Below, piece by piece: positions 1 to 44,461 of a stretch of DNA of 44,461 bases (positions within the stretch are counted from its first letter, which is position 1; the number at the start of each line of letters is the position of its first letter). Location: NCBI GenBank assembly GCA_015272205.1, contig JACYMB010000168.1, positions 1 through 44,461 of the forward strand. Direction: 5' to 3'. A program made the translations under genes and the position numbers. The DNA is from Synechococcales cyanobacterium T60_A2020_003 (GTDB lineage: Bacteria > Cyanobacteriota > Cyanobacteriia > RECH01). The notes below the pieces were generated by a model that worked only from the letters and a program-made list of their open reading frames with translations, searched no databases and was not told the origin of the DNA.

Positions 1-479
1 TACTTAAATTCAATCAGCTTGGGATCACCCATGATGTGGGGATTTGCGCCTTGCTCGAAGGGCAATTGAATATTGAGGCCAAAGGACTTCTCTGCCCCGG
101 CACCTTCATTGCCCGCCTCCATGATGCCCCCGCCTGCCCCGGTCATCACCATGAATCCCTGAGCCGTAATACAGCGAGCAAAGTCCACGGCCATCTGGTA
201 TTCCGGGTTGGAGGCCGAAATTCGGGCGGAACCGAAAATGGTCACTTTACGGACATGGCGATAGGGATAAAACACCCGAAAGGCTCGCTCCATATCCTGT
301 AGAGCCGCACTCAGGATTTTCCAATCCAGGCGATCGGCTTCGACTTCTGCCATACCAACCAACACGGAGAGCGCCCGCTGGATCAGCTCACTGTGGGGCA
401 TCCCTGGCAATTGATCCAGTAAATGGTTAACCTCATTACGCAGAGCCGCTAGATTAGAAGAAGAGGTTGATGGAACCAT
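1..479 (-). CDS. LOG family / TIGR00730-type Rossmann-fold protein (5' part only)
   Basis: The gene reads leftward from an ATG at 479 and leaves the window at base 1, so only the first 159 residues are visible. The N-terminal half is helical. A Rossmann start follows (VTIFGSARI, near residue 80), then the nucleotide-binding segment MTGAGGGIMEAGNEGA near residue 112. This pattern is typical of the LOG (Lonely guy, once called lysine decarboxylase-like) family, which includes cytokinin-activating nucleoside-monophosphate phosphoribohydrolases. The diagnostic PGGxGTxxE motif would lie beyond the edge, so activity cannot be judged. The gene lies downstream of trxA on the same strand, about 230 bp away. 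I am confident of the family and not of the substrate. Confidence 0.82.
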   Translation of the reverse strand, partial: MVPSTSSSNLAALRNEVNHLLDQLPGMPHSELIQRALSVLVGMAEVEADRLDWKILSAALQDMERAFRVFYPYRHVRKVTIFGSARISASNPEYQMAVDFARCITAQGFMVMTGAGGGIMEAGNEGAGAEKSFGLNIQLPFEQGANPHIMGDPKLIEFK

Positions 480-706
480 AGTGATCTCAGAAGGAGTGGC
501 ATTCTATTTTAGCGAGATTTTAGGCTCCCTGTAAGTTACGGGGCGATCGCCCCACGTTCTACACGCACTAAAAAAGCCTTGATAAAACTTACCAAAGCTT
601 TTCATGCTATAGCTAGAAACTTCAGGGCGAGGAGGATTTACCTCCTCTCAATCTGCGGTCACCATGAAACAAAATGTTGGAAGATCTAATGCTTCATACA
701 CCATGC

Positions 707-1030
707 CTAGAGATACTTTTCCAGCGTATTGGCGAGAGTCATCTTTGGCACAGCACCCACAACCATATCGACACGCTGACCACCTTTAAAAATCATCAGA
801 GTGGGAATGCTACGAATGCCGTACTGGCTCGCCACGGCTGGATTTTCATCGGTGTTAACCTTAACAACTTTAACTTGACCCGAATATTGCTCAGAGATTT
901 CGTCAACGACAGGAGCAACCATTCGGCAAGGACCACACCACGGTGCCCAAAAATCGACCAGAACAGGGAGCTCGCTCTCAAGAACTTCTTGCTTGAAGGT
1001 GGAGTCTGTAACTTGCGCGGCTTCTGACAT
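707..1030 (-). CDS. trxA: Thioredoxin (m-type, TrxA)
   Basis: A 107-residue protein, the usual length for bacterial and plastid m-type thioredoxin. The redox motif WCGPC is at residues 31-35 and the conserved cis-proline (SIPT) is at residue 76. It reduces disulfides in cytosolic targets, in cyanobacteria with electrons from ferredoxin-thioredoxin reductase. Light-regulated targets include Calvin-cycle enzymes and glucose-6-phosphate dehydrogenase; a zwf gene is encoded at 9.7-11.3 kb in this window. The Yfr1 small RNA gene lies 250 bp upstream on the same strand, an arrangement reported in other cyanobacteria. A GC-rich inverted repeat (GAGGAGG/CCTCCTC, 629-647) lies downstream but lacks a T-run. 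Confidence 0.97.
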
Positions 1031-1280
1031 TCCTCAATAATCCTTGCTCAATCTACCTTTGCAGAATTCTACCATAGCGAAAACTGGGTTCCGAATGCTA
1101 CTTCAGGGCTGAAGCAGACACAATAATTGACAAATCCCGCAGATACCGAACAAGCTCCTTTGTTTGGTTCGATGCAGTCCCTAGATGAGCCTCTATGTGA
1201 AATCCCAGCTAATTTTTCCATTATTTTTGATCAGTCTTCCATGCCGGGATGCAAGGCTTGATATCAGCACGTAAGCCATA

Positions 1281-1349
1281 AGAAACGCCTGAACAATATG
1301 TCCAGGCGGAGTGTGGTGTGAGGAGTGAACGGAAACATTTGTCTCCGCC
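1281..1349 (-). ncRNA. yfr1: Yfr1 small regulatory RNA
   Basis: Read on the minus strand, the segment has the full Yfr1 layout. A 5' hairpin comes first (7-bp stem, 1330-1336 with 1341-1347, 4-nt loop). A single-stranded stretch follows, containing the near-invariant Yfr1 core CACTCCTCACAC (1316-1327). It ends in a terminator hairpin (CGCCTG/CAGGCG, 1286-1291 with 1303-1308) and a short T-rich tail. The predicted length is about 69 nt, within the usual Yfr1 range. A perfect TATAAT box sits 6-7 nt upstream of the assumed start near 1349. Yfr1 is known as an Hfq-independent antisense regulator of outer-membrane protein mRNAs in Prochlorococcus and is commonly found next to trxA, as here. The ends are inferred and have not been mapped. 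Confidence 0.9.
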
Positions 1350-1355
1350 ATCTTT

Positions 1356-1361
1356 ATTATA
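1356..1361 (-). promoter_or_regulatory. -10 box of the Yfr1 promoter
   Basis: On the minus strand the sequence is exactly TATAAT, 6-7 nt before the first G of the predicted Yfr1 transcript. No good -35 hexamer is visible 17 nt upstream, where the bases read AACTAT. Confidence 0.7.
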
Positions 1362-1445
1362 ATGACACGAACTCAGAAATAGTTGGATGTTCTATTGACA
1401 ACATATGGTGATTTCATCAACGAAATTGGGGATAAGCAGCGATCG

Positions 1446-2525
1446 CTAGGCGATCACAGACGCTTCCGGTTTCGCGAAAATCATGCGCCCTGCCGAGGTC
1501 TGCAACGACCCTGTAACCACCACTGCAAGCTCATCTCCAACGTAATCACTCGCCTCTTCGACCACCACCATCGTGCCGTCATTGAGGTAGCCGATTCCCT
1601 GGGTGGGTTCCTTGCCAGGTTTGAGAATCTTAATATCGATGCTATCTCCCGGTGCATAGTTTGGCCTGACCGCCTGAGCGAGATCGTTAACGTTTAAGAC
1701 CGTCACTTTCTGAAGACTGGCAACTTTGTTGAGGTTGAAATCATTGGTCAGCAGCGTACCGTTAATTTCCTGCGCTAGCCGCACCAATTTGGCATCCACC
1801 GTCGCGATATCGTCGTAATCCGCCGGGTGAATCACAATCCGTTCTGGATGGGTCGCCTGAATCCGATTGAGGATATCTAACCCGCGCCGCCCCCGAATCC
1901 GCTTTTGATCATTGGAGGCATCGGCCACCCGCTGAAGTTCGAGCAGCACAAACTGGGGAACCAAAACCTGACCCTCAATAAAGCCCGTATCCAGCAGATC
2001 CTCAATCCGTCCATCAATGATGCAGCTTGTATCGAGAATTTTCGTCGTTGCCGGACGGAGCGTTCCCTCCGCAATCAGCATAGACTCGACGCTGTGGGGA
2101 TTAATCAACCGCAGGAGCGTCCGTCCGTGGGTGTCAGCTAAGTTGATGCCGGAGAAAGCAAAGATCAAACTCGCGAGAACAGCCGTTAGAGGTTTGATAA
2201 AGGCAAAATCGTCGGGAATGGGGAGCAAAAACAGGGGAGCCAGCATTAAGTTTGCGATCAAAAGCCCCAAGACCAAGCCCACCGATCGCCCCAAGAGGAT
2301 ATCAACAGGCATCTCCCGAATTTGTCGCTGAATTCTGCGATAGCCTGCTTGGGCCACCAAGCCAATAGCAAACCCGATTAATCCGCCAAAACCAGCAATC
2401 ACAACACTCAACCCTTCCAAGTTGCTGACTTGGCGAAGGGCATCATCTGGAAGCAGATCAACGCTGTAAAAGCCTATCCCTACCCCTGCTAGAATGAAGG
2501 ACAAAACTATGATGGCATCAAGCAT
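1446..2525 (-). CDS. PIN-TRAM domain integral membrane protein (YacL-like)
   Basis: The N-terminal third holds about four hydrophobic helices. A PIN nuclease domain follows, with acidic residues in ILDTSCIIDGR and LLTNDFNLN (residues about 165-290 counted from the preferred start). A C-terminal TRAM domain follows (PGDSIDIKIL through MVVVEEASDYVGDE). This order matches the YacL/MMRN-type PIN-TRAM ATPase-like membrane proteins found across cyanobacteria and Gram-positives, where an RNase role is presumed. The frame opens at a GTG at 2540, but the ATG at 2525 (MLDAIIVLSF) starts directly at the first membrane helix and is preferred, giving 359 residues. The gene is divergent from hemW across about 285 bp. 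Confidence 0.88.
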   Translation of the reverse strand: MLDAIIVLSFILAGVGIGFYSVDLLPDDALRQVSNLEGLSVVIAGFGGLIGFAIGLVAQAGYRRIQRQIREMPVDILLGRSVGLVLGLLIANLMLAPLFLLPIPDDFAFIKPLTAVLASLIFAFSGINLADTHGRTLLRLINPHSVESMLIAEGTLRPATTKILDTSCIIDGRIEDLLDTGFIEGQVLVPQFVLLELQRVADASNDQKRIRGRRGLDILNRIQATHPERIVIHPADYDDIATVDAKLVRLAQEINGTLLTNDFNLNKVASLQKVTVLNVNDLAQAVRPNYAPGDSIDIKILKPGKEPTQGIGYLNDGTMVVVEEASDYVGDELAVVVTGSLQTSAGRMIFAKPEASVIA

Positions 2526-2810
2526 AGTGGCACTCTGCACTGGGATGTATATGTATTGCGTTCCCGCACTTGGACAAATAACACTGATGCATCAGCGACT
2601 TTGCAACTTAGGGCGGGATTGTTCAGATATTAGCTTTGATGTCGTCAAATTGACACCGTTCGCTTCTTTAAATCCACAGTCCAAAGGCTGAAATTGTCGA
2701 TAAGTGGGGATGATATCTGCAATAAAACTTAGCTTTACATCATCATTATATCCTCCCAGTCAAAATAGCTTTGGAACTGTGCTGAACTTAAACTGGCAGG
2801 GCGATCGCCC

Positions 2811-4097
2811 ATGATTTCGTTATCGAGCACCTTTAAAGGCAATTCTCCAAACGAGCGCACCTATCCGCCCTCACCCACGGCAGCCTATCTCCACATTCCC
2901 TTTTGCCGCCGTCGCTGCTACTACTGCGATTTTCCGATTGTGGTCGTGGGCGATCGCCCGCCCCTAGCGCGTCAAGGTCAGCCATCCTACGGTGTGATTG
3001 ACCAGTATCTTCCCGTACTTCAGCAGGAAATTCGAGCCACGCCCTCCCTCGGCACACCGCTGAAAACCGTTTTCTTTGGGGGTGGTACACCTTCGTTACT
3101 GACGGCTGAACAACTCAAGGCATTAATGGACACTCTGGATCACCAGTTTGGTCTAGAACCAGATGCGGAATGCTCCATCGAAATTGACCCAGATACGATC
3201 AAACCGCAGCAACTAGCGGGATACATTGATGCAGGTATTAACCGAATTAGCCTGGGTGTACAAGCCTTTCAGCCGAAACTCCTCGCCGCCTGCGGACGCA
3301 CCCACAGCCCCGACGATATTGACGTGGCCGTAGGGCTAATTCGGCAGATGGGTGTGACCAATCTCAGCTTGGATCTGATTTCCGGCTTGCCCAATCAAAC
3401 GATGGATCAGTGGATTGAGAGTTTAGAACGGGCGATCGCCCTAGAACCGACCCATATTTCAGTCTATGACCTAATCGTGGAACCCATGACCGCCTTTGCC
3501 CGCTGGTACGAACCAGGACAGTCGCCTCTTCCATCGGACGAACTGACCGCCGAGATGTACCGCACCACCTCAAATCTTCTGGCGCAGGCAGGCTTTGAGC
3601 ATTACGAAATTTCCAACTATGCCAAACCGGGCTACCCGTGCCAGCACAATCGCGTGTATTGGGAAAACCGCCCCTATTACGGATTCGGCCTGGGAGCCGC
3701 CAGCTTTATCCACGGGCACCGGTTCACCCGTCCCCGCAAGCGACAAGCGTATGAGGAATGGGTGCAAGGTTTGACTGAAACGCGTGTCATACAACAGGTT
3801 CAGACCATGGGCGATCGCCTGTTGGATACGCTCATGCTGGGACTACGACTGGCAGAAGGGATAGATCTAACCGTAATCGCAGCAGACTTTGGCGACGCAA
3901 TCCTGAATCGCCTGCTATCCGTAGTCGCTCCGTTTCAAGAGCAGGGATGGGTCGCGGTGGATGCCCCAAAGGAGGGAAAAGAAGCCCAGGCGCAACATCT
4001 CCGACTCACTGATCCAGAGGGTTTTCTCTTCTCGAACGTTGTCCTAAGCACCCTGTTCGAGGCGTTTATGGATGAGGATTCGGTTTTGCGTGCCTAG
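2811..4097 (+). CDS. hemW: Radical SAM heme chaperone HemW
   Basis: A 428-residue protein with the radical SAM iron-sulfur motif HIPFCRRRCYYCDF (Cys32, Cys36, Cys39), the glycine-rich GGGTPSLL near residue 90, and the NLSLDLISGLPNQT and HYEISNYAKPG segments typical of the HemN/HemW superfamily. The F after the CxxxCxxC triad and the lack of HemN's N-terminal extension favour HemW, which inserts heme into respiratory proteins, over a true oxygen-independent coproporphyrinogen oxidase. A short insertion after the cysteine motif makes it slightly longer than the bacterial norm. Its TAG stop shares the palindromic CTAG at 4094-4097 with the stop of the convergent lipoprotein gene. Confidence 0.9.
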   Translation: MISLSSTFKGNSPNERTYPPSPTAAYLHIPFCRRRCYYCDFPIVVVGDRPPLARQGQPSYGVIDQYLPVLQQEIRATPSLGTPLKTVFFGGGTPSLLTAEQLKALMDTLDHQFGLEPDAECSIEIDPDTIKPQQLAGYIDAGINRISLGVQAFQPKLLAACGRTHSPDDIDVAVGLIRQMGVTNLSLDLISGLPNQTMDQWIESLERAIALEPTHISVYDLIVEPMTAFARWYEPGQSPLPSDELTAEMYRTTSNLLAQAGFEHYEISNYAKPGYPCQHNRVYWENRPYYGFGLGAASFIHGHRFTRPRKRQAYEEWVQGLTETRVIQQVQTMGDRLLDTLMLGLRLAEGIDLTVIAADFGDAILNRLLSVVAPFQEQGWVAVDAPKEGKEAQAQHLRLTDPEGFLFSNVVLSTLFEAFMDEDSVLRA

Positions 4098-4816
4098 TTC
4101 AATCTCACAATCATTTCCCGCACCGCCAACTCCATCTCCTGAAATGCAGGCGTATCTGAAGGGAACAATTGCTCTCCCATCACAGATTGGTACTGTTCCG
4201 TGAGGCCAGCATTCTCCACAGTCGAACCCAGACGCAGGATTAGGTTTTCTTTGTAGGGTTCTAAAACGGTTCCATCCAGAATCATTGTGCCGCCATAGTC
4301 CCAGCCAAAGCCATATAGCTCAAATTCCCCCAATTTTTCCCGTAGTTCCGATAAAGACGTACCCACGCCAATCCCAGGATCAACCTGCCACGCCACGCCA
4401 AAATCCCGAACGGATTGCACCGCCGTGCGGCTTTCGTCTGTCCAAACCACGGAAAAGGACTGTGCCCCTTGATTCACCCGTGTTCCGGGGGCAACCATGC
4501 CTTCACCCAGATGCACCTCCACAGGCTCAAGACTATCCACTCCGTAGAGTGCCACCAAATCGTCGTAGGTCGTTGTAGCCGTTACCGCTCCAACGCGATC
4601 GCCCGGAACGATGGTGGTATCGAGTTCGGGGGTATCAAGCGAAGAGGAATCCGCCGGATTTCCCATGCTCTGCGCTTGGGATTCCGTGGGTTGCGGAGTC
4701 ACAGAGGGTTGGGACTCAGACAACGAACAAGCCGATAGGAACAGACTTGCAGCGAGGAGTAAGCCTGATGCCCGATACAGGGGTTGAACACCAGCGTATA
4801 AGCGAATTGTCGTCAC
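4094..4816 (-). CDS. Putative lipoprotein of unknown function
   Basis: 240 residues from a GTG start. The N-terminus has a basic segment, a hydrophobic run (GLLLAASLFL) and a lipobox LSAC with the acceptor at Cys30. This predicts lipid attachment and residence on the plasma or outer membrane. A Ser/Pro/Gln-rich linker (about 31-70) precedes a compact domain with GDRVGAVTATTTYDDLVALYG and GVGTSLSELREKLG, which looks like two related short modules. I do not recognise the family. The gene is convergent with hemW (stop codons overlap in CTAG) and starts 12 bp downstream of the membrane-protein gene at 4829-5248, so the two are probably cotranscribed. Confidence 0.75.
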   Translation of the reverse strand: MTTIRLYAGVQPLYRASGLLLAASLFLSACSLSESQPSVTPQPTESQAQSMGNPADSSSLDTPELDTTIVPGDRVGAVTATTTYDDLVALYGVDSLEPVEVHLGEGMVAPGTRVNQGAQSFSVVWTDESRTAVQSVRDFGVAWQVDPGIGVGTSLSELREKLGEFELYGFGWDYGGTMILDGTVLEPYKENLILRLGSTVENAGLTEQYQSVMGEQLFPSDTPAFQEMELAVREMIVRLN

Positions 4817-4828
4817 AATCTTGACCGT

Positions 4829-5248
4829 CTAGGGTACTGTTTGCGTCCATCGCCATAGGGGATGGCTCTGACCCTGTTGACGAATTTTTAGCGCCTGCTG
4901 TTTCAGGCGCTGACGCTCAGAGGCGGGCAAACCAAACAGGATGGTGCGACTTTGAACAATTAGCACCGCTACCGTCATACCCACACACAAGCCCAGTCCT
5001 GCCGCCGCTAAAGGGTTGAATTCGAGGGCAAACCGAGCAGCAGCCCAGGTGAAATACTGGTGCATGAGCTGAATATCATGGCGGAACGTCCACAAACTCC
5101 AGACTCCGACCGTTAGCCACAACAGGCCAACCACAACCCACCGGGCATAGATCGTCAGTTCGTAGAGGCGCTGAATATCTGTCTCCAACGATGGATCAAG
5201 GAGTTCAGGGCGATCGCCTGATTCAGAAATGGGTGCAAAGTCGTCCAT
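4829..5248 (-). CDS. Small two-helix membrane protein, unknown
   Basis: 139 residues starting MDDFAPISESGD. An acidic N-terminus precedes two hydrophobic segments, about residues 37-55 (WVVVGLLWLTVGVWSLW) and 80-100 (LAAAGLGLCVGMTVAVL). A basic C-terminus follows with the pattern RQRLKQQALKIRQQG. It looks like a conserved cyanobacterial membrane protein, and I cannot name a function. It probably forms a two-gene unit with the lipoprotein gene that follows on the same strand. Confidence 0.7.
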   Translation of the reverse strand: MDDFAPISESGDRPELLDPSLETDIQRLYELTIYARWVVVGLLWLTVGVWSLWTFRHDIQLMHQYFTWAAARFALEFNPLAAAGLGLCVGMTVAVLIVQSRTILFGLPASERQRLKQQALKIRQQGQSHPLWRWTQTVP

Positions 5249-5507
5249 ACGGGTGATGACTGAATAGACCGTGTCCCCAACCTAACATTTTTGACCTGCC
5301 CTGAACCTTAAAACCGACTGGGAAGGGCGATCGCTCCTCTGCCCAAACCCACTCCTAACTCAAGCCATAAAAAAGCAGTCCCCCGGGATGGACCGCATAG
5401 AGCATGATTCAATCTGCAAGTTAGTCTGAAAGTCATTTTAGTACATATATACTATTTTAGCAAGTTATATCTAAATTCTGTTAAGCAATGATCCATCTCA
5501 GATAGCT

Positions 5508-5569
5508 AGGGGCGGATTTTGCCCTCGCCCCTGGTATGTGCTGGGTTCTGTCTGCTAAACCCGCCCGTA
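5508..5569 (+). repeat. Interspersed palindromic-end repeat, copy R1
   Basis: A 62-nt unit starting AGGGGCGGATTTTG and ending CTAAACCCGCCCGTA, with near-complementary ends. It matches the units at 34566-34628 and, in reverse orientation, at 28042-28283. It lies in the 486-bp gap between the membrane-protein gene (5248) and the PPOX gene (5735). The rest of that gap holds only a partial echo (two GGCGGATT motifs near 5587-5610) and AT-rich sequence with AACTCAAAACT-type simple repeats. Confidence 0.8.
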
Positions 5570-5734
5570 CAAATCATGGGTATTCAGGCGGATTTGCTAT
5601 GAGGCGGATTCGTTCCGTTCAATCAGCAGCGAACCGTCATACCCAAAAAGTCAGCTATGGATAAAAGGCTGAATTCCCTGATGGTGAAATGCATTCACAA
5701 CTCAAAACTGAGAACTTAAAACTCAAAATTGGTA

Positions 5735-6316
5735 TTAGGGATTCACAGGTTGAGTCTGCCACTGTTCATCCATGCGCGTGTACAACGTGCGGTTTTGCGG
5801 ATCTCCTTTGAGTTCCAAATGATCCACCTCTTCCGGGTCAAGCAGCAACAGACAAAAGGTATCGAGGGGTTGGACAGGATCGGGGGTGGGGGGCGAGAAC
5901 GCCTCCTGAGAACTGCGGGGATTGCCGGGATGCGGCCACGCAAACTGAAGACGGGCACTGTCCGATAAGGCCACCCACTGCTGCTGACGCGCCCGTTGTA
6001 ACGCCCTATCGCGGTGATCCGCCGACACGAAGTTTAAAGCCCCACGCAGGCGAAACTGTTCGCGGCTTTTCGGAAAATACCAGCACACTTCTGCCCAGGG
6101 GTTCCCTTGGATCTGCCCAAACTTATAACTGCGGCGATCGGTAATAAACTTAAGCTGATTTCCAGGTTCTAAAAACCCGCGAAAAACGACCGTGCGATTG
6201 GCAGGGCGACCGCTGGGTTGAACCGTTGCTAACTGCACATAGCGAGCATAGACCAGGGAACGGTTGCGATGCAGCGCACGGGCAAGGGGCGATCGCCAAG
6301 GGGCAAGAGCAGACAT
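5735..6316 (-). CDS. FMN-dependent PPOX-family flavoprotein (alr4036-like)
   Basis: The protein has the split-barrel pyridoxamine-phosphate-oxidase pattern: ATVQPSGRPANRTVVFRGF (about 30-48), then RRSYKFGQI, WAEVCWYFPKSREQFRLRG, and WVALSDSARLQFAWP with the PxxGNPR turn. This is the arrangement of the cyanobacterial and plant alr4036-type family, which binds FMN. Its substrate is unknown, and true pyridoxal-phosphate synthesis is doubtful. The reading frame opens with a TTG at 6322. I take the ATG at 6316, giving 193 residues. It is divergent from the DUF1400 gene. Confidence 0.85.
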   Translation of the reverse strand: MSALAPWRSPLARALHRNRSLVYARYVQLATVQPSGRPANRTVVFRGFLEPGNQLKFITDRRSYKFGQIQGNPWAEVCWYFPKSREQFRLRGALNFVSADHRDRALQRARQQQWVALSDSARLQFAWPHPGNPRSSQEAFSPPTPDPVQPLDTFCLLLLDPEEVDHLELKGDPQNRTLYTRMDEQWQTQPVNP

Positions 6317-6447
6317 AGCCAAGCATTCCTCAAATCACACACGTTACCGCAATGTCAGAATAGGCAAAGGCAACTTTTTTGCAAATCACTCGTCAGTACT
6401 CTTTGCCGTAGGATTCCTTGCGGTTGTCTAGTTCTTCGTAAAGCATT

Positions 6448-7041
6448 ATGACCTTTTCTCTTCCCCTTCGGTGTGCTAGCGGTTTATTGCTGATGGCGTT
6501 GAGCGCTATTGGAGCCGCCGCCCCTGCATTGGCTGCCGATACGATTGTCTTGACCTACGGTGTACTGGAGGCATCCATTTCGGTTGACGAGCTAACCACC
6601 TTTGCCGAAACGGGGGAGCAGTCCAGTCGGCTTAAGCGCTACGTGCGGATGTCGGGACAAGAACCGGGAGAGATTCGCCGGACGCTGACCCGCGAAGTCG
6701 AAATTGATGGGGTCACGCTGGATGCCGCCCTCAATAATCCGATCGGCGAAGCTGCCCTCGATCAGGTTGGGGACGTGATTCACATGCGCTCAGGCTCGGC
6801 CAATCGACAAGCGCTGCGTTCCGCGTTGGTACTCTCTGCGAGTGATGACGATAAACTCAGTCTGTTGGAAGTGATGCAGAACTATCCCACCTCGGAGGTG
6901 ATGGTAGACGGGAAACGGTTGGCCTCCGCCTACGAACGTATTGCCGATTTGAGCGATCGCGCCCAGGATCTGATGGATCTGCTCAACATCGACTTACTGA
7001 ACCTTTTGGGGCAGACAACACACTCGCTCTGGGGACGTTAA
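6448..7041 (+). CDS. Secreted stand-alone DUF1400 protein
   Basis: 197 residues. The N-terminus is a signal peptide (LLLMALSAIGAAAPALAA, cleavage near residue 30). The body follows the DUF1400 pattern: ADTIVLTYGVLEASISVDEL, a small exchange-rich helix region, GVTLDAALNNPIGEAALDQVGDVI, and a TSEVMVDGKRL segment. In many cyanobacterial proteins DUF1400 precedes an alpha/beta-hydrolase domain. Here the protein ends after the DUF1400 part, so it has no catalytic triad of its own. It may be a natural short form or the remnant of a longer hydrolase. I see no continuation in the 200 bp downstream. Confidence 0.8.
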   Translation: MTFSLPLRCASGLLLMALSAIGAAAPALAADTIVLTYGVLEASISVDELTTFAETGEQSSRLKRYVRMSGQEPGEIRRTLTREVEIDGVTLDAALNNPIGEAALDQVGDVIHMRSGSANRQALRSALVLSASDDDKLSLLEVMQNYPTSEVMVDGKRLASAYERIADLSDRAQDLMDLLNIDLLNLLGQTTHSLWGR

Positions 7042-7261
7042 TAGGATTATCGTTGTTGCAGTTGTAGCAGACGGTGCGCTGTCATTGCCAAGCCTCATCG
7101 GTACGCATGCTGCCGTTGAAAAATGATGCTATGGTCTTCTGTGATACCCGTGCTAGGGGTAGAAACCTGTAATTCGCGCATTACCTCCCATGTCCAAGCG
7201 TTCGTTGTCTCAATAATCATCGCTAGCCTTTGCCAGTGATAGTTCTAAACCTTTTCAAGCG

Positions 7262-7660
7262 TTGGTTTCTCAGCGCCGGATCCGCAGCAGCGCGGCTGGC
7301 AATAGCTTGGATACCGCAACGTCAATTCCGGCCTACAGGGGCGAACAGACCTATCGCGATCGGGTCAGCGCGAAGAGTCCCGATTTTTATAAGCTCCGAT
7401 TCCTGGATGAGAGCGATATCAATGCTCTATTTCGTAATCGATCGTCATCGACCCTCCTGATCACCGCCTTGGATCGGGATGGAAATCCTGCAAGCTTAGG
7501 GGGTACAGATGCCAAGCTCAGAGTTCGGGCGGGCAAGTCTGTTCCAATCGCCATTGTTGAGATTCCCTCTGGAACCTACTACCTCAAGGTATCGACTAGG
7601 GGTGGGGAATCGGCATATCGTCTAAATATTGCTATTGAGCGTTCCTGCGGATGCGGCTGA
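7262..7660 (+). CDS. PPC-like (pre-peptidase C-terminal) domain protein, start unclear
   Basis: About 132 residues from a TTG at 7262. The core SLDTATSIPAY..DFYKLRFLDESD..LLITALDRDGNP..VEIPSGTYYLKVSTRGGESAYRLNI follows the beta-sandwich pattern of PPC domains, which occur in secreted proteins. There is no good start codon. The nearest in-frame ATG (7190, reading MSKRSLSQ) is cut off by TAA at 7214, and the reading frame is open again from 7217, encoding SSLAFASDSSKPF. The gene may therefore be interrupted, or it may start at the TTG. No signal peptide is visible in either form. The CGCG end just before the stop is unusual. Confidence 0.55.
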   Translation: MVSQRRIRSSAAGNSLDTATSIPAYRGEQTYRDRVSAKSPDFYKLRFLDESDINALFRNRSSSTLLITALDRDGNPASLGGTDAKLRVRAGKSVPIAIVEIPSGTYYLKVSTRGGESAYRLNIAIERSCGCG

Positions 7661-7792
7661 ACCAGCCCAAGCATGAGCCTCTAGCAGAAGATGGGCAAAA
7701 TTTAAAGCAAATCTGGAACTTCTCCCCTCAAAAACTATTCAAAGACAGTGAGCATAGATGTTCACATGTTTCGGCAAGGTCAGTGTGAAAGT

Positions 7793-8287
7793 ATGATTAC
7801 GTTCCATCGTCACGGGTTTCAATTCCGTCTCTCCAAAGGTCTCAGCCAAGGGTTAGTGGTGCTAGCGTTGGCTGCGGGTGGTATCCTGGCAGATGCAATT
7901 CCAACCTTTAGCGTCTCCTCCGGTCTCCAATTCGGCTCCGATGCCTACGCTCAGTCTGCGGTCAGCAGCAACGAGCTCACCAATTACGCGCGATCGCTCC
8001 TCGTGATTGAACCCATGCGTCAACAGGCATACGCCGATATTCAGGATATTGTCGGGGCTGGCAACGTGCCCTCCATCGCCTGTCATCGTCCCGATAGCGT
8101 TGATAGTTTGCCGAGCAATATCAAACCCATTGCCCGCAATTACTGCGATCGGGCGATCGCCGTTGTAGCAGAGAATAACCTCACCATTCAACGGTTTAAC
8201 GAGATTACGGTCTTCCTCAATCAGCAGGGCAGCGATTCGGATCTGCACAATCGCCTAGAGCAAGAACTGATCCGCTTACAGCAGTAG
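7793..8287 (+). CDS. Secreted DUF4168-like protein
   Basis: From the ATG at 7793 the protein has 164 residues. It has a long basic N-region and a hydrophobic core (GLVVLALAAGGILADA) that looks like a signal peptide. The mature part (SSNELTNYARSLLVIEPMRQQAYADIQDIVG.., then FNEITVFLNQQGSD..LHNRLEQELIRLQQ) is helical and matches the DUF4168 layout seen in cyanobacterial periplasmic proteins. In-frame GTG (7748) and ATG (7766) starts would add 9-15 residues. I prefer 7793 because it leaves a compact signal peptide. Two cysteines (in SIACHRP and RNYCDRA) could form a disulfide. Function unknown. Confidence 0.72.
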   Translation: MITFHRHGFQFRLSKGLSQGLVVLALAAGGILADAIPTFSVSSGLQFGSDAYAQSAVSSNELTNYARSLLVIEPMRQQAYADIQDIVGAGNVPSIACHRPDSVDSLPSNIKPIARNYCDRAIAVVAENNLTIQRFNEITVFLNQQGSDSDLHNRLEQELIRLQQ

Positions 8288-8295
8288 CCAACTTG

Positions 8296-8324
8296 AAAAA
8301 ATCCCCCACGCCAAGCGTGAGGGA
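8296..8324 (-). terminator. Rho-independent terminator after opcA
   Basis: On the minus strand a 10-bp hairpin (TCCCTCACGC / GCGTGGGGGA, 3-nt loop, one G-T pair) is followed directly by TTTTTT. It lies 44 bp past the opcA stop and probably ends the zwf-opcA transcript. Confidence 0.8.
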
Positions 8325-8367
8325 CGGGTTCATAATGCACGTATCCAGCAGGTGATGCCCTCTATCC

Positions 8368-9702
8368 CTAAGCCCTAAGCTTTAGAATCTCGGCAGTGAC
8401 AGCCAAGCTTTCTTCGTAGAGAACATCGCGCCCCCAGCGACGAAGCTGGCTACTCATGAGTTCTTCCGCTTTCTGGTCGGACAACGTCGTGACCTGCTCC
8501 GTCCGGCAATCCTGGGCACTGCCGCCCGCCTCCATCCGCATACAGCCCGTTGACTCCGAGCAGAGGATCGTACAACAGTCTGCCTGAAGGTTTGTAGAGG
8601 TCAGCCGCAAGCCCACTAAATCGCCGCTGATTTCGCCCCAATCAGCGGTGGGAATGGCCGCTAATTCCGCATCGATAATGCGTTGGTGGGAGTTTTCAAA
8701 CTTAACGTGTTTGATATCGTAATCGCCGCCCGTTTCGATAAATTCGATCGGTTTCCACTCTAGGCGACTGGCTAGCCATCCCAAAAACATTAGCGCTTGG
8801 GCATCGTTTCCTTTTTCATAATCAATCGAAACTTGATCAACCTCTACAAGTGCCGCGCGGCGTTCAGGGGGATCAAAGGCCGCCGCCGTCAGTTCTTGCC
8901 AAGGAAACAGCCGATGCCAGTTCAAGTCAGCGATGTAAATATCTGACTCAATTAGCTCATTCATTTTGGTCAGTTCAGCCTCGGCATCACTGAAGTAACT
9001 GGAATCCACGATGATGCAGTTTGCAACGGTGGACAAGCACTTAAACAGTTCTTGCTCTGGGTTGGGCGTTGCTTTCCACCAGACGAAGCGAGGTAGATCG
9101 GGAATCATCAGCGACTCAATCAGGTCGGCCACCCGTTCTAGTGCGGCTTTCGTGCCCCGTAAGGTGATGTACTCGCAGCAGACGAGGTTGCTACCCGCGC
9201 TGCTTTTCTGCACCGGACAATAGGCCGACACTTGAGCTGTAACCCCCGTATCCTCGCCCATGACGGGACAAAGGGTAATAATGCGACAGGGATTTTCAGC
9301 AGCGATCGCCTCGCTAATGCTAAACCCGCGCATATCAATATTAGGAATCACGCGATCGCCCGGTGACTTGTCCGCCACTTCTGACCGCAGGCGATCGACG
9401 GTTTCAGGATCCATACGCCCCGTAATCCGCAGGCCGTAGTGCTTTTGAGCATCACGGATGGCTTCTTTGGTCACATTGCCGTGGATACCGTCAATCGGGC
9501 CGTCGTAGAAACCAAGTGTTGCCAAGATCTGCTGAAACTCTTCTGGTTCGTAGACAACCATGCTGAAGGTCGCCGCTCGGATAGCCACCGGGGTAGTGCG
9601 ATCGCCCGAATTTTGGCTGAGCCAGATTTTACTCAGCTCGGCCTCAATCTCATCGAGCGAGATATCAATAGGTTTTTGGAGCGCAACAAGGGGAGTACTC
9701 AT
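8368..9702 (-). CDS. opcA: Glucose-6-phosphate dehydrogenase assembly protein OpcA
   Basis: 444 residues immediately downstream of zwf (21-bp gap, same strand), the standard cyanobacterial arrangement. OpcA binds G6PDH and is needed for its assembly and redox-dependent activation. The main body carries the family's segments (RIITLCPVMGEDTGVTAQV, CCEYITLRGTKAALERVADLI, LPRFVWWKATPNPEQELF, DLNWHRLFPWQELTAAAFDP). The N-terminal part (about 55-110: LATLGFYDGPIDGIHGNVTKEAI..HYGLRITGRMDPET) reads as a peptidoglycan-binding-type three-helix module. The protein is cytosolic, so that module probably has another binding role here. Confidence 0.93.
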   Translation of the reverse strand: MSTPLVALQKPIDISLDEIEAELSKIWLSQNSGDRTTPVAIRAATFSMVVYEPEEFQQILATLGFYDGPIDGIHGNVTKEAIRDAQKHYGLRITGRMDPETVDRLRSEVADKSPGDRVIPNIDMRGFSISEAIAAENPCRIITLCPVMGEDTGVTAQVSAYCPVQKSSAGSNLVCCEYITLRGTKAALERVADLIESLMIPDLPRFVWWKATPNPEQELFKCLSTVANCIIVDSSYFSDAEAELTKMNELIESDIYIADLNWHRLFPWQELTAAAFDPPERRAALVEVDQVSIDYEKGNDAQALMFLGWLASRLEWKPIEFIETGGDYDIKHVKFENSHQRIIDAELAAIPTADWGEISGDLVGLRLTSTNLQADCCTILCSESTGCMRMEAGGSAQDCRTEQVTTLSDQKAEELMSSQLRRWGRDVLYEESLAVTAEILKLRA

Positions 9703-9723
9703 AGCCTTATAAGAGTCCTTTAA

Positions 9724-11253
9724 TTACAACCGACGCCAATTTCGACCATCCTGGTTTAACAACATCTCTGCCTCAACTGGCCCCCACGTTCCGGCTTCGT
9801 ACAGCGGAATCGCAGCGGGATCACTAGGCGCATCCCACACCTCCAGCAGCGGGGTTAACAACCGCCACGACGCTTCCACCTCATCACCACGGGTAAACAG
9901 CGTTTGATCTCCTAACATACAGTCAACGAGCAGCCGACTATAGGCATCCGTATTCGGTTGACCAAAAGCGGCATCGTAGCGAAAATCCATATTTACAGAG
10001 CGAGTCCGGAGTGAAGTTCCAGGCGTCTTCACCTCAAAACGCATGGAAATTCCTTCATTCGGCTGAATCCGCAACGCCAGCACATTACTGTTCATCTGCT
10101 TCGCCGCCGACTGAAACATAATGTACGGGACTTCTTTGAACTGGATCGCAATTTCCGATACCTTCTTAGGCATTCGCTTACCCGTTCGCATGTAGAAAGG
10201 CACGCCTTTCCAACGCCAGTTATCAATATTGAGCTTCAGCGCGGCATAGGTTGGGGTTGTAGACATGGGCGACGCCCCATCTTCCTCACGGTATGCTGGC
10301 ACATTTTGTCCTTTCATCCAACCGTTGGTGTATTGTCCTCGGGTGGCCGAACAGAGCAGATCGTCCACATCCGCGAGGTGAGTCGCCTGAAGCACTTTTA
10401 CTTTTTCACTCCGAATGCTATCGGCATCTAGGGAGTTAGGAGGTTCCATCGCCGTCAGGCAAAAGAGCTGCATCAGGTGGTTTTGCACCATGTCGCGCAG
10501 TGCCCCTGAGGTTTCGTAATAGCCTGCCCGTCCTTCCAAACCCACTGTTTCAGCTACCGTAATTTGCACATGATCGACAAACTGACGATTCCAGAGGGGT
10601 TCAAAAATGGCATTGGCGAAGCGAAACACCAACAGATTTTGTACCGTTTCCTTACCAAGATAGTGATCGATACGATAGACCTGTTCCTCGGCACACACCT
10701 TTTGCACCACTCGGTTCAGTGCCTGGGCTGAGGCCAAATCATGCCCAAAGGGTTTCTCAATCACAAGCCGCTGCTTGCTGGGATTACTGAGCATTCCGGC
10801 TGCGCCAAGTTGCAGGGTTGCTTCGGCAAAAAATCGCGGTGCCACCGAGAGATAGAAGACACGATTTCCCCGTGTGCCCCGCATTTCGTCAATTTCGTTC
10901 AGCAACGCGTTCAGGTTTTCGTAGCTGCTAGGGTCGTCCATATTGCCAGGGCAGTAGAACAGTCCTTTCGCAAAATCATTCCAAATTTCTTCAGACTGAA
11001 GGCCACCACCAAACTCTTCCACACCTTGGCGCAGGTGCTCACGGAAGTAGTCATGGCTCCATTCACGGCGGGCAACACCAACAATGCTAAGTTCGGGGGG
11101 CAGTCGTCGCTCTAGCTTCATTTGGTAGATAGCTGGAACCAGCTTGCGCTGAGTGAGATCGCCGGATGCACCAAAAATAGTCAGGATTTGGGGTTCTGGC
11201 ACCCGATCTTGCTGGAGGCCAACGCGGAGGGGATTTTCGAGAAGAGTAACCAT
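9724..11253 (-). CDS. zwf: Glucose-6-phosphate 1-dehydrogenase
   Basis: 509 residues, normal length. The NADP-binding motif [11 protein letters not shown] is at 28-38, EKPFG at 166-170 and the substrate and catalytic signature RIDHYLGKE at 194-202. It oxidises glucose-6-phosphate to 6-phosphogluconolactone with NADP+, opening the oxidative pentose phosphate pathway that supplies NADPH in the dark. Cys187 and Cys445 fall where the two redox-responsive cysteines of cyanobacterial G6PDH have been described, so inactivation by thioredoxin in light is expected. It is the first gene of a zwf-opcA unit. Confidence 0.97.
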
Positions 11254-11440
11254 AAGGACATTTCAGAGACTTAGGACACGGGTCAGCAGAGGGATGCTGG
11301 AGGTATCACAACCGGAGTTTGTTACGTTGTAGTGTAGTTCAAGACTTTCGGAATCCTAGGAAAGCGAAACGGTTTATTCAGATTCCGCCCGAAATATGGG
11401 GGTAAGGCGTATCAGTGGATACTTTATGCGCTTGATCATC

Positions 11441-14212
11441 TCAACGGTCGCTAGGCTGCTTTCCCTTGGCACTGACTTGGGGGGGATCTATCCAACTCAC
11501 CCAAAGCGCGGTTGGAATCATCGGTAGCATGGGAATTAGGCAAATCAGCCATTGCTGCCATGTCAAGGGGGCTGTAGCAAAGAGGGTATTCATCACTCGC
11601 CACTGGCTGAAGAGCACTTGCAGCACCACAGCAGCAGTAATTCCTAAAAGGAGGATTGGAGCAGGGGCGATCGCCCCCGTTCGCCCTCGCACATACTCAA
11701 CGATATTTATCCCGAGTTGGCTAATGCTAATCAAATACACAATTCGTGCCGCTACCAGCGCTTGAATTGCCATGGTTCGTGCCACCGTAACGTCCCCCGT
11801 CGTAGACGTTGCCCATTCAAAGATTCCAAAAATTAAAGTCCAATTGAAGACGGATACTACCAGAATGCGGCGGAGCAAGTTTGGAGTGAGTAACGGTTCA
11901 TTGGGGTCGCGAGGGATCTGTTGCATCGTCCCTTGAGATTTCGGTTCAAACGCGAGGGGAACGGTCATGGTGATTGAATTAATCATGTTTAGCCAAAGCA
12001 CTTGCAAGGACAGGATCGGCAGCGTCCGTGCGAGCAAGGCACTGATCAAAATGGTCATGGATTCTCCGCCATTCACAGGCAGCAAAAAGGCGATCGCCTT
12101 CCGCAAGTTCTGATAAACAGTACGACCTTCTTCCACGGCAGCTTCGATAGACGCAAAATTATCATCGGTCAACAGCATGTCCGCCGATTCGCGGGCGACT
12201 TCCGTTCCGCCTTTCCCCATCGCAATGCCAATATCAGCCTGTTTGAGTGCTGGGGCATCATTGACTCCATCCCCCGTCATCGCAACGATATGACCCTGGG
12301 CTTGGAGGGCTTCTACGAGTTGGAGTTTTTGCGCTGGGGCAACTCTCGCAAAAACAGATCCTTCGGCAGCAGCGGTTTGGATTTCAGACTCGCTCATTGG
12401 GGTAAGCTGCTGCCCCTCATAGGCAATCACGCCAGCAGCAGTTTGAATTCCCATCCGTTGGGCGATCGCCCGAGCCGTGGCAACATGATCGCCCGTAATC
12501 ATCTTGACTTGAATCCCCGCAGACTGACAGGCATGCACCGCGGCGATCGCCTCTGCACGGGGCGGATCAATCATGCCTTGCAGCCCCAAAAATACTAAAT
12601 CAGTAGCGATGTCTTTATGATCGATCGCATGCTGATGCTCGGCCCTCTTCTGAGCAAACGCTAGCACCCGTAACCCCTGACCTGCCATTGCCTCCACCTC
12701 GTGCTGAATCTGGGCTGAAGCCAGAGCGATCGCCTGCCCCTGCCCATCCAGCATCTGGGTACACCAACTGAGCAGTGCTTCTACCGACCCCTTGACATAA
12801 ATCATCCGCGACGCAGCATCTTGCAGGGTGGCCATATGTTGATAATCAGACTCAAAGGGAATCGCATCTAACCGAGGTATCGCCGCCATGAGTCCCGCTT
12901 GACTCAGCCCTGCTTTCTCCGCTACGGCAATCAACGCGCCCTCCGTTGGATCTCCCACCACCGACCAATCGACTCCAGTTTGCTTCAACTGGGAATCGTT
13001 GCAGAGAACGCCTGCAACCAAGCACTTTTCTAACGCAGGGGGCAATTCGGCAACATCGAGCGACGTCTCATCGCCGTTGGGTTGATTCACCCGAGAAATG
13101 TCGCCTTTAGGACTATAACCACCACCACTGACCCGATACTGCTGTTGACCTGCATAAATGGCTTGAACCGTCATCTGGTTTTCGGTCAATGTCCCAGTTT
13201 TGTCAGAACAAATAACCGTGGCACTGCCCAACGCTTCCACGGCTGGTAATTTACGAATAATGGCGTTTCGTTTACGAATAATGGCGTTTCGTTTCGCCAT
13301 GCGGTTTACCCCAATGGCCAACGTAATCGTTACCACCGCAGGTAAGCCCTCCGGAATGGCACTCACCGCCAACGCCACGGCGGCCTCAAACATATCAATC
13401 CAGGACTCGCCTTGCCCCAGCCCAACTACAAAGGTGAAGGCCGCTAAAGTCAAGATGACATAGAGCAGAACACGGCTAAATTTCTCAAATTTACGAGTCA
13501 AGGGCGTGCTTAGGCTGACTCGATTTTCCATTGACTGAGAAATCTGTCCCACCTCTGTCGCATTAGCGGTTGCGACCACAATGCCTTGCCCCTGCCCAAA
13601 GGTAACAAAGCTGCCAGCGTAAGCCATGTTTCGCCGTTCGGCAAGCGGGGTATCCACCGGGAGAACCTGAACACCCTTCTCCACTGGAACCGATTCCCCC
13701 GTGAGGGCGGATTCATCTACCTGTAAATTGCGGACTCGCAGGAGCCGCACATCTGCCGGGACTTTGTCCCCTGAGGTCAGCATCACTAAATCCCCTGGTA
13801 CCAAATCTCGCGAGGGAATCCGTAGCGGTTGACCGTCTCGCACCACAGTGGTTTCAGTCGTGACCGCCTTTGCTAAGGAAGCGATCGCTCCCTCCGCCTT
13901 GGCCTCTTGCACGTAGCCAATGATGGCATTGATCAGGGTTACTCCCCAGATCACCGATGCGTTAGTCCAAGAGCCCAACAACGCCTTCACTATCCCGGCT
14001 AGGAGCAAGATGTAGAGCAACGGCTGATGAAATTGCAGGAGAAAACGTAGCCATGCAGGTTTTCCAGGCTTAAATTGCAATTCGTTCCAGCCATACTGTT
14101 CATAGCGGCGTGCCACCTCCTCAGGCATTAATCCCGTCTCTGCAAGGCTGCCAAGCTGTTCAAGAATATCCTGGTCAGACAGGGCATGATAGGGGTGGGA
14201 TTGAGCGAGCAT
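11441..14212 (-). CDS. P2-type cation-transporting ATPase
   Basis: A full-length P-type ATPase (923 residues from ATG 14212; the frame opens at a GTG at 14260). Order: N-terminal cation_ATPase_N segment, membrane pair, actuator loop with TGES, M4 with AIPEGLPA, phosphorylation motif DKTGTLT, hinge MTGDGVNDAPALKQADIGIAM, and six C-terminal helices. A GGAGG stands 5 nt before ATG 14212, which supports that start. M4 PEGLPA resembles calcium and P2 pumps, but M6 (QVLWLNMINSITMTVP) lacks the Asp that coordinates Ca2+ in SERCA, so the ion is uncertain. The family includes PacL- and Pma1-like proteins. The KRNAIIR segment before the P-domain is exactly duplicated. Confidence 0.92.
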   Translation of the reverse strand: MLAQSHPYHALSDQDILEQLGSLAETGLMPEEVARRYEQYGWNELQFKPGKPAWLRFLLQFHQPLLYILLLAGIVKALLGSWTNASVIWGVTLINAIIGYVQEAKAEGAIASLAKAVTTETTVVRDGQPLRIPSRDLVPGDLVMLTSGDKVPADVRLLRVRNLQVDESALTGESVPVEKGVQVLPVDTPLAERRNMAYAGSFVTFGQGQGIVVATANATEVGQISQSMENRVSLSTPLTRKFEKFSRVLLYVILTLAAFTFVVGLGQGESWIDMFEAAVALAVSAIPEGLPAVVTITLAIGVNRMAKRNAIIRKRNAIIRKLPAVEALGSATVICSDKTGTLTENQMTVQAIYAGQQQYRVSGGGYSPKGDISRVNQPNGDETSLDVAELPPALEKCLVAGVLCNDSQLKQTGVDWSVVGDPTEGALIAVAEKAGLSQAGLMAAIPRLDAIPFESDYQHMATLQDAASRMIYVKGSVEALLSWCTQMLDGQGQAIALASAQIQHEVEAMAGQGLRVLAFAQKRAEHQHAIDHKDIATDLVFLGLQGMIDPPRAEAIAAVHACQSAGIQVKMITGDHVATARAIAQRMGIQTAAGVIAYEGQQLTPMSESEIQTAAAEGSVFARVAPAQKLQLVEALQAQGHIVAMTGDGVNDAPALKQADIGIAMGKGGTEVARESADMLLTDDNFASIEAAVEEGRTVYQNLRKAIAFLLPVNGGESMTILISALLARTLPILSLQVLWLNMINSITMTVPLAFEPKSQGTMQQIPRDPNEPLLTPNLLRRILVVSVFNWTLIFGIFEWATSTTGDVTVARTMAIQALVAARIVYLISISQLGINIVEYVRGRTGAIAPAPILLLGITAAVVLQVLFSQWRVMNTLFATAPLTWQQWLICLIPMLPMIPTALWVSWIDPPQVSAKGKQPSDR
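13251..13292 (-). repeat. Exact 21-bp tandem duplication in the ATPase gene
   Basis: Two identical 21-nt units, 13251-13271 and 13272-13292, with no spacer. They encode KRNAIIR twice in frame, in the normally invariant MAKRNAIIRKLPAVE stretch between M4 and DKTGTLT. Confidence 0.9.
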
Positions 14213-14589
14213 CACATCCTCCACTGAGTAGATACTTTTAGAGTGGGATCCAGTCCCCACCCCTATACCTTAACCATCTTGCAGTCGCCATAACCCCGAT
14301 CTGAGGGAGGATGTCGAGGGTTAGGGGATGAACAGCGTTTGTTCATCCATTGGCCTACTGGGCAGAAGTGGATTGTGGGGGAGGAGGACTAAGCCCTCTT
14401 GAAATACACCATTGGGCGATCGCCCCAGAAGAGTCATCCAGATCAGATCCAAGTCCAATGATCTAAAAGGAAATTCACAGTTATCACTGACATAACAGCT
14501 TTCTATCGCCTGATCCCGCGGGTGAGATTTCCTACAATGTAAAAACAAAGTAACATTAGGATGGAAATTCAATAGCGGTCAGTCTAACT
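14213..14589. other. Divergent intergenic region ahead of ndhC
   Basis: About 375 bp between the ATPase start and ndhC, and the likely site of both promoters. It holds a 12-bp palindrome centred on HIP1 (GGGCGATCGCCC, 14414-14425). I could not pick a convincing -35/-10 pair. Confidence 0.4.
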
Positions 14590-14952
14590 GTGTTTGTTCT
14601 TAACGGTTACGAGTATTTCCTTGGTTTTCTCATTATTTGCGGGTTGGTTCCAGTCCTAGCCCTCTCAGCATCATGGGTTGTACGACCCAAGCGAATCGGA
14701 GCAGAGCGGCGTACCACCTATGAGTCAGGTATGGAACCTGTCGGTGGTGCTTGGATCCAATTCAATATTCGCTATTACATGTTTGCCTTGGTATTCGTCA
14801 TTTTTGACGTTGAGACGTTATTTCTGTATCCCTGGGCTGTTGCATTTAATCAGCTTGGGATTCTAGCGTTTATCGAGGCACTTGTATTCATTGCCATCCT
14901 TGTAGTTGGCTTGGTCTACGCTTGGAGGAAAGGAGCACTGGAGTGGTCATGA
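14590..14952 (+). CDS. ndhC: NAD(P)H-quinone oxidoreductase subunit 3 (NdhC)
   Basis: 120 residues with three membrane helices and the hallmark NdhC/NuoA segments: [13 protein letters not shown] at the start, [24 protein letters not shown] in the middle and [15 protein letters not shown], whose acidic residues sit in the quinone-linked loop. It is part of the membrane arm of thylakoid NDH-1, which works in respiration, cyclic electron flow and CO2 uptake. The start codon is GTG. It overlaps ndhK by 4 bp (ATGA at 14949-14952), so the two are translationally coupled. Confidence 0.97.
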
Positions 14953-15677
14953 ACCCAAATTCATCCATTATCGACCCCAAGGTTGAAACGCTGCTAAATC
15001 CTGTAGGGGCACCGCAGGTTACCCAGGACTTGTCAGAAAACGTAATTCTGACGACCGTTGAGGACTTACACAACTGGGCACGCCTTTCCAGCTTGTGGCC
15101 GCTGCTGTACGGTACAGCCTGCTGCTTTATCGAATTTGCAGCCCTCATTGGATCGCGATTTGACTTCGATCGTTTTGGCTTGGTTCCCCGATCTAGCCCG
15201 CGCCAAGCGGATTTGATTATTACGGCGGGCACGATCACCATGAAAATGGCTCCTGCCTTGGTGCGTCTGTATGAGCAAATGCCTGATCCTAAGTATGTAA
15301 TCGCGATGGGAGCATGCACCATTACTGGCGGCATGTTCAGCACCGATTCTCCCAGTGCAGTGCGCGGCGTGGATAAGCTCATTCCGGTTGATGTTTACAT
15401 TCCCGGTTGTCCGCCTCGCCCGGAAGCGATCATCGACGCAATTATCAAGCTTCGGAAAAAGATTTCGAGCGAAGCTTTAGCTGACCGAGATGTGATGGAT
15501 CAAACCCATCGCTACTACACCGTTGAGCACAAGATGAAGGCTGTTGAGCCTATTTTGACGGGTCAGTATCTCCGGTCCAGTACCCGCCAAGCTCCTCCCC
15601 GTGAGCTGATGCAGGCGATGGGCATGCCTGTTCCCCCTGCCCTGGAACAAGAAGTGGAGAAGGAGAAGAATCAGTAA
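14949..15677 (+). CDS. ndhK: NAD(P)H-quinone oxidoreductase subunit K (NdhK)
   Basis: 242 residues from the ATG that overlaps the ndhC stop. A longer in-frame opening from 14922 would lie inside ndhC and is less likely. Cluster ligands for the N2 [4Fe-4S] centre are all present: Cys58 and Cys59 (GTACCFIEF), Cys123 ([10 protein letters not shown]) and Cys154 ([10 protein letters not shown]). The centre passes electrons to plastoquinone at the junction of the peripheral and membrane arms. The C-terminal 80 residues are the charged tail usual in cyanobacteria. Its TAA overlaps the ndhJ ATG by one base (TAATG). Confidence 0.97.
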
Positions 15678-16216
15678 TGGCGGAAGAGAATACCAAACCA
15701 TCTGAAGCATTAGCGCCTGAAGGATCGGGCACAATTGTTGAGGCGAGTCCGGTCTCGAAGTGGCTGACGGAAAACGGCTTTGATCATGAGATTATGGAAC
15801 CCGATCATATTGGCGTTCCGGTGATCAAGGTTGATCCCCAGTTTTTGCTGCCGATTTGTACCGCTTTGTACGCTTACGGGTTTAACTACCTCCAGTGTCA
15901 AGGTGGCTATGATGTTGGCCCTGGTGAACCGCTCGTTAGCTTTTATCACTTGATTAAGGTTTCGGATAACGCTACGACTCCAGAGGAAGTGCGGGTCAAG
16001 GTGTTTGTTCCTCGCGATAATCCAGTGGTGCCTTCGGTGTACTGGATTTGGAAAGCAGCTGATTGGCAGGAGCGGGAAGCCTACGACATGTACGGCATCG
16101 TATATGAGGGGCATCCCAACCTGAAGCGAATTTTGATGCCGGAAGATTGGATTGGCTGGCCGTTACGGAAGGACTACATTTCTCCCGATTTCTACGAGCT
16201 TCAAGACGCTTACTAA
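15677..16216 (+). CDS. ndhJ: NAD(P)H-quinone oxidoreductase subunit J (NdhJ)
   Basis: 179 residues, homologous to NuoC and the 30-kDa subunit of complex I. The signature segment [38 protein letters not shown] is near the C-terminus. The first 35 residues form a variable acidic extension. It belongs to the peripheral arm of NDH-1 and contacts NdhH. It is the last gene of ndhC-K-J and is closed by a terminator 18 bp downstream. Confidence 0.97.
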
Positions 16217-16234
16217 AGCAAGTAGAGTGTTACG

Positions 16235-16273
16235 AACCGCGATCGCCCATTGTGCGATCGCGGTTCTGTTTTT
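16235..16273 (+). terminator. Terminator of ndhCKJ made from two HIP1 octamers
   Basis: Perfect 12-bp stem (AACCGCGATCGC with GCGATCGCGGTT, 7-nt loop) followed by CTG and TTTTT. Each arm contains a complete GCGATCGC. Confidence 0.85.
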
Positions 16274-16397
16274 CATGGTCAAAAAATTTGGACGATTTGA
16301 GCGATCCCTATCCTATTTTTTTATTTTCTTTAAGCGATTCAGGTTTAAGCCTCACGGTGCGGAATAGAGGACTGAAACCATTAACGCTTGTGGCTTC

Positions 16398-16430
16398 AAG
16401 CGGCAGGAACTTTGAAACTGCCGCTTTTTA
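16398..16430 (+). terminator. Orphan Rho-independent terminator
   Basis: Perfect 9-bp stem (AAGCGGCAG / CTGCCGCTT, 11-nt loop) running into a T-run. It lies 125 bp after the ndhJ terminator with no gene in between, so it is either a backup terminator or the end of an unrecognised small RNA. Confidence 0.7.
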
Positions 16431-16480
16431 TCTTGGTATCCATTAGGGTTACGGTCAGCATTCCCTCTCAATAAGGACTC

Positions 16481-16627
16481 TCAGGCAACGGACACCCCAA
16501 ATTGTGCCATTTCCCAAAGTTTAACGATCAGGTCTTCTAACGGAGTGCTGAGGGAAAATGCAAAAGTACCCTCAACGGTTTCCGGATCACTACAAACCTA
16601 CACACCGTTAACGCTCACTTCTACATG
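16481..16627 (-). pseudogene. Probable remnant of a small unknown gene
   Basis: On the minus strand, one frame reads HVEVSVNGV, a TAG (16600-16598), then 38 codons with coding-like composition (VCSDPETVEGTFAFSLSTPL, then EDLIVKLWEMAQFGVSVA) and TGA at 16483-16481. Another in-frame TGA stands just upstream. This looks like the end of a decayed gene. I do not recognise the family, and chance cannot be excluded. The remaining 16631-17055 shows no usable reading frame on either strand. Confidence 0.3.
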
Positions 16628-17055
16628 CCTGGAAGACTCCCTTCATTTGCTCAAGGAATGCAAGAGCAACGCATAATCCCATCGCTACTCTTAGATTTTT
16701 GCGAAACAGAAACACTGCCTTGCGGTGACATGGCAAGGTCAGATCGGCACGGGGAATTTTTTCGAGATGAAAATCGCCCTTTCTGCTTAAAACTGTTGGC
16801 CTAGAGCCAGGAAATACTGCATTGCGGTGAGCATTGTTGTCCTCCAGTCATGGAATGTAGCCCGTAGCCCTCTAAACGAAGTGCCAGGACTGCAAAGAGT
16901 GATCCACTGGCGATCGCCCCCTTTCCGCAATCGAGCCTCAATCGTTCAACATTTTTTTCAAATCAGTCTCGCCCAAGGATGTACCCTTAGCCTCAAGTAT
17001 TCAAACGCCTAGGGTTTATCTTCAACATCTTGCATCTTGATGTTTAGATACTACA

Positions 17056-17068
17056 CTTGTATTACAAG
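17056..17068. promoter_or_regulatory. Palindrome ahead of the RHH gene (possible operator)
   Basis: CTTGT-ATT-ACAAG is a perfect 5-bp inverted repeat about 90 bp upstream of the ribbon-helix-helix gene. Its place in the AT-rich promoter-like region suggests autoregulation, but this is an inference. Confidence 0.4.
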
Positions 17069-17159
17069 GATTGTCCAGATTCATGGATCAGTCCCCCCAC
17101 TCGAACCCTGGGGACGAGTGACGTTATTTGCAAGTTAGACCCTTTGCTGGAGGATGATT

Positions 17160-17519
17160 ATGCCGACAATTAATCGAACAACCGCAACCACCGATATGGA
17201 AGTCACCTCGATTCGTTTAGAGCGAGAACTCAAGGAACGGTTGAAGGAGTTGGCCGATAAGCAAGGCTACCAAGCCCTGATTCGCGATATTCTCTGGGAC
17301 TATGTCCAGCGCAAAGCAGGAGATACGTATCCCGCTCTCTCTATAGCCGATATTCGGGCTAGTGTAGCTGCTACGGCTGAACGAGAAGAAACCTGTGCTT
17401 TAACGGGCGATCGCATCTCGCCCCACGAACCGATGTTGCTTGCCCTCACCGTCACTGGTGATATGGTTCCCCTCAGTTCCAAGAGCTTACAGCCGCACAA
17501 CGGCAAATCGCCTCATTAA
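17160..17519 (+). CDS. Ribbon-helix-helix (CopG-like) DNA-binding protein
   Basis: 119 residues from the ATG at 17160. The ATG at 17154 directly abuts the Shine-Dalgarno GGAGG (17149-17153), whereas 17160 has the usual 6-nt spacing. Residues about 13-50 (MEVTSIRLERELKERLKELADKQGYQALIRDILWDYVQ) form the beta strand and two helices of an RHH dimer. The C-terminal half has the motif CALTGDRISPHEPMLLALTVTGDMVPLS, which I do not recognise. No toxin-like gene accompanies it. The ORF ends soon after VPLSSKSL, and the next frame continues as QELTAAQRQIASLNPLLR, so a one-base frameshift near 17480 is possible. It is convergent with the methyltransferase gene. Confidence 0.7.
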   Translation: MPTINRTTATTDMEVTSIRLERELKERLKELADKQGYQALIRDILWDYVQRKAGDTYPALSIADIRASVAATAEREETCALTGDRISPHEPMLLALTVTGDMVPLSSKSLQPHNGKSPH

Positions 17520-17551
17520 ATCCCTTGCTGCGGGAAACCACCGTTGCCCCA

Positions 17552-18748
17552 TCAACCTGGCGTGAGCATGATGAGTTGGTTATTCAGGAGCGATCGCACG
17601 CCTTCCAGATCCATTGCCGTTTCTGCCATGAGCGTTTTGACAGTTTGCTGACGGTCTTGATTCGCATCGCACGCCTTCAGAAAGACTACCTCTGGTTCCG
17701 TCAGGTTGATGACTTGATAATCACAATTAAACAGACAGGGGCTTGGATAGCCCTCAATACACGGGTGCAACGATGGCATCGCAGCCAGTAGTGCTGCATC
17801 GGATGACCAATCGGTTCTGGGTAAGGGAAACCGTCCTAAAAAGAATTCGTAATGGGTGATCGCATCCGGGTTCAGCAACTCCAGCAGTCGATACCGCTGG
17901 CGATCGCTCAGGTGCGCCACCCGCTCCATCAATTCCGGTGATTCTCCAATCAGGGCGTCCAGCGACCAGGTGCGCGGATTCGAGAACCCCAAAAACTCCA
18001 GGCCGGACGCATCAATCAACTCAAACAGCGAATCAATTGAGTAATCAATTTCCTGGGGATGAACGTACATATCTGCAAAGCACTCATCCCGCTGATTTTC
18101 CAGCGACCAGCGTTCCTGTTCGCGTCGTACGAGGCGATTCGTATCCGGCAAGGTCGCAAACAGTTTTCGTCCAATGGCCACGCCATCGGTATAGTCTCCT
18201 CGTTTCTCACCCTGGAGCAGGGCGATCGCCTCCTGCATCAGCTTAATTTCCCAGCGACCTAGCTCCCCATAGACGAAGATGTGCATGATTCCGCCTGGTG
18301 CCAGCTTCCCAGCCAGGGATCGAATCCCTCGAATTGGATCCGGCAAGTGATGAAGCACGCCCACGCAGTTGATCAGGTCAAACTCCCCTGGCAAATTCTC
18401 CGCGTCATACAGGCTGAGATGGTGAAATTCCACCCGATCGGCACCCGATCGCTGACAGCGTTCCTTCGCCACCGCTAGCGCCCCAGAACTGAGATCAATC
18501 CCCGTTACCTGCGCCTTGGGATTCAGATGAACCAGGTACTCGGTTCCGACACCCGTTCCACACCCCGCATCTAGAATCCGAATATCATCTCTGGATGGTT
18601 TCTGTCCGGTGCAAAAGCTATAGGCCGCCTGCCAATTCCATCGCCAGTTATACCCAGGGGGCGGCTCATCTAGAAGCGGTTCAGGCGGAAAGGGATAGGT
18701 ATCATACAGCTTTTCAACGGCGCGACTGACCGATTGGGCATCTAACAT
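17552..18748 (-). CDS. Class I SAM-dependent methyltransferase, unknown substrate
   Basis: 398 residues. The SAM-binding motif I DAGCGTGVGTEYL is near residue 60, the acidic motif II VTGIDLSSGAL follows, and FDLINCVGVLHHLPDP is the post-motif. An N-terminal cap (VEKLYDTYPFPPEPLLDEPPP) and a C-terminal helical region of about 180 residues (from LVRREQERWSL) flank the Rossmann core. This long three-part form is common in cyanobacterial genomes. The substrate cannot be read from sequence. The gene is divergent from apcE across 450 bp. Confidence 0.85.
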   Translation of the reverse strand: MLDAQSVSRAVEKLYDTYPFPPEPLLDEPPPGYNWRWNWQAAYSFCTGQKPSRDDIRILDAGCGTGVGTEYLVHLNPKAQVTGIDLSSGALAVAKERCQRSGADRVEFHHLSLYDAENLPGEFDLINCVGVLHHLPDPIRGIRSLAGKLAPGGIMHIFVYGELGRWEIKLMQEAIALLQGEKRGDYTDGVAIGRKLFATLPDTNRLVRREQERWSLENQRDECFADMYVHPQEIDYSIDSLFELIDASGLEFLGFSNPRTWSLDALIGESPELMERVAHLSDRQRYRLLELLNPDAITHYEFFLGRFPLPRTDWSSDAALLAAMPSLHPCIEGYPSPCLFNCDYQVINLTEPEVVFLKACDANQDRQQTVKTLMAETAMDLEGVRSLLNNQLIMLTPG

Positions 18749-22418
<3,670 letters not shown>

Positions 22419-22432
22419 CCTATGATTCCAAC

Positions 22433-22458
22433 ATGCGGTATCCCCAGCGGTGCCGCAT
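22433..22458 (+). terminator. Hairpin after apcE
   Basis: ATGCGGTA pairs with TGCCGCAT (one G-T pair, 10-nt loop) 15 bp past the apcE stop. The following bases (GCTTGCTT) are only weakly T-rich, so it may act as an attenuator or mRNA 3'-end stabiliser. Confidence 0.5.
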
Positions 22459-22754
22459 GCTTGCTTATCCAGTTAGGTATAAACCCCTTGCCATATCGTT
22501 TTCTGGTTGCATAAATGTGCGATCGCTGTCACCCATGTCGGCAATGTTTCCCCTGTGGACAGTGCCTTAGGGTTTGGCTTGCTGTACAGACTGAAATCGA
22601 TTTTCACGGTGTCAGTCAGTACGTGAGAAACTCGATTACATGGCGTTACAAGCGCGTCAATTAGCAGTAATGTGATCGTCCTGATTCAATGATGAATTGA
22701 AGGGGCGATCGCTTTTTGTGAGAACTAAAAGCTTGACAAATCGCGGATTTCGTA

Positions 22755-22771
22755 CATCTTTGCAAAAGATG
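22755..22771. promoter_or_regulatory. Perfect inverted repeat in the apcA leader or promoter
   Basis: CATCTTT-GCA-AAAGATG, a 7-bp perfect inverted repeat starting 17 bp after a TTGACA (22733-22738) in the 623-bp apcE-apcA gap. It sits where a -10 or the transcript 5' end would be, so it could be an operator or a 5' hairpin that stabilises the abundant apcAB mRNA. I see nothing else recognisable in this gap. Confidence 0.4.
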
Positions 22772-23041
22772 AGGGGATTATTACGAAATATTGCAACCAG
22801 GCGAAGTGGGTGAACTAAATGCCGCAAAATATTTCCGGAAGGTAGCTGAGATTAGGTGCTTGTATCTGTGCTGACATCGATCTGGTGATAGAGGCAGACA
22901 GGCTCAAATCAGAAACAGTTCTTCAATAAAATTTAGCCAAGCTACACCACCGTCTTACATGGGGTTGATGGCTCAGGTGTTCCATCGCGATCGCCTGTTT
23001 TTGCATATTTGGTTACATCTTTTTTCTGGAGGAATCCATCC

Positions 23042-23527
23042 ATGAGCATTGTCACCAAGGCAATCGTTAATGCCGATGCTGAGGCTCGTTATCTCAGCCC
23101 CGGTGAACTCGATCGAATCAAAGCGTTTGTTACCTCTGGCGAAAGCCGTCTGCGGATTGCTCAGGTTCTGACCGAGTCCCGTGAGCGCATCATCAAGCAA
23201 GCAGGTGATGCACTGTTCCAAAAGCGTCCTGATGTTGTTTCTCCTGGTGGAAACGCATACGGCGAAGAAATGACTGCAACTTGTCTGCGCGACATGGACT
23301 ACTACCTCCGTCTGATCACCTACGGTGTAGTTGCTGGTGACGTTACCCCTATTGAGGAAATCGGTATCGTTGGCGTTCGCGAAATGTACAAGTCCCTGGG
23401 AACTCCCATCGACGCAGTTGCTGAGAGCGTTCGCGCAATGAAGAGCGTTGCAACCTCTTTGATGTCTGCTGATGACGCTGCTGAAGCAGGTGCTTATTTC
23501 GACTACGTCATCGGTGCAATGAGCTAG
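23042..23527 (+). CDS. apcA: Allophycocyanin alpha subunit
   Basis: 161 residues, the exact family length. The bilin-attachment site is Cys81 in [15 protein letters not shown]. With ApcB it forms the trimeric discs of the phycobilisome core, absorbing near 650 nm and passing energy to ApcE. The frame is open from 23009, but the ATG at 23042 ([18 protein letters not shown]) is the conserved start and is preceded by GGAGG with normal spacing. Codon use is strongly biased (GTT, GCA, CGC), as expected for a very highly expressed gene. apcB follows 69 bp downstream. Confidence 0.99.
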
Positions 23528-23596
23528 GTTTTAGCCTTGCTTCTTGGACGGTTACTACTCAAAATTGACGACCTCATTTTTTAAGGAAACGAGATC

Positions 23597-24082
23597 ATGC
23601 AAGACGCAATTACTTCTGTTATCAACTCTTCCGACGTTCAGGGTAAGTACCTTGACGGCGCTGCGATGGATAAGCTGAAGAGCTACTTCTCCACGGGTGC
23701 ATTGCGCGTTCGTGCGGCAACCGCTATCAGCGCTAATGCAGCAGCTATCGTTAAGGAAGCAGTTGCTAAGTCCCTGCTATACTCCGACGTTACCCGTCCC
23801 GGTGGAAACATGTACACCACCCGTCGCTATGCTGCTTGCATCCGCGACCTCGACTACTACCTCCGCTATGCAACCTATGCAATGCTAGCTGGCGATCCGT
23901 CCATCCTGGATGAGCGCGTTCTCAACGGTTTGAAGGAAACCTACAACTCCTTGGGTGTACCCATCGGTTCTACCGTTCAAGCAATCCAAGCGATGAAGGA
24001 AGTAACCGCTAGCCTGGTAGGCGCTGACGCTGGTAAAGAAATGGGCGTTTACTTCGACTACATCTCCTCTGGCTTGAGCTAG
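23597..24082 (+). CDS. apcB: Allophycocyanin beta subunit
   Basis: 161 residues starting [20 protein letters not shown]. Phycocyanobilin is carried at Cys81 ([16 protein letters not shown]). Asn71 in GGNMY is the position that is gamma-N-methylated in this family. It pairs with ApcA in core discs. An AAGGAAACGAG ribosome site precedes the ATG. It shares the high-expression codon bias of apcA. The 241-bp gap to apcC has no clear terminator, so read-through into apcC is likely. Confidence 0.99.
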
Positions 24083-24323
24083 GGCAGATTCACGAGTTGA
24101 ATAGTTTTGGATTCTACGGTTTTAGTTAGGATTCATCGCTAGTAACTCAATCACCTCTAGGGCTGGGAAATTTTGGAGACGTTTTAGGGGGCAAATGGCT
24201 TCAATGCTATTGGTCTTTAAGCAATCCCCGAATTCCCAGTCCTACGGGTCTAGATCTACGGAACATAGTCCGTAATTCGATACAAATTTGCTTTAGTTGA
24301 CACATTGAAGGAGAGCGAGATCC

Positions 24324-24527
24324 ATGCGAATGTTTAAGGTTACGGCTTGCGTCCCTAGCCAGACTCGGATTCGTACTCAGCGTGAGTTGCAGAATACCTA
24401 CTTTACGAAGCTGGTTCCCTATGACAATTGGTTCCGTGAGCAGCAGCGCATCATGAAGATGGGCGGCAGGATTGTGAAGGTTGAGCTAGCCACTGGCAAG
24501 CCCGGAACAAACACAGGTCTGGCGTAA
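24324..24527 (+). CDS. apcC: Phycobilisome core linker ApcC (L-C, 7.8 kDa)
   Basis: 67 residues: MRMFKVTACVPSQTRIRTQRELQNTYFTKLV, then a basic middle and a GRIVKVELATGKPG end. This is the CpcD-like domain of the small core linker that caps allophycocyanin trimers and tunes their spectrum. A GGAGAG ribosome site precedes the ATG. It is the last gene of the cluster, and two terminators follow within 130 bp. Confidence 0.98.
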   Translation: MRMFKVTACVPSQTRIRTQRELQNTYFTKLVPYDNWFREQQRIMKMGGRIVKVELATGKPGTNTGLA

Positions 24528-24561
24528 CGACGAGACGCTAGGTCTTATTAAAGACAAGTTT

Positions 24562-26025
24562 TTAATCAAAAAGCATACATAACCCTGTAGTGATACAGGT
24601 TTTTATGGGATAGCTGTTCTGTAGCGTTGATGAGAGGCTTTTTAGTCTCTTTTTTTTTATCGGAATTGCCATACATCGCCTCAAAAATCGAACCGCCAAC
24701 TCCGGTCTAGCTCCCCAATGCAGATGCACATAGGAGGCATGAAGGGAGCGATCGCCCCATCCTTCGGGCACATCGACATGATCCTGGGTGTAGCCGTTGA
24801 GATGATACAGCGGTTCTGATGGAACATCAGTGAGGCGCGATCGATGAAATTCGTGTCCCCGGACAGTCTCTTGGGGAATCACCAGGCAAGTCTCCCGTTG
24901 AGCTGTTGCCTCTCGATATCCCAGGGTTAGGCGATCGCCCATCACTACCGACGTTGACAACACGCCTGCCATTGACCAAGTATTGCGGTCAAAATCTTGG
25001 ATACGTTGGCAGAGATACATCAACCCTCCACACTCCGCATAGGTGGGGATACCTCTCTGAATTGCCGATCGGACAGCCTGGAGAGCGTTTTTATTGTTTG
25101 AGAGTTCCGCCGCGAAGATTTCTGGGAAGCCCCCACCAAAGTAGAGTCCGTGGATCTCGTCCGGGAAGGTTGAATCGCGCAGGGGACTCCAGGGAACAAG
25201 ATCCGCTCCTAGCGCGTTGAGCAAGTCCAGGTTGTCCGCATAGTAGAAGTTAAAAGCATCATCCTGGGCGATCGCCACCCTAGGCCGACCAGACACCGGT
25301 TCCACCGATCCAAACAAGGATGGAATCGAAGACACCTCGGAACACCTCAGCAGCGGTTCCAGCACTGTCCAGTCGAAACAGGTTGCGCCCAAGGTCGCCA
25401 ACCGCGAAAAAATTTGCTGCGATTCCGGCAATTCTCCCACCGGAACTAACCCTAAATGGCGATCGCGAATCTGAATCTCATCCTGGCGGCGCAATACTCC
25501 CAAGATTGGGATATTTAAAGGAGCGATCGCTTCTTTGAGTAAGGCGAGATGGCGATCGCTCCCGACTCGATTCAGCACTACCCCGGCGATCGTTAGGCGG
25601 GGATCAAAGGATCGATAGCCGTGGATAATGGCAGCAACCGATCGGGACAGACGGCTACAGTCCAAAACCAGCGCAACCGGAAGATTCAGCAATCGCGCAA
25701 TGTGGGCTGTGCTTGCCGTTTCACTTGCCCCGGCTCCATCAAATAAACCCATCACCCCTTCGACGATCGCATAGGCAGCCGTACTCGCATGATGGGCAAA
25801 GCAAGTGCGGACGTAATCCTCGGAGGTCAAGACCGGATCGAGATTACGGCAGGGAAGTCCGGTGATGCGCTGATGAAACATCGGATCAATGTAATCCGGC
25901 CCCACTTTAAAGGATTGAACTCTCTGCGAGGAGGGCGATCGCCGCTGAGCCAATGCCGCCAACAACGCCAACGTTACCGTTGTTTTACCCGATCCACTGC
26001 GATCGCCCGCAATCACTAATGCCAC
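24562..26025 (-). CDS. cbiA: Cobyrinate a,c-diamide synthase
   Basis: 487 residues from a GTG start. The N-terminal ATP-binding domain has the P-loop GDRSGSGKTTVTLAL and the VEGVMGLFDGAGAS segment. The C-terminal class I glutamine amidotransferase domain has GGGFPEIFAAEL and the catalytic cysteine in YAECGGLMYLC, and it ends with SYVHLHWG. The enzyme amidates the a and c side chains of (hydrogeno)cobyrinate with glutamine and ATP, in B12 or pseudo-B12 synthesis. Family members normally end close after ARPELAVRFLRRC. Here about 30 more residues follow (KKKRLKSL..), encoded by the two apcC terminators on the opposite strand. Confidence 0.93.
   Translation of the reverse strand: MALVIAGDRSGSGKTTVTLALLAALAQRRSPSSQRVQSFKVGPDYIDPMFHQRITGLPCRNLDPVLTSEDYVRTCFAHHASTAAYAIVEGVMGLFDGAGASETASTAHIARLLNLPVALVLDCSRLSRSVAAIIHGYRSFDPRLTIAGVVLNRVGSDRHLALLKEAIAPLNIPILGVLRRQDEIQIRDRHLGLVPVGELPESQQIFSRLATLGATCFDWTVLEPLLRCSEVSSIPSLFGSVEPVSGRPRVAIAQDDAFNFYYADNLDLLNALGADLVPWSPLRDSTFPDEIHGLYFGGGFPEIFAAELSNNKNALQAVRSAIQRGIPTYAECGGLMYLCQRIQDFDRNTWSMAGVLSTSVVMGDRLTLGYREATAQRETCLVIPQETVRGHEFHRSRLTDVPSEPLYHLNGYTQDHVDVPEGWGDRSLHASYVHLHWGARPELAVRFLRRCMAIPIKKKRLKSLSSTLQNSYPIKTCITTGLCMLFD
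24584..24604 (+). terminator. First terminator after apcC
   Basis: Perfect 6-bp stem (CCTGTA / TACAGG, 4-nt loop) followed by TTTTT. It lies inside the 3' end of the convergent cbiA frame. Confidence 0.8.
24633..24658 (+). terminator. Second, stronger terminator after apcC
   Basis: 7-bp stem (AGAGGCT / AGTCTCT, one G-T pair, 4-nt T loop) followed by eight T. It also lies within the cbiA reading frame on the other strand. Confidence 0.8.
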
Positions 26026-26090
26026 GGCCTAACATTTCCCACTCAGCTTTCGGATCATAAGCGACTGTCGGCTTTTCGGCATACCCAGCA

Positions 26091-26978
26091 TTAACGGGCA
26101 AAGGTGCGCCGCCAACGATTCACTTGTAGTTCTCCCAAATGCGCCAGGGTTTGCGATTGACTGAGCTGTTCCTGCAAGGCTACAACCTCTTGTTGAAGGC
26201 GATCATGGGCAGTTTGGAGGGTTTGGGTATTTAAACGCTGCATCGATAATTCATGCTGAGCATCGTGTAATTGCTGTTGCAGTGCTGATTTTTCCGATTG
26301 CCAGGAATCCTGCATGTCCGTCAAATTAGCAATTTTTTGGTGAAGATGATTCAGCGCTTCGGTGTACTCTGTGTCTTTTTGCTGGAGCTGGGCTTGGAGT
26401 TGGGCGATCGCCTTTCCGTTCTCCTCAGCTTGAGTATCCAATTTCATCGTTAGGGTCGCCACTGACGTTTCTAGTTTCGCAGCTTCTTTTTGGAGTTTGG
26501 TGTGGGCTTTCTTCAGCACTGCATACTCCTCCACTTGAGCTTCCAGCGCTTGAATTTGGGTTTTGTGGGCGATCGCCTCTTGCTCCAAAGTCTGGCACTG
26601 CTGATCCGAGGTCGTTTTCGCATCTTGAGCCGTCTTCAGATCTGCCTGTAGAGCTGCGATCTGGTGCTTCAAGTCCTCAAGTTGAGCCTGTAGCGCTTTA
26701 TTCTCCTCCTGTTGAACGGCAATTTGCCGATCGCGTTCGTGGATCAATGCCTGGAAATCGGGTGAAGCAGATGGAGCAGGCGCTGCCACCGATGCTTGAG
26801 GGGGGGCGATCGCTGCTTCTGCTGGGGGTGTTTCTCGTTTTTCTGGAGCGCTTTCGGGCGTTGAAGTCGGAGACGACGATACCGACGCTGAACCCCGTTT
26901 AGCCGTCGATGACGACTGGGTTGCCACACGGTTTTGAGCCGTCGAACCTGCCGATTTAGGTTGTCTTCGTTTTGCCAT
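26091..26978 (-). CDS. Long coiled-coil protein, unknown
   Basis: 295 residues from the ATG at 26978. An ATG at 26984 abuts AGGAGG directly, and 26978 has the proper 6-nt spacing. The first 85 residues are a low-complexity Ser/Thr/Ala/Pro/Lys-rich linker (KRRQPKSAGSTAQN..). From about residue 88 to 285 it is one nearly continuous heptad coiled coil rich in Gln, Ala, Leu and Glu. There is no signal peptide or membrane segment. A structural or scaffolding role is plausible, but no family is recognised. Low-complexity coiled coils give misleading similarity hits. It may share a transcript with cbiA downstream (65-bp gap). Confidence 0.7.
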   Translation of the reverse strand: MAKRRQPKSAGSTAQNRVATQSSSTAKRGSASVSSSPTSTPESAPEKRETPPAEAAIAPPQASVAAPAPSASPDFQALIHERDRQIAVQQEENKALQAQLEDLKHQIAALQADLKTAQDAKTTSDQQCQTLEQEAIAHKTQIQALEAQVEEYAVLKKAHTKLQKEAAKLETSVATLTMKLDTQAEENGKAIAQLQAQLQQKDTEYTEALNHLHQKIANLTDMQDSWQSEKSALQQQLHDAQHELSMQRLNTQTLQTAHDRLQQEVVALQEQLSQSQTLAHLGELQVNRWRRTFAR

Positions 26979-27146
26979 AACCATCCTCCTTGAAGCATCT
27001 AAAATTTAATTCGTTCAGCATACAGTAGGGCTGGAAGTCCTCGGTAAAACTTGACATTTTCTACAATCTTGCGTTGCATATAATGGCTGAGGGTTACGAA
27101 ATCTCACAAAACGTTAACTAACGATCACCCAGTAGGAGGGATGCGC

Positions 27147-28043
27147 GTGCAGGTATTAGAGACAGTGGCCGGACGGTCGGTTGAAGATGTATTGGCAATT
27201 ACCCGATCGATTGGCTGGGGGGCTGCCGACATTTTGCGCGCCTTCTACCGTGGAGAAGCGCCCGATGGTGCAGAACTGGATGTTCACGAAAAGAAAGATG
27301 GCCCGATTACCGCTGCGGACTTAGCGGCCAACCATTACATTCTGGATCACCTCACAGACGCCTTAGGTCACGACAGCTTTGGCTATCTCAGCGAAGAAAC
27401 TTACAAAGCCAAAGGAAAGCAAGAACCGTTTCCCGATCCGTGGCTGTGGATCATTGATCCCCTAGACGGAACTCGTGACTTTATTGATAAGACTGGAGAG
27501 TACGCACTGCATATTGCGCTGACCCATCTCGGTCGTCCGGTTCTAACCGTGGTTGTTTGTCCCGAACTGGAAAAACTCTACTTTGCGTCCCTGGGCAACG
27601 GTGCGTTTGTAGAAACTCCAGACGGCACTGTAAAGCAATTAACTGTTTCCGATCGCTCAAATCCTGAAGATCTCGTGGTCGTGGTCAGCCGCACCCACCG
27701 AGACGAGCGGTTTAACAATTTGCTTAAGCAGTTGCCCTGCCCGAAACAGCTTGCGGTGGGTAGTGTGGGTGGCAAGGTTGCGGCGTTGGTGGATCAGCGG
27801 GCGGATATCTACATTTCCCTATCGGGGAAGTCGGCTCCTAAGGATTGGGATATGGCGGCTCCTGAGCTGATTCTGACGGAAGCAGGCGGGAAATTCACCT
27901 ACCTAGATGGTTCACCGTTGCAGTACAACCGGGGAGATGTGAATCAGTGGGGATGCCTGATTGCCAGCAATGGGCATTATCACGAGTCACTGCTTAAAGA
28001 GGCCGCCGAGATTTTAGAAAAAATTGACGCAGGCGTGAAGTAG
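27147..28043 (+). CDS. cysQ: 3'(2'),5'-bisphosphate nucleotidase / inositol-phosphatase family (CysQ-like)
   Basis: About 298 residues. It has the metal-site motifs of the lithium-sensitive phosphatase superfamily: SEET near residue 87, DPLDGTRDF near 108, and WDMAAPELILTEAGG in the C-terminal third. CysQ hydrolyses 3'-phosphoadenosine 5'-phosphate, linking it to sulfate assimilation. Inositol-1-phosphatase activity is an alternative. An AGGAGG at 27134-27139 is one base from ATG 27141 and seven from GTG 27147, so the GTG may be the real start (difference of two residues). Its TAG stop (28041-28043) overlaps the first copy of the repeat array. Confidence 0.85.
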   Translation: MQVLETVAGRSVEDVLAITRSIGWGAADILRAFYRGEAPDGAELDVHEKKDGPITAADLAANHYILDHLTDALGHDSFGYLSEETYKAKGKQEPFPDPWLWIIDPLDGTRDFIDKTGEYALHIALTHLGRPVLTVVVCPELEKLYFASLGNGAFVETPDGTVKQLTVSDRSNPEDLVVVVSRTHRDERFNNLLKQLPCPKQLAVGSVGGKVAALVDQRADIYISLSGKSAPKDWDMAAPELILTEAGGKFTYLDGSPLQYNRGDVNQWGCLIASNGHYHESLLKEAAEILEKIDAGVK

Positions 28044-28104
28044 AGACGGATTGAGCCGATAGATCTTCCTTAAAGATCAGGGTTTCGTTGCAAAACCCGC
28101 TTCT
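28042..28104 (-). repeat. Palindromic-end repeat, array copy 1 (diverged)
   Basis: A 63-nt unit read on the minus strand. Its left end (GCGGGTTTTG) is well kept and its right arm (AATCCGTC) is degraded. It begins within the stop codon of the CysQ gene. Confidence 0.65.
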
Positions 28105-28131
28105 AGCGTATACCTCTGTTTCTCCAATAGG

Positions 28132-28194
28132 TACGGGCGGGTTTAGCCGATCGCTTTTGCTTACTATCAGGGTTTCGTTGCAAAACCCGCCCCT
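28132..28194 (-). repeat. Palindromic-end repeat, array copy 2
   Basis: A 63-nt unit on the minus strand: AGGGGCGGGTTTTG, 34 bp, CTAAACCCGCCCGTA. The arms GGGCGGGTTT and AAACCCGCCC pair perfectly. A second inner pairing (GGGTTT with AAACCC, 7-nt loop) is also possible. Confidence 0.85.
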
Positions 28195-28220
28195 GGCGGT
28201 ATACATCTATTCCCCATAGA

Positions 28221-28283
28221 TACGGGCGGATTTAGCCGATAATTCTTGCCAAATCTTATGATTTCACCATAAAATCCGCCCCT
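28221..28283 (-). repeat. Palindromic-end repeat, array copy 3
   Basis: A 63-nt unit on the minus strand with GGGCGGATTT and AAATCCGCCC arms. Relative to copy 2, one base has changed in each arm and the stem still pairs. The spacers between array copies (27 and 26 bp) are also similar, both containing GTATAC and a CCxATAG motif, giving an 89/90-bp period. Confidence 0.85.
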
Positions 28284-28480
28284 ACATACCTAACATTGAA
28301 TTCATCCAGGTGAATGCTCCTTACAAAATCTGAACAATTTTCTCCGAAGATAGAAGAAATTTCGCGTAGATATTGCTAGAACCCTTGTCAACCTTCAAGG
28401 CTTAACCCAAATTTTACCCCGTCTTGGAGTTCAGCTTTGATAAGCTGAGGATGCCGCGCAAGGAATACGACCTCCGAACG

Positions 28481-29365
28481 ATGCATAAGCTTCTCTCTGG
28501 TGCGTTGAGTGTTGAACGGTTAACGATTGAGATTGCCGATTTGCCTGAGCAGTTGCAAGGCGTTACCATTGTCCAGCTTTCTGACCTCCATTACGACGGT
28601 TTGCGCTTATCGGATTCGTTGCTAGAAGAGGCGATCGCCCATAGCAATGATATTGATCCGGATATCGTTGTTCTCACCGGAGATCACGTCACGGATGATC
28701 CGACGCCAATTAATGCCCTTGTCGAACGACTTCAACAACTACGGAGCAAGGCGGGCGTTTATGCCATTCTGGGAAATCACGATATTGTGCCCAGTTTCGC
28801 CAAAGCTCAAATCACCGAAGCGTTTGAAGCAGGTGGGATTTCGGTTTTATGGAATGCGATCGCCTATCCCTTCGAAAACGATCTACCCCTAGTGGGACTA
28901 GCCGATTATTGGTCACGGGAATTCAATCCCAGCGCCACCCTCGATCAGCTAGATCCCGCAACACCACGGATCGTTCTCTCCCATAATCCCGATAGTGCCG
29001 TCCCCCTGATGCAGTGGCGCGTGGATTTGCAACTGTCCGGGCACACCCACGGCGGCCAAATCGTTTTACCGGGTCTAGGGCCTGTCCCCAGTTGGTATCA
29101 ACAGGTGCGTCGTCATGTTCCTAAGTCATTGCGTCCTTGGATTCCCTACATGCGGGAGGATTGCCATAAGGTGGTGAAGCACTGGGAGTGGGCACAAGGA
29201 CTCCACACCGTTGGAAAAAACCAGCTTTACGTGAACCGTGGATTAGGCACATTCCCGCCCGGACGGTTGCTTTGCCCGCCTGAATTGACAGTGATTACCT
29301 TAGTTCCTCAAAAGATCCCAACTCCTGCAACCGTTGCACCCAAGCAAGCCGTTAGTCCGGTTTAG
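28481..29365 (+). CDS. Calcineurin-like metallophosphoesterase
   Basis: 294 residues from ATG 28481. The frame opens further upstream (TTG 28424, ATG 28451), but the conserved part starts at MHKLLSGALSVE. All metal ligand blocks are present in order: QLSDLHYDG, VVLTGDHVTDD, ILGNHD, SHNPD and SGHTHGGQ. This is the YkuE-like branch of the superfamily, whose members are often membrane-associated phosphohydrolases. The substrate is unknown, and LpxG/LpxH-like lipid hydrolysis is one possibility. No signal peptide is seen. It lies downstream of the repeat array. Confidence 0.88.
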   Translation: MHKLLSGALSVERLTIEIADLPEQLQGVTIVQLSDLHYDGLRLSDSLLEEAIAHSNDIDPDIVVLTGDHVTDDPTPINALVERLQQLRSKAGVYAILGNHDIVPSFAKAQITEAFEAGGISVLWNAIAYPFENDLPLVGLADYWSREFNPSATLDQLDPATPRIVLSHNPDSAVPLMQWRVDLQLSGHTHGGQIVLPGLGPVPSWYQQVRRHVPKSLRPWIPYMREDCHKVVKHWEWAQGLHTVGKNQLYVNRGLGTFPPGRLLCPPELTVITLVPQKIPTPATVAPKQAVSPV

Positions 29366-29402
29366 AAAATGCATCGTGTCCATCCTCTCCTAATCGTGGG
29401 GA

Positions 29403-29957
29403 ATGAAGATTCAAGACTTGCAATCCGATCAGTCTGACCGTATTCAGCAAGCCGCTGTACTACTGCTCGATGGGTTTCAGGACTGGCCGAGCGGATGGAA
29501 AACCCTAGAGTCAGCGCTAAAAGAAGTTCATGAGTCGCTAGCCGACGCTCGCCTTAGTCGTGTTGCGCTGGATGCAGCCGGACAGGTGATCGGCTGGATT
29601 GGCGCGATTCAAATTAATCCCTATCTCTGGGAACTTCATCCGCTGGTCGTCAAGGAGAGGTATCGAGGGCAAGGGATTGGGCGATCGCTCGTCCAAGATT
29701 TAGAACAACAGGTGGCATTGCGCGGAGGCGTCACCCTCTGGCTAGGCACCGATGACGATCATGATTGCACATCCCTCTTCGGAACCGATGTGTATCCCAA
29801 CGTCTTGGAACGCTTGATGCACCTTACCGCCCATCGTGAGCATCCCTGTGCGTTCTATCGAAAAATGGGGTTCAGCGTCGTGGGCGTGTTGCCCGATGCC
29901 AACGGCTGGGGACGCCCCGATATTTTGATGGCCAAACGGATGACGCCCAAGGCTTAA
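29403..29957 (+). CDS. GNAT-family N-acetyltransferase
   Basis: 184 residues. The acetyl-CoA binding signature is RYRGQGIGRSLVQDLEQQV (about 90-108), preceded by the beta strand LHPLVVKE. After it come WLGTDDDHDCTSLFGTDVYPNVLERL and HPCAFYRKMGFSVVGVLPDANGWGRPDILMAKR. The latter part resembles environmental GNAT proteins often annotated as aminoglycoside 6'-acetyltransferase-like, but resistance activity cannot be inferred from that. It lies 37 bp after the metallophosphoesterase, so cotranscription is likely. Confidence 0.85.
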   Translation: MKIQDLQSDQSDRIQQAAVLLLDGFQDWPSGWKTLESALKEVHESLADARLSRVALDAAGQVIGWIGAIQINPYLWELHPLVVKERYRGQGIGRSLVQDLEQQVALRGGVTLWLGTDDDHDCTSLFGTDVYPNVLERLMHLTAHREHPCAFYRKMGFSVVGVLPDANGWGRPDILMAKRMTPKA

Positions 29958-30257
29958 TATTCGCTTTACCTGAGCTTCACCTCCGTATGACATAGTGTCT
30001 ATGCGTTGGCGATCGCCTCTCAACTCCGTATTTCTGCGGCTACTGGCGATCGCCCATAGACTCCGCTCTCCCCGTTGGCTAGCCCTACGTTTATTGTCCT
30101 TGAATACACTCAGTTAGAGGCTACGCTGCATCGTCAGCACGCAGCAATCAAAGCTGGCATCGTGAACCCACGGTTTCCGACTCCGCCTTTGGAACAGGCA
30201 GCCCCGGCAAGAGCGGTGTCCAACCTTTACTGTTGTTTTCGGTGCAATAAAGCAGAT

Positions 30258-32216
30258 ATGGCAAGCCTTAACCTGAAGTTCATTGGACGATATTCTACAG
30301 GCGTGTTCGATGAGGGAGCCGCACAGATTTCCACCTATGATCCAAACTCGAAGCGCCTCTTTGCTGTCAATGCGGACAGTCAGACCGTTGATGTTTTAGA
30401 CCTCAGCAAACCCAATAAGCCCAAGCTGGTGTTCACCATTGATGCGTCTAGTTTCGGAGGCGGCTCCGCAAACAGCGTGGCGGTGAAAGACGGCATTTTG
30501 GCGATCGCCATTGAAAATAGTGATACCCAAGCCGATGGCAGTGTTGTCTTCTACGACGTTCGCAAAGAGACACCAAAAGTCCTGAAAACAGTCACCGTAG
30601 GCGCACTGCCTGACATGCTGACCTTCACACCGGATGGCAGTAAGGTACTGGTCGCTAACGAAGGCGAACCCAGCAGTGACTACACCGTTGATCCAGAAGG
30701 CTCCGTCAGCATTATTGATCTCAGTAACGGAATCAAGCAGGCAACCGTTACCACCGCAGACTTCAGGGCATTCAACGACCAACGTGAGAGTCTTCTGAGT
30801 GCAGGCGTACGCATTTTTGGCCCTAATGCAACCGTTGCCCAGGATTTAGAACCAGAATACATTGCCGTTTCACCAGATTCCGCTACCGCATGGGTCACAC
30901 TCCAAGAAGCCAATGCTCTCGCTGTCGTGGATATCGACGCTGGAACGGTTACCAAGATCGTCCCCTTGGGCTATAAGGATTACTCGGCTCCCGGTAACAA
31001 ACTGGATGCCAGCAATAAAGATGGCAGAATCAATCTTCAGAACTGGCCTGTATTCGGCATGTACCAACCAGATGCGATCGCCTCCTACAAATCAGGCGGG
31101 AAAACCTACCTCGTCACCGCCAACGAAGGCGATACCCGTGACTATGACGGATTCAGCGAAGAAGAACGCATTGCCGACGTTATTCTTGACCCAACGGCGT
31201 TTCCCAAGGCCGCAGAATTGCAGGCTGAAGCCAATCTCGGTCGTCTTTTGATCACCAATACGCTTGGCGATACCGATGGAGATGGAGACTTCGACGAACT
31301 TTACTCCTTCGGTGGGCGATCGTTTTCGATTTGGAACGCGAAGGGCAACCTTGTGTTTGACAGTGGCGACGATTTTGAAAAGCGTCTCGCAAAACTATTG
31401 CCGAATGATTTCAACTCCAACAATGACGCCAACCAGTCCTTTGATAGCCGCAGCGATGACAAAGGCCCCGAACCCGAAGGCGTCGTGCTGGGTTCCATTA
31501 ACGGACGCACCTTCGCCTTTATCGGTCTGGAACGAATCGGTGGCGTGATGGTATATGACATTACTAACCCAAAAGCCGCAACGTTTGTGGACGACGTGAA
31601 TCCCCGTGACTTCAGCGTTGTCTTCAATGAGGATAGCGAGGGAAATCCGGATCCAACTGCAGAACAGCTCGCAGCCATCGGCGACCTAGGCCCAGAAGGG
31701 CTCACATTCATCGCAGCTCAAGACAGTCCTAGCGGCGTTCCCCTGCTCGTGACCGCCAATGAAGTCAGCGGTACCACCAGTGTTTTCGAGATTAACTACA
31801 AGCCCCAAGCCTTCGCTACCAACGGCGATGATCAAATCGAAGGAACCCCGAAGGGCGATCGCATTAAGGGCAAGGGCGGAGATGACACCCTGCTTGGCGT
31901 CGCTGGAGATGACAAACTCGTCGGCGATGAGGGCAATGACATCCTGATTGGCGGAAAGGGGGATGACGTAGCCAAGGGCAGCGATGGCAGGGATATTTTT
32001 GGCATTGGCGATGGTGATGGCGTTGACCTCATCCGAGACTTCCAGGACGGCAAAGATACCCTCGGACTTCTGAATGGTCTCTCCTTTGGCAGTCTGACCC
32101 TAGAAAACGATGGCAAGTTTGCCCTGATTAGCGCCGATGGTAAAGTACTCGCTGAGCTGAAAGGGGTAGACTCAAACGATTTAAGTCGTTCTGATTTTAC
32201 GAAGCTGTCGATCTAA
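30258..32216 (+). CDS. Choice-of-anchor I beta-propeller protein with RTX tail
   Basis: 652 residues from ATG 30258. The reading frame extends back to a TTG at 30075, but those 61 residues look non-coding. The main part (DEGAAQISTYDPNSKRLFAVNADSQTVDVLDLS; VANEGEPSSDYTVDPEGSVSIIDLS; VTANEGDTRDYDGFSEEERI; GPEPEGVVLG) follows the choice-of-anchor I / LVIVD-type propeller pattern of secreted proteins. From about residue 525 it has calcium-binding RTX nonapeptides (GGDDTLLGVAGDDKLVGDEG), then a hydrophobic end resembling type I secretion signals. There is no N-terminal signal peptide. Extracellular location by type I export is the best guess. Substrate unknown. Confidence 0.82.
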   Translation: MASLNLKFIGRYSTGVFDEGAAQISTYDPNSKRLFAVNADSQTVDVLDLSKPNKPKLVFTIDASSFGGGSANSVAVKDGILAIAIENSDTQADGSVVFYDVRKETPKVLKTVTVGALPDMLTFTPDGSKVLVANEGEPSSDYTVDPEGSVSIIDLSNGIKQATVTTADFRAFNDQRESLLSAGVRIFGPNATVAQDLEPEYIAVSPDSATAWVTLQEANALAVVDIDAGTVTKIVPLGYKDYSAPGNKLDASNKDGRINLQNWPVFGMYQPDAIASYKSGGKTYLVTANEGDTRDYDGFSEEERIADVILDPTAFPKAAELQAEANLGRLLITNTLGDTDGDGDFDELYSFGGRSFSIWNAKGNLVFDSGDDFEKRLAKLLPNDFNSNNDANQSFDSRSDDKGPEPEGVVLGSINGRTFAFIGLERIGGVMVYDITNPKAATFVDDVNPRDFSVVFNEDSEGNPDPTAEQLAAIGDLGPEGLTFIAAQDSPSGVPLLVTANEVSGTTSVFEINYKPQAFATNGDDQIEGTPKGDRIKGKGGDDTLLGVAGDDKLVGDEGNDILIGGKGDDVAKGSDGRDIFGIGDGDGVDLIRDFQDGKDTLGLLNGLSFGSLTLENDGKFALISADGKVLAELKGVDSNDLSRSDFTKLSI

Positions 32217-32241
32217 TTGAGCCTGAAGCGTTGATCCGATG

Positions 32242-32270
32242 CGGTGGTGTGCCCTACACCACCGTTTTTT
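32242..32270 (+). terminator. Terminator after the RTX protein gene
   Basis: Perfect 9-bp GC-rich stem (CGGTGGTGT / ACACCACCG, 5-nt loop) followed by six T. Confidence 0.9.
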
Positions 32271-32478
32271 ATGGTTTAGCGACTATGGAATTTCTTGTGC
32301 AACCCAGAAATACTTTTGTTTTTCTACTCCCCATCCCCATGCCAGGTACTATGGATTTTGATGTCTCAACGGAATTTATAAATCTTTAGTAAATCATCGT
32401 GGCAGGCGTTTACTCTTGACCAGTCGTTGGGAATATTGATTCAATAAGCAGTTTTCTGCTTCAGGGTGTTCATCCAAG

Positions 32479-32500
32479 TTAGACATATCTTAGACATATC
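32479..32500. repeat. Tandem 11-bp repeat
   Basis: TTAGACATATC twice in a row without spacer, about 245 bp upstream of the TPR gene. The 11-bp period is close to one helical turn. The rest of 32271-32744 shows no gene that I can support. Confidence 0.6.
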
Positions 32501-32744
32501 ACGGATTGATTGGGTCTGAGCCGTAGACCATAATGCTGAGCGATCGCAGTCTATTGAATCCGTACATGGCGCTGAAGTGTTTCGTAGGCTTCATAGGGCA
32601 GCCGCGCATTGCCAGATGAAGCTCTCTAATGGTGATCATTGTGATCGGGTTTGCAGTCTTGACATTGAACACTGCACCCTTGTTGGGCATCTCGCTCATT
32701 TGAATCTGGGGAACTAGTTCTTGAGTCAGCTTTCAGGCTCTACC

Positions 32745-33562
32745 ATGACAAACGATTCCACCGATAAGGCTCTGTATGATCAGGGGCGCAAGCTCTATAA
32801 GCTCGGTCGCTATGAAGTGGCGATCGCCAAATTTGATAAGCATCTGGCACGCCATCCCGATGACGCCGAGGCGTGGGCCTATCGGGGACATGCTCTCTCG
32901 GCCTTAGAGATGCTGCCAGAATCCTTGGAAACCTTTGATCGCGCCATTCGGATTAAATCAAAGCTCGAAACGGCTTGGCATGGTAAAGGTGTGGTCTTAA
33001 CCAAACTCGAACGCTACAAAGATGCAGTACAAGCCCTGGATCGGGCAACCACACTGGAACGCCAGGATTATCGTGCCTGGTACAACAAAGGTCACGCCTA
33101 CGTAGGCATGGGACGCCACAAAGATGCGATCGCCTGCTTCGACAAAGCGGTAGAGATCAAACCCGAAAACTACCACGCTTGGTACAACAAGGGGTAGCCC
33201 TTTTAGCACTCCATCGCTATGAAGATGCCCTGACCAGCTTTGACATCAGCCTTTCGATCCAACCGAAGTGCTACTACGCTTGGAATTCTCGCGGCCTAGT
33301 GCTGGCAAAACTAGAACGGCATGAGGAGGCGATCGCCAGTTTCGATCGTTCGATTCGAGCCAAGTCCGACAATCCTCAAGCTTGGTATGGCAAAGCTCGC
33401 TCCTGCGCTGCGCTGGGCGATCTTTCCTCAACAGTTAATAACTTGTATCGAGCCATGATTCTCAGCCCGAACCTGTATAAAGTAATGGCAAAAACGGATT
33501 CTGAATTTGACACCATGCGCCATGATCAGAGGTTTCAGGCACTCATGAATACCAGTGGTTAA
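32745..33562 (+). pseudogene. TPR-repeat protein interrupted by a frameshift
   Basis: The first frame (ATG 32745 to TAG 33195-33197) encodes a tandem TPR array ending YHAWYNKG. The -1 frame continues exactly where the next repeat should run (GVALLALHRYEDALTSFD..) to the stop at 33560-33562. Restoring one G in the GGGG run at 33191-33194 joins them into a protein of about 272 residues with seven 34-residue TPRs. TPR arrays mediate protein-protein contacts, and no partner is evident. It may be a real inactivating mutation, a sequencing error in the G-run, or slippage of glycine tRNA on GGGG. The second half is intact, so loss would be recent. An upstream TTG at 32721 is unlikely to be the start. 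Confidence 0.8.
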
Positions 33563-33610
33563 TGTGCCCCAAAACGTCCAACCGCGTATTTTCTAAGCGT
33601 GATTAAGCTA

Positions 33611-33639
33611 TAAAAAACTCCGGACAACCCGACCGGAGT
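33611..33639 (-). terminator. Terminator of the methyltransferase gene
   Basis: On the minus strand ACTCCGG pairs with CCGGAGT (9-nt loop), followed by a six-T run. It lies 160 bp beyond the stop at 33799. Confidence 0.75.
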
Positions 33640-33798
33640 ACATCACATTTAGGGAGACTTCTGTAATGGAGTTTTGGGAGACTCTATTACCACATTGAGG
33701 CTGTAGACAAGAGTTGGCGCAAAACCAACCCTCTATGCCCTTATTTGTAACACAATGTAAACAACTATTGCAATTTTTCACGATGGTTGTAGGCGCTT

Positions 33799-34443
33799 CT
33801 AGCAGCGCTGGGCGATCACCGCATAGAAAGGATCGCCGCTCGGCATCCCCAACAGTTGGAACAGAGAGGGCAACGGAGGCTTGCGCTCAATGACATCTGG
33901 CGGACTGAATCCGGCAACCGCATCAAAATAGCCTTTTACAAGCTGAACCCGCCCTTCTTCGGTATTGTCCCGCCAGATCTGGATCGCCTTTTGGTAAAAC
34001 ATCCGGTTTGAGAAGCTGACGATCGCCAGTCCACCGGGTTTCAGCACCCGATAGATTTCGCTAAAGATCGCTTCGGGATATTGCAAATACTGAACTGACA
34101 CCGTGTTCAGCACCGCATCAAAGGAGGCATCGGGGAACGGTAGTTTTAAATCTTGGTTGAGATTTTGAACGAAATAGTGATCCAATCGTGGGTTTTTAGC
34201 CAGTTCCTCTGCATTCAGGCCATGCCCTTCCACATGGGCAAATGCCATCTCATCAGGCAAATGGGACACCCAACTGCTCATCAGGTCAAGAATGCGAGTG
34301 TTGGGCGACAGGCGATCGCGATACAGATCCGTAAGCTGGCGAATAAACCCGTCGTCTACGTGGGTGACAAAGCGGGGATAGTCGTAAAAGAACAGATCAT
34401 TAGTTTCATCAAGTTTGCTGCGGTGATCAGGACGAAGCAGCAT
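33799..34443 (-). CDS. SAM-dependent methyltransferase domain protein
   Basis: 214 residues. The SAM region is unusual: motif I reads TRILDLMSSWVSHLP in place of the canonical DxGxGxG, followed by VEGHGLNAEEL, DLKLPFPDASFDAVLNTVSVQYLQYP and EIYRVLKPGGLAIVSFSNRMF. This matches a recognised group of short cyanobacterial and plant methyltransferase-like proteins with a degenerate glycine motif, so activity is not certain. Substrate unknown. It is isolated, with its own terminator. Confidence 0.82.
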   Translation of the reverse strand: MLLRPDHRSKLDETNDLFFYDYPRFVTHVDDGFIRQLTDLYRDRLSPNTRILDLMSSWVSHLPDEMAFAHVEGHGLNAEELAKNPRLDHYFVQNLNQDLKLPFPDASFDAVLNTVSVQYLQYPEAIFSEIYRVLKPGGLAIVSFSNRMFYQKAIQIWRDNTEEGRVQLVKGYFDAVAGFSPPDVIERKPPLPSLFQLLGMPSGDPFYAVIAQRC

Positions 34444-34565
34444 AGGGCAGATCGGGCAACGCTACACCTCTTAGTCTAAAGATGTTGTGAAATATTAAGC
34501 AAGCGACGGATAGGGCGATCGCCCATCCCATCAAATTCGGTTCATCCATGATTCATCCGTCGTGG

Positions 34566-34628
34566 AGGGGCGGGTTTTGCCTTTAAACCTTGATGCTGGC
34601 TGGGTTCAAGCTGCTAAACCCGCCCGTA
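34566..34628 (+). repeat. Interspersed palindromic-end repeat, copy R3
   Basis: 63 nt: AGGGGCGGGTTTTG, 34 bp, CTAAACCCGCCCGTA. The 10-bp arms are perfect. It also shares TGCTGGGTTC-like inner sequence and the downstream flank (ATxATGGGxATT) with the copy at 5508. It lies between the methyltransferase and recG genes. Confidence 0.85.
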
Positions 34629-34658
34629 TAGATAATGGGGATTTCCGTAGATTTGATA

Positions 34659-37142
34659 TCACGTCAAAATCGTGCCGCCCATCAGTTTCTGGTAGCGGTA
34701 GACCAGTTCCTTCAGCAAAACCGGATGGGATTGCAGCATCGGGTCGGTCTGGGTGAGGGCTTCGGCGGCCTGCCGCGCAATATCCAACACCGCCTGATCT
34801 TCGACCAAACTGGCGAGGGCAAAGTCGGGCAATCCGGACTGACGAGTTCCTAGCACCTCCCCTGGCCCCCGGAACCGCATATCCATTTCCGAAATAAAGA
34901 AACCATCCTGTGACTGTTCCAGCACTTTCAACCGCTGGCGTGCTGTTTCCGCCTTGGAATTGCTCATTAGCAAACAGTAGGATTGATCGGCTCCCCGTCC
35001 GACCCGTCCCCGCAACTGGTGGAGTTGGGACAGCCCGAAACGTTCCGCGTGTTCAATCAACATTACGCTGGCGTTCGGCACATCAACCCCGACCTCTACC
35101 ACCGTCGTGGACACTAGAATGTGAGTTTTTTGATCCCGAAATTGGGCGATCGCCTCTTCTTTTTCCGCTGACGACATCCGCCCGTGCAGCAAGCCCACTT
35201 GAAACTCTGGAAACACGATCTCCTGCAAGCGATGAAATTCCTCAATCGCCGAACGCAGATCCAGCTTTTCCGACTCATCCACCAACGGCAATACCACATA
35301 CACCTGGCGACCCTGGGCAATCTCGCGCCGCATTAGATCATAGGCATGGGCGCGATCGCGTCCCCCTAGAACCGTCGTTTGAATCGGTTTCCGTCCGGGG
35401 GGCAGTTCGTCAATTTGACTGACATCGAGATCTCCGTGGAGGGTTAAGGCGAGGGTGCGTGGAATCGGGGTTGCGGTCATGGTCAACACGTGGGGGCGAT
35501 CGCCTTTTTGCTGAAGTTTTGCCCGTTGTGCCACACCAAAGCGATGCTGTTCATCAATCACCACCAGTCCCAACTGCTGGAATTTCACCGGATCTTCGAT
35601 CAGGGCATGGGTACCAACGAGAAGCGGCAATTCCCCGGTTTCCAGTTCCTGATGAATTTGGCGACGCTTAGCGGTGCGGGTTGATCCCGTCAACAATTCC
35701 ACCGACAGATGCAGCGCATTAAACCAAGACACAAGCTTGTGGTAATGCTGTTCCGCCAAAACCTCTGTCGGAGCCATAAACGCCGCCTGATATCCCGCCT
35801 GGATCGCCGCCAGAATCGCCACCACGGCTACCACGGTTTTTCCAGATCCCACATCTCCCTGGACGAGGCGATTCATAGGGATCGGTTGCTGGAGATCGTT
35901 CAAAATATCGTTCACGACTCGCTGCTGAGCATCGGTGAATTTAAACGGCAGAGTTTCATAAAACGCGTCGATCAGCTCGCCTGTGGGAGCCAGTACGACG
36001 TTCGTTTGTTCCTGTCGCTGCTGCGCCCGTCGTTGCAGCAAACCTAATTGCAGGTAGAAAAATTCGTCAAACACTAACCGTCGTCGTGCCGCTTGCAGAG
36101 CCTCCTGATCTGGGGGGAAATGGATGTGGGCGATCGCCTCCTGAATCCCGATCAGGCCATAGTCCTGGCGAATCTCGTCGGGCAACGCCTCCGGAATGCG
36201 GGCGATCGCAGGCAACGCCCCAACCACCGCTTTTCGCACCACATCCGCCGAAATTCCTTCCGAGAGGGGATAGATCGGCACAATCCGCCCCACCGTTAGG
36301 GAATCAATGCTGCTCTCTACATGATCGATCAGCTCAATTTGCGGTTCTTCCAGCGTGATCCCGTACTGATTCTGCTTTACCAATCCAGAGGCCGCCACCG
36401 TTGCCCCTTTGGGATAGAGGCGCTTTTGCTGTTCCTGCCACCCACGATTGCTAAACCGCTTTCCGGCAAAGAAACGGCTGACCCGCATTTGTCCAGAGGG
36501 ATCCCGCAGGGTCAGCTCAAAAATCGATAGCTTTGAATTCCGGGGACTGGTGAAACAGTTGCAGCTTTTCACCGTTGCAATGATCGTGACCGTTTCCCCC
36601 GGCACTAGATCTTTAATATTGACCTGTCGTGCATAGTCGATGTGGTCACGGGGATAGTAGTAAAGCAGATCGCGAACGGTGTAGAGGCCAAGTTTGGCTA
36701 GGCGATCGCTATTTCGTGCCCCAACGCCTGGAAGATAGGTCAGGGCTTGGTCTAGCTCTATCGGGGTGCGCGATCGCACTACTGGTGCAGTTCGTGGGGT
36801 TGTGGCTTGTTTGGGGGTTGATCCATGATTCGTTGCACCAGACGGTTCGGCTGTCCGGGAGGATTGAATTGTGGCGGACTCCGTTAACCGCTGCGCCTGA
36901 TAGATGAAGCGACGGGTATCGGCGACGAGATGCTGGCGTTGGGCAAAGCTGAGATCGGCATACTCGCCATACTGACGGGCAAGGGTCTGACAGCGATCGC
37001 GCTCCGCAGAGGGTAGCGTTTCCGGGGGCTGGGCAAGGCTCAATTGCAGGAATTCACTAAATTGGTACTGCTTCCCCATGAGGTTGTTAAACCCCTGCTC
37101 AGCCTCGTACCTTAGTGCTTTTTGGAGCCTTAACCAGTCCAT
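34659..37142 (-). CDS. recG: ATP-dependent DNA helicase RecG
   Basis: 827 residues from ATG 37142 (AGGA ribosome site). The frame opens at a TTG five codons earlier. A cyanobacterial N-terminal extension of about 130 residues is followed by the wedge domain (VGARNSDRLAKLGLYTVRDLLYYYPRDHIDY..), the Walker A motif VQGDVGSGKTVVA, the DEQH box, the motif III TATPIPRTL, and the C-terminal helicase motifs with STTVVEVGVDVPNAS and QLRGRVGRGADQSYC. RecG remodels stalled forks and branched DNA intermediates. It stands alone, and its neighbours are unrelated. Confidence 0.97.
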   Translation of the reverse strand: MDWLRLQKALRYEAEQGFNNLMGKQYQFSEFLQLSLAQPPETLPSAERDRCQTLARQYGEYADLSFAQRQHLVADTRRFIYQAQRLTESATIQSSRTAEPSGATNHGSTPKQATTPRTAPVVRSRTPIELDQALTYLPGVGARNSDRLAKLGLYTVRDLLYYYPRDHIDYARQVNIKDLVPGETVTIIATVKSCNCFTSPRNSKLSIFELTLRDPSGQMRVSRFFAGKRFSNRGWQEQQKRLYPKGATVAASGLVKQNQYGITLEEPQIELIDHVESSIDSLTVGRIVPIYPLSEGISADVVRKAVVGALPAIARIPEALPDEIRQDYGLIGIQEAIAHIHFPPDQEALQAARRRLVFDEFFYLQLGLLQRRAQQRQEQTNVVLAPTGELIDAFYETLPFKFTDAQQRVVNDILNDLQQPIPMNRLVQGDVGSGKTVVAVVAILAAIQAGYQAAFMAPTEVLAEQHYHKLVSWFNALHLSVELLTGSTRTAKRRQIHQELETGELPLLVGTHALIEDPVKFQQLGLVVIDEQHRFGVAQRAKLQQKGDRPHVLTMTATPIPRTLALTLHGDLDVSQIDELPPGRKPIQTTVLGGRDRAHAYDLMRREIAQGRQVYVVLPLVDESEKLDLRSAIEEFHRLQEIVFPEFQVGLLHGRMSSAEKEEAIAQFRDQKTHILVSTTVVEVGVDVPNASVMLIEHAERFGLSQLHQLRGRVGRGADQSYCLLMSNSKAETARQRLKVLEQSQDGFFISEMDMRFRGPGEVLGTRQSGLPDFALASLVEDQAVLDIARQAAEALTQTDPMLQSHPVLLKELVYRYQKLMGGTILT

Positions 37143-37387
37143 GAATCCTATGTCCAAGCCTCTTTAAGTATAGATCACCTGTACTTATAACAGCCGTTCA
37201 TACGGGTGGTGAGATATAGGAGTCCCCCCCTGCCCTACGCAACCCTTCAGTTGCGACGCCCAAGATCTTGAGGTGACTTTGCGTTGTTCAACACATCAAC
37301 ACCAAAGCGTAACACTTCATTGCAGAGACAGAATTTTTCGGCAGTTCCCGTGATAACGTCTATAACGTTGACTTTTAACAAAAGTAA

Positions 37388-37406
37388 CTTTGTCCCTAGG
37401 ACAAAG
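37388..37406. promoter_or_regulatory. Perfect 8-bp inverted repeat before the 65-residue gene
   Basis: CTTTGTCC-CTA-GGACAAAG, ending 22 bp before the ATG at 37429. A second weaker repeat (AACGT-CTATA-ACGTT, 37355-37369) lies 18 bp further up. Either an operator or a 5'-UTR hairpin is possible. Confidence 0.5.
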
Positions 37407-37428
37407 CTCTTGAGAGGAAGCAAGTTTA

Positions 37429-37626
37429 ATGTTGACATCTGATTTTCAATCTAGCTCAGCAGCGCGCGAAGATTTCAGTGAATACGTTGCCCACCTTCAA
37501 CTTCACATGACCCTGCAAGCTCGGAACTTGGTTCCACCCATGCGGGATGCAGCAGACAGTCGTGAGCAACTCTTGTATCAAACCCAAGCCACATTCGAGA
37601 AGTTTATTTCTCGCCAAGGTCGATAG
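37429..37626 (+). CDS. Small conserved-looking protein, 65 residues
   Basis: MLTSDFQSSSAARE opens it, and the middle (YVAHLQLHMTLQARNLVPPMRDAADSREQLLYQ) looks like two amphipathic helices. No signal, membrane segment or cysteine is present. Support for a real gene comes from a GAGGAAG ribosome site, its own palindromic upstream region, a terminator after the stop, and coding-like composition. I suspect it is a cyanobacteria-specific family but cannot name it. Confidence 0.65.
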   Translation: MLTSDFQSSSAAREDFSEYVAHLQLHMTLQARNLVPPMRDAADSREQLLYQTQATFEKFISRQGR

Positions 37627-37702
37627 GCATCCCAGCAACGGTTTACACACGGGTCACCCCATTTCCGTTGATTGGCTTGCTGCAAGAAAAAGTTTTTTAG
37701 GC

Positions 37703-37726
37703 AAAGCCCGCCCTTATGCGGGCTTT
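37703..37726 (+). terminator. Hairpin between convergent genes
   Basis: Perfect 9-bp stem (AAAGCCCGC / GCGGGCTTT, 6-nt loop). The T-tract is short on both strands. It probably serves the small gene on the left and the 831-residue gene on the right. Confidence 0.65.
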
Positions 37727-37748
37727 ACTAGTTTTACCAGGGGGGGGT

Positions 37749-40244
37749 CTACTGAGGACTGTAATACCCCTCATAGGATGATGATGAGTCAGACTCCTGG
37801 GGAGCCAAACCTCTAGCCCGACGGAACGCTGCCCGTGCATCTTTCCAGTTGGCGATCGCCGCCTGTGCCTCACCATACAGCGGACGTCCCGGTGCAATCT
37901 GCGACGCAATATCGATAGCGACCGAGTACCACTCCCGCATGGCGTACCCATAGGCGCGATCGAGAATTTTCCGATCCTCGGCAATGGCCGCATTGTCAAT
38001 CGTGGTTTGCCAGGTATTGGCTAAGGACTGTGCCTCGTCGTAAAGCGCCCGCTTGGGCTGAATTCGTTTTGCCGCCTCAATGGCTTCTGATAACCGTCCC
38101 TGATTCGCCAAGGCGATCGCGTCATCCAGGAGCGGCTGATCTTCGATGCGTTCAATCTCCAGCTTCCAGTGGGCAATGGAGGTTTGCGCCTCTAGGCGGA
38201 GGGCACGCCCCTGCTGGACTTGGCTGGCCTCCGCGATCGCCGCTTGCAGCATCGGGATCGTCCGTTGTCCCGCCATCCGATAGGCGCGATCGAGAATCGG
38301 GCGATCTTCCAAGCGTTCAATTTCCAGCTTCCAGTGCGCCATCAGCGTTTGAGCCTGCACCCGCCGGGGGCGATCGCTGCCGATCTGACTCGCCTGCTCA
38401 ATGGCAAGTTGATAGGTCGAACGCTGCCCCGCATCGGCAAACCAGTCCGCCACTTTTAGATCTAGTAAATCCTGCAACTGTTGCTGCCACGCCTTCGCCT
38501 GTCCCTGGGCATCGGCGTAGAGCGGACTTTGGGGATCAATCTGACGCGCCGCCGCGATCGCCGCATTCAGGTTCCACATTTCCTGAAGCGAGGGCATCCA
38601 CGATTGGTTCTGGGCTGACCTTGCCCAATATTGCGCGTGGCTATAGAGAATCAGATCCGTAGCCTCTGGAAACGCTTTGGTGGAAATCGGGATTTGACGA
38701 ATCAGATCGACTGCCGTGCTGATATTGCCTTTCTGCCAGTGATCCATCCCCACATTCAGCAATGCCTGACTCCAGCGCTCCTGATCCGTTTGAGCCGTTT
38801 CCCAGACAAACGTATTCGGCGAGATGGTGCGTGCAACCGTAATCGCCTTGCCAATATCCGTCAGCTTATTGGTGGCGGCCAGCTTCCGGGCTTGGTCAAG
38901 CACCTGCCAAGCCTGCTTTTCATCCACAATCCGCTGTGCTAGGTAGTCGGCCTGTTTCTGTCGCCAAAAATCGTGATGGAGCCGACCCAGATCTAACAGT
39001 TTTTCATTCGCCAACGGCCAGTTGCGTGCCTTAATCGCCGCTTCCGCTGCTTTATAGATCGTCTCACCGTTCTGCCATTCCGCCTGCCAATCGGCGATCG
39101 CCTGCTGAGCATCGGCATAGACTGCACTATTGCGCGGAATATGGCTCGCGACACTAATCGCGCTGTAGGGATCACTCTGATCAAATTTATCGTTGGCGAT
39201 CGCCAGTAACGCCTTTGACCACTGGGTTAGCGCTTCCTGGCCTTCTCGATACAGCGGATGTTCTTCCGTCCATCCCTGCACCAGATTAATACCTGCCACC
39301 AAATCATTCACTTCGCCGGATTGGGCGGCCTGCTGAGCACAATAGAGCTTATCAATCTCTGGAGATAATGCCGACAGTGCTTGACAGTCGGGGGCAGGGG
39401 GTTGATGAGCCAACGTCAAAAAAGCGATCGCCCCCATGCTACTCGATAGGGTCAAAATACCGAGCCACAAGGTCGGAACCCCCCACAGTTTCCGCAATGA
39501 GTGCCGCGCTAGCTGTCCAAGATCCTGGGCTTTGTGGGCGATCGCCGCTGGGGAAGGTATGCGCTGAGCTACCGACTGAGCCATGGGCTCCGTTGCCTGC
39601 TTCGTATGCAACCATAGGGGCTGAATCGCGTTTTTCTTTGGGCGAATTTGTGGACGAACGCGGGATCGGTGTTGACCCGATTTGGCTTTGGGTAAAGCAC
39701 TGCTTTGCTCCGATTGACGCAACAGGTCGGGAACCTCGGTTAACGCAGATAAGTCCTGCGGGAGTTTTACACCTTGGAGAGGAGATACCCCAAAATCTAC
39801 ATTATTAAATCGATTAAATCGTTGATCTGAGGGGACAGGTTTAGGCAGCGACGGTTTCAAAGGCGGAATCGCCGCAGGATGAGACGGATTACGTCCATTA
39901 CGCTCATTGGTTCTACCCCGATCAGTCCGCCTGTTGGGCGATCGCGCGGCGGATTTACCCTGCTGACGAGCCTCTGGTGCAGACGCGGGGGATACCACAG
40001 ACGCCCCAGATGGCCATGGAGCAACCGATGGATCCTTCAAGCCGTTCCGTGCATCAGGCTCTGGCGTATTCATACGAGCCTCTGGAGTCGGCATTGGCTG
40101 AAAGCCAACCCCGTACGGAGCCGTTTCCGAAACGTTTGGCAGATTCGGTATTTCAATCCAGACTTGCCCTTGGGATTGCCGACTCGATGTCGAGTCAATC
40201 TCAAAACTGATATGGGCTCCAGTGACATCTGGTCGATCATTCAT
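37749..40244 (-). CDS. Large single-span membrane protein with helical repeats
   Basis: 831 residues. Residues 1-240 are disordered and rich in Pro, Ser, Arg and Gln, with several basic patches (KKNAIQPLWLH near 200). One membrane helix lies near 258-280 (LWLGILTLSSSMGAIAFLTLAH). The remaining 540 residues are alpha-helical solenoid repeats of the form (A/I)xxASQIxPxxxxYxxAQxxIxxW. Two adjacent units share AHWKLEIERLEDRPILD and AHWKLEIERIEDQPLLD, and the gene shows the matching DNA repeat near 38150 and 38320. No family is recognised. A TPR-like scaffold on the outer side of the membrane is plausible. Confidence 0.75.
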   Translation of the reverse strand: MNDRPDVTGAHISFEIDSTSSRQSQGQVWIEIPNLPNVSETAPYGVGFQPMPTPEARMNTPEPDARNGLKDPSVAPWPSGASVVSPASAPEARQQGKSAARSPNRRTDRGRTNERNGRNPSHPAAIPPLKPSLPKPVPSDQRFNRFNNVDFGVSPLQGVKLPQDLSALTEVPDLLRQSEQSSALPKAKSGQHRSRVRPQIRPKKNAIQPLWLHTKQATEPMAQSVAQRIPSPAAIAHKAQDLGQLARHSLRKLWGVPTLWLGILTLSSSMGAIAFLTLAHQPPAPDCQALSALSPEIDKLYCAQQAAQSGEVNDLVAGINLVQGWTEEHPLYREGQEALTQWSKALLAIANDKFDQSDPYSAISVASHIPRNSAVYADAQQAIADWQAEWQNGETIYKAAEAAIKARNWPLANEKLLDLGRLHHDFWRQKQADYLAQRIVDEKQAWQVLDQARKLAATNKLTDIGKAITVARTISPNTFVWETAQTDQERWSQALLNVGMDHWQKGNISTAVDLIRQIPISTKAFPEATDLILYSHAQYWARSAQNQSWMPSLQEMWNLNAAIAAARQIDPQSPLYADAQGQAKAWQQQLQDLLDLKVADWFADAGQRSTYQLAIEQASQIGSDRPRRVQAQTLMAHWKLEIERLEDRPILDRAYRMAGQRTIPMLQAAIAEASQVQQGRALRLEAQTSIAHWKLEIERIEDQPLLDDAIALANQGRLSEAIEAAKRIQPKRALYDEAQSLANTWQTTIDNAAIAEDRKILDRAYGYAMREWYSVAIDIASQIAPGRPLYGEAQAAIANWKDARAAFRRARGLAPQESDSSSSYEGYYSPQ

Positions 40245-40881
40245 TGGCTTGAAACAACTTTTAACCCAAATGATTACGAACGTCGCAACACTTCTTTACA
40301 TTTTCTCAAAATAGCGCCAGCAGACGACGGGCGACTGCTCAAACCTGCGAGTCATCTACTTTTACACCCCTCCCCCAGAACCAATATTGATTTAGCCTGT
40401 CAAACGAGAGGGATCGAGAACGCATCCTCAAATCAGGGCTGATGTCCTGATCTTCAGTACATAGCTTTAGGTATCTCAGGTTTATCCAAGCGCTACCCTT
40501 AGGGATGTAGGCGAAATATTCCCTAGTTATACACCGTCTGTAGAGTTTGGAGTATGTTTACAGCGCTTCCTTAGCATTCGTCCACACTTTCTATAGTATT
40601 CCCCCATGGCGTCAGCAGTGCGATCGCCCTGTCTTTAGCCGTTAGCCCTACATTTCCTGCACAAACACCAGTCGTTGCCCAGCATTGCTCCCCGCTCCTT
40701 GGCGTAGTCTTAAGAACTGTAACGGGAGCATCTTATGTATCTATCGCTAGAACCATGACATCCATTCCGTGTTTACGCTGATCCCCCTCTGACCGCTCCT
40801 CGCCATTCCCGTAGAAAGACGATGGTGACACCTGAGCAATATTCAGAGAATAGGCACAAATGAAGCATGTTGGTGTCTTAG
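40245..40881. other. Intergenic region ahead of sigF
   Basis: 637 bp between divergent genes. Several promoter-like AT stretches are seen, including TTTCTATAGTATTC near 40589, but no gene, repeat or RNA structure that I can defend. Confidence 0.35.
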
Positions 40882-41667
40882 ATGAAGGCTAATCAATCGT
40901 CCCTCCGCTCCCACAGTCTAGAATTGCTGATGCAATATCAGCAGCGGCCAACCGTGGCACTGCGTAACAAGCTTGTGCGACTCAATGCAGGTCTAGTCCG
41001 TAAGATTGCCCATCGGGTTAGTCAACAATGTCTTGAGCCCTACGAAGATTTGGAACAGATTGGCTATATGGGTTTGATTCGCGCCGTCGAGCGTTTTAAT
41101 CCCAGTCAAGGCTGTGCATTCAGCTCCTTTGCGGTTCCCTATATTCGCGGCGAAATGCTCCATTATTTACGCGATCGCGGTGCAGCCGTGAAAGTGCCCC
41201 GTCGCTTACAAGAAATGCAAAAAGAAGCCCACCGACTCCAACAGAAGATGACCCGGAGCCTCGGACGGGAACCATCCGAAGCAGAAATGGTTGAAGTCAT
41301 GGGAATCTCGGTTCAGGAATGGCGCGATCTCAAGATTTCTCTCAAGAACCGTTCGCCGCTCAGCCTTGATGCGTTGGTGAGTCAGCAAATAGACTCGCAA
41401 ATGACCCTGGGCGACCTGTTGCCGGATCAATATTCCCAAAACCTCCAAAACCTGGAAGAAGAACGCCAACTTCTGCAAGGAGCACTAGCGCAGTTGGAAG
41501 ACAAGACTCGCGCAGCAATTGAGTATGTGTTTTTCAAAGGCATGTCTCGTAAAGAGGTTGCCAAGCACATTGGGGTCAGCCCCATGACCGTATCGCGACG
41601 CATCCAGCGGGGGTTGGAGCAAATGGTGGCGCACTTGCAGCCTCAAACGCTGCGGACAGAACCATAA
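40882..41667 (+). CDS. sigF: RNA polymerase sigma factor, SigF type (group 3)
   Basis: 261 residues. Region 2 reads LVRLNAGLVRKIAHRVSQQC, EDLEQIGYMGLIRAVERF and CAFSSFAVPYIRGEMLHYLRDRG. Region 3 starts at KVPRRLQEMQKEAHRLQQ, and region 4 ends with ISRKEVAKHIGVSPMTVSRRIQRGLEQM. This is the cyanobacterial SigF form, related to the sporulation and general-stress sigma factors of Bacillus. In Synechocystis it is required for type IV pilus motility and for salt and light responses. No anti-sigma factor gene is adjacent. A terminator follows. Confidence 0.93.
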   Translation: MKANQSSLRSHSLELLMQYQQRPTVALRNKLVRLNAGLVRKIAHRVSQQCLEPYEDLEQIGYMGLIRAVERFNPSQGCAFSSFAVPYIRGEMLHYLRDRGAAVKVPRRLQEMQKEAHRLQQKMTRSLGREPSEAEMVEVMGISVQEWRDLKISLKNRSPLSLDALVSQQIDSQMTLGDLLPDQYSQNLQNLEEERQLLQGALAQLEDKTRAAIEYVFFKGMSRKEVAKHIGVSPMTVSRRIQRGLEQMVAHLQPQTLRTEP

Positions 41668-41739
41668 ACCGTTCCTCTCCTAAGACCACGAGCAACAGAA
41701 CGCTCTCTAGACATCTTCATGAGCACTCCGCTCCCTTTG

Positions 41740-41776
41740 GCAGGATTTTCTACACCAGTAGAGTCCTGCTTTTTTT
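41740..41776 (+). terminator. Terminator after sigF
   Basis: GCAGGA pairs with TCCTGC, with an inner TCTAC / GTAGA stem. The stem is followed by a run of about eight T. Confidence 0.85.
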
Positions 41777-41866
41777 ACATGGTTAAACGATCGCCCCTTC
41801 AGAGTTGGTAGCCAAGCTGTCCGCAATCCTTTAGAATGTTGTTTGATCAGCAAATATGCTGCATTG

Positions 41867-41940
41867 CGGGATGTAGCGCAGCTTGGTAGCGCACTTCGTT
41901 CGGGACGAAGGGGCCGCAGGTTCGAATCCTGTCATCCCGA
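41867..41940 (+). tRNA. tRNA-Pro (anticodon CGG)
   Basis: 74 nt folding as a complete cloverleaf. The 7-bp acceptor stem is CGGGATG/CATCCCG with discriminator A. The D arm is GCGC..GCGC. The anticodon stem CTTCG/CGAAG carries loop TTCGGGA, so the anticodon is CGG. The T arm contains GGTTCGAATCC. CCA is not encoded. It reads proline CCG codons. Confidence 0.97.
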
Positions 41941-41969
41941 TTCATGTTCGCCCTTGATTTTGAGTTGCC

Positions 41970-42179
41970 ATGAATCGCTCTTCCTCCTCTCCTCTGCCGT
42001 TGGATATTATGCTTGGAGTGGCAACCATTCCACTTCTAGTAGGGCTAGTGAGCACAAAGCTGATAGCGCGGACTGTGATCGAGCTTGGACAGGCCAGCGA
42101 AGAAATTTTCCGGGGCGATCGCCTCCCTCTCCTCAACCTTTCGAATGCATCCACTTCAACGCAATCCTCTCAACCTTGA
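41970..42179 (+). CDS. Small single-helix membrane protein, 69 residues
   Basis: MNRSSSSPLPLDIML opens it. A hydrophobic segment (LGVATIPLLVGLVSTKLIA, about 15-33) is followed by a charged stretch (ELGQASEEIFRGDRLPLLN) and a Ser/Thr tail. The composition and the GQASEEIFRGDRLP motif look conserved, and similar short proteins occur in cyanobacteria, but no function is known. It lies 30 bp after tRNA-Pro. Confidence 0.65.
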   Translation: MNRSSSSPLPLDIMLGVATIPLLVGLVSTKLIARTVIELGQASEEIFRGDRLPLLNLSNASTSTQSSQP

Positions 42180-42662
42180 GGTGATGATCTACGGAGGTTT
42201 TACGAGGCTAGTATTTCAGTTGATTCCAAGCGCTTCAGAGTGTTACGCTTTAGCGGCAGGCATAGTGCTTGCACCTATTAAAGTAAAAACTTTGTTTATG
42301 CAAGATATCTGCGTTACTGAAGCAAACGCTATTTTCTCTTAAGCTCAAACTACCTAACTTGCTGTTGATTCAAGCACCCAACCCAGTTAAGAGACATATG
42401 CTGCTGCTAATAAAACGGAGTTGTCTTAAGTCGCTTGCTCGTTACAACTCATTATCTAACAATATTGGGGTAGACCAATATTCTGGTCGGTTCCTCCCAG
42501 TTTCTAAGGATTATCACGTTTAAGTTGAAATTCGCTTACGTTTCTACCCAGGCGTCAGCCTACTAGCTCTACCCACAGTCTCTTGCTTCCGTTTTTTAAT
42601 ATTGCTGACGTTCGCGCCTACATGTTCTATCTCAATCCGCGGTATTGTTGCCAGGGCAGACT
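42180..42662. other. Intergenic region ahead of ppc
   Basis: 483 bp with no reading frame, repeat or RNA fold that I can support. It presumably carries the ppc promoter. Confidence 0.35.
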
Positions 42663-44461
42663 ATGAGTTCAATTCTTCAATCCTCCGATGACGCCTTCCG
42701 TTCTTCTGGTGCAGTAGTAGAGGACAAATTAATGTTGGACGATCAAAATTCTGATCTCTCAAATTCGTCATCCTCTGATCTACTGCTACGACGGCGTATC
42801 AAAATGGTCGAAGACTTATGGGAAAGCGTCCTTCGTGAAGAATGTGGACAAGAACTCGTCGATCTCCTACAAGAGTTGCGATCGCTCTGTTCCCCGGAAG
42901 GGCAAGCCGCTAGTACTCCAGAAGCGAATGCCCTCCAACTGGTCGAGCAGCTTGATTTAAATGAAGCCATCCGTGCTGCCCGCGCCTTTGCCCTATATTT
43001 CCAGCTCATCAACATTGTAGAGCAACACTACGAACAGCGAGGGCAGCAGCAGCAGTATCGTGAAGATAGCGAACGGCTTACTGCAGTGTATGCCGCCATG
43101 GAAGAAGAACCTACATCTGCCAACAGCGAAAATCCATCTAGAGGAGCGCAGGCTGAAATTCTTCAAAAAACTCTCCAAGACTCGATGATGGTTCGGCGCG
43201 AGTCACGCACCCTACAGGGACTTTTTCCAAAACTTCGCAGCCTGAATGTTCCTCCCCGCCTCATTCAGCGCCTCGTCGATAAACTAGACATTCGCCTCGT
43301 CTTCACGGCCCACCCAACCGAGATTGTCCGTCATACCATTCGAGACAAGCAGCGGCGCATTGGTCACATCATGCGGCAACTGGATCAAATCCAGGACGCC
43401 TCTGCGTCCCATGTCGCCTACACATCCTGGGAAGCAGACGAGCTCCGCAATCAGCTCACTGAAGAGCTCCGACTTTGGTGGCGGACTGATGAACTCCATC
43501 AGTTTAAACCAACGGTGCTAGATGAAGTCGATTACACGCTGCACTACTTCAATGAAGTCCTCTTCGATATTGTTCCCCATCTCTACCACCGCTTTGAGCG
43601 GGCATTGCACAGTACATTTCCTCGGCTGCGTCCGCCTCGCCCTGATTTCTGTAAGTTTGGGTCATGGGTAGGTTCCGACCGGGACGGCAACCCATCAGTA
43701 ACACCAGAAGTAACGTGGAAAACGGCCTGCTATCAGCGAAGCTTAGTCCTTCAAAAGTATATTCAGTCCGTCAAAAATCTAACGCAGCTTCTCAGCATGT
43801 CGCTGCATTGGAGTGACGTTCTTCCTGAGCTGCTGGAATCCCTAGAGCAAGATCAAATGCATTTTCCAGCCGTTTACGAGCAGTTGGCCATTCGCTACCG
43901 CCAAGAACCCTATCGATTAAAGCTAGCGTACATTCAACAACGGCTGGAGAACACCTACGACCGCAACATGCAGCTTTATAACGGGGATGGCTTCAAAGAC
44001 GATATTCCTGTCAATTCCAACACCATGTATACCAGCGGCGAGGATTTCTTAGCAGAACTTCGTCTCATCCACCGTAGTCTCAAGGAAACGGGACTCAGTT
44101 GCCAAGCGTTGGATAACCTGATCTGTCAGGCTGAAATCTATGGCTTCAACCTTGCTCACCTGGATATTCGGCAAGAAAGTTCTCGCCACTCCGATACGGT
44201 CAATGAAATCGTAGAGTATCTTGGCATTCTCGATTGCCCCTACGATGAGATGAGTGAAGAAGCCCGGACAGCTTGGCTGGTTCAGGAACTCAAAACCCGC
44301 CGACCGCTGATTCCGAGCGAGCTACCCTTCTCCGATAAAACGTCAGAGACCATTCAGACCTTCCGCATGGTGCGTCGCCTGCATCAGGAGTTTGGTGTGC
44401 CGATTTGCAATACCTATGTCGTCAGCATGAGCCACCATGTCAGTGACTTGCTAGAGGTACT
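42663..44461 (+). CDS. ppc: Phosphoenolpyruvate carboxylase (5' part)
   Basis: From ATG 42663 the frame is open to the window end (599 codons of roughly 1000). It adds bicarbonate to phosphoenolpyruvate to give oxaloacetate, the main anaplerotic reaction and a source of aspartate in cyanobacteria. The catalytic histidine is His217 in VFTAHPTEI. KFGSWVGSDRDGNPSV and the LAHLDIRQESSRH block are present. The remaining active-site motifs lie past the edge. The N-terminal 45 residues are Ser/Asp-rich and variable, so the exact start could be the ATG at 42732. Confidence 0.96.
   Translation, partial: MSSILQSSDDAFRSSGAVVEDKLMLDDQNSDLSNSSSSDLLLRRRIKMVEDLWESVLREECGQELVDLLQELRSLCSPEGQAASTPEANALQLVEQLDLNEAIRAARAFALYFQLINIVEQHYEQRGQQQQYREDSERLTAVYAAMEEEPTSANSENPSRGAQAEILQKTLQDSMMVRRESRTLQGLFPKLRSLNVPPRLIQRLVDKLDIRLVFTAHPTEIVRHTIRDKQRRIGHIMRQLDQIQDASASHVAYTSWEADELRNQLTEELRLWWRTDELHQFKPTVLDEVDYTLHYFNEVLFDIVPHLYHRFERALHSTFPRLRPPRPDFCKFGSWVGSDRDGNPSVTPEVTWKTACYQRSLVLQKYIQSVKNLTQLLSMSLHWSDVLPELLESLEQDQMHFPAVYEQLAIRYRQEPYRLKLAYIQQRLENTYDRNMQLYNGDGFKDDIPVNSNTMYTSGEDFLAELRLIHRSLKETGLSCQALDNLICQAEIYGFNLAHLDIRQESSRHSDTVNEIVEYLGILDCPYDEMSEEARTAWLVQELKTRRPLIPSELPFSDKTSETIQTFRMVRRLHQEFGVPICNTYVVSMSHHVSDLLEV

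Follow-up and report, generated by a model that had tools for sequence, protein, structure and literature searches.

An ordinary Yfr1 small RNA gene between a PIN-TRAM protein gene and trxA in a Synechococcales cyanobacterium

Positions 1281–1361 of the window, by which we mean the whole 44,461-nucleotide stretch that was analysed, hold a genuine and ordinary copy of the gene for Yfr1, a known, nearly universal cyanobacterial small RNA. The segment comprises the Yfr1 RNA together with its −10 box, on the minus strand. A search with Rfam cmscan gave a full-length match to the Yfr1 family (RF01116) at 1348–1284, spanning model positions 1–59, with a score of 59.5 bits (gathering score 38). Yfr1 is single-copy, with one match in the whole 4.02-Mb genome. 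The sequence-only reading had annotated the segment as a Yfr1 gene and had named this covariance model as the check; the model match, along with the fold, the core, the position of the −10 box and the synteny with trxA, confirms that the annotation is correct. Of the 390 genomes searched across the class, 373 have a Yfr1 gene, in line with a 2007 survey that reported it in 31 of 33 (PMC2190773). The window copy is thus an unremarkable example of an established family, and with it one further genome joins those known to carry this near-universal cyanobacterial small RNA. The features of the locus, all on the minus strand, are as follows.

707–1030, minus strand: trxA, thioredoxin, downstream of Yfr1 (Pfam PF00085, Thioredoxin, 7.6e-36)
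1284–1348, minus strand: Yfr1 small RNA (RF01116), full model length (59.5 bits, E = 2e-9)
1286–1308, minus strand: 3′ hairpin with a short T-rich tail, a likely intrinsic terminator (terminator scan and fold)
1315–1327, minus strand: unpaired conserved core region, with ACTCCTCACAC at 1326–1316 (genome pattern search)
1329–1348, minus strand: 5′ hairpin of Yfr1 (fold and Rfam structure line)
1356–1361, minus strand: −10 box TATAAT (sequence; TANAAT at this position in 67 of 74 loci)
1446–2540, minus strand: PIN-TRAM protein gene, upstream of Yfr1 in the usual place of guaB (Pfam PIN 9e-10, TRAM 5.2e-5)

Folded alone, 1349–1281 forms two hairpins and leaves the core unpaired, with an energy of −26.3 kcal/mol (z = −5.1) that none of 200 dinucleotide shuffles equalled. 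Read from the window sequence and this fold, the unpaired ACUCCUCACAC core lies between the two hairpins. The same two helices appear in an alignment of 24 diverse loci, with changes on both sides that keep the pairing at 10 of the 15 pairs. The wider comparison covered 104 Yfr1 loci, 30 from picocyanobacteria and 74 from outside the picocyanobacterial family (f2). All were picked by the inner 10-mer ACTCCTCACA, and the 12-mer CACTCCTCACAC that surrounds it is invariant in 104 of 104. The earlier description gave a near-invariant 12-nt core with a hairpin on each flank; the literature gives the core as 11 nt (PMC2190773). The window element shares its two hairpins and unpaired ACUCCUCACAC core with Yfr1 of Nostoc PCC 7120 and Prochlorococcus MED4, and is likewise similar to them in its length of about 65 nt, its −10 box and the presence of trxA downstream. 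Yfr10-type RNAs also have the core motif in common with Yfr1 (PMC6778093), but they lack its conserved structure and synteny, both of which the window element has.

The perfect −10 box reported on the strand of trxA is present as TATAAT at 1361–1356. Among the 74 loci outside the picocyanobacteria, 67 carry a TANAAT hexamer about 35 nt before the core, in the forms TACAAT (44), TAGAAT (13), TATAAT (6) and TAAAAT (4). The position of the −10 box is therefore conserved, whereas TATAAT itself is a local variant, most relatives having TACAAT or TAGAAT. No −10/−35 pair passed the promoter scan at Yfr1, and a −35 hexamer was not found there. The 3′ hairpin, followed by the tail TTTCTT, passes the terminator scan and is the sole terminator-like site within 1000–1500; its T-tail is short and weak. 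By eye, both a weak T-tail and a missing −35 hexamer are common among the other Yfr1 loci.

Upstream, the window differs from known Yfr1 loci in having the PIN-TRAM gene and not guaB. As the sequence-only reading had it, guaB is the common neighbour: it lies upstream of Yfr1 in 72 of the 104 loci and is missing from that place in 32, and it was the neighbour in 25 of the 31 genomes of the published survey (PMC2190773). All 30 picocyanobacterial loci keep both guaB and trxA. The PIN-TRAM gene adjoins Yfr1 in a single locus of the 104, that of the window. The matches listed for the PIN-TRAM protein across the genome collection are mostly from Bacillota, and no Yfr1 core was found near the PIN-TRAM gene in the four cyanobacterial loci among them.

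An arrangement seen once, in a fragmented assembly of 403 contigs and in no other genome compared, could reflect an assembly join, with some other gene as the true neighbour. We consider this unlikely, as the genome's single PIN-TRAM gene is the window gene itself (2540–1446), guaB is located on another contig (C386), and guaB is likewise missing beside Yfr1 in the sister genus, where a different gene stands in its place. This suggests that the site is naturally labile. The gene of the sister genus, which lies upstream of Yfr1 in the other three genomes of the family, encodes a glutathione-reductase-like oxidoreductase, a name given from sequence alone. Other upstream genes resemble those for LigA, TypA, a RelA/SpoT-like protein, MnmG and others, as judged from translations without a domain search. 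With such a variety of genes in this place, the upstream neighbour of Yfr1 is evidently labile, and the 2007 table already includes trpE, ligA, pcrA and hypothetical genes upstream (PMC2190773). The replacement of guaB by the PIN-TRAM gene, to which the sequence-only reading drew attention, is real, but it carries little of the significance implied for it, since a different gene is frequently found in this place, even among members of one family; we regard it as a minor point of synteny. Yfr1, its −10 position and, usually, trxA stay in place, while the gene upstream of them is exchanged freely.

Taken as a single Yfr1 gene, the locus almost certainly has its own promoter and should yield an RNA of about 65–69 nt, whose core would pair with target mRNAs and which would be titrated by Yfr2. 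Transcription directed by TATAAT at 1361–1356 would start near 1348–1349 and end at the 3′ hairpin. The unpaired CACUCCUCACAC core would then pair with the ribosome-binding regions of mRNAs, mostly from cell-envelope and peptidoglycan genes, and this pairing would mostly repress translation, while Yfr2-type RNAs with a complementary motif may titrate Yfr1. The scheme draws on work in Nostoc, in which the Yfr1 core pairs with the start regions of cell-envelope mRNAs, murC and mraY among them, with repression as the usual outcome (PMC6974561), and in Prochlorococcus, in which binding by Yfr2 prevents Yfr1 from pairing (PMC6778093). By analogy with these organisms, expression, pairing and repression by Yfr1 probably take place here as well, and the mechanism is likely the known one.

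Two Yfr2-like (Cyano-1) sequences are present in the genome, with scores of 36.8 and 35.7 bits, both below the Rfam cut-off of 41 bits; Cyano-1 (RF01701) is the family that we take to be Yfr2. They contain GTGAGGAGTGAA and GTGTGAGGAGCGAA, are complementary to the Yfr1 core over 10–12 nt, and give duplex energies of −21.8 and −24.9 kcal/mol with the Yfr1 linker. All duplex energies were computed with this unpaired linker only; those for the whole RNA were discarded because the hairpin strands dominate the score. The complementary sites considered elsewhere in the genome are listed below.

L004:50–128 and L005:1501–1568: Yfr2-like RNAs (Cyano-1), each with a motif that complements the core of Yfr1
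L197:1492–1510 (G000:C128, near 31762): murE ribosome-binding site, complementary to the Yfr1 core over 10 nt without mismatch
L003:1501–1511 (G000:C295:13597): site 4 nt ahead of the GTG start codon of a HAD-family phosphatase gene, complementary to the Yfr1 core over 11 nt without mismatch

By count, the motif GTGTGAGGAG is not enriched in the genome: it has four occurrences, and its reversed control has three. It contains the ribosome-binding-site-like GAGGAG, so some chance matches before genes are to be expected. Of its four sites, one is on the strand facing the Yfr1 gene and one falls within a Yfr2-like RNA; the other two are the murE ribosome-binding site and the site before the GTG start of the phosphatase gene. 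We predict from sequence complementarity that murE, a peptidoglycan synthesis gene identified from sequence and homologues, is a Yfr1 target. Its start region scores −19.2 kcal/mol with the Yfr1 linker, the best of 42 start regions (mean −9.3, s.d. 4.0). The sister genus has the motif TGTGAGGA at murE too, as do some but not all members of families f25, f24, f27 and f15; many other families lack it there. Direct repression of murE by Yfr1, through covering of the ribosome-binding site in this lineage and several neighbouring families, is a possibility that we put forward tentatively. murE was not found among the published Yfr1 targets named in the main texts of the articles consulted. The predicted site offers a testable addition to the known Yfr1 cell-wall regulon.

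Two further readings of these sites were rejected. The HAD-family phosphatase does not qualify as a conserved Yfr1 target, the site being missing in relatives. The second ACTCCTCACAC of the genome (C295:13597) is not an evident Yfr10-like RNA, as its opposite strand is a ribosome-binding site located 4 nt ahead of the GTG start codon.

A role in cis, with the element serving as a leader or terminator in the trxA 5′ UTR between the PIN-TRAM gene and trxA and not as a free RNA, would fit its place 254 nt ahead of the trxA start codon, on the same strand as that gene, and the presence of trxA downstream in 88 of the 104 loci. Such a role is nevertheless very improbable given the conserved −10 position and terminator-like 3′ hairpin of its own, the 16 of 104 loci in which trxA was undetected downstream, the free RNAs of 54–69 nt shown for other Yfr1 members (PMC2190773) and the poor pairing of the Yfr1 linker with the trxA start region (−10.2 against the mean of −9.3).

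On the 3′ side of trxA, a reading frame at 1–479 (minus strand) runs off the start of the window and appears by eye to encode a LOG-type protein; a gene similar to it also adjoins trxA in one of the other loci (L071). On the opposite side, the PIN-TRAM gene and a HemN/HemW-like radical SAM gene at 2811–4097 (plus strand) point away from each other. Apart from Yfr1, Rfam matched the window only at a tRNA gene, 41867–41940 (plus strand).

Follow-up and report, generated by a model that had tools for sequence, protein, structure and literature searches.

In this work, five copies of a hairpin repeat were located at three sites in the window, the whole 44,461-nucleotide stretch of Synechococcales cyanobacterium T60_A2020_003 (the host) that was analysed. 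These repeats very probably form a dispersed family of double-foot REPs (REPIN-like hairpins) of the kind served by RAYTs (TnpA-REP) of subclass 2.4. By analogy, the enzyme would act on the single-stranded hairpin and copies would spread in trans; those in the host would be orphaned relics, partly spread by a MITE. An initial annotation had proposed REP-type palindromes or small mobile elements, and this proposal gained support from hairpins at RAYT genes elsewhere, from the intergenic placement, and from a genome-wide count of at least 54 copies against the threshold of about ten that it had set.

The hairpin core and its copies

All five copies were recovered no more than 1 nt from where the initial annotation had placed them, and its statement that the window holds no transposase agrees with the ten ORFs checked. 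The window contains the following parts:

5507..5569, minus strand: REP core copy, arms GGGCGGGTTTAGC / GCAAAATCCGCCC with one G.T pair; covariance model E 5e-16
5570..5600, minus strand: left outer flank of the ~134-bp unit, inverted-repeat end TAGCAAATCCGCCTGAA, 1 mismatch against the end consensus
5468..5506, minus strand: right outer flank of the ~134-bp unit, GCTATCTGAGATGGATCATTGCTTAACAGAATTTAGATA
28041..28105, plus strand: degenerate REP core copy, triplet no. 1; covariance model E 1e-5
28106..28131, plus strand: tandem-array spacer of 26 nt, resembling the 25-nt spacer 28196-28220
28132..28195, plus strand: REP core copy, triplet no. 2, perfect arms; E 4e-17
28221..28284, plus strand: REP core copy, triplet no. 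3, paired G-to-A / C-to-T change, reverse-strand GTAG foot; E 4e-15
34565..34628, minus strand: REP core copy, perfect arms; E 1e-18
34629..34659, minus strand: left outer flank of the ~134-bp unit, end ATATCAAATCTACGG
34526..34564, minus strand: right outer flank of the ~134-bp unit, end CCGAATTTGAT

The covariance model was trained on nine copies, and four of the five window copies were among them. When up to one mismatch is allowed, the window contains the arm motif 21 times, whereas shuffled sequences contain it 7.3 ± 2.8 times. Copies 5507 and 34565 are oriented opposite to the triplet at 28 kb, as assigned from the feet, and both are surrounded by the ~134-bp unit, which the triplet does not have. 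The first three bases of copy 28041, TAG, are the stop codon of ORF 27141-28043, an inositol-monophosphatase-like gene ahead of the triplet, and copy 34565 lies about 30 nt past the stop of recG (34659-37157, minus strand). This stop-codon overlap, the ~134-bp unit, the GTAC/GTAG feet and a constant A.A mismatch are features beyond those of the initial annotation.

The host core reads GTA[C/G]-GGGCGGGTTTAGC-N32-GCAAAACCCGCCC-CTA[C/G] with a conserved unpaired A.A, and is also given as TACGGGCGGGTTTAGC-N32-GCAAAACCCGCCCCTA. The arms are not self-palindromic, and each pairs only with the opposite arm. The intended stem of 10+2 bp forms in nearly all copies by either DNA or RNA folding, with z-scores of about -2 to -5; copy 5507 prefers a different fold because of its inner GGGGC. 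Conservation in the aligned host copies is about 91% in the arms and about 60% in the loops, a contrast that is inflated because the search model is arm-based. The host loops fall into two subfamilies, A (AGACAGAACCCAGC...) and B (CGATAGACCTTGCT...). The left foot in the host is mostly GTAC (32 of 56), and the right foot is GTAG (no more than 16 of 56) or CTAG. Double-foot REPs of subclass 2.4 carry a GT[AG]G foot, mirrored as its reverse complement at the far end. Across cyanobacteria the commonest foot 5' of the arm is GTAG (128/250), followed by GTAC (17/250), and stem position 11 fails to pair in all but four of 125 distinct cores (121), most often because A faces A. The arm-to-arm length was 57-60 nt in 138 of the 139 pairs of arms lying 18-100 nt apart at cyanobacterial loci, where the bait allowed 52-64 nt, and ten of these pairs, which fall outside the bait pattern, all measured 58 or 59 nt. 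Since the loops differ among species, it is the length and not the loop sequence that is held. Each core is a hairpin of fixed length, with a GTAG-type foot, a 13-nt arm bearing the constant unpaired A.A, a variable loop of 32-34 nt, and the mirror arm and foot.

The host genome, a 4.02-Mb draft in 403 contigs, was searched through models and patterns. With the covariance model, at least 54 distinct loci were found when the cutoff was E≤0.01, and 56 when it was E≤0.02; the figure of 54 is a lower bound because 150 of the 694 candidates were scored. A phycobilisome linker protein and Yfr1 RNA identify the host as a cyanobacterium. Hairpins with the same arms were found across Cyanobacteria, but their distribution is patchy, as 12 of the 59 searched genomes (host included) carry copies and a covariance model search found none in three genomes of the host's own family. 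No Rfam family match was found at the repeat places, and no paper related to the arm sequence GGGGCGGGTTT was found.

Association with RAYT genes

Hairpins that match in arms and length were found beside subclass-2.4-like RAYT genes, or in frame within them, in Pseudanabaena frigida, two other Pseudanabaena genomes, cyanobacterium RM1_2_2 and members of two more genera. The RAYT of P. frigida (counted once, as G107 is apparently the same genome) has one hairpin upstream of it and two more within the gene, which are in frame and separate its HuH motif (NHIH) from its tyrosine motif. One hairpin lies inside the RAYT ORF of RM1_2_2, which is cut by the contig end. Elsewhere, four hairpins lie around one RAYT (G116), two at a RAYT (G143), one on each side (G349) or two just upstream (G340), and the RAYT gene of G044 contains short loopless versions. 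At a density of some 30 copies in 5.5 Mb, we estimate that less than 0.01 hairpin would be expected by chance within 600 bp of a given gene. The linked proteins bear, as read by eye, the subclass-2.4 signature PNH[IVL]HG, WQR and YI..NP, with the variants NHIH or NHVH (NHLH in G349), WQR, and YIINNP or YIVNNP (YIQTNP in Pseudanabaena). The transposase motifs of this subclass are NH[IFV]H, WQ and YIxNNP; its members have double-foot REPs, also in frame inside the RAYT gene, and are common in Cyanobacteria (PMC6006769). Furthermore, a sister arm family, GTAGAGCATTTGCG..CGCAAATGCTCTAC, also of 62-63 nt, flanks a related but different RAYT in several Pseudanabaena genomes. By comparing the loops, no significant similarity of the host type A to the RAYT-linked loops was found, and type B was modestly like the Pseudanabaena loops (p 0.002-0.003, among 14 comparisons).

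By analogy, a RAYT of this subclass would cut and join the hairpin at its foot, and copies would have been placed in trans into intergenic sites. A RAYT of subclass-2.4 type was not found in the host draft at E≤1e-10; because the draft consists of 403 contigs and is about 96% complete, the gene could lie in a gap. A RAYT adjoining the host copies was sought and rejected, since the Y1 genes of the host are of other kinds and are found either at a distance from the hairpins or on contigs other than theirs. Contig C276, for example, has two neighbouring Y1 genes of other groups with no such hairpins nearby. With the cognate RAYT absent, it is most likely that the host copies are an orphaned, decaying family, whose members would have arrived or spread earlier. 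The support for mobility comes from the relatives and not from the host genome.

Outer units and inverted-repeat ends

In the host, similarity reaches 31 nt beyond the core to the left and 39 nt to the right, so that the whole unit measures about 134 bp. Its inverted-repeat ends have the consensus TATCAAATCCG ... CGGATTTGATA, with variation among about 20 copies. Both flanks are kept in about 20 of the 56 host copies and only the right flank in about ten more. That so many copies are embedded in this unit suggests acquisition of the core by a MITE, which would then have contributed to its spread in the host. The target-site duplications that the initial annotation had proposed as a check found no support in the host, where 1 unit of 14 has TA at both of its borders and longer duplications were not evident, and no empty site was seen in the host genome itself. 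A search for an autonomous element with the host inverted-repeat ends found none: the left-end pattern matched the repeats themselves, one end fragment (L099) and places that look like chance hits.

For a different MITE in Pseudanabaena, the duplication check gave a positive result and the empty-site check a candidate. Most of the dispersed Pseudanabaena copies fetched lie, in either orientation, in a MITE of about 136 bp with the ends CTGATGTTACGTGGAA / TTCCACGTAACATCAG, which is unrelated to the host unit. Its target duplications are 6-8 bp long, and exact direct repeats of at least 6 bp border 27 of 44 units, against 1.5 expected from shuffled flanks. One candidate empty site was found: a unit in G052 is absent at the matching place in G178, where the flanks are 94-96% identical and a 13-nt junction has diverged. 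This site concerns the whole unit and not the core alone. The MITE also occurs without the core, with other interiors. At locus L398 the core lies within a longer unit of 239 bp, whose related core-free copies are 165 bp long. Further apparent inverted-repeat ends around the core were recognised by eye in other cyanobacteria, for instance AAGTAGGT...ACCTACTTA in Microcoleus, Lyngbya and Phormidium. Uptake of the core by a MITE that then helped to spread it is thus supported in Pseudanabaena and may have taken place with another MITE in the host.

These data raise the question of whether the repeats are simply a MITE family of the usual sort, moved by a transposase of the TIR type (DDE), in which the ~134-bp unit with ends TCAAATCC/GGATTTGA is mobile and the GC-rich hairpin merely its interior. 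The host copies that keep one or both flanks and, in Pseudanabaena, the TIR unit around the core with its target duplications and candidate empty site are in line with it. On the other hand, the outer ends differ wholly between lineages while the core is unchanged, and many host copies, the window triplet included, are without flanks. Moreover, the same core stands at RAYT genes where no such ends were seen in a non-exhaustive search, the Pseudanabaena MITE exists with other interiors, and the host yielded neither a TIR-bearing autonomous element nor a target duplication. We therefore regard this explanation as improbable and prefer a RAYT-type REP hairpin as the mobile core. The arrangement of a REP inside a MITE is the most interesting part of the results. 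We hypothesize, at somewhat less than even chances, that a single RAYT-type REP hairpin became the cargo of unrelated TIR-type MITEs more than once, in several lineages of cyanobacteria. If so, it could use two transposition chemistries and keep spreading where the RAYT has been lost, as in the host.

Gene context, covariation and relation to known families

None of the 28 host cores that could be tested lies within an ORF of at least 120 aa, against 810 of 1120 random positions (72%). The neighbouring ORFs are convergent in 10 cases, tandem in 16 and divergent in 1, and the copies lie mostly 3' of genes. High copy number, intergenic placement and depletion between divergent genes are traits that the host family has in common with double-foot REPs.

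The double change GGGCGGATTT / AAATCCGCCC in copy 28221, which the initial annotation had read as a sign that a folded form is selected or copied, is real, but covariation in the family is barely above shuffles. Single changes occur at the same stem pair, as G.T in copy 5507 and as A.C in L013. Strong covariation was rejected: in the 12 best copies it stays at the shuffled level (1 double-change cell against 0.4), and in the 54 copies the excess is modest (15 cells against 7.8 in shuffles, p ~0.01, in a set found by a pair-aware model). Because covariation is so weak, a single compensated pair is poor grounds for concluding that the fold is under selection. Most departures from the stem consist of one transition that disrupts or weakens a pair, the pattern that decay would produce.

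A role as functional transcription terminators or as 3' elements that stabilise mRNA, maintained by selection while dispersal came second, is very unlikely. The intergenic placement, mostly 3' of genes and hardly ever between divergent ones, the copy that begins on a stop codon, the strong stems in DNA and RNA folding and the slight excess of double changes would suit such a role. Against it, a 3'-end bias is typical of REPs generally (PMC3733652), covariation among the 12 best copies does not rise above shuffles, all five copies found via the outer ends (at most one mismatch) have arm changes, the three same-family genomes yielded no copies and Rfam gave no match.

The double-foot REP family preferred here differs from the subclass-2.4 REPs described earlier (PMC6006769) in that the host family is without its RAYT. 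No description of the fixed 32-34-nt loop, the constant A.A mismatch or the GTAC foot variant was found for the double-foot REPs of this subclass. With the REPINs of Pseudomonas fluorescens SBW25 (PMC3116915) the family shares a pair of conserved inverted ends, each about 16 nt long and set a fixed distance apart around a variable spacer, a long hairpin and, probably, dispersal in trans. The ends of a REPIN each overlap a REP palindrome, whereas the host arms pair only with each other; the family works like a REPIN but is not classed as one, since the fixed distance was found and self-palindromic arms were not. Classical REPs are likewise self-palindromic, unlike the host arms; this difference, the longer host loop and the GTAC left foot of the host weigh against the preferred reading. 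The GTAG families, among them the cyanobacterial GTAG-12, -15 and -16, are described in PMC3733652 as having a GTAG tag and lying in intergenic regions between convergent and tandem genes, as here. The host loop is longer than those given in the text of that paper, although the arms may match one of its families. The same paper reports GTAG-15 dimers within long palindromes in Anabaena variabilis, like the units found here, so the nesting of REPs itself has a precedent. It found no REP-free outer palindromes in A. variabilis, whereas Pseudanabaena has REP-free units with target duplications. The outer units of about 134-140 bp described here resemble the cyanobacterial TIR-type MITEs such as Nezha (cited in PMC3733652) in their inverted-repeat ends and, in Pseudanabaena, in their target duplications; the difference is that the core here is a RAYT-linked hairpin occurring with several unrelated inverted-repeat ends.

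The family explains the conspicuous GGGCGGGTTT hairpin repeat of many cyanobacterial genomes and ties it to a named transposase class. It also supplies substrates of fixed length for testing RAYTs of subclass 2.4. If the proposed uptake by MITEs is true, a MITE-borne REP could be copied both by a RAYT through single strands and by a DDE enzyme through its outer ends, and its spread could outlast the loss of the RAYT. The Pseudanabaena composites with and without the REP offer a natural test of how a REP survives after its transposase has been lost.

Small elements in the host genome

A second small element of ~90 bp, with the pattern ...GCTAGCTTAGGACATGGACATT...AATGTCCTAAC..GATATGGCTAGCGCTATA, was observed in the host genome. 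One REP copy is interrupted by this element (locus L078, G000:C8), and it adjoins further REP copies at L016, L018, L035, and L069. Two other features lie in the window:
1284-1348 (-), Yfr1 small RNA (Rfam RF01116, 59.5 bits)
13250-13291, perfect 21-nt tandem duplication within the large ORF 11441-14260 (-)

Hairpins and MITE interiors in Pseudanabaena

In several Pseudanabaena genomes, a distinct arm family of 62-63 nt, GTAGAGCATTTGCG..CGCAAATGCTCTAC, was found beside another RAYT, which is often bordered on both sides by these hairpins (loci L121, L130, L146-L157). The CTGATGTTACGTGGAA MITE of Pseudanabaena also occurs with a 149-151-bp interior containing another long hairpin, CCCCTCTCCT...AGGAGAAGGGG, and most of these MITEs have 7-10-bp target duplications (loci L379, L394, L399, L377, L056).

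Orientation of the REP core

In G143, the genome with two hairpins at its RAYT, similar MITE units hold the REP core in either orientation (loci L337-L360). Because both orientations occur in otherwise similar units, this suggests inversion of the loop between the inverted arms, or repeated insertion.
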